Shown: piece by piece, positions 1 to 64,000 of the stretch | Layout: every line of letters begins with the position of its first letter | Numbering within the stretch: position 1 is the first letter of the stretch | Source: Bacteroidaceae bacterium | GTDB lineage: Bacteria; Bacteroidota; Bacteroidia; Bacteroidales; Bacteroidaceae | Length of the DNA: 64,000 nucleotides | Direction: 5' to 3' | Assembly (NCBI GenBank): GCA_017534535.1 | Contig: JAFXVZ010000019.1 | Location: 186,001-250,000, forward strand | The notes under the pieces: model-generated | Seen by the model: only the letters and a program-made list of their open reading frames with translations | Database searches by the model: none | Told to the model about the DNA's origin: nothing | Position numbers and translations under genes: made by a program

Positions 1-938
1 ATGTATTTTGTAGGGTCGTTCTTGTCAAATAATGCTTGTCCTGCACAATAGGAATTGGCTGTATAGTTGGGGTCGGCCCCCTCCCCTGCCTTATTCTTTC
101 CGTTGTAAAACAGAATGATACCTTTGTCAGTCATGATAGCTGGAGGACCACATTCTGTCAAGTCGCTATCAAAGTAGCCGGGACGGGTTTTCATCACTTG
201 CAGGAGCTCGCCTTGCTCATCAAGCATTGGTTCCCAATTCACCAAATCAGTGGAAGTGGCTACATTAACGAATTGTTCGCCCCAATACATCATATATTTG
301 TCGCCAAACTTGGCAATTACTTGCTGTCCGTCTTGCATCTTGGTAATGATAGAAGCCGATTTGGTGAAGTTATTGGCAAATCGTCCGTTATATGCTTTAG
401 CAAAAGCGGGTCCATGTTTTGTCCAGTTTTGTAGGTCACGAGAGGTAGCTACAGCCAAACGAGCCACATCCCTATTCCATTGTGTATAGAACATTACATA
501 AAGACCATCTTCGGTCTTTGCTACACGAGGATCTTCGCAACCTCCAGGCCATTCATTAGCTTTTTGGGCATCGTCTGCAGGATAAACAACAGGAGTTTTT
601 TGAATGTCAAAATGCAATCCGTCAGTTGATTCTGCATAGCCGATGCGAGAGGTTCGTGAACCAATGCCCATGTGGGTAGCATCTTCAGAACGGAACATCA
701 CCACAATCTTGCCATCCTTGATAGTAGCTGCTGGGTTGAAAGTATCACCCTCTTGCCAAGCGATAGAATCACCTGTCATCGGACAGAAGAACTTGATATC
801 CTTATTCGGAGAGATGATGGGGTTCATCCCTGTTGGGCGTTGAAAATCCAGCCAAGCCCAATCCTCAGGCTTCAAATTTGACTCTTGACTACAAGCGGTC
901 AGTAAGCCAATCAATGCTAAAGTGACGATATTTTTCAT
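1..938 (-). CDS. GH130-like glycoside phosphorylase/hydrolase lipoprotein (3' end cut by window edge)
   Basis: An open frame read leftward from ATG at 938 runs off the window edge after about 312 codons. The protein opens with a lipoprotein signal (MKNIVTLALIGLLTAC, lipid Cys at residue 16). It then shows a five-bladed-propeller type sequence with the motifs GCEDPRVAK and DSDLTECGPPAI, which resemble GH130 beta-mannoside phosphorylases/hydrolases. GH130 members are usually 330-380 residues, so little is missing. The start codon overlaps the lgt stop as ATGA, suggesting translational coupling. A lipoprotein anchor suggests action on mannose-containing oligosaccharides in the periplasm or at the outer membrane. 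GH130 is inferred from motifs only; substrate is unknown, and a GH43/GH32-like propeller cannot be fully excluded. Confidence 0.7.
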   Translation of the reverse strand, partial: MKNIVTLALIGLLTACSQESNLKPEDWAWLDFQRPTGMNPIISPNKDIKFFCPMTGDSIAWQEGDTFNPAATIKDGKIVVMFRSEDATHMGIGSRTSRIGYAESTDGLHFDIQKTPVVYPADDAQKANEWPGGCEDPRVAKTEDGLYVMFYTQWNRDVARLAVATSRDLQNWTKHGPAFAKAYNGRFANNFTKSASIITKMQDGQQVIAKFGDKYMMYWGEQFVNVATSTDLVNWEPMLDEQGELLQVMKTRPGYFDSDLTECGPPAIMTDKGIILFYNGKNKAGEGADPNYTANSYCAGQALFDKNDPTKY

Positions 939-1789
939 TTCGCTACGTTTTTCTTTCTGTCATAAATAAACATCAGATACAAGCCCACCAGAATGTATGG
1001 AATGCTTAGTAACTGTCCCATATTCAATGTCATACCTTGCTCAAATGCTACTTGATCTTCCTTGATGAATTCAATAAAGAATCGGAAGATGAATACAGAG
1101 GCACATCCGAATCCAAAATAGAAACCTCGCTTGAGGTTCAATTGATACTTGCGATAGATGAAATATACGATTATCGCCAAAGTAAGATAAGCAATGGCCT
1201 CATACAACTGTGCTGGATGGCGAGGAGCTAAAGTGTCGGCTATGCTGGCGTCATTGGTCAGTCTTTCAAATACGAATGCCCAAGGCACATCAGTTACCTT
1301 GCCGATAATCTCAGAGTTCATCAGGTTTGCCATACGAATCCAAAAACCACAGATGAAAGCTGAAACTGTCAGGATATCTGCTATATCAATAAAGTGAATC
1401 TTGTATCGTTTGCAATAGAGCAGGGTAGAGATGACCAGCCCCAGGATGCCTCCGTGACTGGCTAAACCTTGATAGCCAATGTATTTCCAGTTACCATCAG
1501 GTAAGAACTTGATTGGTAGGAACATCTCTGTGATGTTATGCAGATAGTATTCTGGTTCGTAAAACAAGCAATGCCCTAAGCGAGCACCCAACAAAACGCC
1601 AAAGAAGCAATAGAAAAACAAAGGATCGAAAAGCTCATCGCCCCAACCTTTGTCCTTGTATTCTCGTTTCACTATCATGTAGGAGCAAGCGATGCCGATG
1701 ACCCAGAACAAGCCGTAATATCTGATGTTTATCGAACCAATGCTGAACAGCACTGGGTCTGGATTCCAATTGATGCTTAGTGGTAACAT
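935..1789 (-). CDS. lgt: Prolipoprotein diacylglyceryl transferase
   Basis: 284-residue multipass inner-membrane enzyme that moves diacylglycerol from phosphatidylglycerol to the lipobox cysteine, the first step of lipoprotein maturation. The protein shows the Lgt pattern: N-terminal INIRYYGLFW, then ASHGGILG around residue 115, RMANLMNSEIIGK around 150, HPAQLYEA near 195, and a C-terminal RFFIEFIKEDQ segment. Length is normal for the family. ychF lies 6 bp upstream, and a lipoprotein gene overlaps its stop codon. The three genes probably form one transcript from the ychF promoter. Confidence 0.95.
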   Translation of the reverse strand: MLPLSINWNPDPVLFSIGSINIRYYGLFWVIGIACSYMIVKREYKDKGWGDELFDPLFFYCFFGVLLGARLGHCLFYEPEYYLHNITEMFLPIKFLPDGNWKYIGYQGLASHGGILGLVISTLLYCKRYKIHFIDIADILTVSAFICGFWIRMANLMNSEIIGKVTDVPWAFVFERLTNDASIADTLAPRHPAQLYEAIAYLTLAIIVYFIYRKYQLNLKRGFYFGFGCASVFIFRFFIEFIKEDQVAFEQGMTLNMGQLLSIPYILVGLYLMFIYDRKKNVAK

Positions 1790-1795
1790 AGTGTC

Positions 1796-2899
1796 TTATA
1801 CATTAAATCTGAAGTGCATGATGTCGCCATCTTGTACTATATAATCTTTACCTTCAATATTCAATTTTCCAGCCTCACGTACAGCTGCTTCGCTGCCATA
1901 CTTGATATAGTCGTCATACTTGATGACTTCTGCACGGATGAAACCTTTTTCAAAGTCGGTATGAATGACGCCAGCACATTGTGGAGCCTTCCAGCCTTTG
2001 TGATAGGTCCAGGCCTTTACTTCCATTTCGCCTGCAGTGATGAAGGTCTCCAGGTTCAGCAGTTTGAAAGCACTCTTGATCAGTCTGTTAACGCCAGATT
2101 CCTTCAAACCGAGTTCTTCCAAAAACATCATCTTGTCTTCATAGGTTTCCAACTCAGCAATGTCAGCTTCTGTTCGTGCTGCAATCACCAGAATCTCAGC
2201 GTCTTCATCCTTTACGGCTTCTTTTACCTGCTCAACATACTGGTTGCCTGTCAGCACACTTGCTTCATCTACATTACAAACATACAATACTGGTTTAGCT
2301 GTCAACAGGAAGAGGTTTCGGGCAGCTGCTTGTTCATCCTTATCTTCAAGCTGGACAGTGCGAGCCGATTTACCCTGGCTGAGTACTTCTTTGTATTTAA
2401 TCAGTACATTGTAAAGTGCTTTTGCCTCTTTGTCGCCACCTACTTTAGCCAACTTCTCCACCTTAGGGATGCGAGTTTCAACAGTCTCTAAGTCCTTCAA
2501 CTGCAATTCCGTATCAATGATTTCCTTATCGCGAACGGGGTTAATGGGACCTTCCACATGGGTGATATTGCCATCTTCAAAACAGCGAAGCACATGGATG
2601 ATGGCATCTGTCTCACGGATATTGCCTAAGAATTTGTTACCCAATCCTTCACCCTTACTGGCACCTTTCACCAAACCTGCAATGTCAACTATTTCTACTG
2701 TAGCAGGAACAATGCGACCAGGGTGAACGATTTCAGCCAGCTTACCCAATCGCTCATCAGGAACAGTAATCATTCCCACATTAGGTTCGATGGTACAGAA
2801 AGGAAAGTTAGCTGCCTGAGCCTTAGAGCTTGAGAGGCAGTTGAAAAGGGTTGATTTGCCCACATTAGGCAATCCCACGATTCCGCATTGTAAAGCCAT
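1796..2899 (-). CDS. ychF: Redox-regulated ATPase YchF (Obg-related)
   Basis: 367 residues from ATG at 2899. An in-frame upstream extension to 2971 would run through the promoter, so I reject it. The start MALQCGIVGLPNVGKST gives the P-loop at residues 9-17. The G4 position reads NVDE instead of NKxD, the change that gives YchF its preference for ATP over GTP. A C-terminal TGS domain ends in KDYIVQDGDIMHFRF. YchF is a cytosolic translation-associated nucleotidase that binds ribosomes and is linked to oxidative-stress responses in other bacteria. First gene of the ychF-lgt-GH130 group. Confidence 0.95.
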   Translation of the reverse strand: MALQCGIVGLPNVGKSTLFNCLSSSKAQAANFPFCTIEPNVGMITVPDERLGKLAEIVHPGRIVPATVEIVDIAGLVKGASKGEGLGNKFLGNIRETDAIIHVLRCFEDGNITHVEGPINPVRDKEIIDTELQLKDLETVETRIPKVEKLAKVGGDKEAKALYNVLIKYKEVLSQGKSARTVQLEDKDEQAAARNLFLLTAKPVLYVCNVDEASVLTGNQYVEQVKEAVKDEDAEILVIAARTEADIAELETYEDKMMFLEELGLKESGVNRLIKSAFKLLNLETFITAGEMEVKAWTYHKGWKAPQCAGVIHTDFEKGFIRAEVIKYDDYIKYGSEAAVREAGKLNIEGKDYIVQDGDIMHFRFNV

Positions 2900-2926
2900 A
2901 TCTGATAAATCTTTTAATTTTGGCTG

Positions 2927-2957
2927 CAAAGATAGTGCAAGTTGAGCGAAATACAAA
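2927..2957 (-). promoter_or_regulatory. Bacteroidetes-type promoter for ychF
   Basis: On the minus strand TTTG (2957-2954) is followed after 19 bp by TATCTTTG (2934-2927), matching the Bacteroidetes TTTG/TAnnTTTG pair. The predicted transcript starts about 20 bp before the ychF ATG at 2899. Confidence 0.75.
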
Positions 2958-3060
2958 ATGAATTTATTCATTTTTATTTCCGAAACGCGGCCTATCTTGT
3001 TTAAAGATAAAACTTTTTATAGATTTGGTGTGGAAAAAATCTTTATAAATCGCTCCACCA

Positions 3061-3135
3061 CCCCACTGCCTCATTTCTCCTGGGTGTAATTATTAACTAT
3101 TGATGCTATTTGTTTGGAAATCTGAGGCAGCGGGG
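3061..3135. repeat. Imperfect inverted repeat, 13-bp arms
   Basis: CCCCACTGCCTCA (3061-3073) is the reverse complement of TGAGGCAGCGGGG (3123-3135) with one mismatch. The arms are 49 bp apart. There is no following T-tract, so this is not a standard terminator. Confidence 0.5.
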
Positions 3136-3270
3136 CAGTAAACAACATATCTTTTCCATCCCTTAAATGCCAAAACTCAGAAACCTTGCACGTCGAAATG
3201 TTAAAAGTTTGTTAAATAATTGTTAGTTCCTATCTGATAAACCTTTCACTCCAAAACAAGCAACTCATCA

Positions 3271-3358
3271 GGTCGAAGCTGAAGGTCTTTCAGCTTCGAC
3301 CTCGTCTGCTTTCAGCTCCAACTTGACAAGTCTTCAGTTTCGACTTGCCAGTCCTTTC
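3271..3358. repeat. 22-bp-period degenerate tandem array, locus 1
   Basis: Four units begin at 3271, 3293, 3315 and 3337, exactly 22 bp apart, reading GGTCGAAGC, GCTTCGACC, GCTCCAACT and GTTTCGACT; the first three end in CTTTCA or TCTTCA. The first two form a perfect 13-bp stem (3271-3283/3289-3301) with a 5-nt loop. Confidence 0.7.
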
Positions 3359-3397
3359 TCTCCGAGCGGGTGCCAAAGTCTATTTGAGAATATTAAT

Positions 3398-3463
3398 CTT
3401 CTTCCGCTATGATAGCCATTGATACATATAAGCTATTTCGATTTTGCGGAAGAGCGGAAGAAG
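3398..3463. repeat. Perfect 11-bp inverted repeat
   Basis: CTTCTTCCGCT (3398-3408) and AGCGGAAGAAG (3453-3463) are exact reverse complements separated by 44 bp. Function unknown. Confidence 0.5.
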
Positions 3464-3544
3464 TCTTCTTGTTGGTTTTGATACACAAAGCCTTTTAGGC
3501 ATTAACTACTATATAATTCCTTAAAAGTTTATAAATTTTGGATA

Positions 3545-3580
3545 ATAAAAAAGGCTGTGCCTTTTTGAAGCACAGCCTTC
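3545..3580 (-). terminator. Intrinsic terminator after the DUF3836 gene
   Basis: A 10-bp stem AAGGCTGTGC/GCACAGCCTT (3551-3560/3570-3579) with a 9-nt loop. Read on the minus strand it is followed by a run of T residues, 33 bp after the stop of the gene at 3613. Confidence 0.85.
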
Positions 3581-3612
3581 ATGAATAAGGTTATTAAGGT
3601 ATGGAGTATTTT

Positions 3613-3987
3613 TTACATGGTCTCAGCGTCCATTGTGATGGTCATGCTTGGAACTAGCACGAATTCCTTCTTGTTCTTGTTCCACTTGTAGTAAGTAGTG
3701 GTAACCTGCTTGCCCTCATACTGGTAACGGATGCACATGTCATTCATCCACTCAGAGCCGTTCCACTTCTGGCAAACGTTCTCAGTCATGCGCTGCTGGT
3801 TGTCATACTTGTAGTTATACTGCAGGTAGTTTACCAACATGTTGTCAACGTTCTTGTAAACAGTCTGGCCAACCATAACGCCATTAACTTCCTCGTTGTT
3901 GTAAACCAAATTGTCGTGGTTGTCTGCCATTGCGTTGATACCACACATCATCAAAGCTGCTAATACGATAAATTTTAAAGTCTTCAT
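3613..3987 (-). CDS. DUF3836-like small secreted protein
   Basis: 124-residue protein with a clear signal peptide (MKTLKFIVLAALMMCGINAMA, probable cleavage after residue 21). The mature part is rich in Tyr, Asn and Lys, with the pattern NLVYNNEEVNG, VGQTVYK, YNYKYDNQQRM and a beta-rich C-terminal half ending VLVPSMTITMDAE. This matches my recollection of the DUF3836 family of Bacteroides and Prevotella, secreted proteins of unknown function often present in several copies. It stands alone with its own promoter and terminator. The short monocistronic layout suggests independent, possibly strong or conditional, expression. Confidence 0.75.
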   Translation of the reverse strand: MKTLKFIVLAALMMCGINAMADNHDNLVYNNEEVNGVMVGQTVYKNVDNMLVNYLQYNYKYDNQQRMTENVCQKWNGSEWMNDMCIRYQYEGKQVTTTYYKWNKNKKEFVLVPSMTITMDAETM

Positions 3988-4049
3988 TTTTTTATCTCCT
4001 ATTTTTTAATTATCTAACATATTGTCACTCCTCTTTCAGAATGACGACG

Positions 4050-4081
4050 CAAAGGTAAGGGCTTTTTCTGGACAAAACAAA
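4050..4081 (-). promoter_or_regulatory. Bacteroidetes-type promoter for the DUF3836 gene
   Basis: Minus strand TTTG (4081-4078), 20-bp spacer, TACCTTTG (4057-4050). Both boxes match consensus. The leader to the ATG at 3987 would be about 55-60 nt. Confidence 0.75.
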
Positions 4082-4182
4082 TATTTTCGCAATTATTTTT
4101 AGCAATGTGTAAAGCTAATGTTAACAGATATCATTTCAAAAGTGCTGTTTTGCTGACAAAATGTTATCCGATAAATCAAAAG

Positions 4183-4217
4183 AAGGGTATCTAACCATTC
4201 ACGGCGATACCCTTTTT
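4183..4217 (-). terminator. Probable terminator after polA
   Basis: AAGGGTAT (4183-4190) pairs with ATACCCTT (4207-4214). On the minus strand the stem is followed by TTCTTTTG. It lies 54 bp past the polA stop. Confidence 0.55.
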
Positions 4218-4270
4218 AACAGTTAACCTTTCTTTCTGATTGAAAGTTAAATAATGTTATTCAACATATT

Positions 4271-7129
4271 TTAGTGTGCTTCAAGCCAATTTTTACCCCA
4301 TCCACAGTCGGCTTTTAGGGGAACTCGCATCAAATATGCACGCTCCATTTCTTCTATTACAATCTTCTCAACCAACTCTTTTTCAGACGTTGGTACGCTG
4401 AAGTTGAGTTCGTCATGCACTTGCAGAATCATTTTAGCTTTTAGATTATAAGTTTTGAATCGTTGATAGATGTGAGCCATTGCCACTTTTATGATATCTG
4501 CTGCACTTCCTTGGATTGGTGCATTGATGGCATTTCGCTCTGCATAGCCTCTGACTGTGGCATTGCGGGAATTGATGTCAGGCAAATAGCGTTTGCGATG
4601 AAAGATGGTTTCTACATAGCCATTTTCCCTTGCAGATTCGATACTTTTGTCCATGTAGGCTTTTATTTGAGGATAGGTTTCGAAATAGCCATCAATTAAT
4701 TGGCGAGCCTCACTACGATCTACACCCATCCTTTCAGCCAAACCAAAGACAGAGATACCATAGATAATGCCAAAGTTAGCTGTTTTAGCCTTTCTACGCA
4801 TATCCTTACTAACTTCTTCCATGGATACCTTATATATTTTTGAGGCCGTAGCTGCATGCACATCGTAGTCGTGTTTGAATGCATCTATCATATTCGTATC
4901 TCCACTGAGGTGAGCCATGATGCGGAGCTCGATTTGAGAATAGTCTGCTGAAAAGAATTCACAACCGGGATCTGGAATGAAACACTTGCGAATCTCCTTG
5001 CCATCATCATCGCGAACAGGGATATTCTGGAGGTTTGGGTTACTACTACTCAATCGTCCTGTAGCAGTAACAGCTTGGTTGAAAGAGGTGTGTATCTTAC
5101 CTGTACGAGGATTTATCAATGCTGGCAAGGCATCAATGTAGGTACTTAACAACTTCTTCAGTCCTCGATAATCCAAAATTTTTCCCACAATCGGATGCTT
5201 GTGGCGTAAACTCTCCAACACTTCTTCCGAAGTAACATATTGCCCGGTCTTCGTTTTCTTTGGCTTCTCTATTAATTTCATATCTTTGAACAAGATATCA
5301 CCTACTTGTTTTGGTGAACTGATGTTGAACTTCATGCCTGCTAATTGATAGATTTCTTGTTCAATCTCATTCATACGTTGATTATAGAGAACGGATGTTT
5401 GTTTAAGAGCTTCCGTATCAAGAAGTACTCCATTGGTTTCGATATTCACTAACACAGGCACCAAAGGCATTTCAATATCATAGAACAATTGTTCTACTCC
5501 TTCTTTCTTTAGTTCCTCCTCCAAGATGGTTTTCAACTGAAGTGTCACATCTGCATCCTCGCATGCGTACCTATATATATCTATAGGAGCAAGGTCTCGC
5601 ATGTTTTTCTGATTTTTTCCCTTTGCACCTATGAGCTCATCGATGTGAATGGTTTTGTAGTGGAGATAGATTTCGGCCAGGTAGTCCATGTTATGACGCA
5701 ATTCTGGTTGCAGGACGTAGTGAGCCAGCATGGTGTCGAAGAGGGGACCTTTCACCTCGATACCATAATGATGGAGTATAATCATATCGTACTTGATATT
5801 TTGTCCAACCTTGACTGATGCCTCATTTTCGAACACGGGTTTGAAGGCTTGTACGATTCTACGTGCTTCATCATAATCGGCAGGTACAGGAATGTAGTAA
5901 GCTCTGTTTTTGGCATCGCTAAAGCTCATACCTACCAAATCGGCCATCATGGGTTCGGTACCTGTGGTTTCAGTATCTAAAGCAAAGATTTCTACAGACA
6001 AGAATTTTCTGATAATTTCCTGTCTTTTTTCTTCTGTATCAATCAGTTGATAGTCTATCTCATCTGGATTTAACGTCTTTAGATTCGATTTTTCTAAAAC
6101 AATTGGGGAGTTGGTCGGTATTTCTGCAAACAAATCGCCTTGAATCGGCATCTTTTTAGCTCCTACATCTGTTGGATGAGTTGGAGTGGGGGATGGGGTG
6201 GCGAATAAAGTTCCAGCGAACAAGTCTTGTGACACTTCCACCTTGGGAGTCCCCAATCTACCCATCACACGCTCAAAAAGCGAACGGAATTCTAGTTCAT
6301 CGAAAATTCGTTTGAGATTTGTCAAGTCAGGGGTTTCATATTTTAAAGCTTCCAAATCAAAGTTGATAGGTACATCCGTTTTAATGGTGGCAAGGAATTT
6401 CGAGAAGGCTATCTGTTCCTTGTTAGCCTCCACCTTCGCCTTGAGGGCACCTTTCAGTTGGTCGGTATTCTCTAACAGATTCTCAATGCTCCCAAATTCC
6501 TTGATTAGCTTTTGAGCTGTCTTTTCACCCACACCAGGGCATCCTGGTATGTTATCTGAAGCATCACCCATTAAACCCAGTAAGTCGATTACCTGTAGGG
6601 TAGAGGAGAGGTCATATTTTTCCATCACCTCTTTTGGTCCCATTATTTCAAAACCACCTGTGAACTTGGGACGATACATATAAACATGATCTTTCACCAG
6701 CTGCCCATAGTCCTTATCTGGAGTCAGCATATAGGTATCGATGCCTTGGGCTCCAGCTACTGTTGCAAGCGTCCCAATTACATCATCAGCTTCATAACCA
6801 GCTACCTCCAGAATAGGGATATTGTAAGCCTTGATTATTTCCTTAATAATTGGCACTGATTTTCGGATGTCCTCTGGAGTCTCTTCACGTTGAGCTTTAT
6901 AGTTAGGGTATGCCTCATGTCTGAATGTTGGACCTGGAGGATCAAAGGCGATGCCAATATGTGAAGGATTCTCTTTTTTCAACACTTCTTCTAGAGTATT
7001 GACAAAGCCCATGATGGCAGATGTGTTCTGCCCTTTGGAGTTAATTCGAGGGTTCTTAATGAGTGCATAATAGGCTCTATAGATGAGTGCATATGCGTCT
7101 AAAAGGAATAGTTTATCGCCAGTTTCCAT
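4271..7129 (-). CDS. polA: DNA polymerase I
   Basis: 952 residues from ATG at 7129; an extension to 7138 would need a TTG start. The enzyme fills gaps and removes RNA primers. Three domains are visible. Residues 1-300 form a 5'-3' exonuclease (DAYALIYRAYYA, EADDVIG, GLMGDASDNIPG). A proofreading domain carries ALDTETTG, with its catalytic Asp-Thr-Glu intact. The polymerase domain shows DYSQIELRIMAHLSGD (motif A), RRKAKTANFGIIYG (motif B) and QVHDEL (motif C). Length is normal. A Pro/Thr-rich linker around residue 310-340 (PSPTPTHPTD) joins the first two domains. Monocistronic, divergent from the polyprenyl synthase gene. Confidence 0.97.
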   Translation of the reverse strand: METGDKLFLLDAYALIYRAYYALIKNPRINSKGQNTSAIMGFVNTLEEVLKKENPSHIGIAFDPPGPTFRHEAYPNYKAQREETPEDIRKSVPIIKEIIKAYNIPILEVAGYEADDVIGTLATVAGAQGIDTYMLTPDKDYGQLVKDHVYMYRPKFTGGFEIMGPKEVMEKYDLSSTLQVIDLLGLMGDASDNIPGCPGVGEKTAQKLIKEFGSIENLLENTDQLKGALKAKVEANKEQIAFSKFLATIKTDVPINFDLEALKYETPDLTNLKRIFDELEFRSLFERVMGRLGTPKVEVSQDLFAGTLFATPSPTPTHPTDVGAKKMPIQGDLFAEIPTNSPIVLEKSNLKTLNPDEIDYQLIDTEEKRQEIIRKFLSVEIFALDTETTGTEPMMADLVGMSFSDAKNRAYYIPVPADYDEARRIVQAFKPVFENEASVKVGQNIKYDMIILHHYGIEVKGPLFDTMLAHYVLQPELRHNMDYLAEIYLHYKTIHIDELIGAKGKNQKNMRDLAPIDIYRYACEDADVTLQLKTILEEELKKEGVEQLFYDIEMPLVPVLVNIETNGVLLDTEALKQTSVLYNQRMNEIEQEIYQLAGMKFNISSPKQVGDILFKDMKLIEKPKKTKTGQYVTSEEVLESLRHKHPIVGKILDYRGLKKLLSTYIDALPALINPRTGKIHTSFNQAVTATGRLSSSNPNLQNIPVRDDDGKEIRKCFIPDPGCEFFSADYSQIELRIMAHLSGDTNMIDAFKHDYDVHAATASKIYKVSMEEVSKDMRRKAKTANFGIIYGISVFGLAERMGVDRSEARQLIDGYFETYPQIKAYMDKSIESARENGYVETIFHRKRYLPDINSRNATVRGYAERNAINAPIQGSAADIIKVAMAHIYQRFKTYNLKAKMILQVHDELNFSVPTSEKELVEKIVIEEMERAYLMRVPLKADCGWGKNWLEAH

Positions 7130-7192
7130 ACTTTTCAATAAATTTATGCGTAAATGTATAAAATAAAAACCACATTTCGGTAATTTATTACT

Positions 7193-7200
7193 ACTTTTGT
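7193..7200 (+). promoter_or_regulatory. -7 box for the polyprenyl synthase gene
   Basis: TACTTTTG matches TAnnTTTG and ends 16 bp before the ATG at 7217. No clear -33 TTTG is seen. The leader would be only about 10-12 nt. Confidence 0.55.
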
Positions 7201-7216
7201 AGGAAAATTCTTTGAT

Positions 7217-8194
7217 ATGAGTCGAGATTTGTCATTTATATCGAATCCAGTGAAGGCTGAGATGGAGGAATTCCAACGCCTTTACAAGGAATCTTTGTCA
7301 TCATCAAACGTGCTTTTGCAACAGGTAATCATGCATGTTACACAGAAGCATGGGAAGATGATGAGGCCTTTATTGCTGTTTTTGATTACTAAAATGTTTG
7401 ACAAAGTGACTCCAGCTGCCTACCATGCAGCTGTATCATTGGAATTGCTTCATACTGCTACCTTAATTCATGACGATGTGGTGGATGAGAGTGATAAGCG
7501 CAGGGGCCAACCTTCCGTCAATGCTGCTTTTAATAATAAGGTAGCAGTGCTTTCTGGCGACTTTTTCTTGGCAACAGCCTTACAACAAGTTTCTTTGACA
7601 CGCCATTTTGAAATTGTGGATATTGTTGCAAAGTTAGGTCAACTTTTAGCTGATGGTGAGTTGTTGCAGCTTTACAACATAGCCAATAACACGTTGTCTT
7701 ATGATGTTTATTTCGACATTATCCGCAAAAAAACAGCTATACTTTTTTCTTCTTGTGGTAGAGCTGGTGCAATTGCTGCTGGTGCTGATAAGGAATGGAT
7801 TGAGAAAGCAGCTGATTTTGGAGAGAAAATCGGTCTTTGTTTTCAAATCAAGGATGATATCTTCGACTATTTCGATAATCAAGCATTAGGTAAGCCTACA
7901 GGCAATGACATGAAAGAAGGTAAACTTACCCTTCCTGTACTCTATGCCTTAAACTCTGCGCAAAATGATTACTATTTAATGTTGGCTGAAAAAGTGAGAA
8001 GTTTTACTGCAACTGATGTAGAAATTGCCCAATTAATCGAATTTACTAAGCAATTGGGTGGCATCGAGTATTCTTATAAAATCATCGATGAAATCAAAGA
8101 AAAAGCATCTGCCTTGCTGACAGATGCTCCTGATTCTGATATCAAGGAATCCCTAATGGCTTATCTTGATTATGTAGTGGATAGAAACAATTAA
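7217..8194 (+). CDS. Polyprenyl (octaprenyl-type) diphosphate synthase
   Basis: 325-residue trans-isoprenyl diphosphate synthase that condenses isopentenyl diphosphate onto allylic diphosphates, probably making the menaquinone side chain. The first Asp-rich motif HDDVVDESDKRRGQPS begins near D86, and the second, IKDDIFDYFD, near D213. GKMMRP near residue 45 binds substrate. Product length cannot be read reliably from sequence. Its stop codon shares the palindrome TTAA with the stop of the convergent deoC (4-nt overlap). Confidence 0.9.
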   Translation: MSRDLSFISNPVKAEMEEFQRLYKESLSSSNVLLQQVIMHVTQKHGKMMRPLLLFLITKMFDKVTPAAYHAAVSLELLHTATLIHDDVVDESDKRRGQPSVNAAFNNKVAVLSGDFFLATALQQVSLTRHFEIVDIVAKLGQLLADGELLQLYNIANNTLSYDVYFDIIRKKTAILFSSCGRAGAIAAGADKEWIEKAADFGEKIGLCFQIKDDIFDYFDNQALGKPTGNDMKEGKLTLPVLYALNSAQNDYYLMLAEKVRSFTATDVEIAQLIEFTKQLGGIEYSYKIIDEIKEKASALLTDAPDSDIKESLMAYLDYVVDRNN

Positions 8195-9117
8195 AAGAAC
8201 TTCACCTCCTTACCCACAATTTCTGAAAGTAGTAGATTAGCCAATCTGCTGGTACCTAAGCGGAAGAGAGAATTATCCAACCATTCTTCTCCAAGTATTT
8301 CTTTTACAATAGTGTAATATTTGATAGCATCTTGTACAGTATTGATGCCACCTGCTGCCTTGAAACCTTTCTTGATTCCTGTTTGCTCATAATATTCCTT
8401 GATGGCTTGGCACATCACGTATGCAGCTTCTGGAGTGGCAGATATAGCAATCTTACCCGTTGAGGTTTTGATGAAATCACCTCCTGCATACAAAGAGAGT
8501 AGGGATGCTTTCTTTATGTCTGAAGCATGCTTTAAAGCTCCTGTTTCCAATATCACTTTCAAGGTATGATCTTTGCAGGTTTCCTTTATTTCATCTATTT
8601 CATCGCACATACTTTCATAATCACCTGCTAAGTATTTCCCCACAGATATTACGATGTCAATCTCATCTGCACCGTCTTTAATGGCTAATGCTGTCTCCAC
8701 AATTTTTACTTCAGGATAGGTTTGAGAAGAAGGGAAACCACCGGAAACGCATGCCACATTCACATCCTCCACCTCTAAGGTGTCTCTTACTATTTCTGCA
8801 AAACAGAGATAAACACATATAGCAGCTACGTTCTTCAGTTCAGGGTACTCCTCGTCAAACTGATTAACCTTTTGCGTGAATTGCATCACATATTCATCGT
8901 TATCTGTTTCCTTTAATGTAGTCAAGTCTATACAATTAAACAGAAACTTCTTGACATCCAATGTGTTGTTCTCTGACAAATGTTCATTCAGCAGTTTCTC
9001 TACACTGGCCTTTACTTCGTCATCATTGAGTTCGGTTTTGTACTTCTTCAGTGTAGCTACATATTTACTCTCAGGTACTTGGTCGTTTACCTTTTTGAGG
9101 ATACTATTATGCTCCAT
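8191..9117 (-). CDS. deoC: Deoxyribose-phosphate aldolase
   Basis: 308 residues. It cleaves 2-deoxyribose 5-phosphate into glyceraldehyde 3-phosphate and acetaldehyde in deoxynucleoside catabolism. The Schiff-base lysine lies in FIKTSTGKIA; GGFPSSQT, EIDIVISVG and KAAGGI are other class I aldolase landmarks. It is longer than the 259-residue E. coli enzyme because of an N-terminal extension of about 50 residues, usual in Bacteroidales. The first 11 nt overlap the end of the mazG-type gene, placing it last in the dtd-mazG-deoC run. Confidence 0.95.
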   Translation of the reverse strand: MEHNSILKKVNDQVPESKYVATLKKYKTELNDDEVKASVEKLLNEHLSENNTLDVKKFLFNCIDLTTLKETDNDEYVMQFTQKVNQFDEEYPELKNVAAICVYLCFAEIVRDTLEVEDVNVACVSGGFPSSQTYPEVKIVETALAIKDGADEIDIVISVGKYLAGDYESMCDEIDEIKETCKDHTLKVILETGALKHASDIKKASLLSLYAGGDFIKTSTGKIAISATPEAAYVMCQAIKEYYEQTGIKKGFKAAGGINTVQDAIKYYTIVKEILGEEWLDNSLFRLGTSRLANLLLSEIVGKEVKFF

Positions 9118-9442
9118 GTTCTTGTAATTTAGGGTTATTAATATGTCTTGTATTATCTCTCATTGTCTTCTTAGCAATGCTTTGCTCAAAAGCTTGGGTT
9201 AAATCAACGCCTGTTTGGTTAGCGATGCAAAGCAACACCCAAAAGATATCTGCTATTTCTTCGCTGATATTCTCCTTTTCACCGGATTTGAATGACTGGT
9301 CGCCATATTTGCGAGCCATTACTCTTGCCAGTTCTCCTACCTCTTCAGTTAGTACGGCCATATTGGTTAGCTCGCTGAAATAGCGAACTCCATAAGTTTT
9401 AATCCAGTAATCAACCTTCTTCTGTGCTTCTTCTATGCTCAT
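9107..9442 (-). CDS. MazG-type nucleotide pyrophosphohydrolase
   Basis: 111-residue single-domain all-alpha NTP pyrophosphatase. The metal-binding pattern EEVGELARV and EEIADIFWVL matches the ExxE...ExxD signature of the MazG family. Single-domain forms usually hydrolyse non-canonical or excess NTPs to NMP and pyrophosphate, so a housekeeping role is likely; the exact substrate is unknown. ATG at 9442 overlaps the dtd stop by one base (TAATG), and the end overlaps deoC. Confidence 0.88.
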   Translation of the reverse strand: MSIEEAQKKVDYWIKTYGVRYFSELTNMAVLTEEVGELARVMARKYGDQSFKSGEKENISEEIADIFWVLLCIANQTGVDLTQAFEQSIAKKTMRDNTRHINNPKLQEHGA

Positions 9443-9894
9443 TATTCTTTATTTTTAGTGTCTATGCAAATAGTTACAGGTCCATCATTGAGTAGTTCCA
9501 CCTTCATATCGGCTCCAAATTCACCTGTGGCGACATCTTTGCCAAGTACTTGGCTTAATGTTTTACAGAATTGTTTGTAAAGTGGGATAGAAACCTCATG
9601 ACGCGCAGCTCTGATATATGACGGACGATTGCCCTTCTTGGTTGAAGCCATTAAGGTAAATTGGCTGACTACCAGTATCTCACCATCTTCATCCAAGATA
9701 GATTTGTTCATTATCCCAGCTTCATCTTCAAACACTCGCAAATTCACTATTTTCTTGCATAGCCAGTCAATATCTTCCTGTCCGTCAGCTTCTTCAATGC
9801 CCAACAACACTAAGAAGCCCTTACTAATCTTTGATTTGCAAGTACCCTCTATTGTAACAGAGGCATGTGCTACTCTTTGTATAACTACCCTCAT
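9442..9894 (-). CDS. dtd: D-aminoacyl-tRNA deacylase
   Basis: 150 residues. It hydrolyses D-amino acids (and glycine) mischarged on tRNA, an editing step that keeps D-residues out of protein. It begins MRVVIQRVAHASV, has the SQFTL motif around residue 80, and a C-terminal NDGPVT motif. These are the two cross-subunit motifs of the DTD active site. Length is standard. It lies 15 bp after uvrC and is joined to the mazG gene by TAATG. Confidence 0.96.
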   Translation of the reverse strand: MRVVIQRVAHASVTIEGTCKSKISKGFLVLLGIEEADGQEDIDWLCKKIVNLRVFEDEAGIMNKSILDEDGEILVVSQFTLMASTKKGNRPSYIRAARHEVSIPLYKQFCKTLSQVLGKDVATGEFGADMKVELLNDGPVTICIDTKNKE

Positions 9895-9909
9895 ATCTCG
9901 TTGCCAAAT

Positions 9910-11742
9910 TTAGTCATTTTTTTTGAAATAGTTGCTTAAAATCTGTGCTTTTGCTTTTCCAATCACAGCTTCCCACTGTTCCTTCGTAGCATCCTTGATC
10001 CTTTTCACACTCTTAAACTCTCTAATCAAAGCCTGTTTAGTCTTTTCTCCTATACCCTTGATGGAATCCAACTCCGAGGCAATTTGTCGTTTGCTGCGCT
10101 TCTCTCTATGGAAAGTTATGGCGAAACGATGTACCTCATCTTGTATGTTTGTCAAGAGTTTGAATAAGGCAGATGTCTGCTTTATGCCGATTGTTTGTGG
10201 TGGGTATCCGAATAACAACTCCGATGTGCGATGCTTATCGTTTTTAGCAAGTCCAGCTACTGGAATTTGCAATCTAAGTGAGTCCAATGCTTCTTGGATA
10301 GCATGCATTTGGCCGATTCCACCATCGGCAATTATCAAGTCGGGTAGGGGAGTTTCCTCATCAATGGCTCGTTGATATTTGCGAGTTACCACCTCTCTCA
10401 TAGAAGCATAGTCATCTGGGCCTACAACTGTCTTGATGTTATATTTTCTATAGTCATTCTTCGATGGTTTACCCTTGATGAACACTACGCATCCTGCTAC
10501 AGGGTCAGCTCCTTGTATATTGGAGTTGTCAAAGCACTCAATTCTGATAGGAAGTTTCTCTAAATGAAGTAATTGCTGTAATTCCGTAAGTAGTCTTACA
10601 GACCTTTGTTCTGGGTTCAGCTTTTCTTCTTGTTTGAGTCTATCTGCCTTATACTCTTTAACATTCATTGTTGAAAGATCCAAGAGCTTCTTCTTGTCAC
10701 CTCGTTGAGGGACGGTAAAGATGGCCTCATTCATCTCCATCTCCATTTCAAATGGTACGATAATCTCTTTGGCCTTACTCTCGAATCTTTCACGCATCTC
10801 ACTGATACCCAGTGCTAAAAGTTCTTCCTTACTCTCATCAAGACGTTTCTTGTATTCAAATGTGAAACTCTGAATAATAGCCCCATTCTTGACATGCATG
10901 AAGTTGATGAAAGAAGATTTCTGATCCTCATCTTCTTCTAAAGAAAATACATCAATATTGTCAAGGTTATAGTTAACCACTTCAGATTTAGCATTATAGT
11001 TCTTCAGAAGTAGATAGCGTTTCTTCACTAATTCTGCCTCCTCGAATTCCATTTTATCTGCTAATCTTTTCATCTCATCCATCAACTGTTGCTCTAACTT
11101 ACGCGTGTTTCCTTTCAGTATTTCACAGATTTGGTTAATGTTGTTTTGGTAATCTTCCTTGCTCTGTTTACCGATACAAGGTCCTTCGCAACGCCCCAAT
11201 TGATAGTCTAAACAGGTCCTGTACTTACCTGCCTGGATGCTCTCTACTGTCAAAGGATACCGACAAGTTCGTATGGGGTAAAGGTGCTTGATAAGTTCCA
11301 TCAATGCATACATTGTACTTACATGTGTGTAAGGGCCGAAATAAATAACAGTTTTATCGGTCAACTGACGGGTTTTATATACTCTTGGGAACTCTGTTTT
11401 CTCAACAGCAATAGATGGATAAGTTTTATCATCTTTTAGCAAAACATTGTACCTAGGCTTGTATTTTTTGATGAGCTTATTCTCCAAATTCAATGCATCC
11501 TCTTCCGTATTTACCGTAGTATAAGTAATGTTGGTAATTTTGCTAACCAACATTCGGGTTTTGACGGAATCATGATTCTTGGTAAAGTAAGAGCTCACCC
11601 TTTTTTTAAGGTTTTTCGCTTTACCTACATATATGATTATACCCTCAGCGTCCCAGTATTGATAGCTGCCGGGTTTCTCAGGTAATCTGCTGACGATGTC
11701 CTTCAGATGTGTCAGTCGGTTTTCCTCTTCTTCCTTGTTCAT
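9910..11742 (-). CDS. uvrC: Excinuclease ABC subunit C
   Basis: 610-residue dual endonuclease of nucleotide excision repair, making the 3' and 5' incisions after UvrAB load. An N-terminal GIY-YIG domain (GSYQYWD...IIYVGKAKNLKKRV, residues 20-50) is followed by a Cys-containing LGRCEGPC segment, a UVR motif near residue 210-240, and the RNase H-like domain (RIECFDNSNIQG, DLIIADGG). It ends in a helix-hairpin-helix region (LDSIKGIGEKTK). Length is normal. Apt lies 31 bp upstream. Confidence 0.97.
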   Translation of the reverse strand: MNKEEEENRLTHLKDIVSRLPEKPGSYQYWDAEGIIIYVGKAKNLKKRVSSYFTKNHDSVKTRMLVSKITNITYTTVNTEEDALNLENKLIKKYKPRYNVLLKDDKTYPSIAVEKTEFPRVYKTRQLTDKTVIYFGPYTHVSTMYALMELIKHLYPIRTCRYPLTVESIQAGKYRTCLDYQLGRCEGPCIGKQSKEDYQNNINQICEILKGNTRKLEQQLMDEMKRLADKMEFEEAELVKKRYLLLKNYNAKSEVVNYNLDNIDVFSLEEDEDQKSSFINFMHVKNGAIIQSFTFEYKKRLDESKEELLALGISEMRERFESKAKEIIVPFEMEMEMNEAIFTVPQRGDKKKLLDLSTMNVKEYKADRLKQEEKLNPEQRSVRLLTELQQLLHLEKLPIRIECFDNSNIQGADPVAGCVVFIKGKPSKNDYRKYNIKTVVGPDDYASMREVVTRKYQRAIDEETPLPDLIIADGGIGQMHAIQEALDSLRLQIPVAGLAKNDKHRTSELLFGYPPQTIGIKQTSALFKLLTNIQDEVHRFAITFHREKRSKRQIASELDSIKGIGEKTKQALIREFKSVKRIKDATKEQWEAVIGKAKAQILSNYFKKND

Positions 11743-11773
11743 TTACAATTATCTTCAAACAATCTCAAGCTTT

Positions 11774-12301
11774 TTAAATCACCATAAGGGTTGTGAGATC
11801 TATATCCTTAAACAGGTCTCGTCCATGTAATCCTTCATCTGTAATCTCAATGATGAAATTCATGTATATCTTTTTTGGGTGAAAGTTTTCCACCAACTTA
11901 TAGGCAGCCTTAGCTGTACCACCTGTAGCGAGAAGGTCGTCGTGGATGAGCACCACATCGTTTTCATTAATAGAGTCTATATGCATCTCTATAGTATCAA
12001 CACCATACTCTTTTGAGAAAGATTCCTTGATTACTGTAGAGGGCAGCTTACCAGGTTTTCTTGCTAACACAATTCCACACCCCAGACGTCCAGCTAATGC
12101 CGATGCCATTACAAAACCTCGACTTTCTATGCCAACAATTTTGGTTATACCCTTGTCCTTGTAAAGTTCTTCTAGTTCGTCAAGCATGATTTTTAAACAC
12201 TCTGCATTCTTAAATAGAGTAGTTACGTCACGAAAGTTAATACCTTTACGAGGAAAATCAGGTATTGCTCGCAGATTTTCAATGAGTAATTTGTTATTCA
12301 T
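11774..12301 (-). CDS. apt: Adenine phosphoribosyltransferase
   Basis: 175 residues from ATG at 12301; two residues upstream only a TTG start is available. It converts adenine plus PRPP to AMP. FPRKGINFRDVTTL marks the N-terminal substrate loop, GIESRGFVMASALA the central part, and VVLIHDDLLATGGTAKAA the PRPP-binding motif. It follows mnmG after 49 bp; that gap contains a parS-like 16-mer. Confidence 0.95.
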   Translation of the reverse strand: MNNKLLIENLRAIPDFPRKGINFRDVTTLFKNAECLKIMLDELEELYKDKGITKIVGIESRGFVMASALAGRLGCGIVLARKPGKLPSTVIKESFSKEYGVDTIEMHIDSINENDVVLIHDDLLATGGTAKAAYKLVENFHPKKIYMNFIIEITDEGLHGRDLFKDIDLTTLMVI

Positions 12302-12334
12302 TTTCAATGAGTTTTTATTAGGTTGTTTATAAAT

Positions 12335-12350
12335 TGTTTCACGAGGAACA
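12335..12350. promoter_or_regulatory. Near-match to the ParB-binding site parS
   Basis: TGTTTCACGAGGAACA matches 14 of 16 positions of the widely conserved parS sequence TGTTTCACGTGAAACA. The left half-site is perfect; the right half has two changes. It sits directly after the mnmG stop codon. mnmG (gidA) is often close to oriC and par loci in bacteria, which makes the position suggestive. A chance match is possible. Confidence 0.35.
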
Positions 12351-14234
12351 TTAGCGGCTACTGCCTTGAGCCAACACTAACAACACATTTATATCGCTAG
12401 GCGAAACACCAGGTATGCGGCTAGCTTGCCCAATGGTCACTGGGTCGATCTTCGTTAACTTTTGGCGAGCTTCTGTTGAAAGAGATTGCAGGGAGTTGTA
12501 ATCAAACTTCCCCTGAATTTTGATATTATCCAATCTACTCACTTTTTCAGCAATTAATTTCTCACGTTCAATATAACCATTATACTTAATCTGTATTTCA
12601 GCAGCCTCTACAATTTCTTCCTTTCTATCTGTAATTTGTTCTAAGACTTCTTGGAATGATGGTATCTGCTCAGCCATCTGTTCAATAGTAATTTGAGGAC
12701 GTATAATTAAATCTAGCAATTTGCATCCATGTCTGAGTGGGGTAGTGCTAAGTTGCTCCAAAATAGGATTGATGGCATCAGGTTTCACAGAATAATCCTT
12801 TGCAAAAGCTAAGATTCTGTCGATTTGCTTTTTCTTTGAAAACATGAGTTCATAACGATGCTGAGTTGCCAAACCTATTTTATATGCTTTTGGAGTAAGC
12901 CTCATGTCTGCATCATCCATACGAAGCAGAATCCGATATTCTGCTCGAGAAGTAAACATACGGTAAGGTTCATCCACACCTTTAGTAACTAAATCATCTA
13001 TCAGAACGCCAATATAGGCTTCATCCCTACATAAAGTTACAGGATCTCCACCATGACAATTGATGTGTGCATTTATTCCAGCTAATAAACCTTGTCCAGC
13101 TGCTTCCTCATAACCAGTTGTGCCATTTACTTGTCCTGCAAAGAAGAGGTTTTTAATTATCTTCGATTCCAACGAATGATGGAGTTGTGTGGGGTCGAAA
13201 TAATCGTATTCAATAGCATAGCCTGGTCGATACACCACAATGTCTCTAAAAGCAGGTATCTTCTTAAGAGCAGAAATCTGCGTTTCCATCGGTAATGACG
13301 ATGAAAAACCATTCAAATATAGCTCATTTGTAGTCTCTCCTTCTGGCTCCAAGAACAGCTGATGATGATCTTTATCAGCAAAAGTTACAATTTTGGTTTC
13401 TATGCTTGGGCAATAACGTGGCCCAATACTTTGTATCTGTCCATTATATAGTGGAGAGTCTGCTAATCCGCTTTTCAGGATCTCATGCACCTCTTCATTT
13501 GTATTGACCGTCCAACAGGTAAGTTGTTTCAAATGTCTGGTACTTGTATCTAAGAAAGAGAACTTGTGGAAATCATTTTCACCTTCCTGGATTTCTAAAT
13601 CTTCGAAGTGTACGCTTCTTCCGTCTATTCTGACAGGTGTACCCGTTTTCATACGGGCAAAACTGATACCGTGTTGAGCGATGGATTCTGTCAGTCTATA
13701 AGATGCTGGCTCAGCAATTCTACCTCCAGGAACCATTTTACGACCTATATGCATCAGTCCATTAAGGAAAGTACCTGCTGTCAAGATTACACATTTGCAA
13801 TGAAATGTTACCCCCCAGACGGTTTTCAGTCCTACTACCTCTCCATTTTCTACTAACAATTCTTCTACAGTATCTTGCCAAATATGCAAATTTGGGGTAT
13901 TCTCTAGTACTTCTCGCCAAGCCCAAATGAACTTTCCTCTATCACACTGAGCACGAGGGCTCCACATAGCTGGGCCTTTCGAGCGATTAAGAATGCGGAA
14001 TTGAATAGCAGTTTTATCCGTAACGATACCCATAAAGCCACCCATAGCGTCGATTTCACGAACAATTTGTCCTTTGGCGATGCCACCCACAGCAGGATTG
14101 CAACTCATCTGTGCAATCTTGTTCATATCCATCGTAATAAGACATGTCTTTGAGCCAAGGTTAGCTGCTGCAGCTGCTGCCTCACACCCTGCATGTCCTG
14201 CACCAATTACCACTATGTCGTAATTAAACTCCAT
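12351..14234 (-). CDS. mnmG: tRNA uridine-5-carboxymethylaminomethyl modification enzyme MnmG (GidA)
   Basis: 627 residues from ATG at 14234 (MEFNYDIVVIGAGHAGCEAA). A further upstream frame exists but the FAD-binding Rossmann start fixes the N-terminus. With MnmE it installs the cmnm5 group on wobble U34. Landmarks are the GAGHAG dinucleotide fold, CNPAVGGIAKGQIVREIDA, TAGTFLNGLMHIG, and FFAGQVNGTTGYEEAAGQG. The C-terminal helical domain ends IPGVSPSDINVLLVLA. It probably has its own -7 box at 14257-14264. MnmE is not in this window. Confidence 0.97.
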   Translation of the reverse strand: MEFNYDIVVIGAGHAGCEAAAAAANLGSKTCLITMDMNKIAQMSCNPAVGGIAKGQIVREIDAMGGFMGIVTDKTAIQFRILNRSKGPAMWSPRAQCDRGKFIWAWREVLENTPNLHIWQDTVEELLVENGEVVGLKTVWGVTFHCKCVILTAGTFLNGLMHIGRKMVPGGRIAEPASYRLTESIAQHGISFARMKTGTPVRIDGRSVHFEDLEIQEGENDFHKFSFLDTSTRHLKQLTCWTVNTNEEVHEILKSGLADSPLYNGQIQSIGPRYCPSIETKIVTFADKDHHQLFLEPEGETTNELYLNGFSSSLPMETQISALKKIPAFRDIVVYRPGYAIEYDYFDPTQLHHSLESKIIKNLFFAGQVNGTTGYEEAAGQGLLAGINAHINCHGGDPVTLCRDEAYIGVLIDDLVTKGVDEPYRMFTSRAEYRILLRMDDADMRLTPKAYKIGLATQHRYELMFSKKKQIDRILAFAKDYSVKPDAINPILEQLSTTPLRHGCKLLDLIIRPQITIEQMAEQIPSFQEVLEQITDRKEEIVEAAEIQIKYNGYIEREKLIAEKVSRLDNIKIQGKFDYNSLQSLSTEARQKLTKIDPVTIGQASRIPGVSPSDINVLLVLAQGSSR

Positions 14235-14256
14235 TTCCCTTATCTTCCTCAGTTTG

Positions 14257-14264
14257 CAAAAATA
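14257..14264 (-). promoter_or_regulatory. -7 box for mnmG
   Basis: TATTTTTG on the minus strand, 22 bp before the mnmG ATG. It separates mnmG from ybeY by an independent start. No -33 box found. Confidence 0.45.
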
Positions 14265-14336
14265 ATAAAAACTTCCGACTATTTTTAGGTTTAGACCCAA
14301 AATGTGAGAGATAATTAATTCTGCAGATGAAATAGC

Positions 14337-14747
14337 TCATAATAATAAAAGTGCTTTATTTTCAGCCGCTTCCATTATTTCTCGTTCGCCTGGACCCTTG
14401 TCATTGATACCACAAAGATGCAGCACTCCATGAATGATAACACGATGCAACTCAGTATAATAATTTGTATCCAACATCTCAGCATTCGAGCGAACAGTGT
14501 CTAGGCTGATAAACAAATCTCCACTTAATCGGTTACCCTCACAATAGTCGAATGTAATGATATCTGTATAGTAATCATGTTGTAAATACTCACGGTTTAC
14601 CTCGAGTATTTTCTCGTCATTGCAAAAGAAATAAGATATTTTACCAACTCTTTTCCCATAGGTAGCTGCTACTGCTTTCACCCAAGTCCGTACTTTCTCT
14701 AAATCAATAGCTGGCATTTCGATATGTTCTGTCTGAAATGTAATCAT
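14337..14747 (-). CDS. ybeY: Endoribonuclease YbeY (16S rRNA maturation)
   Basis: 136 residues. YbeY is a zinc-dependent single-strand RNase in 16S 3'-end processing and ribosome quality control. The zinc motif is visible as HGVLHLCGIND, with three conserved metal/catalytic positions, preceded by GDLFISLDTV. The usual final His of the family signature is replaced in the run INDKGPGE, as in other Bacteroidetes proteins I recall. It follows the SpmAB-type gene after 6 bp. Confidence 0.93.
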   Translation of the reverse strand: MITFQTEHIEMPAIDLEKVRTWVKAVAATYGKRVGKISYFFCNDEKILEVNREYLQHDYYTDIITFDYCEGNRLSGDLFISLDTVRSNAEMLDTNYYTELHRVIIHGVLHLCGINDKGPGEREIMEAAENKALLLL

Positions 14748-14753
14748 ACGTCT

Positions 14754-15986
14754 TTAGGAAAAGAATAGATAACTTATAAATATACCTGCAATGATACCCG
14801 ATAAATCGGCAAGTAATCCACAACTCACAGCATTCCGTGTCTTTGTTATGCCTACACTCCCAAAATATACAGCTAAGATATAAAAAGTGGTGTCAGAAGC
14901 TCCTCTTACCACACAACTCATTCGTCCTACCAAAGAATCAGCACCATACTGTTGCATAGTATCAATCATTAGCCCGTTTGCTCCACTACCACTAAGTGAT
15001 TTCATCAAAGCCGTTGGCAAAGCTCCTACAAAGGTAGTGTCAACACCTGTTAATCCTATTAACCAGCCTATGCTATCCACCAGAATGTCCATTGCTCCGG
15101 AAGCACGAAAAACGCCGATTCCAACGAGGAAAGCAACAAGATATGGTATGATTCTAACGGCAGTGGTAAATCCCTCTTTTGCCCCTTCGATGAATGCATC
15201 ATATACCTGGGCTTTCTTCCACAACCCCCAGATGATAAAAGTAATAATAATTCCAAATAATATGATATTAGCAACCAATGTAGAGTAGGTACCCATCGTT
15301 TCTCGACTTACTGTTAGGAAAAGCCACATTAAGGCACTAAAGAATATTGCTATACCTCCCACTAATGAAAGAATGGCTTTATTAAATAGGTTAATATGTT
15401 GCGTAATACTGACAATTGAAATACCCACCATCGTAGAGATTGTAGTGGTTATCAGGGTAGGAATAAAAATATCCGTAGGCTGAGCAGCTCCCATCTGTGC
15501 GCGATACATCATAATGCTGATAGGAATAAGTATCAACCCCGATGTATTAATAACCAGAAACATAATCATTGGATTGGTAGCTGTGTCCTTTTTAGTGTTC
15601 AAAGATTGAAGTTCCTCCATTGCCTTCAAACCTAATGGAGTAGCAGCATTGTCGAGTCCGAGCATATTTGCACTCAAGTTCATAAAAATAGAACCCAAGG
15701 CAGGATGTCCCTTTGGAATGTCAGGAAAAAGCTTACATAGTACCGGACTCAGGAACTTTGAGAGTGCATTGATCATGCCACTTTTTTCGCCAATCTTCAT
15801 AATGCCCAACCAAAAAGCCAATAAACCTGTCAAACCAATGGCTATTTCAAAAGCGGACTTTGAAGAGTCGAAAGTGGAATTTACCAACATCGTGAAAATC
15901 TCAGTATCACCAGTAAAAACCAACTTTCCCAAAGCCACAAAAAAGGCAATTACGAAAAAGGCAATCCAAATGTAATTCAATACCAT
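14754..15986 (-). CDS. SpmA/SpmB-fused nucleoside-recognition membrane protein
   Basis: 410-residue multipass inner-membrane protein. The N-terminal half (residues 40-190, with [20 protein letters not shown]) resembles SpmA. The C-terminal half (residues 255-405, with [20 protein letters not shown] and [18 protein letters not shown]) resembles SpmB. In spore formers these are two spore-maturation proteins; in Bacteroidetes they are fused and clearly serve another role. The nucleoside-recognition (Gate) domains suggest a transporter, but the substrate is unknown. It heads the leftward run, divergent from ruvB. Confidence 0.85.
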
Positions 15987-16012
15987 AATACAAATTCATT
16001 TCATTTCTGATG

Positions 16013-16020
16013 CAAAAATA
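16013..16020 (-). promoter_or_regulatory. -7 box for the SpmAB-type gene
   Basis: TATTTTTG on the minus strand, 26 bp before the ATG at 15986. It is back to back with the ruvB -7 box on the other strand. Confidence 0.5.
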
Positions 16021-16042
16021 GGAATTTTTCAAGAAAATATAC

Positions 16043-16050
16043 TATCTTTG
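16043..16050 (+). promoter_or_regulatory. -7 box for ruvB
   Basis: TATCTTTG, 24 bp before the ruvB ATG at 16075. The last three bases are the TTG that would begin a longer ruvB frame, which argues for the downstream ATG. Confidence 0.6.
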
Positions 16051-16074
16051 CCTGTTAAAGACACAGAAAAATAC

Positions 16075-17100
16075 ATGGAAGATAGTTTTAACATACGTGA
16101 GCATCAGTTATCAAGCTCAGAAAAAGAGTTTGAAAATGCTTTGCGCCCATTGCGTTTCGAGGATTTCAGCGGACAAGATAAGGTGGTGGATAACCTGCGT
16201 GTATTTGTGCAAGCGGCACGCATGAGAGGCGAGTCTCTTGACCATGTGTTACTACATGGACCTCCTGGATTGGGCAAGACTACCTTGTCGAATATCATAG
16301 CTAATGAATTGGGTGTAGGCATTAAGATAACTTCTGGTCCTGTGCTGGACAAACCTGGTGACTTGGCAGGTATCCTAACCAGCTTGGAAGAGAATGATGT
16401 GCTTTTCATCGACGAGATACATCGTCTTTCACCTGTTGTTGAAGAATTTCTTTACTCTGCAATGGAAGACTATCGTATTGACATCATGATAGACAAAGGT
16501 CCATCGGCACGTAGTATCCAGTTGGATTTGAACAAGTTCACCCTTGTAGGTGCCACCACCCGTAGTGGTTTGCTGACGGCACCATTAAGAGCACGCTTTG
16601 GAATCAACCTACATTTGGAGTATTACGATAATGCCGTATTGCAGAAAATCATTGAACGTTCTGCAGATATTTTAGGCATACCCATCCAAAAGAATGCAGC
16701 TGCAGAGATTGCCTCACGCAGTCGAGGTACCCCTCGTATCGCGAATGCTTTGCTAAGACGAGTTCGTGATTTTGCACAAGTTAAGGGTACAGGTAGTATC
16801 GATATGGCGATTGCACGCTATGCTCTGGAAGCTTTGAATATTGATAAGTATGGTTTGGACGAGATTGACAACAAGATTCTGCTCACCATTATCGACAAGT
16901 TCAAGGGAGGTCCTGTGGGGCTTAATACCATTGCTACGGCTTTAGGTGAAGACTCTGGCACCATTGAGGAAGTATATGAGCCATTCCTCATCAAGGAGGG
17001 TTTCATCAAGCGTACACCGCGAGGTCGTGAGGTAACAGACTTGGCATACAAGCATTTAGGACGTTTCCGTTTCTCCCAACAAGGAGAGTTGTTTGATTGA
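16075..17100 (+). CDS. ruvB: Holliday junction branch-migration ATPase RuvB
   Basis: 341 residues from ATG at 16075 ([14 protein letters not shown]). RuvB is the hexameric AAA+ motor that drives branch migration with RuvA. Walker [10 protein letters not shown] is near residue 58, Walker [10 protein letters not shown] near 108, sensor 1 [11 protein letters not shown] near 160. The C-terminal winged helix carries [15 protein letters not shown] and [12 protein letters not shown]. Length is standard. The flippase gene follows after 6 bp, so they may be co-transcribed; RuvA and RuvC are not in the window. Confidence 0.97.
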
Positions 17101-17106
17101 AAGTAT

Positions 17107-18552
17107 ATGGCTAATTTGAAATCATTGGCAAAGGATACAGCTATTTATGGAATTAGCAGTATCGTAGGCAGGTTTCTCAACTACCTGCTCGTGCCAGTAT
17201 ATACTTTGGCCTTGCCTGCTGCTGAGGGTGGCTATGGAGTAGTAACTAATGTCTATGCCTGGGTAGCATTGATGATGGTCATCCTGACTTGTGGCATGGA
17301 AACTGGTTTCTTTCGTTTTGCCAACAATGGAAAGGATGAGCCCATGCGGGTCTATTCCACCACCTTGCTCACTGTGGGAGGTTTCTCTATAGTATTTCTA
17401 CTCTTAGGTCTGTCTTTTTTGCAACCCATTGCTGGGCTCTTAGGTTATGCTGAGCATCCTTGGTATTTGGGTATAATGATGATTGTTGTTTCAATGGATG
17501 CTTTCCAGGCCATTCCTTTTTCTTATTTAAGATATAAGAATAAGCCTGTAAGGTTTGCCTCACTGAAATTGCTGTTCATTTTCTTGAACATCTCCTTTAA
17601 CCTTATTTATTATGTAGGAATGAAAGGTCAGGATGTAGGTAAGGCTTTCCTAATCAACCTGATTTGTACTTCTACAGTCATGCTTTGTATGATTCCTGAG
17701 CTGAAAGGTTTTAAGTATGTTTTTGACAAGGAATTGAACCGTAGGATGATGCGTTATTGTTTGCCATTATTGGTATTAGGCATTGCCGGTATCCTCAATC
17801 AAGTTGCAGATAAAATCATCTTCCCTTATGTTTATCCTGATGAAGCACAAGGAATTGTGGAATTAGGCATCTATGGTGCCTGTGTTAAGATAGCCATGAT
17901 TATGGCGATGCTGACGCAAGCTTTTCGTTATGCCTACGAGCCATTTGTGTTTGGCAAGAGTCGTGATAAAGACAATAAACAAGTCTATGCAGATGGTATG
18001 AAGTTTTTTATCATTTTCACTCTGTTGGCTTATTTGGCAGTAGTATTCTATCTCGATGTGTTAAAATACTTGATAGGTAAGGATTATTGGGAGGGTTTGA
18101 AAGTTGTGCCTATTGTGATGATGGCTGAAATCTTTATGGGTGTGTATTTCAATCTCTCTTTCTGGTACAAACTTATTGATGAAACACATTGGGGGGCCAC
18201 ATTCTCCATTATTGGATGTGCAACATTGGTTCTTGTCAATGTATTCTTCATCCCCAAATACAGTTATATGGCTTGTGCTTGGGCTGGTTTCTGTGGATAT
18301 GGTGTGGCGATGCTACTCAGTTATTCGATAGGACAGAAAAAGTATCCTATCTACTATGATTTAAAGGCCATTGGTACCTATGTATTGCTGGCAGCTGCTT
18401 TGTATGTAGCAGCTCAGTGCCTGGAAATAGAGAATTTATGGATTCGTTTGTTCTTCCGCACCATCCTCTTGATGATATTTGTGGCATACATCATCAAACG
18501 TGACTTGCCACTTAGGCATATACCTTTTGTAAACCGATTTATCAAATTATGA
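17107..18552 (+). CDS. Polysaccharide/lipid-linked oligosaccharide flippase (MOP superfamily)
   Basis: 481-residue integral membrane protein with about 14 predicted hydrophobic segments. The N-terminus (LAKDTAIYGISSIVGRFLNYLLVPVY, seen in pieces) is typical of Wzx/RfbX-like oligosaccharide flippases of the MATE/MOP superfamily. Such proteins move undecaprenyl-linked glycan units across the inner membrane. No glycosyltransferases lie nearby, so its cargo cannot be guessed; conserved linkage to ruvB rather than to a capsule locus suggests a core envelope glycan. Its stop overlaps the start of the DUF389 gene as ATGA. Confidence 0.85.
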   Translation: MANLKSLAKDTAIYGISSIVGRFLNYLLVPVYTLALPAAEGGYGVVTNVYAWVALMMVILTCGMETGFFRFANNGKDEPMRVYSTTLLTVGGFSIVFLLLGLSFLQPIAGLLGYAEHPWYLGIMMIVVSMDAFQAIPFSYLRYKNKPVRFASLKLLFIFLNISFNLIYYVGMKGQDVGKAFLINLICTSTVMLCMIPELKGFKYVFDKELNRRMMRYCLPLLVLGIAGILNQVADKIIFPYVYPDEAQGIVELGIYGACVKIAMIMAMLTQAFRYAYEPFVFGKSRDKDNKQVYADGMKFFIIFTLLAYLAVVFYLDVLKYLIGKDYWEGLKVVPIVMMAEIFMGVYFNLSFWYKLIDETHWGATFSIIGCATLVLVNVFFIPKYSYMACAWAGFCGYGVAMLLSYSIGQKKYPIYYDLKAIGTYVLLAAALYVAAQCLEIENLWIRLFFRTILLMIFVAYIIKRDLPLRHIPFVNRFIKL

Positions 18553-19937
18553 ATATGGAAAATAATCAATCAGAGAAAAGTGTTTTTGTAGTCAAATCAT
18601 TTATCGCAGAATATATGGATGTTCGTCGCGATAAAGCCGATGAGAGTGAAGCCATCAAGTCTATCCGCGAAGGAGTAGAGATGAAAGGTGCAACCATTTG
18701 GATCTTGATAGCCGCTATTCTTTTGGCATCATTGGGATTGAATGTTAACTCTACGGCTGTTATTATAGGTGCCATGTTGATATCTCCTCTTATGGGACCT
18801 ATTATGGGTGTGGGACTTGCTATTGGTCAAGGTGATTTCGATTTGATGAAGCGTTCTTTCAAGAGTTATTTAGTAGTGACACTGTTTAGTGTGCTAACCT
18901 CCACTTTGTTCTTTTTGATCAGTCCGTCAGTATCAGGAGGACAGTCGGAGTTGCTGGCTCGTACCTCTCCTACGATTTATGACGTTTTCATCGGACTTTT
19001 TGGCGGCGCAGCTGGTTTTATTGCCCTTTCCACCACAAAGAAAGGTTCGGTTATTCCGGGCGTTGCTATTGCCACAGCATTGATGCCTCCCCTTTGTACA
19101 GCAGGTTTCGGCTTGGCTACAGGTAACTTGATTTATTTCCTTGGTGCCTTTTACCTTTATTTTATCAACTCTGTTTTCATTTGTTTATCTACTTATCTTG
19201 GAACAAGGGTGATGCGTTTCAGTCGGCTGAAATATGTAGATAAGGAACGTGAGAAGAAAGTGCGCAAGTATATCATCTGGGTGGTGATCTTGACGATGAT
19301 TCCTGCCATTTATCTTACTATAGGTATTTTGAATGATACGATTTATGAAGGCTCTGTCAATCGTTTCGTGGCAGAGCAGTTGAGTTTTGATAATGCACAG
19401 GTGGTGGATGCAAAGGTTGAAAAGCGTGACGGTGAGAAAGAATTGCGAGTGGTTCTGGTGGGTAAAGAGATAGCTGATAGTACTATTATAATGGCTCAAC
19501 GTCGTATGGCTGATTATAAGTTACAGGATACTAAACTCGTTGTACTGCAAGGCGTTAGTGGACAGCAAGCTGCTACGATGGATATTACATCGGTACGTGC
19601 TCAAGTACTGGAAGATTTTTATAAGAATGGAGAAGTGAAGTTAGAGCAGCAGGCATTGATGATAGATTCTCTACGTAATCGACTCGACACTTATATTACT
19701 TACGATGAGATGGCACGCGCCTTGATGCCTGAAATGAAGGTATTATATCCACAAGTAAGTCGCTTCTCATTGGCTCATACGCTGGAAATGAACATCGATT
19801 CTACTCGCGTGGATACAATCACTTTTGCTGTAATACAGCTCAACAAGCGCATTGATGAACGTGAAAAGACCAAGATGATTGAGTGGATGAAGGCTCGAAC
19901 TAACTCTAAGGAACTCAGGCTTTTAATAGAACAATAA
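18549..19937 (+). CDS. DUF389 membrane protein
   Basis: 462 residues. Residues about 45-240 form the DUF389 membrane domain, with the signature ALMLISPLMGPIMGVG (as GAMLISPLMGPIMG), then GGAAGFIALSTTKKGSVIPG and VAIATALMPPLCTAG. The C-terminal 220 residues are soluble and of unknown fold, with a predicted coiled-coil-like stretch near 355-385. The function of DUF389 is not established. ATG at 18549 overlaps the flippase stop; a second ATG two codons on is an alternative. A strong terminator follows. Confidence 0.85.
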   Translation: MNMENNQSEKSVFVVKSFIAEYMDVRRDKADESEAIKSIREGVEMKGATIWILIAAILLASLGLNVNSTAVIIGAMLISPLMGPIMGVGLAIGQGDFDLMKRSFKSYLVVTLFSVLTSTLFFLISPSVSGGQSELLARTSPTIYDVFIGLFGGAAGFIALSTTKKGSVIPGVAIATALMPPLCTAGFGLATGNLIYFLGAFYLYFINSVFICLSTYLGTRVMRFSRLKYVDKEREKKVRKYIIWVVILTMIPAIYLTIGILNDTIYEGSVNRFVAEQLSFDNAQVVDAKVEKRDGEKELRVVLVGKEIADSTIIMAQRRMADYKLQDTKLVVLQGVSGQQAATMDITSVRAQVLEDFYKNGEVKLEQQALMIDSLRNRLDTYITYDEMARALMPEMKVLYPQVSRFSLAHTLEMNIDSTRVDTITFAVIQLNKRIDEREKTKMIEWMKARTNSKELRLLIEQ

Positions 19938-19955
19938 AGCAATGTTATTATACTC

Positions 19956-19987
19956 AAAAGGCAGCCTTTATAGAGCTGCCTTTTTTA
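19956..19987 (+). terminator. Intrinsic terminator after the DUF389 gene
   Basis: AAAAGGCAGC (19956-19965) pairs with GCTGCCTTTT (19975-19984), 9-nt loop, followed by TT. It lies 18 bp past the stop codon. Confidence 0.88.
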
Positions 19988-20009
19988 GTTTGAATCATTG
20001 ATTGTACTT

Positions 20010-20097
20010 GCTTCAACCTGATGGTTCATTTGCTTCAAGTAATCGGGTCTTTTGCTTGAAGCAAATGATAAAAATCTTTCAGAGAATTTTGGTGGAT
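20010..20097. repeat. 22-bp-period degenerate tandem array, locus 2
   Basis: GCTTCAACC (20010), GCTTCAAGTAATCGGGTC (20032), GCTTGAAGC (20054) and CTTTCAGAG (20076) start exactly 22 bp apart. Units two and three form a perfect 13-bp inverted repeat (20027-20039/20055-20067). It lies between two convergent genes. Confidence 0.75.
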
Positions 20098-20107
20098 GCT
20101 CGGTGCT

Positions 20108-22075
20108 TCACTTCTTCTTCTTGCTCTTCTTTGCCCAACCGCCTTCATCAAAATTGGGGACATCACCTTTCAGGTCGTTATCCTGCATGAAGAACTGCAT
20201 CCAGTCGTCTTTACGACCACGAGGCTTGGTATAGCCACGCTCTTCACGACTCGGTTTCGTCTTTGTAGCTTTCTCCTTCTTGGCAGCTTTCTTAGCAGTC
20301 TTGATTTCCTTTAACTGTTTCATTACTTCCTTGTCCTTTTCTCGAGTGGCACGTTTGCTTTCACGAGTAGGTTTTTCGGTGCTCTTTTCTTTGCCTCGTC
20401 TCTCTGATCTCTTGGGCTTCTCATCCCCGTCACCAGGATTTGAAAATTCTACTGTGATGCCTCTGTTCTTGTAGTTTTGGCCACTCAAGAATCGAACCAC
20501 ACGGTCGGCATCTTCCTCTCGCACCTCAAAGAAAGAGAAATTCTGCATTACATCAATGCGTCCAATCTCAACCTTACCATGAATATGCTCATTGACAATA
20601 CTCATCAAAGCCTTGGGGTTCAGGTTATCTGTACGTCCTAAATTGATGAACAGTCGGCTGAAACCTTCTTCTGCTATGCGTCCACGCTTGCTACCTTTAC
20701 TACCTTTGCTTTCCCTGGCTTCTCTCTCTTTCCTACGCTCACGACCATTATCGATTTCAATTTCAGGACGATTGCGATAATAGTCCAGAAAACGGTTGAA
20801 AGCGGTGGAAACCACTCTCTTCAGCACATCTTCCTTGCTCAGCCAATCGAGTTTACGATAAACCTCAGGCATGAACTCGTTGATTTCCTCCTCGTTTACC
20901 TGCACTTTCTCCAAGTTGTCGATAGACTTCATCAACTGCTTTTTGCAAATCTGTTGGCGTGTAGGCATCTCACCAGGTTGGAACTCGTGGCCAATCACCT
21001 TCTCGATATTACGCATCTTACCCTTTTCACGCAGGTTGATGATGGCAATAGAAGTACCCGTCTTACCAGCACGACCAGTTCGACCACTACGGTGTGTATA
21101 ATACTCGATATCATCTGGCAAACCGTAGTTGATGACATGTGTCAAATCATCTACGTCCAAGCCACGAGCAGCTACATCGGTAGCTACCAAGAGCTGTAAA
21201 TGACGCAAACGGAACTTCTGCATCACCAAGTCGCGTGCGGCTTGTGAAAGCTCACCATGCAGACTATCAGCATTATAACCATCCTGCATCAGCTTATCGG
21301 CTATCTCCTGGGTTTCCACGCGTGTGCGACAGAAGATGATGGCATAAATGTTTGGATGATAATCTACGATGCGCTTCAATGTTTCATATTTATCCTTCGC
21401 ATGCACACAATAATACACATGGTTCACATTGTGCGTACTTTCATTCTTACGTCCAATGGTGATTTCCTTTGCATCGTGGAGATAATTCTTTGCAATCTTT
21501 TCTATTTCCTTGTTCATCGTTGCCGAGAACATCAGCGTATTTCTGTTTTCAGGCACAGCCTCAAGGATGGCGTTCAAGTCTTCCGAGAAACCCATGTCTA
21601 GCATCTCATCAGCCTCATCCATCACCACATTCTTAATGTTGGCCAAAGAAACCTTTTCGCGACGCATTAGGTCAAGCAAACGCCCTGGGGTTGCTACAAC
21701 GATATGTACACCTTGATTCAAAGCGCGTATCTGGCTTTCGATAGAAGAACCACCATAAACAGGTAGCACATGAACGCCTTCTACATACTTGGAATAATCC
21801 TTCAAATCGCCAGCAATCTGCAGGCAAAGCTCACGGGTGGGACAAAGTATCAGTGACTGTGGAACACGCTGGTTCACATCCAGTTTCTGAATCACAGGCA
21901 GACCAAATGCTGCCGTCTTGCCTGTACCTGTCTGTGCCAACGCCACGACATCGGCGTCACCGCTCAGCAAATAAGGGATTACTTCCTCCTGTACAGGCAT
22001 AGGGTTAACGAACCCCAGTTCATAAATGGCGCGGCAAATGTCTGCCGAAACGCCTAATTCTTCGAAAGTCTTCAT
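20108..22075 (-). CDS. deaD: DEAD-box RNA helicase with DbpA-type RNA-binding domain
   Basis: 655 residues. Two RecA-like domains span residues 1-370: ALAQTGTGKTAAFG (Walker A), PTRELCLQIA, VATPGRLLDL, VMDEADEMLD, FSATM and HRSGRTGRAGKTG. A DbpA/CsdA-type RNA-recognition domain follows near 480-555 (SRLFINLGRTDNLNPKAL). The last 100 residues are very Lys/Arg-rich and end KKSKKKK. DeaD-type helicases help ribosome assembly and mRNA turnover, especially in the cold. Monocistronic with its own promoter, divergent from the GH2 gene. Confidence 0.9.
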   Translation of the reverse strand: MKTFEELGVSADICRAIYELGFVNPMPVQEEVIPYLLSGDADVVALAQTGTGKTAAFGLPVIQKLDVNQRVPQSLILCPTRELCLQIAGDLKDYSKYVEGVHVLPVYGGSSIESQIRALNQGVHIVVATPGRLLDLMRREKVSLANIKNVVMDEADEMLDMGFSEDLNAILEAVPENRNTLMFSATMNKEIEKIAKNYLHDAKEITIGRKNESTHNVNHVYYCVHAKDKYETLKRIVDYHPNIYAIIFCRTRVETQEIADKLMQDGYNADSLHGELSQAARDLVMQKFRLRHLQLLVATDVAARGLDVDDLTHVINYGLPDDIEYYTHRSGRTGRAGKTGTSIAIINLREKGKMRNIEKVIGHEFQPGEMPTRQQICKKQLMKSIDNLEKVQVNEEEINEFMPEVYRKLDWLSKEDVLKRVVSTAFNRFLDYYRNRPEIEIDNGRERRKEREARESKGSKGSKRGRIAEEGFSRLFINLGRTDNLNPKALMSIVNEHIHGKVEIGRIDVMQNFSFFEVREEDADRVVRFLSGQNYKNRGITVEFSNPGDGDEKPKRSERRGKEKSTEKPTRESKRATREKDKEVMKQLKEIKTAKKAAKKEKATKTKPSREERGYTKPRGRKDDWMQFFMQDNDLKGDVPNFDEGGWAKKSKKKK

Positions 22076-22106
22076 TAAAAATCTATCAATCTTGTTTTTA
22101 AGGCTG

Positions 22107-22114
22107 CAAAGTTA
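22107..22114 (-). promoter_or_regulatory. -7 box for deaD
   Basis: TAACTTTG on the minus strand, 31 bp before the deaD ATG. No good -33 box. It shares the intergenic region with the GH2 promoter. Confidence 0.55.
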
Positions 22115-22132
22115 CGAATTTTTCTTGTATTA

Positions 22133-22164
22133 TTTGCGTATGTTATACACTTTTCTTAACTTTG
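22133..22164 (+). promoter_or_regulatory. Bacteroidetes-type promoter for the GH2-GH97 operon
   Basis: TTTG (22133-22136), 20-bp spacer, TAACTTTG (22157-22164). Both boxes are perfect. The transcript start (about 22170) lies at or after the ATG at 22169, which favours translation from 22199. Confidence 0.8.
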
Positions 22165-22198
22165 TGTTATGAAAATAAACTTAAAAATGATTATAACC

Positions 22199-24025
22199 AT
22201 GAAGAAGACATTTCTTTTACTGTCAGCAATGTTGCTGACAGCATCTTTCGCTATGGCTCAGAATTGGAAGCCTGCAGGCGATAAAATCAAGACCCAATGG
22301 GCAGAACAAGTTAGCCCTACCAATGCTTGGGCAGAGTATCCCCGTCCTATTATGGAACGTGCTGATTGGAAAAACCTGAATGGTTTGTGGAGCTATGCCA
22401 TCAAGGCTAAGGGTGAGGCTATGCCCAAGAGTTGGGATGGTGAAATTCTTGTTCCATTTGCTGTAGAATCAGCTCTCTCAGGTGTTGGCAAGCGTGTCAA
22501 GGAAAACGAGGAGTTGTGGTATCAGCGTACTTTTGATGTGCCAAAAACTTGGACTGGTAAGCGCGTTCTGCTGCATTTCGGTGCTGTTGACTGGAAAGCA
22601 GATATTTGGGTAAACGGCATGAACGTAGGTTCTCACACAGGTGGCTATGTGCCTTTCTATTTGGATGTGACTGATGCCCTGAATGCTCGAGGTACCAATC
22701 AGTTGATCGTGCGTGTGTGGGATCCAACCGACAAGAGTTTTCAGCCTCGTGGAAAGCAGGTAACTAACCCAAGTGGTATCTGGTACACTCCAGTAACTGG
22801 TATTTGGCAGACCGTTTGGCTGGAGCCAGTATCTGAGGCTCATATCGCCAATCTGAAGACTACTCCTGATATCGACAACCATCAATTGCAGGTAGAAGTT
22901 CAAACGGAAGGCTTGAATGGCAAAGGCTATCAGGCTAAAGTAAGCGTGTTCGATGGCCAAAAACTGGTAGCTGAAGGTGCAGCTGTGAACAACTTGCCTG
23001 TACTTGTTCAGATGCCAGCAGATGCCAAGTTGTGGACCCCAGATTCACCTTTCTTATATACTATGAAGGTTAGTTTGCTAAAGAATGGTGTTGAGGTTGA
23101 TAAGGTAGATAGCTATACTGCTATGCGTAAGCTTTCAACTGGTAAGGATAAGAACGGCATTATGCGTTTGCAGCTCAACAATAAGCCTATTTTTATGTAT
23201 GGTCCATTGGATCAGGGTTGGTGGCCTGATGGTTTATACACTGCTCCTACCGATGAGGCTTTGAAATATGATATCCAGAAAACCAAGGACTTTGGTTATA
23301 ACATGATTCGCAAGCACATCAAGGTAGAACCAGCTCGTTGGTACACCTATTGTGACCAGTTGGGTATCTTGGTTTGGCAGGATATGCCAAGTGGTGATAG
23401 AAATCCTCGTTGGCAGAACAAGGAATATTTTACTGATACCGAACTGCATCGCAGTGCTGAGAGCGAGGCTAACTATCGCAAGGAGTGGAAGGAAATTATG
23501 GATGCCCTCTATAGCTATCCTTGTATTTCTGTATGGGTACCATTTAATGAGGCTTGGGGACAGTTCAAGACTCAAGAGATTACGAAGTGGACCAAGCAGT
23601 ATGACCCATCTCGTCTGGTGAACCCAGCCAGTGGTGGTAATTTCTATCCTGTGGGTGACATTCTTGACTTACACAATTATCCTCAACCAGATATGTACCT
23701 CTACGATGGTTCTCGTGTGAATGTGCTGGGTGAATATGGTGGCATCGGACGCGTAATCAAAGAGAACATTTGGGAACCAGACAGAAACTGGGGCTATGTA
23801 CAGTTTAATACGGAGAAAGAAGTGACGGATGAATATCTGAAATATGCTCAGATGCTGAAAGACTATATTCCAAAAGGCTTCTCTGCAGCAGTTTATACTC
23901 AGACCACCGATGTGGAGATTGAGGTGAATGGTTTGATGACTTATGACCGTAAGGTGATTAAGCTCGACGAGGCCCAGCTAAGGCGTATGAATTCAAGCAT
24001 TTGCCATTCATTGGATAATGAATAA
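22199..24025 (+). CDS. Secreted glycoside hydrolase family 2 (beta-galactosidase/glucuronidase-like)
   Basis: 608 residues from ATG at 22199, chosen because it gives a clean signal peptide (MKKTFLLLSAMLLTASFAMA) and lies after the promoter. In-frame ATGs at 22169 and 22187 are less likely. GH2 layout: jelly-roll sugar-binding domain (residues 35-200), immunoglobulin-like domain, then a TIM barrel. The barrel carries the acid/base Glu in SVWVPFNEAWGQ and the probable nucleophile Glu in VLGEYGGIG. It lacks the long C-terminal domains of LacZ. The substrate is not determinable. It overlaps or abuts the GH97 gene, so the two enzymes are likely co-expressed in the periplasm. Confidence 0.88.
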   Translation: MKKTFLLLSAMLLTASFAMAQNWKPAGDKIKTQWAEQVSPTNAWAEYPRPIMERADWKNLNGLWSYAIKAKGEAMPKSWDGEILVPFAVESALSGVGKRVKENEELWYQRTFDVPKTWTGKRVLLHFGAVDWKADIWVNGMNVGSHTGGYVPFYLDVTDALNARGTNQLIVRVWDPTDKSFQPRGKQVTNPSGIWYTPVTGIWQTVWLEPVSEAHIANLKTTPDIDNHQLQVEVQTEGLNGKGYQAKVSVFDGQKLVAEGAAVNNLPVLVQMPADAKLWTPDSPFLYTMKVSLLKNGVEVDKVDSYTAMRKLSTGKDKNGIMRLQLNNKPIFMYGPLDQGWWPDGLYTAPTDEALKYDIQKTKDFGYNMIRKHIKVEPARWYTYCDQLGILVWQDMPSGDRNPRWQNKEYFTDTELHRSAESEANYRKEWKEIMDALYSYPCISVWVPFNEAWGQFKTQEITKWTKQYDPSRLVNPASGGNFYPVGDILDLHNYPQPDMYLYDGSRVNVLGEYGGIGRVIKENIWEPDRNWGYVQFNTEKEVTDEYLKYAQMLKDYIPKGFSAAVYTQTTDVEIEVNGLMTYDRKVIKLDEAQLRRMNSSICHSLDNE

Positions 24026-24032
24026 TAAATTT

Positions 24033-26006
24033 ATGAAAAGATTATTTATTGCATCAATAGCACTTTGTGTGGCTTGGAGTGCGTCTGCACAGAATGATTT
24101 TAAGTTGGCTTCTCCGAATGGAAGGGTAACGACTGAAATTGAACTTGGAGGGCAACTTACTTATTCTATCTCGTTAAATGGCGAGGAGCTGATGAGTGAT
24201 TCACCTATCGGTATGACCTTGACAACAGGTGAAGTATGGGGACAGAATCCTAAGTTGAAGTCTCAGAAAAGACAGAATGTTGATCAGATAATACCTTCTC
24301 CAATGTATCGTGCTAAGGAACTTAAAGAAAACTACAATGCTCTGACACTGACATTCAAGGGCGATTATGCGGTGGAGTTCCGTGCTTATGATGATGGCAT
24401 TGCTTATCGATTCTCTACCACCCGTAAGGCGCCATTTGTGGTTAAAGAAGATAATGCCAGTTTCAACTTTGACGACGATGCAACAGTGATTGCTTCCTAT
24501 GTTACTGCTGGTAAGGATGGCGATTTCACTTCTCAGTTTGGTAGTTCGTTTGAGAACATCTATAGCGTTGGTAAAATAAAGGAGATGAAAAAGCAACGTC
24601 TGACTTTCCTGCCTGTATGGGTGGATTGTGGTAAAGACGGTAAGGTTTGTCTTACAGAAACTAACCTCGAAAGTTATCCTGGCTTGTATCTCTTGGCTCA
24701 AGGTAATGAAACATTGCGAGGTGTGAATGCACCATATCCCAAGACCATGAAGCAGGGTGGGCATAATATGTTGCAGGAGCCAGTAAGCGAAGGCGAAGAT
24801 TATATTGCCAAGATTTCAGGCCCTCGTACATTCCCTTGGCGTATAGCGGTTGTGGCTAAGGAAGATAAAGACATTGCTGCCAGCACATTGGGATATCAAT
24901 TGGGTGACCCCAACAGGTTATCTGATTATAGTTGGATAAAGCCTGGTAAGGTGGCTTGGGATTGGTGGAACGATTGGAATATCTCTGGTGTTGATTTTCG
25001 AGCAGGCATCAATACTGAAACTTATAAATATTACATTGATTTTGCTGCTCAGAAAGGGATTGAGTATGTGATTCTCGATGAAGGTTGGGCTGTAAACTTG
25101 AAGGCTGACTTACTGCAGATTGTACCAGAAATAGACCTGAAAGGAATTGTGGATTATGGCAAGCAGAAAGGCGTGGGCATTATCCTTTGGGCTGGTTACT
25201 ATGCTTTCAATCGTGATATGGAGAATGTGTGCAAGCATTACTCAGATATGGGTGTCAAAGGCTTCAAGATAGATTTCATGGACCGTGATGACCAGCTAAT
25301 GACTGAGTTTATGTATCGTGCTGCTGCTACCTGTGCCAAATATCATCTGTTGGCCGACTTTCATGGAACCTATAAGCCTTCTGGATTGAACCGTACTTAC
25401 CCCAATGTCATCAATTTCGAGGGGGTACATGGTTTGGAGCAGATGAAATGGGAACCTGCTACCTGCGACCAGCTGAAGTATGATGTGACTATTCCTTATA
25501 TCCGCCAATTGGCTGGACCGATGGACTATACCCAGGGGGCTATGCTCAATGGTGGTATCAGGAATTATCATCCTGTGAATACTGAGCCAATGAGCCAAGG
25601 TACCCGTTGCCATCAGTTAGGTTTGTATGTAGTGCTGGATTCTCCGCTCAATATGTTGTGTGATTCTCCTGCGAATTATCTGCGCGAGCCAGAATGTACC
25701 GATTTCATCGCTAAGATTCCAACTGTCTGGGACGAGACTCGTATCCTTGACGGTAAGGTTGGAGAGTATATTGTGACGGCCCGCCGTAGTGGCAACACTT
25801 GGTATGTAGGTGGCTTGACCAATCGTGAAGCAAGAGACCTGACTATCGATTTGTCTTTCTTGAACGGCAAACAGATGCAGCTCTTCAAGGATGGTGTGAA
25901 TGCCGATCGCAAGGGTGCTGATTACAAGTTAATCAGTGAAAGAGTAGGTAATAAGTTGCAGATTCACCTAGCTCCTGGCGGTGGATTTGCTGCAAAGATT
26001 CAGTAA
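24033..26006 (+). CDS. Secreted glycoside hydrolase family 97
   Basis: 657 residues from ATG at 24033 (MKRLFIASIALCVAWSASA signal peptide); an ATG at 24018 overlaps the GH2 gene by 8 nt and is also possible. N-terminal beta-sandwich, then a TIM barrel (YVILDEGWA, GFKIDFMDRDDQ), then a C-terminal beta domain, as in GH97. The Asp in FKIDFMD (residue 414) lines up with the nucleophile of the retaining alpha-galactosidase branch, so a retaining alpha-galactosidase-type activity is more likely than the inverting alpha-glucosidase type of SusB. This assignment is by motif memory. It probably acts with the upstream GH2 enzyme on the same glycan. Confidence 0.88.
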   Translation: MKRLFIASIALCVAWSASAQNDFKLASPNGRVTTEIELGGQLTYSISLNGEELMSDSPIGMTLTTGEVWGQNPKLKSQKRQNVDQIIPSPMYRAKELKENYNALTLTFKGDYAVEFRAYDDGIAYRFSTTRKAPFVVKEDNASFNFDDDATVIASYVTAGKDGDFTSQFGSSFENIYSVGKIKEMKKQRLTFLPVWVDCGKDGKVCLTETNLESYPGLYLLAQGNETLRGVNAPYPKTMKQGGHNMLQEPVSEGEDYIAKISGPRTFPWRIAVVAKEDKDIAASTLGYQLGDPNRLSDYSWIKPGKVAWDWWNDWNISGVDFRAGINTETYKYYIDFAAQKGIEYVILDEGWAVNLKADLLQIVPEIDLKGIVDYGKQKGVGIILWAGYYAFNRDMENVCKHYSDMGVKGFKIDFMDRDDQLMTEFMYRAAATCAKYHLLADFHGTYKPSGLNRTYPNVINFEGVHGLEQMKWEPATCDQLKYDVTIPYIRQLAGPMDYTQGAMLNGGIRNYHPVNTEPMSQGTRCHQLGLYVVLDSPLNMLCDSPANYLREPECTDFIAKIPTVWDETRILDGKVGEYIVTARRSGNTWYVGGLTNREARDLTIDLSFLNGKQMQLFKDGVNADRKGADYKLISERVGNKLQIHLAPGGGFAAKIQ

Positions 26007-26026
26007 ACTCAAAGCTATCGTCAGCA

Positions 26027-26635
26027 CTATAACTTTTTCTTACGAATTACGAAATATTTAAGATAACGCTTTAATATCATTGGTTAATGCCTTCGTAAGA
26101 TATTCGTATGTTCGTAAGAAAAAGTACCGAAAGGGGAATAAATCAAGTTAATCCAACATAAAAACACAATACTAATCCAATCACTTCATCGTGCTGAGGC
26201 GGCATAAGTTACGGTGCTGATTATCAGCAGTAATTGAGTCCGCACCAGTCCTGCGGTATCGGACTGCCAGTCAGACACCAAAAGACTGCCAGTCAGACGC
26301 TGAAGGACTGTTGGTCAGACACCAACTGACTATTGGTCTTATAGCATCAGACCAGTAGGCTTATGCCATAGGACTGATTGTCAATTGCTTTGTGACTGAC
26401 AGGCAGTTGCCGTCTGACTAACTTAGCTGGCAGTATAGAGCCTTATTGGTAATTTGTATTTGAGTGGCGTTAATCCTTATTGTTTAAAATTGCAGCCTAT
26501 CATAGGTGCTATCATGCACATTTTTGAGGCTTTCCGCTTCATTTTCTTACGAACTTACGAACATCTTACGAAGAGAAAGAGTATTATCTTCATTTCCTAT
26601 TAAGAATATTCGTAAGATCGTAAGAAACTTTATAG
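26027..26635. repeat. Nested imperfect inverted repeats rich in TTACGAA
   Basis: The outer arms, 26027-26062 and 26600-26635, both read CTATAA...TTTCTTACGA...TTACGAA toward the centre. The inner arms are 26091-26124 and 26541-26573, each containing TTCTTACGAAC and ATCTTACGAAG in the same reading. Together they enclose about 600 bp. There is no transposase and no clear target-site duplication. Confidence 0.7.
26262..26437. repeat. 22-bp-period degenerate tandem array, locus 3 (eight units)
   Basis: Units begin GACTG or GAC(T/C)A at 26262, 26284, 26306, 26328, 26350, 26372, 26394 and 26416, every 22 bp without slip. Units 1 and 2 share GACTGCCAGTCAGAC; GACTGCCAGTC is a perfect 11-nt dyad. Later units decay progressively. 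Confidence 0.85.
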
Positions 26636-26672
26636 TTAGTTAAGCATTGCATGGTGAAAGGTTGAGAAAGAA

Positions 26673-27368
26673 TTAAATACCCATCAATTCCTTGGCATAA
26701 GCTACAGCCTCCTCATTCGTATTGAATATTTTCAGGATGTTATATGATATGTTGCTGCGAAGTTCACGATTATAGTTTATGTACATGTAGTCATAGCTAC
26801 TATTCCAAAGATTTCCGCCAAGAGGCTCAACCAGCTTTATTACCAACTGAGTGTACATTCCTGAACCCCAATTCATTGCAAGGTGGCAGATATTATTTGC
26901 TTTTTCTGCTGGAATAATTTGCTTTTCTGTTATTATCCTTCCGTCTGCTTCATCATAAGTATAAGGTGAATGGACAAATAATTCTATTTTATTCTTCGTT
27001 GAATACCTCATCCATCTTTCGTAAGTCTCAAAGTCGAATTGTGCGCTACAATACAATTCATTATTATCAAACCAGAATGAAGTTGGATAATAGTTTATCC
27101 ACTTGTTTGACTTGTCACTGCTTATCTGTACAGGCTCAAATCTTAAACTTGCTTTGTTTTTAGGCTCGTCGTTTGATAATACATAGGAGTAATGCTCAAA
27201 GAATTTGTCTTCCACAAAATTTTTGAATTCTTTTTCTGACATGTAATTGATAGAATTATTATAATCTGACCATGCAGGTGAATTTAATAATCCTCCTTCT
27301 TTTTCTTCCTTACTGCAAGCACTCAGGCACAATACCATCAAAAAACTCATCAATACTGTTTTCTTCAT
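26673..27368 (-). CDS. Putative lipoprotein, tandem paralogue 1
   Basis: 231 residues from ATG at 27368, where MKKTVLMSFLMVLCLSAC gives a lipoprotein signal with Cys at residue 18; upstream in-frame ATGs lie in the repeated leader. I do not recognise a named family. The mature part is acidic and aromatic, with NYMSEKEFKNFVED, SNDEP, SFWFDNNELYC and a C-terminus TNEEAVAYAKELMGI. It is paralogous to the next gene upstream (about 40 percent identity by eye in the middle, near identity at both ends). No TM segment other than the signal. Probably anchored in the outer or inner membrane. Confidence 0.75.
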   Translation of the reverse strand: MKKTVLMSFLMVLCLSACSKEEKEGGLLNSPAWSDYNNSINYMSEKEFKNFVEDKFFEHYSYVLSNDEPKNKASLRFEPVQISSDKSNKWINYYPTSFWFDNNELYCSAQFDFETYERWMRYSTKNKIELFVHSPYTYDEADGRIITEKQIIPAEKANNICHLAMNWGSGMYTQLVIKLVEPLGGNLWNSSYDYMYINYNRELRSNISYNILKIFNTNEEAVAYAKELMGI

Positions 27369-27465
27369 AGTTCTTTTTCTTTTTAAGTTATACATTAGTT
27401 TCCGCATCTCTTGCCTATAAATGCCGAAATGCGGAAACATTGCATGGTGAAAGGTTGAGAAAGTA

Positions 27466-28161
27466 TTAAATGCCCATCAATTCCTTGGCATAAGCTACAG
27501 CCTCCTCATTCGTGTCAAATACTTTGAGTTCTGTATCGAAAGGATAATTTCGAGAAACACGCTCATAAAACATATAAATACGATAATATTTTGCTTCATT
27601 GTTAATATCGCTGAACAAAGGCTCGTTAAGCTTAATATCTAATCCCAATAATTCGTTGGATCCATATTTGCTTAACCCCATCTGATATGATATGCCCCAT
27701 TTCTCCGCTGGGAGGATTTCGTTGACTGTAGTCAGAATTCCATTCTCTGGGTTATATTTATAGCCTGAGCGGACAAATACTTCTACCTCATGAGTTTCGG
27801 AAAATTCATGCCATTGCTGATAAGTGGTAAAATCCATTTGAGGAGTGCAATACATCAAATCATCATCGAACCAGAATGATATAGGACAGTATTTCAACCA
27901 TTCACCTTTCAAATCGTCCTCATAGATTGTTGGAGGTGGTGATAACCTCGTGTAAGCCACAGGTTCATCATTTGACAAGCCATAGGATTGAAACCTGAAT
28001 ATATTGTTTCTAACATATCCTATGAAATCTGATTCTTGTATGTAATTCATATAATTCAAAGGATGGTATCCACCATTCAGAACGATTTCGGCATCGTCGC
28101 TGTCACTACAAGAGGAAAGGCACAATGTCATCAAAACACTCATCAATACTGTTTTCTTCAT
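27466..28161 (-). CDS. Putative lipoprotein, tandem paralogue 2
   Basis: 231 residues, the same length as its neighbour. Signal MKKTVLMSVLMTLCLSSC, lipid Cys at residue 18. Conserved with paralogue 1 are SNDEP, SFWFDDDLMYC, ILPAEK, IKLNEPL and the C-terminus FDTNEEAVAYAKELMGI. Function unknown. It sits on the second 793-bp repeat unit. Confidence 0.75.
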   Translation of the reverse strand: MKKTVLMSVLMTLCLSSCSDSDDAEIVLNGGYHPLNYMNYIQESDFIGYVRNNIFRFQSYGLSNDEPVAYTRLSPPPTIYEDDLKGEWLKYCPISFWFDDDLMYCTPQMDFTTYQQWHEFSETHEVEVFVRSGYKYNPENGILTTVNEILPAEKWGISYQMGLSKYGSNELLGLDIKLNEPLFSDINNEAKYYRIYMFYERVSRNYPFDTELKVFDTNEEAVAYAKELMGI

Positions 28162-28258
28162 AGTTCTTTTTCTTTTTAAGTTAAACATTAGTTCCCGCAT
28201 CACTGCCTATTAAATGCCGAAATGCGGAAACATTGCATGGTGAAAGGTTGAGAAAGTA

Positions 28259-28444
28259 TTAGATACCCATCAATTCCTTGGCATAAGCTACAGCCTCCTC
28301 ATTGGTATCAAATACTTTGAGCTCTGTATCAGCAAACATCAGCTCTTCTGCCAGCTGCAATTCTGGCAAGAGCGATGAAGCATCGGTTTGCCTGTCAATG
28401 CAGGAAATACAGAATAGCATTAAGTAGAGCAAAAGATTATTCAT
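28259..28444 (-). pseudogene. Chimeric remnant: short lipoprotein start fused to the shared lipoprotein C-terminus
   Basis: A 61-codon frame begins MNNLLLYLMLFCISC, unlike the two full-length paralogues, and ends DTNEEAVAYAKELMGI, identical to paralogue 2. It is therefore most simply a deletion product of a third repeat copy, with a different 5' end brought in. It starts 5 bp after the DedA-like gene and could still be translated from that operon as a tiny lipoprotein. Whether it is functional is unknown. Confidence 0.6.
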
Positions 28445-28449
28445 CTTTT

Positions 28450-28902
28450 TTAGAAAACCGCTAATAGCACACCTATTAGAATGATATATCTTAGCAACTT
28501 GCCTAAAAACATCGCAGTGATGGTAATGGGCAAGTTGCTTCTCATCAGGCCCAGGGCAACGGCTATGGGACCACCAATGAAAGGCAAAAAAGCGAAGAAC
28601 GCCATCCAGGCACCTTTGCCTTGTAAGAATATCTGTGCTTTCAATACATGCTTCTCTTTGATATGGAAATATCTCTCAATCCATTCCATCTTTCCCAAGC
28701 TACCCAACCAATAACAAGTCATGCCTCCTAAAGTATTACCGATGGTAGCAGCTATGAGAATGCCTATAGGACTCAATCCCAATGATAGTAAACCCGTGAG
28801 CACTAGCTCGGAGCTAAAAGGTATGAGACTACCCGCTAGAAAAGCTGTGAGTAGCATGCCAATATACCCCCAGTCAGTCATAAGTTGAACAAATGCATCC
28901 AT
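28450..28902 (-). CDS. YqaA/DedA-like SNARE-associated membrane protein
   Basis: 150 residues from ATG at 28902 (MDAFVQLMTDWGYIGM); the longer frame to 28977 would overlap the upstream gene. It has the features of small VTT/DedA proteins: FLAGSLIPFSSELVLTGLL, GNTLGGMTCYWLG, a GKGAWMAFFAFLPFIGGP re-entrant-like helix, and 4-5 membrane segments. DedA relatives are linked to lipid scrambling and membrane homeostasis. It starts 2 bp after the upstream membrane-protein gene. Confidence 0.82.
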   Translation of the reverse strand: MDAFVQLMTDWGYIGMLLTAFLAGSLIPFSSELVLTGLLSLGLSPIGILIAATIGNTLGGMTCYWLGSLGKMEWIERYFHIKEKHVLKAQIFLQGKGAWMAFFAFLPFIGGPIAVALGLMRSNLPITITAMFLGKLLRYIILIGVLLAVF

Positions 28903-28904
28903 AA

Positions 28905-31110
<2,206 letters not shown>

Positions 31111-31120
31111 TTATTAAGTT

Positions 31121-33325
31121 TTAGAGGTTATCTTCAAAATATTGAGTCATCTTTTCATACAGATGTACGGCATCCTTGCCTGATACTCCATGCTGGTGTC
31201 CAGGATATAGGAAGAGGTCGGGTTGTACTTTGGCGTCTACACAAGCCTTGATAAAGCCCAACGTATGCTGAGGTACGCAAGTTCCGTCTTGGTATCCATG
31301 CACCATCAGCAGATGTCCCTTCAAATTACTTGCCAAACTCCGCAGGTTGGTTTCTGCATACCCCTCTGGGTTTGTCTGTGGGGTGTCCATATAACGTTCT
31401 CCATACATCACCTCATACCATTGCCAGTCGATAACCGGTCCACCAGCCACACCTACTTGGTAAACGTCATTCATGCGCAACATCATGCTGGTGGTCATGT
31501 GTCCACCAAAGCTCCATCCATGCACACCCATACGGTTCTTGTCAACATAGGGCAGATTCATTAGGAACTCAGCACCCTTGCGCTGATCCTTGGTCTCTTC
31601 CACACCCAAGTGGCGGAAGGTAGCCTGCTCAAATACCAATCCTCGATTTTCACTACCACGGTTGTCTAAACAGAACATCACATAACCCTTGCTGGCCATG
31701 TAAAGCTCCCAAGCACGAGCACCATAACGCATAGAAGCAGAGATGTTTTGTGCATGAGGACCACCATATACATATGTCACAGCAGGATATTTCTTATTGG
31801 CATCGAAGTTTATAGGCTTGATGATACGATAATATAGGTCGGTCACTCCATCAGCAGCTTTAATGGTGCCCGTTTCTATCTGTGGCAAAGCAAAGTCCTT
31901 TAAAGGATCTTCTGCCGTCAAAAGGTTGATGGCCTTAGCCAACCCTTTTCCTGTAGTATCATATACATCAATCTTGCGGGCAATGGAAGGAGTGGCATAG
32001 CTGTCAAACAGATAAGAGCCTGAAGCAGATACCTGTGCCCTATGAACACCCTCGCTGTCATTCAGCGTGGTCTTTACACCCGTTTTGACATTCACCTTGT
32101 AAATATTTGTCTGCAAAGGGGATACTTCTGTAGAGGCGTAGATGATTTCCTTCTTTGGCTCATTGAATCCCAAGATACCTTGTACTAACCAATTTCCCTT
32201 AGTCAACTGAGTTGTCTTGAAAGATTCTTTATAGGTAGAACCAGCTACACTATGTTTCTCTGGATAAACGCTTGTCTGTGTATCCATCAGGTAGAGATGC
32301 TTGAATCCATCTCGTTCGCTCTGATAAATAAACTTGGTGTTGTCCCAAGGCAAGAATATAATAGGGTCTTCTGGTTCCACATACTTGGGATGTTCCTCCT
32401 CATAGAATACACCCATCAACTTACCCGTCTGGGCATCGTATTGGCATAACTTAGCATGATTCTGATCACGGTTCAGTTCTACAAGCCAAATGCTTTTCTC
32501 GTCAGGAGCCCAACTGATATTTGTAAAATAGCGGTCGGTAGGGTCACCCGCATCGAGATAAATGGTTTTACCTGATTTTACTTCATATACGCCAACAGTA
32601 ACCTTGTGGGAGGTCATACCAGCCATAGGATAGCGGATTGGAGTAAGTTCTGCTATACGGGCATCAATATCTACCAGAGGATACTCGGTTACCATACTTT
32701 CATCCATACGGTAAAAAGCCAGCAGGTTACCCTTAGGGCTCCAGAAGGTGCCCTTGTTGATGCCGAACTCATTGCGATGCACACTTTGTCCTACAAGAAT
32801 ACCCTCTGGCTCATCAGTCAGTTGCTTGCCATTGACAAAGAGGTTGTTCTTGATGGTATAGGCAAGATTGTAGCCCTCTTTGCTAAAGTCGGCATTAGCC
32901 GCTCCTCTTGGCATCTCCTGCTTCGCCACAACAGCTTCGCTCTTCCAGTCCAAGACATATAAGCCTGTTCGAGTGCGTATAAGCATCTGAGTCTTACCAG
33001 GCCATAACAACTGAACATTTTGCAAAGTAGGCACATTTGCATCTAAATTGTTTTTCTTCAATAAGGCAGATACTTGCTCGATGGTCAGCAACTCGGTTTC
33101 TTTACCGTTCTTAAGATCTACGGTAGAAATACGATCAATGTCAGGTTTCACCAAAACATCTCCCCACCATTGCAGACCATAGATGTTTTCTGCATAGCGA
33201 TATGTTTCACCACCTGGAAGCAAATCATCCAGGGTAAGTTGCTTCAAATTTTGAGCCATAAGGTTTCCCATTGTCAAAGATGCTACAATGAGCATCACCA
33301 TTTTTCTCCAAACATGCTGTATCAT
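31121..33325 (-). CDS. Secreted S9 dipeptidyl peptidase (DPP IV-like)
   Basis: 734 residues with an N-terminal signal (cleavage near GNLMAQ, residue 25). An N-terminal beta-propeller precedes a C-terminal alpha/beta-hydrolase domain. The catalytic Ser is S605 in HGWSFGG; the Asp lies in HGYQDGTCVP and the His in PGHQHGV. This is the S9B layout of enzymes that release Xaa-Pro or Xaa-Ala dipeptides from peptides in the periplasm. One base separates it from the rlmL-like gene upstream. A different dipeptidyl specificity is possible. Confidence 0.9.
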   Translation of the reverse strand: MIQHVWRKMVMLIVASLTMGNLMAQNLKQLTLDDLLPGGETYRYAENIYGLQWWGDVLVKPDIDRISTVDLKNGKETELLTIEQVSALLKKNNLDANVPTLQNVQLLWPGKTQMLIRTRTGLYVLDWKSEAVVAKQEMPRGAANADFSKEGYNLAYTIKNNLFVNGKQLTDEPEGILVGQSVHRNEFGINKGTFWSPKGNLLAFYRMDESMVTEYPLVDIDARIAELTPIRYPMAGMTSHKVTVGVYEVKSGKTIYLDAGDPTDRYFTNISWAPDEKSIWLVELNRDQNHAKLCQYDAQTGKLMGVFYEEEHPKYVEPEDPIIFLPWDNTKFIYQSERDGFKHLYLMDTQTSVYPEKHSVAGSTYKESFKTTQLTKGNWLVQGILGFNEPKKEIIYASTEVSPLQTNIYKVNVKTGVKTTLNDSEGVHRAQVSASGSYLFDSYATPSIARKIDVYDTTGKGLAKAINLLTAEDPLKDFALPQIETGTIKAADGVTDLYYRIIKPINFDANKKYPAVTYVYGGPHAQNISASMRYGARAWELYMASKGYVMFCLDNRGSENRGLVFEQATFRHLGVEETKDQRKGAEFLMNLPYVDKNRMGVHGWSFGGHMTTSMMLRMNDVYQVGVAGGPVIDWQWYEVMYGERYMDTPQTNPEGYAETNLRSLASNLKGHLLMVHGYQDGTCVPQHTLGFIKACVDAKVQPDLFLYPGHQHGVSGKDAVHLYEKMTQYFEDNL

Positions 33326-33326
33326 A

Positions 33327-34940
33327 TCATTTTCCTTTCTCCTTCAATTCACGTTTCTTCCTTTCTGGATAAGATTCGTTATGAGGCTTTCCATTACCTT
33401 TCTTGTCAAATGGTTTTTTGGCACCATCTTTGCGGAAAGGTTTGTCGCCATCCTTACGGAATGGTTTCTTGGCATCATCTTTACGATTTCCGTCTTTACG
33501 GAAAGGTTTCTTATCACCCTCCTTGTGGAACGATTTGCGATCTCCTTCTTTTCTAAAAGGCTTCTTATTGCCATCCTTGCGGAACTGTTTTGAGTGTTCT
33601 GCCTTCAGCTCAGGATGCAATTTCTCCTCTTCGAGGCGTTTACGCTTGGCTTCTGCTTTTTCATAACGTTCCAGCTCAGCTAAACGATGCTCTTCTGGTG
33701 TGAGCCACTTGCTATGGTTGACACGCTTCTTGGGCTTCTCATTTGGATTATCTTCTTTGTTCTTATCCAACTCTTCACCAGCCTCGCGGAAGTGGACATA
33801 CTTACCCTCAAAAATTTCATATTCACGGAAAGAGCATTCCAAATCTCCATTCAATACGTCAATCTTACGGGTGGGTTTCAAACCAATCTGGTCGAAACAC
33901 TCGTCACGATAACTTAGTATCCAAGCTTGTCCACCTACAAAAGCGTGCTTGAGTCTTTCGCCAATGGTGGAATACAACCCCAGTATATTGTCTGATGAGA
34001 TTCTCTCGCCATAAGGAGGATTGGTAATCATTAGTGATTTCTCAGTGGGTTGCACAAAATCCTTGATATCCCTCATCTCGATGTCGATAATACGAGTCAT
34101 TCCTGCTCGTTTAATGTTACCACGAGCCGTAGCTACCATCTTAGGATTGTTGTCGTAGGCATAAATATGATGCTCAAATTCACGTTCCTGAGATTCGTCA
34201 TTATAGATGGACTCCATCAGTTCTGCATCGAAATCAGGCCAACGTTCGAAAGCGTAACCCTGTGTTCTGAAGATACCAGGAGCCATATTCTTTGCAATCA
34301 GAGCTGCTTCTATAGGAATAGTGCCAGAGCCACACATAGGGTCAATCAAATCAGTCTCGCCTTGCCAACCTGTCATCATAATCAAGCCAGCAGCTAATAC
34401 TTCATTCAGAGGTGCTTCGCCTGTTTCAGAACGATATCCGCGTCTATGAAGTGACTCACCGGAAGAATCGAGTGAAAGGGTACACTGATTATCATTAATG
34501 TGAATATTAAGCATGATGTCAGGGTTCTTTACACTGACGCTAGGGCGTTTACCCTCTTTGTCACGGAAATAGTCGGCTATGGCATCCTTTACCTTATAGC
34601 TGACATACATAGAGTGGCGAAACTCCTCACTATGTATGGTAGCATCAACGGCAAAGGTTTGGTCAACAGACAAGTAATTTTCCCATGCCAGGCTTTTTAC
34701 AGCCTCATAAACCTCGTCAGCATTTTTAGCTTCAAATTGTTTGATTGGTTTAAGGATGCGCAAGGCAGTATGAAGAGAAAAGTTGGTGAGATACATCATG
34801 CGCTTATCGCCAGTAAAACTCACCATGCGCTTGCCTATCTCTACGTTTTCCGCTCCCAAAGTAGTCAGTTCCTTTGCCAGCACCTCTTCCAGTCCCTGGA
34901 AAGTCTTGGCAATCAATGTAAAGTTCTCGTTATATTGCAT
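33327..34940 (-). CDS. RlmL-like rRNA (guanine-N2)-methyltransferase with repetitive basic tail
   Basis: 537 residues. Residues 5-160 form a THUMP region. A UPF0020/RlmL methyltransferase domain follows, with DPMCGSGTIPIEAALIA (SAM site) and TNPPYGER (catalytic NPPY). From about residue 451 the protein becomes a highly basic tail made of 8-10-residue repeats of the form KKPFRKDGD, ending RELKEKGK. The enzyme probably methylates G2445-type positions of 23S rRNA; it lacks the RlmK second domain of the E. coli fusion. It overlaps cysE by 11 nt. Confidence 0.88.
   Translation of the reverse strand: MQYNENFTLIAKTFQGLEEVLAKELTTLGAENVEIGKRMVSFTGDKRMMYLTNFSLHTALRILKPIKQFEAKNADEVYEAVKSLAWENYLSVDQTFAVDATIHSEEFRHSMYVSYKVKDAIADYFRDKEGKRPSVSVKNPDIMLNIHINDNQCTLSLDSSGESLHRRGYRSETGEAPLNEVLAAGLIMMTGWQGETDLIDPMCGSGTIPIEAALIAKNMAPGIFRTQGYAFERWPDFDAELMESIYNDESQEREFEHHIYAYDNNPKMVATARGNIKRAGMTRIIDIEMRDIKDFVQPTEKSLMITNPPYGERISSDNILGLYSTIGERLKHAFVGGQAWILSYRDECFDQIGLKPTRKIDVLNGDLECSFREYEIFEGKYVHFREAGEELDKNKEDNPNEKPKKRVNHSKWLTPEEHRLAELERYEKAEAKRKRLEEEKLHPELKAEHSKQFRKDGNKKPFRKEGDRKSFHKEGDKKPFRKDGNRKDDAKKPFRKDGDKPFRKDGAKKPFDKKGNGKPHNESYPERKKRELKEKGK
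33390..33590. repeat. Coding tandem repeats of the RlmL-like basic tail
   Basis: About seven in-frame copies of a 24-30-bp unit encode K(K)PFRK(D/E)G-type blocks. The units vary in spacing (8-10 codons), so the array probably expands and contracts without breaking the frame. Confidence 0.7.
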
Positions 34941-35856
34941 AATTCTTAAAATTGTCTATTTCTTTAGCACGGTTTTGGGTAATCCTAGCTCCAGGTCTCA
35001 CATCTTCCGTAACCCAGATGTTACCACCTACGGTAGCACCCTTACCAATGGTGATGCGTCCCAAAATAGTGGCATTGGAGTAAATAATGACATCGTCTTC
35101 CAAAATGGGATGACGAGGGATGCCCTTGATGGGTTTGCCATCAGCATCCAAGGGGAAGCTTTTGGCACCTAAGGTAACACCTTGATATAGTTTTACGTTA
35201 TTGCCAATCACACAAGTCTCACCTATTACCACACCAGTACCATGATCAATGGCAAAGCTATGACCAATCTGAGCACCTGGATGAATGTCAATACCCGTTT
35301 CGCTATGAGCCAACTCGGTAATAATGCGAGGTATCAAAGGCACTCCCAATAGCAACAACTGGTGAGCAATACGATAGTTCGTGATAGCCCTAATTGCAGG
35401 ATAGCAAGAGATGACCTCGCCGTAATTATGAGCAGCTGGGTCGCCATTGAACATCGCCTCAACATCAGTGGCAAGTATGCGTCGCAATTCAGGCAGAGAA
35501 GTCATAAACTTCAATGCCAAGTCGTTGGCCTCATGCTGTTGGCAATCTGTACATTCACAAGTTTCATCGGTATTGTCAAAGCAGAGCCCTGCCAAAATCT
35601 GGTCTCTCAACAGGTTGTAGGCTTTCTCGGTATGTACCCCAATATGATATGTGATAGTTCGACTATTCACAGCAGAGTTGCCGAAATAGCCGGGAAAGAG
35701 CAAAGTCCTGAACTCCTCCACTAACTGATGGATGGTTTTTGCCGATGGCAAAGGACTCCCATCGGTGTGACGATGGAACAAACCTTGGTAGGATTGGCTA
35801 TCTGAAAGCTCCTCAACCACGGTGGCCAATGTATCCGAAAAATTACCTACTTGCAT
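34930..35856 (-). CDS. cysE: Serine O-acetyltransferase (EpsC type)
   Basis: 308 residues from ATG at 35856. The frame extends to a TTG at 35880, but that codon lies inside the promoter -7 box. It transfers acetyl from acetyl-CoA to serine, committing it to cysteine synthesis. The C-terminal left-handed beta-helix shows IDIHPGAQIGHSFAIDHGTG, VVIGETCVIGNNVKLYQGVT and a short hexapeptide tail. The N-terminal 160 residues are helical. A Cys cluster (C92, C100, C102, C105) sits in a loop before the helix bundle. It heads the long leftward operon. Confidence 0.93.
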   Translation of the reverse strand: MQVGNFSDTLATVVEELSDSQSYQGLFHRHTDGSPLPSAKTIHQLVEEFRTLLFPGYFGNSAVNSRTITYHIGVHTEKAYNLLRDQILAGLCFDNTDETCECTDCQQHEANDLALKFMTSLPELRRILATDVEAMFNGDPAAHNYGEVISCYPAIRAITNYRIAHQLLLLGVPLIPRIITELAHSETGIDIHPGAQIGHSFAIDHGTGVVIGETCVIGNNVKLYQGVTLGAKSFPLDADGKPIKGIPRHPILEDDVIIYSNATILGRITIGKGATVGGNIWVTEDVRPGARITQNRAKEIDNFKNYAI

Positions 35857-35877
35857 AAAATGATGTTTATTAGGTCG

Positions 35878-35885
35878 CAAAGTTA
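35878..35885 (-). promoter_or_regulatory. -7 box for the cysE-led operon
   Basis: TAACTTTG on the minus strand, 21 bp before the cysE ATG. A TTTG occurs upstream but at 24 bp, longer than usual. Confidence 0.55.
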
Positions 35886-35941
35886 CGGAGAATTATTGGA
35901 ATAATCCCACAAATGCCCAATCTTTGTGCTCAATAAAATAC

Positions 35942-38086
35942 TTATGCCAACTCGAAATCCAATTGCTTCTTATCCAAGTCTGCTCTTGCCACTTTCACTT
36001 TCATCGCATCTCCCAACTGATAAACATGATGCTCTCTGCGCCCTCGCAAGCAATAATTCTTTTCGTCAAACTCATAATAATCATCGTCCAAGTCACGCAT
36101 AGGAACCAGGCCTTCGCACTTGCTTTCATTCAATTCCACATAGATACCCCATTCGCTGATGCCAGATATCACTCCGTCAAATACTTGCCCAATCTTGTCC
36201 TTCATGAATTCCACCTGCTTGTACTTAATGGAGGCACGTTCAGCCTGAGCTGCAACTTCCTCCATCTTACTCGATTGCTCGCACATGCTTTCATACTTCT
36301 TTTCATTGGCACTGCGACCCTCTTCTTCCAAATAACGGGTCAGTAAACGATGCACCATCATATCAGGATAACGACGGATAGGTGAGGTGAAATGGGTATA
36401 GAAATCGAAGGCCAAACCATAGTGACCAATGTTGGTGGTGCTATAATATGCTTTTTGCATAGCACGAAGTGTAATATTCTCAATCAAATTCTCCTCTTTC
36501 TTTCCATGAACATCTTTCAGCAAACCATTGATCGACTTGGTAATATCGTTTCTTGAGCCACTGGTTCTAAGTCTGTAACCGAATCGCGAGATAAACTGCG
36601 ACAGGTTATCGAGTTTCTCTGGGTCTGGTAAATCATGTACACGATAAACAAAAGTCTTCGCTTTCTTGGCTTTGCCCACTCGTCCAATCCTCTCAGCTAC
36701 AGTGCGGTTAGCCAGCAACATAAACTCCTCAATCAGCTTGTTGGCATCTTTTGATTCCTTGAAAAATACGCTCAAAGGCTTGCCATTCTCGTCAATCTTG
36801 AACTTCACTTCCACTCTGTCGAAGTTGACTGCTCCATCCTTGAAACGTCTTTCTCTCAATTTCTTCGCCATACCATCCAACACCAGTATTTCATCCACAT
36901 ATTCACCTTTTCTGCTTTCAATGATCTCCTGCACTTCCTCATAGCAGAATCTACGATTGCTCCTAATAATGGTATGTACGATACGAGCATTTCTCACGTA
37001 GGCGTCTTGATCCATTTCAAAAACAACTGAGTAGGCCAATTTATCCTCATCTGGACGCAAAGAGCAAAGGTTATTACAGAGTTTCTCTGGCAACATCGGG
37101 ATGGTGCGATCTACCAAATAGACAGAAGTGGCTCTGTTCAAAGCTTCTTTGTCGATGATGTCACCTTCTTGCACATAGTGGGTCACATCGGCAATATGTA
37201 CACCTACTTCCCACAATCCGTTCTCCATTTTACGAATAGACAATGCATCGTCGAAGTCCTTTGCATCTGCTGGATCGCAGGTGAATGTTAGTACGTTACG
37301 GAAGTCTTCTCGCTTGGCAATCTCCTCTTCTGTAATCTCAGTGCTGATTTTCTCTGCAGCTGTTACCACGCGTTTTGGATAAGTGTAAGGCAAACCGAAC
37401 TCAGCTAAGATAGCATGCATTTCAGCATTGTTGTCGCCTGCAGGTCCAAGCACGTCAATCACTTCGCCAATAGGGTTTTTGAACTCTTCTGGCCATTCCA
37501 CCACTTTCACCACTGCCTTGTCGCCGTCTTTGCCACCCTTCAGCTTGTCTGTTGGGATGAAGATATCATTGGCGAGAGTACGACTCTCTGTCAACAAGAA
37601 TGCATACGACTTGTTGACACTCAGTCTTCCTACGAAGGTATCGTTAGCTCGCTCTAAGATTTCTACCACTTCAGCCTCCAACATGTGACGCTTTCGCTTG
37701 GCGAAGAAAGCCACTTTCACTTTGTCGCCATTCATAGCGTGTGCAGAGTTTCTTTCGGCTATAAGAATGGGGTCGCCTCCATCGTCAGGGATGAAAGTAT
37801 TCTTGCCATTGCTCTTGCGCTGGAAAGTGCCCGTCATCTCTACACCTCTGTTATTCAACTTATAGCGATGCTTACTCGACTCCTTGATAAAGTCATCTGC
37901 CATGAAGTCATACAAAATCTCCATACACAACATTTTTAGCGGATGGGTAGTTAGCCTCAAAGTATCGAATATGTATTTCTGGGGCAACTCTTCAGTAGGG
38001 TGTTGTTGGAACAATGCCAATAACAATTCAGTAAGCTGTTTCTTGTTCATGCGCTTACCCGCTTTCTTTTCTTTCGGTTTGCTCAT
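35942..38086 (-). CDS. rnr: Ribonuclease R
   Basis: 714 residues. RNase R is a processive 3'-5' exoribonuclease able to degrade structured RNA. An N-terminal winged-helix/cold-shock region leads into the RNB domain with TCDPADAKDFDDALSI (catalytic Asp cluster) and HYGLAFDFYTHFTSPIRRYPD (seen in pieces). A C-terminal S1 domain (GQVFDGVISGISEWGIYVEL) follows. The Lys-rich tail of E. coli RNase R is absent. It lies 12 bp after the two-domain hydrolase gene. Confidence 0.96.
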   Translation of the reverse strand: MSKPKEKKAGKRMNKKQLTELLLALFQQHPTEELPQKYIFDTLRLTTHPLKMLCMEILYDFMADDFIKESSKHRYKLNNRGVEMTGTFQRKSNGKNTFIPDDGGDPILIAERNSAHAMNGDKVKVAFFAKRKRHMLEAEVVEILERANDTFVGRLSVNKSYAFLLTESRTLANDIFIPTDKLKGGKDGDKAVVKVVEWPEEFKNPIGEVIDVLGPAGDNNAEMHAILAEFGLPYTYPKRVVTAAEKISTEITEEEIAKREDFRNVLTFTCDPADAKDFDDALSIRKMENGLWEVGVHIADVTHYVQEGDIIDKEALNRATSVYLVDRTIPMLPEKLCNNLCSLRPDEDKLAYSVVFEMDQDAYVRNARIVHTIIRSNRRFCYEEVQEIIESRKGEYVDEILVLDGMAKKLRERRFKDGAVNFDRVEVKFKIDENGKPLSVFFKESKDANKLIEEFMLLANRTVAERIGRVGKAKKAKTFVYRVHDLPDPEKLDNLSQFISRFGYRLRTSGSRNDITKSINGLLKDVHGKKEENLIENITLRAMQKAYYSTTNIGHYGLAFDFYTHFTSPIRRYPDMMVHRLLTRYLEEEGRSANEKKYESMCEQSSKMEEVAAQAERASIKYKQVEFMKDKIGQVFDGVISGISEWGIYVELNESKCEGLVPMRDLDDDYYEFDEKNYCLRGRREHHVYQLGDAMKVKVARADLDKKQLDFELA

Positions 38087-38098
38087 AGTATATAGATT

Positions 38099-39883
38099 TT
38101 ATTTGATGGGTTTCGTATATTCATTAGCTATTAGCCAACTGTAGAATGTCTCTTGCCAAGAGCCATTAGGTGTGTTCTTGTCTGCTGAAGGGCCTCCTCC
38201 AAATAAACCACCCGTCTTGTCGCCATAGATGTGCAATTCAGCATCCACACCAGCTTTCTTCCATTCCATAAACAATGCCAAGCAACCAGCGGCTACACTG
38301 GGATGGTCGGCATGTACACCAATAAACAACTTAGGAGCTTTTTCTGGTACAATCACGTCATCCAATGCAGGACCGTAGAGTGAGCAGAGGAAAGCAGGCA
38401 TCAGCTCAGGAGTTGCTTTTACTGTGGCATTTACCGCTACACCACCACCAGCTGAAAAGCCCATAAAGCCAATCTTATCTGGATCGATGCGCCATTCCTT
38501 AGCATGTGCTTTAACTATCTTCATCGCCTCCAAAGCATCGTTCAAGGCATTATCGATATCAGGGTCTCCGTCTTTCAAAACGGAAGGGTTGGCATTGGCG
38601 TTCTTGATGATGTCAAACTCATTGACTGTAATCCTATGAGGCAAGCCCTTGCTGGTATCCACCTTGCTCATATCAGGGAATCCATTTCTTAAGCGATATT
38701 TTAAGCCAATAGCGGCTATGCCTCTGGCATTCAGCCAACGGGCAATATCTTGGAATTCACTTTGCCAAGAGAGAGATACTAAACCGCCTCCAGGACAAAT
38801 GATTACAGCTGTGCCAGTGGCCTTGCTCGATTCTGGTAAGCTAATGGTGAGGGTAGGGTCGTTCACTTTCTCATACATCGTCACCTCGCCGATATCATTG
38901 GTATGCACAACCTCATTATTAGTAATAGGTTGGTCATAAAGGCGCATGGTCTTCATCTTGTCGAAGCCCTTTTGGGTAATCTCCCAACCCTCGAAATCGT
39001 TGCCCTTATCGCTATAACGGAATAAGTTTTCATACTGCTTTTGACCTTTTAACTGATAGTCGAGCCAAGTTCTTGCCATTTGGGCGAAGGTGCCACCTTG
39101 ATGCTGATGATATGTTGCCAAATGTCCAACACTAGGATAGGTGGCAAGCACCACAGGCACATGGTTGATTTGCTTATAATCGTCTCTGCCATTGGGAGCT
39201 GCATCGTCTTCTTTACCACCTAACATATAGATTATAGGTGTGGTGAGTTTCTGCAAGTCTGCTTTGGTAATCATACCGTCGAGGGCACTTCCGGGTTGGA
39301 AAGCTCCCGTGTTCATACCTACCACAGTCTTGATGCGAGGGTCGCCTAAAGTGCCCATTACCAATGCCTGGATACCTCCACAAGAATAGCCCATAGCGGC
39401 AACATTGTTGGTATTTACTGTTTGATAATAATCGCTTCCAACTTTCTGGTTTTCTTTTTCCAACCAATTTAAAGCTTTGTTTATCAGCGATTTGGCATCG
39501 TTTGTCTTGAGGCTTGACTGCTTGTCGTCTATTTCCCAAATTTTCGCTTCTTCAGGATCTTGCTCTTCGCTCCATTGCCCTACTGCCATCAGCACATAGC
39601 CATGCGAGGCAATCTCTGTCAAGAACTTAGCATAAGGTTGCGAACTTCTGTAGCATCCTCCATTGCCAAAGAGTACCACAGGCAAAGCACCTTCCACTTT
39701 ACTTGACGAATGGATGTCAGCAGGTTTATAGATGGTGAAGCCAGGCAATCCTTCATCGTCTATCATCACGGCTTTATAAGGGCCTGAGCCTCCTCCGTCC
39801 ATCATCGCACTATGCTTCGTCTGAGCATGCATACTTGTCAAGCAAGTCAGCATCAATGTCAAAACAATTAAAAACCTGTTCAT
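38099..39883 (-). CDS. Secreted protein with two alpha/beta-hydrolase domains
   Basis: 594 residues from ATG at 39883 (signal peptide MNRFLIVLTLMLTCLTSMHA). Domain 1 (residues 25-305) has the nucleophile elbow GYSCGG and resembles dienelactone-hydrolase/PET-hydrolase-like enzymes. Domain 2 (310-594) has an oxyanion motif ICPGGGLVSL and elbow GFSAGG, with a His in VHADHPSV, like the BD-FAE feruloyl/acetyl esterases. Two esterases in one chain suggest removal of ester groups from plant glycans or other polymers. The substrate is an inference. Own -7 box; followed by rnr. Confidence 0.82.
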   Translation of the reverse strand: MNRFLIVLTLMLTCLTSMHAQTKHSAMMDGGGSGPYKAVMIDDEGLPGFTIYKPADIHSSSKVEGALPVVLFGNGGCYRSSQPYAKFLTEIASHGYVLMAVGQWSEEQDPEEAKIWEIDDKQSSLKTNDAKSLINKALNWLEKENQKVGSDYYQTVNTNNVAAMGYSCGGIQALVMGTLGDPRIKTVVGMNTGAFQPGSALDGMITKADLQKLTTPIIYMLGGKEDDAAPNGRDDYKQINHVPVVLATYPSVGHLATYHQHQGGTFAQMARTWLDYQLKGQKQYENLFRYSDKGNDFEGWEITQKGFDKMKTMRLYDQPITNNEVVHTNDIGEVTMYEKVNDPTLTISLPESSKATGTAVIICPGGGLVSLSWQSEFQDIARWLNARGIAAIGLKYRLRNGFPDMSKVDTSKGLPHRITVNEFDIIKNANANPSVLKDGDPDIDNALNDALEAMKIVKAHAKEWRIDPDKIGFMGFSAGGGVAVNATVKATPELMPAFLCSLYGPALDDVIVPEKAPKLFIGVHADHPSVAAGCLALFMEWKKAGVDAELHIYGDKTGGLFGGGPSADKNTPNGSWQETFYSWLIANEYTKPIK

Positions 39884-39909
39884 AGTCAATTCTTGGTTTA
39901 TTACTTTTG

Positions 39910-39917
39910 CAAAGATA
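39910..39917 (-). promoter_or_regulatory. -7 box for the two-domain hydrolase-rnr operon
   Basis: TATCTTTG on the minus strand, 26 bp before the ATG at 39883. A weak CTTG occurs about 20 bp upstream. Confidence 0.5.
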
Positions 39918-39950
39918 GTGAAAGTTGGGTAAAAAAACAAGAAAGAACTA

Positions 39951-40553
39951 TTATTCCAATAGTCCTTTCAAGTTCTTCTCAAAGATATTACGTTCCACAA
40001 TACGATAGTGTGGTTGATAAGCTTGCTCGTATGTTTCGCTATGATGCACAGCTTCTTCCTGTTCGCTACATTCCTTGAGTAATTGCTTCAGATTTTCTGA
40101 CGAACTTACAGGAATCTGTTTTTCCTCTATCACCTTCACGATATTTGCCCATTGATCAACCCATTTATCTGGGCGAGGCTTTACATGGTTGGCACTTTCC
40201 ACAAAGGCATCGAGCAATTTTTCGGCGCTGATTTTACCATCAGAAACAGCATTGAGGTAAATTCTTATATATTTGCCCTCACTTCCTGTTAGCTCATAGT
40301 AAGCTCCAGAGTTTTCTGATGCTTGAGCCATCTCATTCATCAAGTAATTTCTGGCATTCTCTATATTGGGTATCATGTGCCCAGGTCCAAATCGCTCTTG
40401 GTAGAAACTCTTATAGACATCCTGCAAGGTGGCTTGCGGATATTGACTAATCAACGTTCTCACAGCTACCTCAATGCGTTTACTCTCAGAGTTTTCCGAG
40501 CAACTTCCAAAACATACTGCCAAAATTGCCATAATAACGGTTATCCTCTTCAT
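39951..40553 (-). CDS. Conserved lipoprotein of unknown function
   Basis: 200 residues with a lipoprotein signal (MKRITVIMAILAVCFGSC, Cys at 18). The mature protein is helical, with QDVYKSFYQERFGPGHMI, ARNYLMNEM and KPRPDKWVDQW. I recall similar proteins in other Bacteroidales but no assigned function. It lies 33 bp upstream of the hydrolase promoter region, same strand, probably separate. Confidence 0.72.
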   Translation of the reverse strand: MKRITVIMAILAVCFGSCSENSESKRIEVAVRTLISQYPQATLQDVYKSFYQERFGPGHMIPNIENARNYLMNEMAQASENSGAYYELTGSEGKYIRIYLNAVSDGKISAEKLLDAFVESANHVKPRPDKWVDQWANIVKVIEEKQIPVSSSENLKQLLKECSEQEEAVHHSETYEQAYQPHYRIVERNIFEKNLKGLLE

Positions 40554-40663
40554 CTCATTACTTATTAGAACTCGAGCCGAAATTAGCTATTTTTTCTTTA
40601 AAAAAGAAATCATAAATGAAAAAATGACAGAAAAAGGATGACTATATGCACAATTCGTCTTTT

Positions 40664-40818
40664 ACTTCAAGCTGATGCACTGTTATGATAAGGCTAATGC
40701 GTGGATAGGTTAAAGCCCCCTTAAAAATTCTCTAGAGAATTTCATTGCTTGCTTGAAGTAAACGGGTCGCTTACTTGGGCTAAATGCAAAAATTCTCGAG
40801 AGAATTTTAGAGCCTATC
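40664..40818. repeat. 22-bp-period degenerate tandem array, locus 4
   Basis: GCTGATGC at 40671 and GCTAATGC at 40693, then GCTTGAAGTAAACGGGTC at 40751 and ACTTGGGCTAAATG at 40773, are each 22 bp apart. About six to seven units fit. The part 40750-40808 aligns over nearly its whole length with 20031-20090 at locus 2. Confidence 0.72.
40725..40742. repeat. Perfect 18-bp palindrome
   Basis: AAATTCTCTAGAGAATTT reads the same on both strands. A second, near-perfect copy (AAAATTCTC-GA-GAGAATTTT) is at 40789-40808 and a weaker one at 20071-20090. Confidence 0.8.
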
Positions 40819-40991
40819 AGGGGCGTTCTTATTTTGAGCTTTTTACAAATGTGTCATTCCTTCCAAGCAGAATACCTTTTCAAAAGGCATTTCATTTCAC
40901 ATGGATTATAATTCTTGCCACCTAAATAGGCTTAGAACCCCAAAATCAACGGATAGTTCAAATTTAATAAGGTAATGTCATTTTTTGTTTG

Positions 40992-40999
40992 TATATTTG
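40992..40999 (+). promoter_or_regulatory. -7 box for the secreted protein gene at 41017
   Basis: TATATTTG, 17 bp before the first ATG at 41017 and 23 bp before the second. Confidence 0.55.
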
Positions 41000-41016
41000 T
41001 GCAAACTTAAAAGAAT

Positions 41017-41628
41017 ATGGTTATGGAGAAGAAGACAATTATGTTAGGTAGTTTTGTGGCCTTGTTTAGTATGTTCCTGTGTTTGTCGAAGGCTCATGCA
41101 CAAAATGATGTAGATGCTATTCGAAATCACTATTATGCTGTAAAACAGCGTATTGAACAAATGGAGGCAGTGCAGTTGCCATCTGAATATTATCAAGTGA
41201 AGGTAGCTCAGAATTTGCCTGGAACAGGAGGTCATGAGGAGGTGGTAAATATGTATTATGGTGAAAGGGATGACCACGAAATATGGCCTTCTCATTGGTT
41301 GGAGTTTGTGACCATCCACTATAACTTCGCCGTTCGCGAGTATTACGAGGAATATTTATATAACGAAAATGGCGACATTGCCTTCATCTTTGCCAGTAAT
41401 CCAGATGTGGAGTTTGGCTCTTTGTATGAGTTTCGTCTTTACTTTTATGATGGTGGTTTGATTAAAGTGAATATTAGGCGTCACACTGTCGATAAAACCG
41501 ATTACATTCAAGTATATGATGGCGATGAGATACCTCAAGAGTATCAATCTTACTACAATGAATTTGCAAATCGCGTTAAGATCATTCGCATTCTCTACAA
41601 TGCTGTAGATGAAGGCAAAAGAAGTTGA
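41017..41628 (+). CDS. Secreted protein of unknown function
   Basis: 203 residues. Signal peptide near residues 8-29, ending KAHAQ. An alternative ATG two codons in (MEKKTIML) may be the real start. The mature part begins with a coiled-coil-like helix (AIRNHYYAVKQRIEQME) and is followed by alternating Tyr/Glu-rich beta segments. No family recognised. Monocistronic. Confidence 0.65.
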   Translation: MVMEKKTIMLGSFVALFSMFLCLSKAHAQNDVDAIRNHYYAVKQRIEQMEAVQLPSEYYQVKVAQNLPGTGGHEEVVNMYYGERDDHEIWPSHWLEFVTIHYNFAVREYYEEYLYNENGDIAFIFASNPDVEFGSLYEFRLYFYDGGLIKVNIRRHTVDKTDYIQVYDGDEIPQEYQSYYNEFANRVKIIRILYNAVDEGKRS

Positions 41629-41680
41629 AGAATTGCCCTATAATCATATTGCAACTCTTTAGGGATAATGCTGAAAGAAG

Positions 41681-41713
41681 AAAAAAAGCTCCTCTGGAAA
41701 CACCAGAGGAGCT
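41681..41713 (-). terminator. Intrinsic terminator after the flavodoxin lipoprotein gene
   Basis: AGCTCCTCTGG (41687-41697) and CCAGAGGAGCT (41703-41713), 5-nt loop. On the minus strand it is followed by seven T residues, 23 bp past the stop at 41736. Confidence 0.88.
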
Positions 41714-41735
41714 CGCCTATATATAAAGATAGGTA

Positions 41736-42554
41736 TTATCTATCAACAGCAGTAAAGTATGGAGCTACATCACCATTCTCCTTGGTGATATACACATCCA
41801 TCTTAGCACCATTGGCCTCACCTACAAACTTATAGTCGGTGCCTTTGGAAGTCTTACGACTACCAACGCTTACGGCCTTTGTGCCATTCATCATAGGATA
41901 AGTAGAGATGGCGGCATCGAAGATAGCTGTTTCTTCAGCTGATGGAGCTTGCTGAGCAGAATAATCAGCCAACACCTCATTCTTGCCCTCCATTAAACCT
42001 AAGTCGATCAACACACGGTCAACAGCTGCTGGCATCTTGTCCATCAATGAACTACGAACACCTACTGAAGCAGGGATTTGTGCCCCAGGAATGGCCTTCT
42101 TCAAGTCGCCCAAGCTCTGCTTGATGCCACTACTTCCACTGGTGCAGAAAGGCACTACCTTCTTACCTTTGAAGTCCACATTGGCCAGTAAAGTCTTGAC
42201 AGGCTGAGCGTAAGTGCCAAACCACAGAGGATAACCCAAGAAAATAACGTCGTAATCAGCTAAGTTGGCCTTCAGGGGCAACAGCTCTGGCAATACATTA
42301 CCAGCTCTTTCCTCTCCTGAACGTTTAATAATCTCGTCATATACAGTAGAATAAGGCTCCTTCAACTGAATAGCCTCAATGTCGGCACCGGTCTTCTGCT
42401 GGATGTATTCAGCAACTTGTTTAGTGGTGTTAGTAACAGAAAAATAAAGCACAAGTGCTTTCTTGGTAGGCTCTTCAGAAGATTGAGCCTGAGGCTTTGA
42501 TGTGCAAGCCGTAATGAACAAACCTGCCATCAGCATCATAAATAACTTTTTCAT
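41736..42554 (-). CDS. Flavodoxin-domain lipoprotein with C-terminal extension
   Basis: 272 residues. Lipoprotein signal MKKLFMMLMAGLFITAC (Cys 17). Residues 33-185 are a flavodoxin fold with the FMN-phosphate loop YFSVTNTTKQVAEYI and the FLGYPLWFGTYAQPV and FCTSGSSG loops, as in Bacteroides/Clostridium lipoprotein flavodoxins. The last 70 residues (ISTYPMMNGTKAVSVG onward) form a small beta-rich domain I cannot assign. A membrane-anchored extracytoplasmic flavoprotein suggests periplasmic redox work. Own promoter and terminator. Confidence 0.85.
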   Translation of the reverse strand: MKKLFMMLMAGLFITACTSKPQAQSSEEPTKKALVLYFSVTNTTKQVAEYIQQKTGADIEAIQLKEPYSTVYDEIIKRSGEERAGNVLPELLPLKANLADYDVIFLGYPLWFGTYAQPVKTLLANVDFKGKKVVPFCTSGSSGIKQSLGDLKKAIPGAQIPASVGVRSSLMDKMPAAVDRVLIDLGLMEGKNEVLADYSAQQAPSAEETAIFDAAISTYPMMNGTKAVSVGSRKTSKGTDYKFVGEANGAKMDVYITKENGDVAPYFTAVDR

Positions 42555-42594
42555 TTGTCTAAACGTTTTTAAAGATTATTGTTCATTTTGCCTG

Positions 42595-42602
42595 CAAAAT
42601 TA
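42595..42602 (-). promoter_or_regulatory. -7 box for the flavodoxin lipoprotein gene
   Basis: TAATTTTG on the minus strand, 40 bp before the ATG at 42554. Confidence 0.5.
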
Positions 42603-42656
42603 GAATTTCTCATATAAGTTGATATCTTATCGTACTAACATTTAATCTTTTTTTAC

Positions 42657-42664
42657 TATCTTTG
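42657..42664 (+). promoter_or_regulatory. -7 box placed right at the YhhN-type gene start
   Basis: TATCTTTG ends 7 bp before the ATG at 42672, so the predicted transcript would begin at or within about 3 nt of the start codon. Confidence 0.55.
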
Positions 42665-42671
42665 CCAACAT

Positions 42672-43313
42672 ATGAAACGAATAATTATCATAAGCGTCAT
42701 TTATGTAGTGCTTTGTGCACTATATTTCACCAATGCCCACTTGCCCAGCAAGTTGACTTACCCTGTAGCTTTCTTAGGGGTAATGGCCCTTATTGACTAC
42801 AAGCACATTGGTATATGGATGGCTTGCGGACTGGTGTTCTCTGCCTTGGGCGATTGGCAAGGCACACAGGGTTATTTCTTGGGCCAAATGTGTTTCTTTG
42901 GCTTGGCACATCTGGCTTATATTGGCTATTTTATCAGTAGAATCAAAAGAAAAATGGGAGGGAAAAATGCCATCTGCTTTGCTATTCCTTGTATGATAAT
43001 AGGAGTATTCGCTATTATCAAGGTGGTGCCTATGGCTCCTCCTGGTATTATTCAGATAGGCGTAAGCATATATTGTTTACTGATATTGACGATGTTATGG
43101 TCGGCTCTTCAGCAAAAAGACAAATGGTTTGCTTTAGGAGCTATTTTGTTTGTCATCTCTGACTTTATTTTGGCTTGGAATAAATTCGTTAGTGCAATAG
43201 ATTATGCATCGTGGTTCATTATGGTGCCTTATTATGGAGCTCAGTGGTTTTTCTTTGTAAGGGCTACAATCGTTGCATTAAACGCTTGCTCATGTACTTC
43301 ACAGGATAAATGA
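42672..43313 (+). CDS. YhhN/TMEM86-family membrane protein
   Basis: 213 residues with 7-8 hydrophobic segments. KLTYPVAFLGVMAL, GLVFSALGDWQG, LGQMCFFGLAHLAYI and LGAILFVISDFILAW match the YhhN family, whose animal members are lysoplasmalogenases; the bacterial role is less sure. The conserved acidic residues (GD, SD) are present. The last 50 bp overlap, tail to tail, the end of the LolE-like permease gene on the other strand. Confidence 0.88.
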   Translation: MKRIIIISVIYVVLCALYFTNAHLPSKLTYPVAFLGVMALIDYKHIGIWMACGLVFSALGDWQGTQGYFLGQMCFFGLAHLAYIGYFISRIKRKMGGKNAICFAIPCMIIGVFAIIKVVPMAPPGIIQIGVSIYCLLILTMLWSALQQKDKWFALGAILFVISDFILAWNKFVSAIDYASWFIMVPYYGAQWFFFVRATIVALNACSCTSQDK

Positions 43314-44490
43314 CTGATAGGAAGCCAACTACAAGAACTGTGATGAAAATCAGCAAGATATCCGTAAAATTTACACTCACAGGATAAGCATCCACGATGA
43401 AGTTGTTGCCCAAGGAAATGATGCCGAAATGATGTTGTATCAAACAAAGCACAATGCCAATCACAATACCGATCAAGGCTCCAAAAGCGGCAATCAACCA
43501 ACCTTCCAGCATAAAGATTCGTTCAATGAGGCGATTGCTTGCACCTAAATTTCGCAAAGTCTGGACATCTTCTCTCTTATCCACGATTAACATGCTTAAC
43601 GAGCCAATCACATTGAAGGTGGCGATGATGAGTATGAAGGTTAGAAAAAGGTAGGAAATGAACTTCTCAATCTCCATGATATTAAAGACATCGGCTTGTT
43701 GCTCATAGCGATTCTGCACTTTGAAGTCAATTCCAAGTATTTCTTTCATCCTGCTTTGCACTTTACTTTCATTAGCTTTAGCATGCAATTTCAACTCTAT
43801 TGCACTTACCTCATTACGATAGCCAAACAGTTTGCGGGCAAAAGTCAAGCTGGTAAGGATATAGCGAGTATCATATTTCTCTTGATTGACTAGAAATACA
43901 GAGCCAGGCGAGTGAAGATAGTCTTTGGCAAAAGCAGCACTGGGGTTGGCAATGTTCACCTTGACATTGTGCTTAGGGGCAATTATGGGCAAGGCATCAA
44001 CAAACTGTAAACCAGTGCCTAAGGTAGAAGCTACACCCATGCCTAAGATGCCGTATTCCACCCCTTCCTCATGCAATAGGAATCGTTGGCTTCCATAGAG
44101 AATATCATCGAAGTTAGTGAGTAGCTCAAAGTTGTCTTCCACTCCTTTTATGACCACCATCAGTTGTTCGTCTTTATATTGCGCCATCGCATTTTCCTCA
44201 ATTGTCTGCATGGATAACTCCACCTCTGACATGCTGATAACCTGTTGGATGCGAGGGTCATCAGGACTGAATACCTTGCCTTGTGAAGTAGTGATTCTCA
44301 GTTGTGGGTCGAATGCTGTAAACAAGCCTTCCACCATCTCATGGAAACCATTGAATACCGAAAGGGTACAAACCATAGCGAGGGTGGCAAGGGCCACTCC
44401 GCATACTGAAATGGCGGAGATGATGTTAATGGCGTTGTGCTTCTTCTTTGAAAAGAGGTAACGCTTAGCAATATAAAACTCAATGTTCAC
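43264..44490 (-). CDS. FtsX/LolC-LolE-type ABC transporter permease
   Basis: 408 residues. N-terminal TM helix (INIISAISVCGVALATLAMV), a periplasmic MacB-like domain (residues 45-270), then three C-terminal TM helices within an FtsX domain (FNVIGSLSMLIVDKREDVQTLRNLGAS, seen in pieces, and FMLEGWLIAAFGALIGIVIG). Such permeases work with a LolD-type ATPase to extract lipoproteins; no ATPase gene is in the window. It overlaps rbfA by 11 nt. Confidence 0.88.
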   Translation of the reverse strand: MNIEFYIAKRYLFSKKKHNAINIISAISVCGVALATLAMVCTLSVFNGFHEMVEGLFTAFDPQLRITTSQGKVFSPDDPRIQQVISMSEVELSMQTIEENAMAQYKDEQLMVVIKGVEDNFELLTNFDDILYGSQRFLLHEEGVEYGILGMGVASTLGTGLQFVDALPIIAPKHNVKVNIANPSAAFAKDYLHSPGSVFLVNQEKYDTRYILTSLTFARKLFGYRNEVSAIELKLHAKANESKVQSRMKEILGIDFKVQNRYEQQADVFNIMEIEKFISYLFLTFILIIATFNVIGSLSMLIVDKREDVQTLRNLGASNRLIERIFMLEGWLIAAFGALIGIVIGIVLCLIQHHFGIISLGNNFIVDAYPVSVNFTDILLIFITVLVVGFLSVIYPVKYMSKRLMQRL

Positions 44491-44878
44491 TGTTCAAATA
44501 GTCTTCCTCTGGACCTTCAGGCGACTTATATCCATCACCTTTTGCTTCTTTGATCAGATTGTCGATATGTTCAGCATAATCGAGCGAGTCATCCACAAAG
44601 AACTTCAGTTCTGGGATGATACGCAACTGATGACGCACTCTTTGCCCCAAGTCATAGCGAATGGTACGCATGTTGGTGGTGATATTCTTCAGCAACTCAG
44701 GTGCTATCTCAGAAGGGAAGATGCTGAGATACACCTTGGCGATACTCAAATCAGGGCTGATGCGTACGTTACTTACAGACACCAACACACCATGTGTGCC
44801 TTGTGTCTGTCTCTGAAACAAGTCACTTAATTCTTTTTGAATCAAGCGAGAAATTTTATTCTGTCTTGTACTGTCCAT
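44480..44878 (-). CDS. rbfA: Ribosome-binding factor A
   Basis: 132 residues. RbfA binds the 30S subunit during late 16S processing. It shows the KH-like fold with RLIQKELSDLF, VRISPDLSIAKVYLSIF, RYDLGQRVRHQLRIIPELKFFVDDS (in pieces) and an acidic C-terminal tail. Typical length. Co-transcribed with the downstream LolE-like gene. Confidence 0.95.
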   Translation of the reverse strand: MDSTRQNKISRLIQKELSDLFQRQTQGTHGVLVSVSNVRISPDLSIAKVYLSIFPSEIAPELLKNITTNMRTIRYDLGQRVRHQLRIIPELKFFVDDSLDYAEHIDNLIKEAKGDGYKSPEGPEEDYLNSEH

Positions 44879-44904
44879 TTTTCTTTATTCTTTTAATATT
44901 TGCA

Positions 44905-44912
44905 CAAATATA
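44905..44912 (-). promoter_or_regulatory. -7 box for rbfA
   Basis: TATATTTG on the minus strand, 26 bp before the rbfA ATG. Confidence 0.55.
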
Positions 44913-44937
44913 GTGAAATTTGGTGATAATCCCAAAT

Positions 44938-47094
44938 TCAGTTTGCAGTTACTTCAATCACTTTACTACTGGTGCTATAAGCGGAGAAGAGGTTGAGGCC
45001 CACTTGCATTAGGTATTCACCCGAGTAAGTCTTGGGCTCGGCATATTGCCCTCCTCGGGCATTGGGCATGCGGTTGATTTCTTGCACCTTGTATTGCTTC
45101 TGAGGGTCAAGACCTTGCAATTTCACTGGCCATACGGTTTCAGCATAGCGAGGATGGATGTCGAAAGCAAAGACTACGGCTTTGTCTTGGTTCTCGCTGA
45201 CATACATGGTGGAAGTATGATTACCCACGTAAGGAGAAACCAAGCGATACATGTCACCATCCAGAATTACAGGTTTTAAGGTATTGTAGTTGTGTATGGC
45301 TTGTTTACAGAAAGATGCCTCGTTTTCGTTCAAACCAGAGAGGTTGATGTCGAAGCCCAACTTGCCCATCATCGCCACATCCGTACTGAACTTGATGCTG
45401 GTGTTGCGATTCCAAGATGTGACATGTGAACAGATTACTTTGGAAGGGAATACCTGAGAATAGCCCCATTGGATATACAAACGCTCGATAGGGTCTGTAT
45501 TGTCACTTGCCCAAAATTCGGTGAAATACTTCAAAGCCTCGAAATCAGTACGGCCACCACCACCAGAACAGAGCATCATTGGCAAGTTAGGATACTTGGC
45601 TTTTACTCTTTCCAATATCTTGTAAAGCCCACGCACATGTTCAATATACAAATGTGACTGCTTCTCTTTCAGGTAGTATGAGTAGATATTGGTAATCGGG
45701 CTATTACAATCCCACTTGAAGAAAGCGATTTCAGGGTACTTTGTCATCAGGTTATCTAATACACTAAAAACGAAGTCCTGTACTTGAGGGTTACTCAAAT
45801 CAAGCACCAACTGATTGCGGAAATAATACTCGTCACGATTAGGCAGATGAATTACCCAATCGGGATGCTTTTCATACAACTCACTTTTGGGGTTCACCAT
45901 CTCAGGCTCAATCCAGATGCCAAATTTAACGCCTTGCTTCTTTGCGGCTTCTGTGAGATAGCCCACACCATGAGGTAACTTCTCCTGAATCTCCGTCCAA
46001 TCACCCAAACCCTGATGGTCGTCATTGCGAGGATACTTGGTACCAAACCATCCGTCATCCAGCAAGAAGATATCCAAACCAAAAGACTTTGCTTCACCCA
46101 TCAGGTTAACCAGTTTCTCCTCATCGAAGTTGAAGCTAGTGTTTTCCCAATTATTTAATAAGGTGTAACGAGTCTTTTCGCCATCCTTCACCTGATACTT
46201 AAGAGCCCAACGATGGAAGTTCCTGCTTGCCTCACCTATACCATTATAACTATAGGTAAAGTAGAAATCTGGTGTTCGGAATACCTCATTGGGATTCAGC
46301 TTATAAGCTGATGCGTAAGGGTTGATACCTGAAATCACACGCAAACCACCCAGTTGGTTTACCTCGAAGGTAAATTGGAAATTGCCTGTCCAACCAATGG
46401 AGCCCAAAATTACCTCACCCTCAGTCTCACTGGCTTCATCTCCCAAAGCCAATTGGAAGAAAGGTGATATAAACATATTGGCACGACTACCCAACTTGGA
46501 GTCAATGACCTTCTTACCATAATAGAGTGGTTGGGTGGAAGGACGTGCTTCCTCTGCCCAGTCGCCACTATATTCCGTCAAGAAATAATGTGCATTGTTG
46601 AAGTGGAGCATCGAAGATGCATACTTCTGCAATTCTATAGGCTTTTTCTCTTGGTGACTGATTTCTGTGAATGTCTTAATGAGGTTCTCATGGGCATATG
46701 CCACATAATGCAAAGTCACCGTTACAGGATATTTGTCGTCTTGTAAGGTCATGATAGTTTCAGAAACACCATCAGAAACCTGCTTCGCCTCATGCGATTG
46801 ATATTTCAACAACAATGAAGAGTTGAAGTCATTGTGCACTACATGGATGGCAGGCTCGAAATAGTCCTCCATACCATGCGTAATGTATGCCTCAGTGCCC
46901 AAGGACAATTGCGAGAGATCAGTTTGTGGATGTAAACGCTTGCCCAAATAGCTTTGGTAAAGCCTGCCATTATCGCCCACTTGAAACACTAGACTCAGGG
47001 CGTCAGTATCAATCTTTATTGCTGTTCGTGTTGCTGCAATCAACCATAGAGGCAAGCAACAAAACCATATTATCACGGTAATTCTTTTATTCAT
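44938..47094 (-). CDS. Secreted GH36 alpha-galactosidase
   Basis: 718 residues with a signal peptide (first 22 residues, ending LIAATR). N-terminal beta-supersandwich, TIM barrel, C-terminal beta domain as in bacterial GH36. FLLDDGWFG and FGIWIEPEMVNP mark the barrel. The nucleophile Asp is in FFKWDCN and the acid/base Asp in ASDNTDPIERL. It should release alpha-galactose from raffinose-type or galactomannan glycans in the periplasm. Its start overlaps the YfhO stop as ATGA. Confidence 0.93.
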   Translation of the reverse strand: MNKRITVIIWFCCLPLWLIAATRTAIKIDTDALSLVFQVGDNGRLYQSYLGKRLHPQTDLSQLSLGTEAYITHGMEDYFEPAIHVVHNDFNSSLLLKYQSHEAKQVSDGVSETIMTLQDDKYPVTVTLHYVAYAHENLIKTFTEISHQEKKPIELQKYASSMLHFNNAHYFLTEYSGDWAEEARPSTQPLYYGKKVIDSKLGSRANMFISPFFQLALGDEASETEGEVILGSIGWTGNFQFTFEVNQLGGLRVISGINPYASAYKLNPNEVFRTPDFYFTYSYNGIGEASRNFHRWALKYQVKDGEKTRYTLLNNWENTSFNFDEEKLVNLMGEAKSFGLDIFLLDDGWFGTKYPRNDDHQGLGDWTEIQEKLPHGVGYLTEAAKKQGVKFGIWIEPEMVNPKSELYEKHPDWVIHLPNRDEYYFRNQLVLDLSNPQVQDFVFSVLDNLMTKYPEIAFFKWDCNSPITNIYSYYLKEKQSHLYIEHVRGLYKILERVKAKYPNLPMMLCSGGGGRTDFEALKYFTEFWASDNTDPIERLYIQWGYSQVFPSKVICSHVTSWNRNTSIKFSTDVAMMGKLGFDINLSGLNENEASFCKQAIHNYNTLKPVILDGDMYRLVSPYVGNHTSTMYVSENQDKAVVFAFDIHPRYAETVWPVKLQGLDPQKQYKVQEINRMPNARGGQYAEPKTYSGEYLMQVGLNLFSAYSTSSKVIEVTAN

Positions 47095-49601
47095 ATCTTT
47101 TCAGCTTTTCTCTTTTTAATTTGCAAGGCGATGATGGCTATCACACCTATCAATAATAGGACCATAGCGATGTATGCGATAGTCTCAGTCACATGGATGC
47201 TCTGTGGGTCGAATGTCATCTGGATGGTATGCGAGCCTGCTGGGATGAAGAGTGTACGCAATACATAATCGGCACGAGCTAACTCCACAGGCTTCCCATC
47301 AATGGTTGCATGCCAACCATCAGGATAATAGACTTCTGAGAAGACGGCCACACCATTTAATGGGTTCTCAGAGTGATAAGTCACACTATTGGGTTCGTAT
47401 GCCGTCAGTTCTATTATGGCATCCTTCCCCACGTCGAGAGTGGTGACATTATGTAAAGCCTCCTTAAACTGATTATCTACCACTGCGGTGAGGTAGGGGT
47501 GCACCTCTTTCAGTTTGTCAAGCTCCTCATCGGCATTCGCCACATAGTTCACTTCATCCACAAACCACGCATTACCGAAGGCGTATGGATTCTCCACAGG
47601 CATCTCTCCCTCTTTAGTAGGTAAGATGAAATAACGGGTGTTGAGCATGTTCAGTGCATTGAACTTGTTGTGATCCACCTTTTCCATATCACCACCAGCC
47701 TCGACCATTGCTTGGTAAGCCACTTGCAACTCATTCTTTAAGCGAGTTTCAATCAACTCGTTATACCTACGCAATTTAGCTGCATGATAGCCACCTACAT
47801 TTTTATGCCAATATGAAGTGGTGTTTTCATTGAAAGGATTGCCCACGCTAAAGTTCAACACACGATAACTCAGGTCGGTATCCGCCAGGATGTACTTATC
47901 AGCCTCCGTCTGGGAAAAAGTAGTAGTTTTAATGTCTGGCTCCACAAACTGATTGTCATAAAGGTATCGCTTGTTGATTTGCCACATGTCAAAGAGACAT
48001 AGCAAGGCAATGGTACCAATCGTCAAGTCTTTATGCAACTTCCCTCTATAGAAAAGGAATAGAATTAACACACCCACCATAACGATAATGAAAGAACGCA
48101 AAGCATCTGATGATACCATAGCTGCACGCATTTCACTTAGATTGGCCATGATACCAGCTAACTCGTTGGCGGGAATCCCTCCCTGATCTACGGCATTTTG
48201 CAACATTTGTGCTTCTTGAACAGGGATGAAATCGGTAAAGGCGGAAGGGGAGATCCAGATAAGTAAGCTGAGGCCGGCAGTACCTAGTAAACTTACAAGA
48301 AAAGCTGGAGTCAATGGTTTCAACAATGATAGCTGCTCTATGATTTTTTTCAATGCTAGCATCGCTAACAAAGGTATAGTAAACTCTGCAATCACAAGGA
48401 TTGAAGATACAGCTCTAAACTTATTATATATCGGCACAAAGTCGATGAAGAAGTCGGTAGGAGGCATGAAGTTTTTTCCCCAAGAAAGTATTATAGAGAA
48501 GATGGTAGTTCCTAAAAGTGCCCATTTCATCGTACCTTTCACAATAAAACAGCCCAAAAAGAAGAGAAACAATACGAAGGCTCCTACATACACAGGACCA
48601 GCAGTACCAGGTTGGTCACCGAAATACTGGGGCAATGCACCATACAAACTATTGTACTTAGGGTTCGCCTTGGTCATAGCTGTCTTGTTCTCGTTTATGG
48701 CCACCGTGGCACCACCTTTGAAGTTAGGAACTAACAAAGTCAGTGTCTCGTCCACGCCATAGCTCCATTGTGTGATGTATTCTTTTTCCAATCCACCAGT
48801 GGCCGATGACCCAGCTCCAAGATGTTGCGTCAATTCGCTTTTACCACGCATGGTCTCTAAACTATAGGTATAGGTATGGTAGAGGTTACTGATATTGATG
48901 GCAATGCCCATCACACCTCCCAATGCCAAAACTGCCGAGGCTTTCAGGAACTGAGGCATGGTGTGATTGCGATAAGCCTCCACACCATAAGCAATGACCA
49001 TAAAAAGCATCACAAATAGGAAATAGTAACTCATCTGTACATGGTTAGAGAGTATTTGCAAGGCAACAAACAAGGAAAAGACGATGCCACCTTGCCAAAT
49101 TTTACCTCGATAGGCGAGCACCATACCTGCTATTGTTGGAGGGATAAAAGCCAAAGTAACGAACTTCCAGATATGACCAGCAGCTATGAGTATAAAGAAG
49201 TAGGATGAGAACGCCCACAACATACCTCCTAAAGCAGATAACCATGCAGACATGCCAAAAGCTCTTAATAAAATGTAAAAACCTAAGAGCATGATGAATA
49301 CCAATCGCACATACTCAGGCAACCAAAGTTGATAGACATTTTCTACCTGATGCAAAGTATCAGTTGAATTGTAGGAGGGTGAAATCTGATAGGTAGGCAT
49401 GCCTCCGAACATAGAATTAGTCCAACGGGTACGTTCTCCAGTTCGTTGAAAATACTCACTGGCTTCCTGACCAGCAGCTGCACCAGCCGTGGTATCATGC
49501 TGAAAAAGAATTCTCCCTTCGATGTCAGCAGGATAGAAATACACGAACGAGATAACCACAAATGTAAGTATGGAAATGATGTCTGGTATAATCTTCTTCA
49601 T
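47091..49601 (-). CDS. YfhO-family membrane protein
   Basis: 836 residues from ATG at 49601 (MKKIIPDIISILTFVV); the longer frame upstream crosses the -7 box. About 12 TM helices, a large loop after the first with FQHDTTAGAAAGQEASEY, and a C-terminal soluble domain (SEVYYPDGWHATIDGKPVEL), then a final TM helix. YfhO proteins are GT-C-like and in Gram-positives take part in glycosylation of teichoic acids; in Bacteroidetes the role is not established. Coupled to the GH36 gene. Confidence 0.87.
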   Translation of the reverse strand: MKKIIPDIISILTFVVISFVYFYPADIEGRILFQHDTTAGAAAGQEASEYFQRTGERTRWTNSMFGGMPTYQISPSYNSTDTLHQVENVYQLWLPEYVRLVFIMLLGFYILLRAFGMSAWLSALGGMLWAFSSYFFILIAAGHIWKFVTLAFIPPTIAGMVLAYRGKIWQGGIVFSLFVALQILSNHVQMSYYFLFVMLFMVIAYGVEAYRNHTMPQFLKASAVLALGGVMGIAINISNLYHTYTYSLETMRGKSELTQHLGAGSSATGGLEKEYITQWSYGVDETLTLLVPNFKGGATVAINENKTAMTKANPKYNSLYGALPQYFGDQPGTAGPVYVGAFVLFLFFLGCFIVKGTMKWALLGTTIFSIILSWGKNFMPPTDFFIDFVPIYNKFRAVSSILVIAEFTIPLLAMLALKKIIEQLSLLKPLTPAFLVSLLGTAGLSLLIWISPSAFTDFIPVQEAQMLQNAVDQGGIPANELAGIMANLSEMRAAMVSSDALRSFIIVMVGVLILFLFYRGKLHKDLTIGTIALLCLFDMWQINKRYLYDNQFVEPDIKTTTFSQTEADKYILADTDLSYRVLNFSVGNPFNENTTSYWHKNVGGYHAAKLRRYNELIETRLKNELQVAYQAMVEAGGDMEKVDHNKFNALNMLNTRYFILPTKEGEMPVENPYAFGNAWFVDEVNYVANADEELDKLKEVHPYLTAVVDNQFKEALHNVTTLDVGKDAIIELTAYEPNSVTYHSENPLNGVAVFSEVYYPDGWHATIDGKPVELARADYVLRTLFIPAGSHTIQMTFDPQSIHVTETIAYIAMVLLLIGVIAIIALQIKKRKAEKI

Positions 49602-49626
49602 AAGCTGTTTAATGATAATAATGGTG

Positions 49627-49634
49627 CAAAAGTA
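49627..49634 (-). promoter_or_regulatory. -7 box for the YfhO-GH36 operon
   Basis: TACTTTTG on the minus strand, 25 bp before the ATG at 49601. Confidence 0.5.
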
Positions 49635-49755
49635 ATAAAACTTTGGGGAATAATCACCTACTAAGCCGAACAATTAACGAAAATATAGCAGCTGTCCTAA
49701 TAATTCCACTCTTTGTTAGAGGAGGTCCCTTTTAGGGTGAGGGATTGTGTTGAGC

Positions 49756-50868
49756 CTACTCTATCAAATGGTAAACACCACCTACGAGTGCCTTCACCAC
49801 TCCCTTCATTTCTAAAGAAAAGAGGATGGGGGTGAGCCTGTAAATAGCCATATCGGCCTCCACCGTCAGGTTATTAATGTGCAGATCGCCTCTTGCTTTC
49901 AGTATTTTGACAATCAACGTCTCTTCTGGCGTCAAATCTACAAACAGATTGCGTTGAATGGCCTCAGGCTTAACACCTTTTTGTTGCCAACCCATAGCAT
50001 TGACCAAATCTTCGGCATTGGTAATCAAGGCGGCTTTGTTGTCTCTAATCAAGTTGTTGCAACCTTTCGACATCTCATCATTGATTCTCCCAGGCAAAGT
50101 GAAACATTCTCTATTGTAGGTATTTGCCAATGAAGCAGTTATCATTGAGCCTCCTTTCAGAGGTGATTCCACCACAAGAGTACAGTCAGCCATTCCTGCT
50201 ACGATGCGGTTTCTTGCCACAAAGTTAAACGGATCGGGATTTGTTTTGGGCAAGTATTCAGTTAACAAACCTCCATTGGACAACATATTAATGGCTGTCT
50301 GTCGGTGTGCAGGAGGATAGATTCTATCCAATCCGTGTGCCAATACACCCACGGTAGGGAGACCATTGGAGAGAGCTGCACGATGTGAATGGATATCGAT
50401 GCCGTATGCCAGTCCGCTGACAATCATTACATCTGGACATAGCACTTCTAAGTCCCTCACAAAATCGGCACAGAACTTTTTGCCATATTCCGTAGCCTTA
50501 CGTGTACCCACCATTGACACCACATGCAGACTATTTAGATTAGCCTGCCCTTTGAAATACAATACGATAGGGGCATCCTCACACTCTCTGAGACGGGAAG
50601 GATAGGATTCGTCTTTGATGGTAAGGCACTGGATGCCTTTTTTCTCGCAGAAATCCAATTCTTGCTCTGCCCGCTTGAAAGCTTCAGGGCAATTCAGCAA
50701 ATCTATTAACCGTTGATTCACTTCAGGAAGCAACTCAGGTAAGTGTAGCCGGTTCTCAAACACGGCAGTAGCACTGCCTATCTCATCTATCAAACGCTTG
50801 GCGTTGATATGACCGATACCTTCACATAGCGTCAAGGCAATGGAAGAAACTCTTTCATCGTTGTTCAT
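49756..50868 (-). CDS. dprA: DNA-processing protein DprA
   Basis: 370 residues. DprA loads RecA on incoming single-stranded DNA in natural transformation. N-terminal helix-hairpin-helix region (LCEGIGHINAKRLI), Rossmann-like core with VSMVGTRKATEYGK, VSGLAYGIDIHSHRAAL, GLDRIYPPAH and RNRIVAGM, and a C-terminal winged helix (ILKARGDLHINNLTVEADM). Complete. It follows the thioesterase gene by 39 bp, same strand. Confidence 0.95.
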   Translation of the reverse strand: MNNDERVSSIALTLCEGIGHINAKRLIDEIGSATAVFENRLHLPELLPEVNQRLIDLLNCPEAFKRAEQELDFCEKKGIQCLTIKDESYPSRLRECEDAPIVLYFKGQANLNSLHVVSMVGTRKATEYGKKFCADFVRDLEVLCPDVMIVSGLAYGIDIHSHRAALSNGLPTVGVLAHGLDRIYPPAHRQTAINMLSNGGLLTEYLPKTNPDPFNFVARNRIVAGMADCTLVVESPLKGGSMITASLANTYNRECFTLPGRINDEMSKGCNNLIRDNKAALITNAEDLVNAMGWQQKGVKPEAIQRNLFVDLTPEETLIVKILKARGDLHINNLTVEADMAIYRLTPILFSLEMKGVVKALVGGVYHLIE

Positions 50869-50907
50869 CGTTATGAGTTTTAGTTTATAAGTTATTTAGT
50901 TTTTAAT

Positions 50908-51309
50908 TTATAAATATTCAGCAAACAATTTGTCAAACATCTCCCCTCGCGTCAAGACTCCATTCTCCACACAGACGGCATCGACCACACCCCTCAGACT
51001 CAATTTGTTGTCACTTTTACGGAAGATGTCTTGGTAGAAAACAAATCGAATGCCCTCCCGCTTCAGATAGAGCTTGCTAACAAACTCATCATTACTTCGC
51101 AAAGGCGTCTTAAACGACATAGTGATTTTTGATACTACCACATCGATGCCTTGTTCATGCAACTCGGCAAAGCTGATACCGGTAGTGAGCAAAAACTCAT
51201 GACGAGTATGCTCCAGGTAATGCTGGTAATTGGCATTGTTCACAATACCCTGTAGGTCGCACTCATAGTCGCGTACCTTCATCTCCAGTTCATAAATGTA
51301 TTGGCTCAT
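50908..51309 (-). CDS. Hotdog-fold acyl-CoA thioesterase (4HBT/YbgC type)
   Basis: 133 residues. MKVRDYECDLQGIVNNANYQHYLEHTRHEF (seen in pieces) is the hallmark N-terminal motif, with the catalytic Asp in the DLQGIVNNANY segment. Single hotdog domain. The acyl substrate is unknown. ATG overlaps the stop of the U32 gene as ATGA, so the two are coupled. Confidence 0.87.
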   Translation of the reverse strand: MSQYIYELEMKVRDYECDLQGIVNNANYQHYLEHTRHEFLLTTGISFAELHEQGIDVVVSKITMSFKTPLRSNDEFVSKLYLKREGIRFVFYQDIFRKSDNKLSLRGVVDAVCVENGVLTRGEMFDKLFAEYL

Positions 51310-52580
51310 GGTTCTAGTCCTTTAAATTGCATCATCTCATGGGTGCTTACCAACTTAAACAGTTTATCGGATGGACGAATCTTCTCCACTTTCAGTGAGA
51401 AATGTTCACCTTTATGCACCGTTTGTACAGGCTTCAGGTTCACACGTGTTTCTTCCAAGGTTAAGAATATAGCTCCTGTAGTAGGACCCGTTATCAACAC
51501 CTTATCACCTACATTCAGTTCTGCTGCTTCACACAGGAACTCAGCCACACCTATGTTATTGAAGTATTTGATACCTTTGCCCACATAAATCTTACGTTCC
51601 GTAGCAGCAGAGCCGTAGGTATGTGTCCATTCACCCAGACGCTGACCTAGATAATAGCCATTCCAAAAGCCACGATTGAACACCGTACTGAGGCGTTTGT
51701 CCCAATCAAGAATCTTCTCGGCAGAGAAAGTGCCGTCAATCACACTTTCGATGGCCTTGCGATAACACTCCGCCACAATGCGCACATATTCTGGTCCTCT
51801 CGCCCTGCCCTCTATCTTGAATACCCGAACACCTGCATCCATCATCTTATTGATGAAATGAATGGTCTTTAGGTCTTTGGGTGACATAATGTACTTATTG
51901 TCTATCTGTAGTTCATCGCCAGTGTCCTTGTCGGTTACAATGTAACCTCTACGACAAATCTGGCGACATTCCCCTCTGTTTGCAGACTTATTCTCCTCCT
52001 GCAATGACAGGTAGCACTTGCCCGATACTGCCATGCATAAGGCACCATGACAGAACATCTCGATGCGTACTTGTTCACCACTGGGGCCGCAAATGTTCTC
52101 CTCCACGATATGCCGATGAATCTCTGCCACCTGATCCAAGTTCAACTCCCTAGCCAGTACCACCACATCGGCAAATTGGGCATAGAACTTCAACGCCTCC
52201 ACGTTACTGATGTTAAGTTGCGTACTCAGATGTACTTCTTGACCTATACTTCGTGCATAGGTCAATACTGATATATCCATTGCTATGATGGCACTGATAC
52301 CAGCTTCCTTGGCTGCATTTACGATGGCATGCATTTGCTCCATGTCATTATCATAAATGATGGTATTTACCGTCAAGTAACTTTTGATGCCATGTTCATT
52401 ACATATGGACGCTATCTCACGCAGGTCGTCAATGGTGAAGGGGTTGGCAGAGTGCGAGCGCATATTCAGCTGTCCTACTCCGAAATACACCGAGTTGGCA
52501 CCTGCCTGAATGGCAGCTTGGAGGGAGTCCCTTGACCCCACAGGTGCCATGATTTCAAAGTCGTTGATGTTATATTGCAT
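51306..52580 (-). CDS. U32 peptidase-family protein (TrhP/RlhA-like RNA hydroxylation)
   Basis: 424 residues. MAPVGSRDSLQAAIQAGANSVYFG is the usual U32 start. The signature EMFCHGALCMAVSGKCYLS carries the Cys residues thought to hold a metal or iron-sulfur centre, with more Cys in RGECRQICRRGY. Family members of this length include TrhP (tRNA U34 hydroxylation, with prephenate) and RlhA (23S rRNA). Which applies here cannot be told. Next to dus and dprA. Confidence 0.87.
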   Translation of the reverse strand: MQYNINDFEIMAPVGSRDSLQAAIQAGANSVYFGVGQLNMRSHSANPFTIDDLREIASICNEHGIKSYLTVNTIIYDNDMEQMHAIVNAAKEAGISAIIAMDISVLTYARSIGQEVHLSTQLNISNVEALKFYAQFADVVVLARELNLDQVAEIHRHIVEENICGPSGEQVRIEMFCHGALCMAVSGKCYLSLQEENKSANRGECRQICRRGYIVTDKDTGDELQIDNKYIMSPKDLKTIHFINKMMDAGVRVFKIEGRARGPEYVRIVAECYRKAIESVIDGTFSAEKILDWDKRLSTVFNRGFWNGYYLGQRLGEWTHTYGSAATERKIYVGKGIKYFNNIGVAEFLCEAAELNVGDKVLITGPTTGAIFLTLEETRVNLKPVQTVHKGEHFSLKVEKIRPSDKLFKLVSTHEMMQFKGLEP

Positions 52581-52622
52581 ATCTTTAAGACATTTGAGTG
52601 TGCGAAGTTAGTGGTTTTTTCT

Positions 52623-52630
52623 TATCTTTG
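52623..52630 (+). promoter_or_regulatory. -7 box for the dihydrouridine synthase gene
   Basis: TATCTTTG, 52 bp before the ATG at 52683. The nearest TTTG upstream is at 26 bp, beyond the usual spacing. Confidence 0.5.
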
Positions 52631-52682
52631 CAAAGAATTGGCTGAATAGATGACTTTACTAGCCTCGATTTAATGAAAAGAC

Positions 52683-53669
52683 ATGAAGATTGCTAACCTT
52701 GATTTTGGAGAATGCCCCATATTCCTGGCTCCGATGGAGGATGTCACTGATCCTGCTTTTCGCTTGATGTGCAAGCGTTTTGGTGCAGATATGGTCTATA
52801 CCGAGTTTATATCGAGCGATGCCTTGGTACGTTCGGTCAACAGCACGATGCGTAAGTTGAACATCAGCGAAGAGGAACGTCCTGTGGCCATCCAGATTTA
52901 TGGCAAAAACACTGATGCCATGATAGAGGCAGCTCGCATGGTGGAAGAAGCTAAGCCCGATATCATCGACCTGAACTTCGGATGTCCTGTCAAGAAAGTG
53001 GCTGGCAAGGGAGCAGGGGCAGGTCTATTGCGTGACATTCCCAAGATGTTGGAGATTACCCGTGCCGTGGTGGATACAGTCAAGCTTCCCGTCACCGTAA
53101 AGACGCGTTTGGGATGGGATGAAAATAGCAAGATTATCGTGGATTTGGCAGAGCAGTTGCAGGATTGTGGCATCAGTGCCTTGACCATTCATGGCAGAAC
53201 TAGGGCACAAATGTACACGGGCGAAGCCGACTGGACACTGATTGGCAAGGTTAAAAAGAACCCTCGCATGCATATCCCCATCATTGGCAATGGTGACATC
53301 ACCACTCCCGAGCGTGCCAAAGAGTGTTTTGACAAGTATGGAGTGGATGCCGTGATGATTGGCCGAGCCTCCTTTGGTCGCCCTTGGATTTTCAAGGAAG
53401 TGAAGCATTACTTGCAAACAGGTGAGCCTTTACCACCTCTAAGTGCCGAGTGGCGATTGAATGTCTTGCGTCAAGAAGTACTGGATAGCGTCAATCTCTT
53501 GGATGAGCGTCGTGGCATCCTTCATGTACGTCGTCACATAGCTGCCAGTCCTCTTTTTAAGGGCATCCCCAATTTCCGTGAAACCCGCATTGCGATGCTT
53601 CGTGCAGAAACAAAAAAAGATTTGTTTGATATATTTGATAAGCTTGACTTAAGCAGCTTTCCTGAATAG
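52683..53669 (+). CDS. tRNA-dihydrouridine synthase (DusB-like)
   Basis: 328-residue FMN enzyme reducing uridine to dihydrouridine in tRNA. LAPMEDVTDPAFR, the active-site Cys in LNFGCPVKKVAGKGAGA, TVKTRLGW, LTIHGRTRAQMY and IGRASFGRPWIF match the DusB group. Length normal. The final 21 bp overlap, tail to tail, the end of the PAP2 gene. Confidence 0.94.
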   Translation: MKIANLDFGECPIFLAPMEDVTDPAFRLMCKRFGADMVYTEFISSDALVRSVNSTMRKLNISEEERPVAIQIYGKNTDAMIEAARMVEEAKPDIIDLNFGCPVKKVAGKGAGAGLLRDIPKMLEITRAVVDTVKLPVTVKTRLGWDENSKIIVDLAEQLQDCGISALTIHGRTRAQMYTGEADWTLIGKVKKNPRMHIPIIGNGDITTPERAKECFDKYGVDAVMIGRASFGRPWIFKEVKHYLQTGEPLPPLSAEWRLNVLRQEVLDSVNLLDERRGILHVRRHIAASPLFKGIPNFRETRIAMLRAETKKDLFDIFDKLDLSSFPE

Positions 53670-54596
53670 CCAACTTGTAAACACATACAGCAAGTATCCA
53701 GAAATCCACCCTGCAAAGATATCAATCAAATAATGCGCTTGAATATAGACAGTAGAGATACATAATAAGATATAGAACGGCAACATCCACAACGTCAACT
53801 TCTTACTACTTCTCCATCCCATCAACATGATAATTGTTGAGATGCCCACATGCGAGCTGGGGAATGCTGCTGTTGGCCTCTCACCTGCTTCATGTGACAG
53901 TTCCAACAAATGGTAGAAGAACCCTTGCCCCTGCTCTGTATAAGGCATCAACTCAGGATGAAGATTGAAATAATCGCCTACAGCAGGGAAGATGCCAGCC
54001 AGTACATTCTCCTCGCCAATGGCAGGGAAATAGAACTGAGGGCCAGCAACAGGCAACACCATATATATAATATAGTAGATGAAGAATGAAGCCGTTAGCA
54101 CAAAGCCTATCTTCTCAAACAGGTCGAAATGCTTCACGAAATACCAGCATGTAATCACTGCAATAAGGGGGAAATAAGCCACATATCCCATATTCAGCGG
54201 TTCACTAATCCACATTTGCGGATAACAGCGATGGAACCAATAGGCTGGTTGGGCATTGAAAATAGCCTGCTCTGCATCGGCAAAAAGATGGTCGAGGTTA
54301 GGTAACAGACGGTTGAACTCAAAGGTGTCAGGATACCAGTAGCTCAACAGCGCTAATTGGAAACCCACACGCAGAAAAGCCGTCACCTTGCAGGGGTACT
54401 TGTGATACACCACCACCAAAGCCAAAGTCACCACCACAATCGCCAGTCTCTCCAACAGCATTAGCATCGGATGGTCCATTTGCCCATAGAGTACCACGAT
54501 AGCGATGGAGGTAAGTAGGGTATAAGCCATTGCCACCTTCTCAATCAGGAACTCTCCTTTGCTGGGTCCTATTCTTTGTAACCAATCTAAAGCCAT
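53649..54596 (-). CDS. PAP2-superfamily membrane phosphatase/phosphotransferase
   Basis: 315 residues, six to eight TM helices. C-terminal PAP2 motifs are clear: AAFPSSHVG (motif 2) and AHYLIDIFAG (motif 3); the KxxxxxxRP motif 1 is not obvious. This pattern fits the PAP2_3 (inositolphosphoceramide synthase-like) subgroup. Bacteroidales make inositol and sphingolipids, so a lipid head-group reaction is plausible but unproved. It overlaps the upstream epimerase gene by 10 nt. Confidence 0.83.
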   Translation of the reverse strand: MALDWLQRIGPSKGEFLIEKVAMAYTLLTSIAIVVLYGQMDHPMLMLLERLAIVVVTLALVVVYHKYPCKVTAFLRVGFQLALLSYWYPDTFEFNRLLPNLDHLFADAEQAIFNAQPAYWFHRCYPQMWISEPLNMGYVAYFPLIAVITCWYFVKHFDLFEKIGFVLTASFFIYYIIYMVLPVAGPQFYFPAIGEENVLAGIFPAVGDYFNLHPELMPYTEQGQGFFYHLLELSHEAGERPTAAFPSSHVGISTIIMLMGWRSSKKLTLWMLPFYILLCISTVYIQAHYLIDIFAGWISGYLLYVFTSWLFRKAA

Positions 54597-55594
54597 CCCT
54601 CCTCCTTATACCATGCAATGGTCTCTTTCACACCCTTGTCCAACTGATACTGAGGCTGATAACCCAATTCATCGATGGCAGGAGTAATGTCACAACGCCA
54701 ATTGCGTTGCTTCATGATACGGTATTTGTCTGTATTTAACGTACTGGTGGTATGGCGTAGCTTAGCCCACCATTCCGCCATGATGGAAATCACCTTCAAC
54801 ACCCAAAGAGGTGCACAGATGCGTAGCACCTTTGTCGCCTTCAGTTCGCGCATGATGAGGTTCGAGAACGTACGACTCTGATATACTTGTCCGTCGCTCA
54901 AAAAGAAAGCCCGTTGTTTCACCCCTCTTTCGATGCCTAAAAAGATAGCTTGCACAATGTCTTTCACATACACAAAGGTAATGTCCTGACGTTTGTAGCC
55001 CACTGAAAAATCAACGTGTTGCTGAATGCTCTTAGCCATCAGGAAATAATCCTTCTCTCTCGGGCCATACACACCTGTGGGGCGAAGGATGAGGTAGGGG
55101 AAATCAGCAAGACTTTGCAGGTATTGCTCCATTTTCAGTTTACTTTTGCCGTATGCCGTATTCGGTTGAGGCTTATCGTGCTCCGTAATGGGCTGGTAAT
55201 CCTTTTCGTGAATAGGACCGAATACGCTCAGCGTACTGATAAATACAAATAGTTTAGGTGTCTGTCCTGTGGCAATCAGTGCATCCACCAAGTTCCGTGT
55301 CTGTTTGTAATTAACCTTTTCAAAATCATGCTTATCGACACATTTCGTTACACCTGCACAATGCACAATATAGCTAAAAGCGCCATGCTGTGAAGCATGT
55401 TCCTTCAGCTGTTTCTTTAACATGTCTGGGTGAGTATAGTCTAGGTCAATAAACTGAATATCAGGACTCTGTAAATAAGTCTTGCTACTGCTTTTGCGCA
55501 CGCCAGCCCACGTAAAGAATCCTTTCCGCAAAGCTTCCTCCACGATAAAGCTTCCTATAAACCCACTTGCACCTGTTACCAGTATACTTTCCAT
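54587..55594 (-). CDS. NAD-dependent epimerase/dehydratase (extended SDR)
   Basis: 335 residues. Rossmann GASGFIGSFIVEEA at the start and the YGKSK catalytic Tyr-Lys pair (near residue 148) show an extended SDR. HCAGVTK and RPTGVYGPREKDYF are typical of sugar-nucleotide or lipid-linked substrates. It overlaps the PAP2 gene and probably shares its pathway. Confidence 0.88.
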   Translation of the reverse strand: MESILVTGASGFIGSFIVEEALRKGFFTWAGVRKSSSKTYLQSPDIQFIDLDYTHPDMLKKQLKEHASQHGAFSYIVHCAGVTKCVDKHDFEKVNYKQTRNLVDALIATGQTPKLFVFISTLSVFGPIHEKDYQPITEHDKPQPNTAYGKSKLKMEQYLQSLADFPYLILRPTGVYGPREKDYFLMAKSIQQHVDFSVGYKRQDITFVYVKDIVQAIFLGIERGVKQRAFFLSDGQVYQSRTFSNLIMRELKATKVLRICAPLWVLKVISIMAEWWAKLRHTTSTLNTDKYRIMKQRNWRCDITPAIDELGYQPQYQLDKGVKETIAWYKEEGWL

Positions 55595-55612
55595 ACCATA
55601 CTATTTTGGGTA

Positions 55613-55620
55613 CAAAGATA
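55613..55620 (-). promoter_or_regulatory. -7 box for the epimerase-PAP2 operon
   Basis: TATCTTTG on the minus strand, 18 bp before the ATG at 55594. Confidence 0.55.
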
Positions 55621-55678
55621 CTAAATTATTCCTTTCAACACCATCATTCTGTTCCTGTTTTTGCAGTCAGTTTTAATT

Positions 55679-55744
55679 ACTTGAAGTAATTGCCCCGATT
55701 ACTTCAAGTAATCGAGCCATTAGCTTCAAGTAATCCAGCTCCTG
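55679..55744. repeat. 22-bp-period degenerate tandem array, locus 5
   Basis: ACTTGAAGTAAT (55679), ACTTCAAGTAATCG (55701) and GCTTCAAGTAATCC (55723) start 22 bp apart. Around the second, CGATTACTT-C-AAGTAATCG (55696-55714) is a perfect 19-nt dyad. It shares the core CTTCAAGTAATCG with locus 2. Confidence 0.78.
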
Positions 55745-55935
55745 AATCATTTCATGAAGACCGAGAGTTTGGAAACCATGATTGGTTATCTCTAACGTGT
55801 GCCTACTGAGCAGGAAACAAGTCTGTGGTTGGTCTTGGATTAAGTGAATGATAATATGTAGGGTGTTGACTATCAGCAGTTGTAAGCCTAGATGATATAT
55901 GAACTGATAACTGATGATTTAGAGGTAATAAAATT

Positions 55936-55957
55936 GACAGGGGGGCACCCCCCTGTC
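55936..55957 (-). terminator. GC-rich terminator hairpin after the C69 peptidase gene
   Basis: GACAGGGGGG (55936-55945) faces CCCCCCTGTC (55948-55957). On the minus strand the stem is followed by AATTTTATT. It lies 37 bp beyond the C69 stop. Confidence 0.7.
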
Positions 55958-55993
55958 TCCTATTTATAACTCTGTCCAGATATAAGAACTCAC

Positions 55994-57655
55994 TCACAGT
56001 GACTTAATGTCCTGGGCATTCTCTGGCATCACGTAGCGATCGCCAGTTCCTTTGCTAATTGCCTCACGGAACATCTGGTCGTAACCAGGTGTGGCACGCT
56101 GGCCTTGGATGACTACACCATTCTCGGATGGCTTCACAATCTGGTCGTTATGTTTGACGGCAATGAGGCGGAAAAGCTTGTCCCAACGCTCCATCATTTG
56201 CTTGGTGTAAGCATTGGTCTTGTTAGTGAGGTAGGTGGCTTTCTCGCCTTTGGTGAGTTTTTCCACATCCTTCAAAACTTGCTCTTGGTCGGCCGCATAG
56301 AAGTCCTCCAACTCTTTCTGTGCATCACGAAGGTCACCTATCATTACGCTATAACGTGGATAAATCATGTTTGCCACCACATTGTTCAGCCAGAAAGCAC
56401 TCTTCTCACTATAGACATTGCTTTGGTTGTTTTCCCTGCGGAAAGCTTCTGGCACTTCCTGTACACCGCAATATACTGGCACATAAGCAATCATATTGGC
56501 ATCATCGCAGTTGAAGTACATCACACCACCTACATCATCTGGCAACCAACCACGCAAATGTGACACGAGGGTGAAGCCTGATTGTGGTGTACCGATGGCA
56601 CGCTCACGAAAATACTTCTTACCATTTACTTCCCAGTTCATTGGCAATGGACGGTAAGGAGAACTCCAAGGACCAGCACTCATGTCGGCTGTCATGTCAA
56701 GTGGGGTGCCCTCAAAGTGGTCACGCATATCATTCATAATGTCGCGAACAGACAGCTTCTTAGCAGGCTTGATGTACAAAGGCAGATGGTCGCATACATC
56801 GAACTGGCCATTGATATATGGCAAGTACTGATCCATCTCTGCCACATCAGCTACATGATGACGGAAGAAGCTCCACACACGGGCATCTGCATAGCGGACA
56901 TTCTCGAATGTCAATGGGCAATAAGCATCACGGAAGCTGAAGTCTTCGTCCTTGCCACTGAAGTAACCCTTCTGACGTGCAAAAGAAATCACATCCTTGG
57001 AATAGAGGCAATTATTAGAGTCCTTGAGGGGGAACTGACGGATGCGAGAGATGTTGGCATGGGCGCAGATGCAATCGTCAGGAATGCGAATAGCTACCCA
57101 TACGGCACCTTTATTACCTGGACCCTTGCCCATGATTTCCAGAATCCAAGCCTCGTTCTTATCGCATACTGTGATGGTCTCACCCGTGCTGTTATAACCA
57201 TATTCCTGCAGGAGGTCAGTCATGATGATAATGGCATCGCGAGCCGTAGCTGCACGTTGTAAACCTAACTGAATCATGGTGTCATAGTTCAGCAAGCCTT
57301 CAGGATTCTGAAGTTCCAGGCGGCCATCGAAGGTGGTTTCCACAATGCTCACCTGCTTCTCATTGATATATCCAATCACATCGTAGGTATATTCCACTTG
57401 ATCGATGTAACCCCTGACTTGTCCGTTGTTACCCCAGCCACGAATAGCAATCTTTTCACCGGGTTCATGCCTGCCACCAGGAGTGCGGCTCATAGAGCCC
57501 GCAAAACCATAACCGTCACAGTTATAGGTACAAATCACCGAGCCGTCAACTGATGCTGCCTTACCTACTATTAAGTTCGTGCAAGCCTCTAAGGGCGTTG
57601 TCAGATGCATAGCTGCCAGCGCCAGCATCGTTACAAAAAGATGTTTGATTCTCAT
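55994..57655 (-). CDS. C69-family dipeptidase (Ntn hydrolase)
   Basis: 553 residues. A signal peptide ends at PLEA, leaving C25 (ACTNLIVGK) as the new N-terminus; in C69 enzymes this Cys is the nucleophile after removal of the leader. The body shows DGSVICTYNCDGYG, EYGYNSTGETITVCDKNEAWILE (in pieces) and YDTMIQLGLQRAATARDAI. Probable periplasmic dipeptide or N-terminal peptide hydrolysis. Monocistronic. Confidence 0.9.
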   Translation of the reverse strand: MRIKHLFVTMLALAAMHLTTPLEACTNLIVGKAASVDGSVICTYNCDGYGFAGSMSRTPGGRHEPGEKIAIRGWGNNGQVRGYIDQVEYTYDVIGYINEKQVSIVETTFDGRLELQNPEGLLNYDTMIQLGLQRAATARDAIIIMTDLLQEYGYNSTGETITVCDKNEAWILEIMGKGPGNKGAVWVAIRIPDDCICAHANISRIRQFPLKDSNNCLYSKDVISFARQKGYFSGKDEDFSFRDAYCPLTFENVRYADARVWSFFRHHVADVAEMDQYLPYINGQFDVCDHLPLYIKPAKKLSVRDIMNDMRDHFEGTPLDMTADMSAGPWSSPYRPLPMNWEVNGKKYFRERAIGTPQSGFTLVSHLRGWLPDDVGGVMYFNCDDANMIAYVPVYCGVQEVPEAFRRENNQSNVYSEKSAFWLNNVVANMIYPRYSVMIGDLRDAQKELEDFYAADQEQVLKDVEKLTKGEKATYLTNKTNAYTKQMMERWDKLFRLIAVKHNDQIVKPSENGVVIQGQRATPGYDQMFREAISKGTGDRYVMPENAQDIKSL

Positions 57656-57723
57656 AATCGTAGTTTTTTCATAAAATAATGTGCAATTTTCGTAATTTTT
57701 AGTGAAATTTGCAAATAAATCAC

Positions 57724-57731
57724 TAATTTTG
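57724..57731 (+). promoter_or_regulatory. -7 box for the serine hydrolase gene
   Basis: TAATTTTG, 31 bp before the ATG at 57763. Confidence 0.5.
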
Positions 57732-57762
57732 TTCCAATAATATCAACTAAAACTATTGAGCA

Positions 57763-58833
57763 ATGACAAAGAAACTTTTATTCGTGGGTATGCTGTTGAT
57801 GGCATTGACAGCATGCAAAAGTAATGGCAAACAGGAATCCGTTGAGATTATTGATTTACCGCGCGTGGAAACAACAGCTAAGGTTTCACAAGCGATGGAT
57901 GGCTATTTCAATGCCGTGGAAGAAGCCAAGCAAGACCTGCATAGCATCATGGTGGTGCAGCATGGCAATGTGATTTACCAGAAGTGGCTGAGTGAGGGTG
58001 AGCAGAACAAGCCTCATATATTGAACTCTGTGAGTAAGACCTTCACCTCAGCAGCTGTGGGTTTGGCTATTTCAGAGGGTAAGATGAAGTTGACCGACAA
58101 GCTCATAGATTTCTTCCCCGATAAGTTGCCAGCTGAGCAAAGCGACAACCTGAAGGCTATTACAGTGCATGACTTGTTAACTATGAACTGTGGTCATGAT
58201 ACCGACCCAACACGCATTATACGTAATGCTGAAGATGGCGACTGGATCAAGGCTTTCCTGGCTTATCCTGTAGAGCACAAACCTGGCACATTCTATTGCT
58301 ATAATAGCTTAGGTACCTATATGTTGTCGGCTATTGTACAGAAAGTTACGGGTGAGAAGGTGGTGGATTACCTCATGCCTCGCCTATTTGAGCCTCTGCA
58401 TATTGACAAGCCAGAATGGCAGGAGAGTCCGCAGGGTATCAATACTGGTGGTTGGGGCCTTTTCCTCAAGACCGAGGATTTGGCAAAGATGGGTCAGCTG
58501 ATTCTGCAGGGTGGTAAGTGGAATGGCAAGCAGGTGTTGCCAGCCAACTATGTAGCAGAGATGCAGAAGGCTCAAGTGCCTTGTGTGCCAGCAGGTGTGA
58601 AGCCTCAACAGGCTGTGGAGATGGGCTTAAACAAGGAAAACAGCGACTGGGTACAGGGTTATGGCTATCAGATGTGGCGTTGCCGTCACAATGCCTTCCG
58701 TGCCGATGGTGCCAATGGTCAGTACATTATCGTGATTCCTGATAAGGATGCTGTGATCGCCACTACTGCTAATATTGGTGATATGCAGGCTGAGATTAAC
58801 CTAATCTGGGATTATATCCTTCCAATACTTTAA
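57763..58833 (+). CDS. Beta-lactamase-fold serine hydrolase lipoprotein
   Basis: 356 residues. Lipoprotein signal MTKKLLFVGMLLMALTAC (Cys 18). The SxxK motif is S89-V-S-K92; FYCYNSLGTYM supplies the Tyr motif; RADGANGQ near the end replaces the KTG box. This is the class C/esterase (Beta-lactamase, S12) fold. Family members include DD-peptidases, esterases and amidases, so antibiotic resistance should not be assumed. Ends at a bidirectional terminator. Confidence 0.87.
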   Translation: MTKKLLFVGMLLMALTACKSNGKQESVEIIDLPRVETTAKVSQAMDGYFNAVEEAKQDLHSIMVVQHGNVIYQKWLSEGEQNKPHILNSVSKTFTSAAVGLAISEGKMKLTDKLIDFFPDKLPAEQSDNLKAITVHDLLTMNCGHDTDPTRIIRNAEDGDWIKAFLAYPVEHKPGTFYCYNSLGTYMLSAIVQKVTGEKVVDYLMPRLFEPLHIDKPEWQESPQGINTGGWGLFLKTEDLAKMGQLILQGGKWNGKQVLPANYVAEMQKAQVPCVPAGVKPQQAVEMGLNKENSDWVQGYGYQMWRCRHNAFRADGANGQYIIVIPDKDAVIATTANIGDMQAEINLIWDYILPIL

Positions 58834-58890
58834 GGATTGAGATCGTGTTACAAACGAATGAAGACTGGGAAATCGCTTAGCGATTATGAT

Positions 58891-58919
58891 AAAAAGGCTG
58901 CGTTTTACGCAGCCTTTTT
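58891..58919. terminator. Bidirectional terminator
   Basis: 13-bp perfect stem AAAAAGGCTGCGT (58891-58903) / ACGCAGCCTTTTT (58907-58919) with a 3-nt loop. It has T-runs on both strands and separates two convergent genes. Confidence 0.92.
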
Positions 58920-58992
58920 AATTCAATCATGCAAAGTGTCAATTTTCAAAATTGCTTAGCAAGCAATTTCCTAATATATATAATAGGTATAA

Positions 58993-60399
58993 TCACCACT
59001 TCACTCCAGACACCTTAGCAACAGTGCGGATGATTTCGGTGTTATCCATGTGATGAGCGAATTCTTGAGCTCCGGCACCAATAGCATATACAGGGACATA
59101 TGCAGCTGTGTGACTACCTGATGACCACCACAGGTGAGCCTGCTCAGCCATCACTTCCTTAGCTACAGTTGCCAACTGCTCAGAACGAGAATACATATTT
59201 TCATCAAACTTAGCTCTGTTACGGGTAAAGGTCTCCTCAAAGCAGTCACGTAATTTCTTCTCCTGTTCCCAGGTAATGGTCAGCTCTTTCCAGAAGCCCA
59301 TCTTCTCACCCAGCAATGCCTTAACATCTTCCCATGTGGTCTTGCCTTCCTTGCGCAGGTCGGTAATATAACGTGACAATACATCGATAGATTGCTTTTG
59401 GTAAGACAACGCCTTCAGGTTCAGGGTATAACCACCGCTAGAGCGACCCAATGAGAAACCACCAGTCTCATGATCAGCCGTAATCACAATCAGTGTCTCT
59501 TTTGGATGCTTCTTATAGAACTCATAAGCTACCTTCACGGCATTGTCCATATCCTCCAGCTCTTGAATGGCAGTAGCAGCATCGTTAGCATGGCATGCCC
59601 AGTCGATTTTACCACCTTCCACCATTAGGTAGAAACCTTTTTTGGCATTCTCCTTCATCAGGAAGTCGATGGCACTCTCTACAATTTCTGATAAAGTCAG
59701 GTCACCTGGCTGACGGTCGATAGCATATCGCAAGCTTGCCTGGTCAGCATCTGCCTTCTCCATTAGGATCATTTTCTGGGCACTATTACGTTTAGCCTTA
59801 TACTCATTCACGCCACGAGCCAAGGTGTATCCAGCCTGCTCAAAGATAGGGAAAAGTTCAGGAGCATCCTTGCCATCGTAAGTCTTGTTGGTCTTCAAGA
59901 AACCACTACCTGCGAAGAAATCGAAGTTGGATTTAGGCAACCAGCTTGCCACCTCATAATACATGCTTCTGTGCTCCTCGTGTGCATACTGAGATCCTGG
60001 GGTAGCATGGTCGATACTTACTGAGGTAGTAATACCCACACGTTTGCCAGCCTTCTTAGCTTTCTCGGCAAAAGACTCTACCGCATTCTTGTTGGCATCC
60101 ACACCCATGGCATTGTTGTAAGTCTTTGTACCTGTTGCCAAAGCCGTACCACCAGCGGCTGAGTCGGTAATGGAATTGGAAGAAGAGTGTGAGTTAGCAT
60201 AACTTGCTACGGTAAATGAAGGGAACAGCAATGGCTTGATGCCGATGCGGCCTTCCATTTCTGCACGATACATTTCGGTTGCGTTCACTTGGTTCAGGCC
60301 CATGCCATCGCCAATGAAGTAGAACACGTACTTAGCTTGTTGAGCGCTCAAATGACCTACAGTCATGAGTAGCATCACTAAAACAAATAACTTTTTCAT
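58993..60399 (-). CDS. Secreted alkaline phosphatase
   Basis: 468 residues from ATG at 60399, which gives a signal peptide (MKKLFVLVMLLMTVGHLSAQ). The long upstream extension crosses the promoter and has no signal, so I reject it. YFIGDGMG holds a metal Asp; SITDSAAGGTALATG carries the phosphoserine nucleophile; TADHETGG and SGSHTAAYVPVYAIG are metal-binding. Classic PhoA family, freeing phosphate in the periplasm. A link to phosphate limitation is likely but no Pho box was identified. Confidence 0.93.
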   Translation of the reverse strand: MKKLFVLVMLLMTVGHLSAQQAKYVFYFIGDGMGLNQVNATEMYRAEMEGRIGIKPLLFPSFTVASYANSHSSSNSITDSAAGGTALATGTKTYNNAMGVDANKNAVESFAEKAKKAGKRVGITTSVSIDHATPGSQYAHEEHRSMYYEVASWLPKSNFDFFAGSGFLKTNKTYDGKDAPELFPIFEQAGYTLARGVNEYKAKRNSAQKMILMEKADADQASLRYAIDRQPGDLTLSEIVESAIDFLMKENAKKGFYLMVEGGKIDWACHANDAATAIQELEDMDNAVKVAYEFYKKHPKETLIVITADHETGGFSLGRSSGGYTLNLKALSYQKQSIDVLSRYITDLRKEGKTTWEDVKALLGEKMGFWKELTITWEQEKKLRDCFEETFTRNRAKFDENMYSRSEQLATVAKEVMAEQAHLWWSSGSHTAAYVPVYAIGAGAQEFAHHMDNTEIIRTVAKVSGVKW

Positions 60400-60425
60400 A
60401 ATCGCGATTAATTTAATATGTGTTG

Positions 60426-60433
60426 CAAAGTTA
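60426..60433 (-). promoter_or_regulatory. -7 box for the alkaline phosphatase gene
   Basis: TAACTTTG on the minus strand, 26 bp before the ATG at 60399. Confidence 0.55.
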
Positions 60434-60571
60434 GCAGAAAAAGTGGATTTACGCATTACTATTAGCAAAATAAACTGCTCATGGACATAAAAATTTACTC
60501 CTTTAACAGTAAAATTGGGGTTTGTTGACACTTTTTTACATTTGTTTAGATTATTAAAACGATATATAGTG

Positions 60572-60579
60572 TATATTTG
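60572..60579 (+). promoter_or_regulatory. -7 box for the HU-family gene
   Basis: TATATTTG, 52 bp before the ATG at 60632. Confidence 0.5.
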
Positions 60580-60631
60580 TATCATATTTTTAAAAACATA
60601 CAACGATAGAAACAACAACTGATCAAAAATT

Positions 60632-60910
60632 ATGAATAAATTTAGTTTCGTAAAAGAATTAGCGCGTCGATTACAGATTACCGACACAGCAGCAAAAGCC
60701 TTCGTAGATGCATACGACAGGTTAGTCATTGAGAAGATGTGCGAGGGAGAGGAAGTAAAACTCCAATATTTCGGTAAATTCGTTCCTCACCGTCAGCCAA
60801 AACGTCCGGGACGCGACCCACGTAACGGTGAGTACCATGATATTCCTGAACGTGTTACCATCAAATTCAAAGTCAGTGCCAACGTGCTTGACGAGATGAA
60901 CAAAGAGTAA
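60632..60910 (+). CDS. HU/IHF-family DNA-binding protein
   Basis: 92 residues. MNKFSFVKELARRL and TAAKAFVDAY form the N-terminal helices; GKFVPHRQPKRPGRDPRNGE is the beta-arm with the conserved RxxRxGRNP-like motif (here KRPGRDPRNG), whose Pro intercalates at DNA kinks. Typical size. A nucleoid-associated protein; the exact HU or IHF identity cannot be told. Confidence 0.92.
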   Translation: MNKFSFVKELARRLQITDTAAKAFVDAYDRLVIEKMCEGEEVKLQYFGKFVPHRQPKRPGRDPRNGEYHDIPERVTIKFKVSANVLDEMNKE

Positions 60911-60933
60911 TAAGGTTATTCGAAGGATTAGAA

Positions 60934-60973
60934 GGGGGCATGGCATATCTTATTAGGGATAAGCTATGCCCCC
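60934..60973. other. GC-rich hairpin downstream of the HU-family gene
   Basis: GGGGGCAT (60934-60941) pairs with ATGCCCCC (60966-60973), with an inner CTTAT/ATAAG pairing. No T-tract follows on the plus strand. It may be a terminator without U-tract or an mRNA 3'-end stabiliser. Confidence 0.5.
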
Positions 60974-61074
60974 TACTCCGTACAATAGCGCCCTGAATTG
61001 TTAAATTATCCAATAATCCGACAACAGAGCTCAATTCCCTCCCATTTTTACAAGGAATATTGACCAAATATCAT

Positions 61075-61082
61075 TATTTTTG
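61075..61082 (+). promoter_or_regulatory. -7 box for pta-ackA
   Basis: TATTTTTG, 31 bp before the pta ATG at 61114. Confidence 0.5.
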
Positions 61083-61113
61083 CAGCTATAATAATCAACA
61101 AAAGCTAAAACCT

Positions 61114-62130
61114 ATGAATAAACTCATTGAAGGAATCATTGAACGCGCTAAGGCAAATCGCCAGCGCATCGTACTTCCTGAAGCAACTGAAGAGCGCACG
61201 CTGAAAGCTGCCGACCGTGCTTTGGGTGAGAACATTGCTGACATCATCCTGATAGGTGACATCAAAGAGATTCACCGTATGGCTGATGAATTTGGATTGA
61301 AGAACATTGATAAGGCCACGCTGATTGACCCGATGGACAATCCCAAGGCTGAGGAGTATGCTGTGCTTTTATCAGAGCTTCGCAAGAAGAAGGGCATGAC
61401 CATTGAGCAGGCTCGTGAACTAGTGAAGAATCCTCTTTATTTAGGTTGTATGATTATCAAGACTGGCGATGCTGATGGTCAGATTTCTGGTGCGTTGAGC
61501 ACCACTGGCGATACTTTGCGTCCTGCCCTGCAGATCATCAAGTGCTCACCGGGTATTACTTGCGTCAGTGGAGCTATGCTGATGATTACCCAACAGCCCC
61601 AATATGGTGAAGATGGCGTATTAGTGGTGGGCGATGTAGCTGTTACTCCTATGCCAGATGCCAACCAATTGGCTCAGATTGCTGTATGTACCGCAGAGAC
61701 AGCTAAGGCTGTGGGAGGTTTTGCTGACCCAAGAGTGGCTATGTTGAGCTTCTCAACCAAGGGCTCTGCTACCCATGAGGTGGTGGATAAGGTACTTGAG
61801 GCCACCAAACTCGCTAAGGAGATGGCTCCTGAGCTGAAGATTGATGGTGAGCTCCAGGCTGATGCTGCGCTTGTGCCATCTGTGGGTAAGAAGAAAGCTC
61901 CTGGAAGTGAGATTGCCGGCAATGCCAATGTATTGGTATTCCCGACTCTGGAAGTAGGCAATATTGCCTATAAGCTGGTTCAGCGTTTGGGTGACGCACT
62001 CGCCATTGGTCCTATCCTGCAGGGTATTGCCCGTCCGGTGAACGACCTAAGTCGTGGTTGCTCTATTGACGATGTATATTATATGATAGCCATTACCGCT
62101 TGCCAGGCTCAAGCTGCAAAGAGTAAATAA
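61114..62130 (+). CDS. pta: Phosphate acetyltransferase
   Basis: 338 residues from ATG at 61114; the frame continues to a TTG at 61060 that precedes the -7 box. It interconverts acetyl-CoA and acetyl phosphate. RIVLPEATEERTLKAADRAL, DGQISGALSTTGDTLRPAL (in pieces), GDVAVTPMPDANQLAQIA, VAMLSFSTKGSA and NVLVFPTLEVGNIAYKLVQR mark the PTA domain. Short form without the regulatory N-terminal half of E. coli Pta. ackA follows after 18 bp. Confidence 0.96.
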   Translation: MNKLIEGIIERAKANRQRIVLPEATEERTLKAADRALGENIADIILIGDIKEIHRMADEFGLKNIDKATLIDPMDNPKAEEYAVLLSELRKKKGMTIEQARELVKNPLYLGCMIIKTGDADGQISGALSTTGDTLRPALQIIKCSPGITCVSGAMLMITQQPQYGEDGVLVVGDVAVTPMPDANQLAQIAVCTAETAKAVGGFADPRVAMLSFSTKGSATHEVVDKVLEATKLAKEMAPELKIDGELQADAALVPSVGKKKAPGSEIAGNANVLVFPTLEVGNIAYKLVQRLGDALAIGPILQGIARPVNDLSRGCSIDDVYYMIAITACQAQAAKSK

Positions 62131-62148
62131 CGAATAAATATTGATATA

Positions 62149-63351
62149 ATGAAAATTTTAGTATTAAATTGCGGAAGTTCGTCAATCAAATATAAGTTGT
62201 TTGACATGACTGATAAGTCTGTCATCGCTTCTGGTGGTATTGAGAAAATTGGCTTGGCCGACTCATTCCTGAAGTTTGCGTTGCCAGATGGAGAGAAGAA
62301 AATCATACATAAAGACATTCCAGAGCATACCGTAGGTGTGGAATTGATTCTTCAGACCTTGATTGACCCTCAGTATGGCGCTATCAAGAGTTATGACGAA
62401 ATCAATGCTGTGGGTCATCGCATGGTGCATGGTGGTGAGCGTTTCACTGAGTCTATGCTCCTGACTCCTGAAGTGTTGAAGGAGTTTGAGGCTTGCAATG
62501 ACCTAGCTCCTCTGCACAATCCTGCCAACCTGAAGGGTGTGAATGCCGTAAAGGCCATCCTGCCTAATGTGCCGCAGATTGGCGTGTTCGACACTGCTTT
62601 CCATCAGACCATGCCTGACTATGCATTTATGTATGCATTGCCATACGAGTTTTACGAGAAATATAAGATTCGTCGTTATGGTTTCCATGGCACCTCTCAT
62701 CGTTTCATCACCCAGTATGTTTGCGAATACTTGGGCATCAAGAAGGAAGGCCTCAAGCTCATCACTTGCCACATTGGTAACGGTGCTTCTATTGCTGCAA
62801 TCAAGGATGGTAAGGTAATAGATACCTCAATGGGTCTCACTCCGCTGGAAGGCCTTGTGATGGGTACCCGTTGTGGTGACATCGACGGTGGTGTGGTTAC
62901 CTTCTTGGAGAATAAGTTAGGTGTGAATGCTGCACAGATGAGTGATATCCTCAACAAGAAGAGTGGTATGCTGGGTATCACTGGCGTGTCAAGTGACATG
63001 CGTGAGCTTGAGGTAGCACAGAAAGAAGGCAATCCACGTGCCATCCTGGCTGACAAAATGTACAATTATCGCATTAAAAAGTATATCGGTGCCTATGCAG
63101 CAGCATTGGGTGGTGTTGATGTGATTGTCTTCACAGGTGGTGTAGGCGAGAATCAGGCTAGTATGCGTTCCAATGCCCTGGAAGGCATGGAATTCTTAGG
63201 CATAAAGCTTGATCCTGAGCTCAATGCAGTAACTGTAAGAGGTAAGGAAGGCATTATTTCCACTCCAGACTCAAAGGTGAAGGTGGTAATCTTGGCAACT
63301 GACGAAGAGTTAATGATTGCCCAAGATACTATGAATATTGTCAACGCTTGA
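62149..63351 (+). CDS. ackA: Acetate kinase
   Basis: 400 residues. It makes ATP from acetyl phosphate, giving acetate; with pta it is a main energy-yielding fermentation route in Bacteroidales. VLNCGSSSIKYKLF, GHRMVHGGE, FDTAFHQTMP, RRYGFHGTSHRFI and CHIGNGASIAAI are the ASKHA-fold motifs. Complete, and followed by a strong terminator. Confidence 0.97.
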   Translation: MKILVLNCGSSSIKYKLFDMTDKSVIASGGIEKIGLADSFLKFALPDGEKKIIHKDIPEHTVGVELILQTLIDPQYGAIKSYDEINAVGHRMVHGGERFTESMLLTPEVLKEFEACNDLAPLHNPANLKGVNAVKAILPNVPQIGVFDTAFHQTMPDYAFMYALPYEFYEKYKIRRYGFHGTSHRFITQYVCEYLGIKKEGLKLITCHIGNGASIAAIKDGKVIDTSMGLTPLEGLVMGTRCGDIDGGVVTFLENKLGVNAAQMSDILNKKSGMLGITGVSSDMRELEVAQKEGNPRAILADKMYNYRIKKYIGAYAAALGGVDVIVFTGGVGENQASMRSNALEGMEFLGIKLDPELNAVTVRGKEGIISTPDSKVKVVILATDEELMIAQDTMNIVNA

Positions 63352-63365
63352 GGCAAAAAAATGAC

Positions 63366-63409
63366 ATACTGCACAAGAAAAATGCAATTTCTTGTGCAGT
63401 ATTTATATT
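63366..63409 (+). terminator. Intrinsic terminator after ackA
   Basis: 15-bp perfect stem ATACTGCACAAGAAA (63366-63380) / TTTCTTGTGCAGTAT (63388-63402) with a 7-nt loop, then TTATATT. Confidence 0.88.
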
Positions 63410-63465
63410 CTCTCCTCATTATCTAATAAAACAATAACCATTTAAAGTAAGGAAAGGGCATAGAT

Positions 63466-64000
63466 ATGAAGAAGATTTTATTTGCTTTGGCTATGGGCTT
63501 CGCACTCACTGGATGCGTAACCCCTTATGACACCTACGATGGCTATGGGTATAACGACTACAACTACGGTTATACCACCGAGTACATCATCATCAACAAT
63601 GGCTATCGCTATGTTTATGATGCTAACGTGATCGACGCTATCACCAATCGCATGGTGTTGGAGATGGCACTTGACCGTGCACGTGCTGCTCGCTTGCTGG
63701 AGTTGAATAGAAGATACTTCTATATCTTCCACAGCATGCCGAACTACAGCTTTGGATATTATAGCTTCAATCCTGGACCTCCACCACCTCCACGTGGTCC
63801 TGTTGGCCCTGGTTATTATGGCGGCTCTAACCGCCCACCTTATGGAGGTGGTTATGGCAATGGCTATGGCAACTACTATGGACGTGGACAGGGTGGATAC
63901 CGTTCAAACTACGATGTGGATCTAACCGAGCGCGACCTTCAGGCCGCAGCTAAGGAATATACCCGTGCGGTGAAGTCCATCGTTGGCAATCAGAACTATA
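63466..64000 (+). CDS. Gly/Tyr/Pro-rich lipoprotein, 3' end cut by window edge
   Basis: 178 codons are visible from ATG at 63466. Lipoprotein signal MKKILFALAMGFALTGC (Cys 17). A Tyr/Gly/Asp-rich stretch (DTYDGYGYNDYNYGY) is followed by a helical segment (MALDRARAARLLELNRRYF), a low-complexity Gly/Pro/Tyr tract around residues 105-155 (PGPPPPPRGPVGPGYYGG) and a second helix (LQAAAKEYTRAVKSIVG). No family recognised. The low-complexity core suggests a flexible surface or matrix-like protein. Confidence 0.65.
   Translation, partial: MKKILFALAMGFALTGCVTPYDTYDGYGYNDYNYGYTTEYIIINNGYRYVYDANVIDAITNRMVLEMALDRARAARLLELNRRYFYIFHSMPNYSFGYYSFNPGPPPPPRGPVGPGYYGGSNRPPYGGGYGNGYGNYYGRGQGGYRSNYDVDLTERDLQAAAKEYTRAVKSIVGNQNY

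Follow-up and report, generated by a model that had tools for sequence, protein, structure and literature searches.

Intergenic arrays of one 22-bp period and many sequences in Bacteroidaceae genomes, and their link to one group of VapE-like helicase genes

Why do several intergenic gaps of one Bacteroidaceae contig hold tandem arrays that share a 22-bp period and differ in sequence? We addressed this question in a stretch of 64,000 nucleotides (G000:C31:186001-250000; "the window" means this whole stretch) from a 2.7-Mb draft genome that is 89% complete. The initial annotation had placed five such arrays in five of the largest gene-free gaps. When the window was scanned at lags 15-40 (88-base comparison window, at least 44 matches), lag 22 gave four clusters, all of them intergenic, which establishes that the arrays are real; lags 24, 25, 27, and 30 gave one cluster each, every one inside genes. 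The arrays are as follows.

3287-3356, no strand: family E array of TTTCAGCTTCGACC-like units; lag-22 segment score 17.4
20006-20064, no strand: family A array, TTGCTTCAAGTAATCGGGTC; score 17.2, dyad p 0.04; convergent genes on either side
26245-26422, no strand: family B array, GACTGNCNGTCAGACACCAANN, about 8 units; score 55.2, dyad p 0.002
40664-40812, no strand: degenerate composite array of family A units with the end unit AATTCTCNNGAGAATT
55676-55739, no strand: family A array, ATTACTTCAAGTAATCGAGCC, about 3 units; score 25.8, dyad p 0.002

Four of the five are clear. The fifth, at 40664-40812, is weak: it falls under the array score threshold used, and its lag-22 identity of 0.39 is the highest among lags 15-45 within limits chosen by the analyst. 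Its end unit sits at 40726-40741 and 40791-40806, and its unit types and the AATTCTCNNGAGAATT palindrome are common to dispersed copies. The association with the largest gaps did not survive, as the array at 20006-20064 occupies a gap of 170 bp, and gaps such as 3988-4270, 28204-28449, and 60730-61059 have no lag-22 peak. At 3287-3356, the dyad of the array's own units is not significant (p 0.11), and 3270-3302 is covered by an inverted repeat (stem 14 bp, loop 5 bases), the stem being present in the fold. The Pfam-named genes adjoining the window arrays are ordinary (YchF GTPase, DUF3836, DUF389, DEAD-box helicase, epimerase, C69 peptidase), and three of the 10 scanned window proteins gave no Pfam match.

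A wider sample of 88 stretches (1.67 Mb) from the same genome and same-genus relatives held 45 intergenic segments at lag 22, while other lags, with heptad multiples and lag 44 excluded, averaged 2.0 and reached at most 10. The comparison with neighboring lags that the initial annotation had named comes out clearly for 22, with counts of 4, 10, 45, 10, and 1 at lags 20, 21, 22, 23, and 24. Most lag-44 segments (21/27) coincide with a lag-22 array. Called ORFs held 13 lag-22 versus 31 lag-21 segments; by eye, several of the former resemble arrays beneath spurious ORFs. Outside the window, intergenic lag-22 segments counted at a score of at least 13 numbered 15 in 300 kb of G020, 7 in 260 kb of G003, 9 in 120 kb of G012, 4 in 120 kb of G017, 2 in 80 kb of G011, 1 in 120 kb of G016, and 1 in 100 kb of G019, the last with six more inside called ORFs. 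In 120 kb pooled from G023, G015, and G004, lag 22 gave three intergenic segments and lag 23 gave four.

Other taxa were sampled through stretches around 80 relatives of the GH97 gene of the window genome, a gene whose nearest named relatives are rumen MAGs. Lag 22 came first both in Bacteroides/Phocaeicola (15 clusters including one run of N, with 10 at lag 44 and at most 5 at any other lag) and in Parabacteroides (8 clusters, other lags at most 4). Small samples of Dysgonomonas (80 kb), Alistipes/Rikenellaceae (66 kb), Cytophagales (105 kb), and other families of the order (about 246 kb) gave none at lag 22, and neither did 200 kb of E. coli K-12.

The proposal that one period goes with differing sequences was also borne out. 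The 76 arrays fall into 57 sequence families, with units similar within one array and dissimilar between arrays. Parabacteroides goldsteinii and P. faecis carry unrelated four-unit arrays in the same gap, between flanks that are 97% and 94% identical, and downstream of the GH97 gene the window genome, L050, L048, and L091 bear four different arrays. Across the GH97 loci, a lag-22 segment (score at least 12) was found in 11 of 30 and none in the other 19; orthologous arrays are common to two pairs of relatives, and their changes, by eye, lie mostly outside the half-sites described below. Within the window genome, arrays recur. Those at 20006-20064 and 55676-55739 form one BLAST family with five sampled arrays from elsewhere in the genome, the family B array occupies seven places, itself counted, and the array at 55676-55739 has 34 genome matches at E<=0.01, a figure that includes itself and same-place matches on both strands and reduces to about 22 distinct places. 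Local amplification, one of the mechanisms offered at the outset, is partly supported: two 90%-identical family B copies differ by exactly one 22-bp unit, but whole arrays with their flanks are also scattered as copies. The same one-unit difference, together with the likeness of units inside an array, is what would be expected of functionless minisatellites made neutrally by hairpin-assisted replication slippage. We nevertheless consider this improbable, since slippage alone leaves unaccounted for the single period in unrelated sequences, as well as the conservation of half-sites and the link to one helicase group that are described next.

What unrelated arrays share is a geometry. Half-sites of about 6 bp occur once per 11 bp and are alternately inverted, so that each 22-bp unit consists of a half-site, a gap, an inverted half-site, and a second gap, with dyad centers every 11 bp. 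A unit dyad was present at p<0.05 in 40 of the 76 arrays and was significant in 19 of 27 arrays of a separate helicase-linked set, in keeping with the suggestion that the arrays belong to a system reading spacing and dyad shape. Around dyad centers that lie on a base, complementarity peaks 5-6 bp out (up to 0.80) and is low at the center (0.41); centers between bases give a weaker pattern. Successive units agree better in the half-sites than in near-center bases in 30 of the 40 dyad arrays, and the mean difference of 0.116 lies above 100 of 100 column-permuted controls; likewise, no control in 100 reached the excess seen in the helicase-linked set. Arrays are short (median 3.6 units, maximum 10). 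In family A, a small common set of half-sites reappears, by eye, in either arm at many of 20 places, and a base preference over all arrays is weak and possibly driven by this family. Mirror symmetry of whole arrays was considered and dropped: 14 of 57 initially fell below 0.05 against a null skewed by the flanks, and on core units the count was 2 of 25.

Dyads of this kind could equally be hairpins in RNA, acting in mRNA 3' protection, in termination, or as a repeat RNA. Single strands do fold better than shuffles in all eight chosen stretches (z -3.1 to -7.6), but any palindrome yields stable folds on both strands. Paired half-sites showed no covariation (1282 pairs observed versus 1304.7 expected; z -2.2, 46 arrays), which argues against an RNA hairpin, as does an RNAalifold covariation term of +0.39. 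G-T mispairs outnumber A-C mispairs in convergent (57/39), co-directional (52/42), and divergent (22/15) gaps, but the excess is significant in none of these classes; for co-directional gaps, the only ones in which the strand is defined, the ratio went from 43/28 in a first set to 52/42 in the larger one (p 0.35). The window also holds no Rfam match at gathering score and no tRNA. The RNA structure that had been offered among the possible explanations is accordingly disfavored, and we regard it as very improbable.

The array at 26245-26422 lies inside a larger repeated unit, which has the following parts.

26035-26634, no strand: dispersed element of about 600 bp with TTACGAA-type inverted end modules, from a three-copy alignment
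26035-26125, + strand: left end module, CTTACGAA...TTCGTAAG; relative at C47:2592-2674 (E 2e-8)
26545-26634, - strand: right end module, from the three-copy alignment

Elsewhere in the same genome, a complete copy lies at about C31:78.4-78.95 kb and another, more distant, near C21:40 kb; copies L001 and L002 are 90% identical over 601 bp, and L001 and L005 are 70% identical over 294 bp in addition to the end modules. The window copy and its two relatives are MITE-like in being short, gene-less, present in several copies, and bounded by inverted ends. No target-site duplication was found, and 26020-26650 had no match in phage and plasmid DNA at E 1e-5. On contig C47, the left-module relative is accompanied by a weak match to the right module at 5575-5659 (E 0.0015, with a 28-bp core at 93%). 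Between them lie a gene for a 697-aa helicase, a family B array related to that of the window, and a DUF6078 gene, the array being placed between the DUF6078 and VapE genes. The 697-aa protein carries BT4734-like_N (E 1e-30), VapE-like (5e-29), and DUF3874 domains; its PHROG matches are DNA helicase or primase, and the only solved chain that it matched is the VapE homologue 7pds_A (E 0.001). The window copy has the end modules and the array without the VapE or DUF6078 gene. End modules surround a helicase locus in the C47 element only, one of them weakly. Because relatives of the modules flank a VapE gene there, we examined PF08800 loci in 31 genomes.

A PF08800 match was found in 27 of these 31 genomes of the genus, and array-bearing genes in at least 12 of them. 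We assembled 46 genes, of which 30 came from the top-scoring PF08800 loci and 16 from 20 hand-chosen stretches of four genomes, four of those stretches repeating genes already cut. Lag 22 occurred in 23 of the 46 upstream regions and lag 44 in 17, with at most 2 for any other lag from 15 to 45. An array lay upstream of 23 of the 40 VapE genes that had 100 bp or more of upstream sequence versus 27 of 333 control ORFs, whose upstream regions were shorter (293 vs 413 bp), giving an odds ratio of 15.3 and p=9e-13; the genes were picked by Pfam score and genome, 16 of them after the pattern had been seen, and close orthologues are included, so that p values overstate independence and 23/40 is not a genus-wide rate. 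The association is concentrated in one similarity group of BT4734-like_N/VapE/DUF3874 helicases, delimited by identity and here called the clade. When only genes with 100 bp or more of upstream sequence are considered, an array precedes 23 of the 24 that belong to the clade and none of the 16 VapE genes that do not, by our own count. Array-carrying helicases are 0.35-0.95 identical to the nearest other carrier; the 19 non-carriers that fall outside the group do not exceed 29% identity with any of them. Inside the group there are four non-carriers, with upstream gaps of 20, 21, 71, and 317 bp; the clade gene L314 lacks an array. Three VapE genes from outside the clade have upstream periods of 21, 24, and 28 bp, none with a dyad. 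This link to one helicase group had not been foreseen in the initial annotation.

Array sequence tends to follow helicase kinship. Pairs with similar arrays (20/253) have a median protein identity of 0.73 versus 0.52 for the others (p 1e-8, again with close orthologues included). There are similar proteins with unmatched arrays, such as L312/L318 (85% identical) and L298/L301 (81%), and some matching arrays accompany proteins only 54-56% identical. Six additional records had arrays upstream in four (two B. finegoldii loci, P. distasonis, and a faecal contig) and not in the other two. In named records, the PF08800 proteins carry the BT4734/BF3469 family annotation, and the helicase genes adjoin genes such as proC and priA. 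As proC or priA lies near the gene in two of four plasmid records, plasmid carriage is not claimed; nor was the label Bacteriophage on unannotated faecal contigs accepted as proving a phage origin, and viral contigs yielded no clade protein in a scan sensitive to close relatives only. Long matches to clade proteins in 117 genomes from the order's other families reached 28% identity at most, but a Parabacteroides distasonis record matches at 49% identity, so the 117-genome sample does not confine the group to one family.

Ten proteins encoded beside these helicase genes were scanned and comprised four HU-HIG proteins, two DUF6078 proteins, an esterase, two ATPases, and a Bro-N protein. At four scanned loci, the HU-HIG gene faces the helicase gene, and in three of them the array lies between the two, which echoes the mention of HU-family proteins in the initial annotation. 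This arrangement, and the position of linked arrays 36-600 bp upstream of the start codon, would suit operators through which the divergent helicase and HU-HIG genes regulate themselves, with stray arrays as decoys or relics and no mobility involved. However, strays are many and show no preference for divergent (promoter) gaps (11 vs 16.2 expected, p 0.16; convergent 23 vs 16.3, p 0.065; both trends), and the scattering of arrays together with their flanks also speaks against operators, an explanation that we judge unlikely. A strong gene-orientation bias suggested by a first set (20 convergent vs 10-12 expected) faded with more data. HU-HIG genes facing some linked arrays could also indicate binding platforms for a nucleoid protein that shapes chromosome domains, and all 13 genomes searched contain 2-41 PF18291 matches each, counts that take in ordinary HU proteins since the profile also matches 9 of 14 control genomes, including E. 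coli. Nevertheless, sites differ in array sequence and one gap holds unrelated arrays in two close species, and we give a nucleoid role little credence.

Strays far outnumber linked arrays in our sample. None of the 45 sampled arrays has a clade gene scoring >300 bits at a distance of 3 kb or less; a lower bar would add two, L197 (292 bits) and L022 (255 bits). A distant VapE-like gene has the mixed L022 array, with its family A units, on its 3' side. Four of 36 stray segments match a linked array of their own genome, with no match to reversed targets, and 32 are unmatched among the linked arrays examined, which are a subset of all. A stray array of P. distasonis matches one linked to a helicase gene in a different strain of that species (E 4e-13, against 0.1 when reversed). 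For family A, no clade parent was found at five of the seven PF08800 places of its own draft genome, and tblastn with six clade proteins (E 1e-20) detected no clade helicase in the window. The best reading of the window arrays is as gene-less copies of the arrays of a helicase element.

Since arrays of fixed pitch stand upstream of a helicase gene, they are most simply read as iteron-like initiation sites, and we consider it probable, with some reserve, that they serve a helicase-encoding mobile element as iteron-like recognition arrays, of which those in the window are gene-less copies. Each array would offer one half-site per helical turn (11 bp), alternately inverted and thus forming dyads every 22 bp; the helicase of each element, or a partner (for example HU-HIG), would bind its own array, and binding would start replication or transfer of the element. 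Array-only copies could then spread and outlive the parent, the array at 26245-26422 being a presumptive gene-less copy inside a MITE-like shell. A protein of fixed geometry with a drifting half-site preference may be what produces one period and many sequences. We infer every step from array through binding and replication to dispersal, and binding and mobility are to be read as putative; the strays suggest docking sites scattered by a poorly known mobile element. Iterons of plasmid origins are direct repeats of about 22 bp beside an initiator gene, and the linked arrays resemble them in repeat length and in adjoining a helicase gene. Unlike iterons, the arrays are dispersed through chromosomes, mostly without an adjoining initiator gene, and the comparison is one of likeness, the iteron role being putative. 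PMC5862659 predicts that ATPases with a VirE domain, when fused to primases, serve as helicases in the replication of mobile elements. In these terms, the arrays give PF08800 helicases a concrete candidate DNA site, explain part of the intergenic repeat content of a dominant gut genus, and offer a natural example of spacing and symmetry being kept while sequence changes.

Two known systems are close enough to need comparison. REPs, BIMEs, and REPtrons, as described in PMC2817692 and PMC3733652, are likewise extragenic palindromes of alternating orientation, present in many copies around a rarer gene of their own and with more than one family per genome. However, REPs are associated with RAYT (Y1) transposases and bear GTAG/CGTC tags, whereas the present arrays go with a VapE helicase group and consist of contiguous 22-bp units. 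PF01797 (Y1_Tnp) had no match in the window genome (89% complete) and matched 5 of 14 control genomes, and a RAYT/REP assignment was rejected. More tentatively, and at somewhat less than even odds in our estimation, there may be a new class of mobile element in Bacteroidaceae and Tannerellaceae, in which a VapE-type helicase (with HU-HIG or DUF6078) replicates or mobilizes DNA through a dyad array of 22-bp pitch. Array sequence would diverge with the helicase while geometry stays frozen, and array-only copies would be seeded as REPs are by RAYTs, but by a replicative helicase. Among the matches listed in a title and abstract search of CC-licensed PMC literature, none concerned arrays linked to VapE or 22-bp arrays whose sequences are unrelated.

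BrickBuilt, the minisatellite-MITE of Porphyromonas gingivalis, is portrayed in PMC4596501 as short tandem units that are intergenic and dispersed, in the same order of bacteria, with some copies inside a terminal-inverted-repeat shell. It is one named element of 23-nt units with IS5-like ends, whereas the arrays here have a 22-bp period, many unrelated unit sequences in one geometry, and a link to a helicase group. The element at 26035-26634, the sole shell found, has TTACGAA-type ends and not BrickBuilt-type (GAGACCTTTGCA-like) ends. The same source mentions that tandem repeats of 41, 23, and 22 nt had already been reported from strain W83, and a minority of 23-bp arrays exists in our 1.67-Mb sample as well, as the 10 intergenic segments at lag 23.

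The design of the 22-bp arrays is also used at a different pitch, namely 23 bp or 21 bp, in the following arrays from sampled stretches (L numbers) outside the window:

L205 16027-16217, 23-bp array with significant dyads
L118 608-783, 23-bp array with significant dyads
L191 12841-12942, 23-bp array with significant dyads
L043 15790-15875, 21-bp array with significant dyads

Tandem arrays with periods of 21 and 24 bp were also located 5' of VapE genes that do not belong to the array group (L304 815-941 and L305 855-951), and no significant dyads were found in these arrays. At lag 21, a degenerate, TTGACAA-like heptamer was detected that forms arrays at three loci:

L164 15467-15561, intergenic heptamer array
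L022 15750-15817, intergenic heptamer array
L019 14247-14288, intergenic heptamer array

In the gap where P. goldsteinii and P. faecis carry 22-bp arrays, Parabacteroides gordonii has a longer insert in which ACTATCAC motifs are repeated (L098 5275-5662).

Within the window, a 94-bp stretch is duplicated at 91% identity (26642-26735 and 27435-27528), and two similar ORFs adjoin the copies (26673-27440 and 27466-28203); a Pfam scan of the former returned no match. An ORF for which the Pfam scan identified RlmL-like methyltransferase domains (33327-34940) contains 24-bp and 54-bp tandem repeats (33412-33585).
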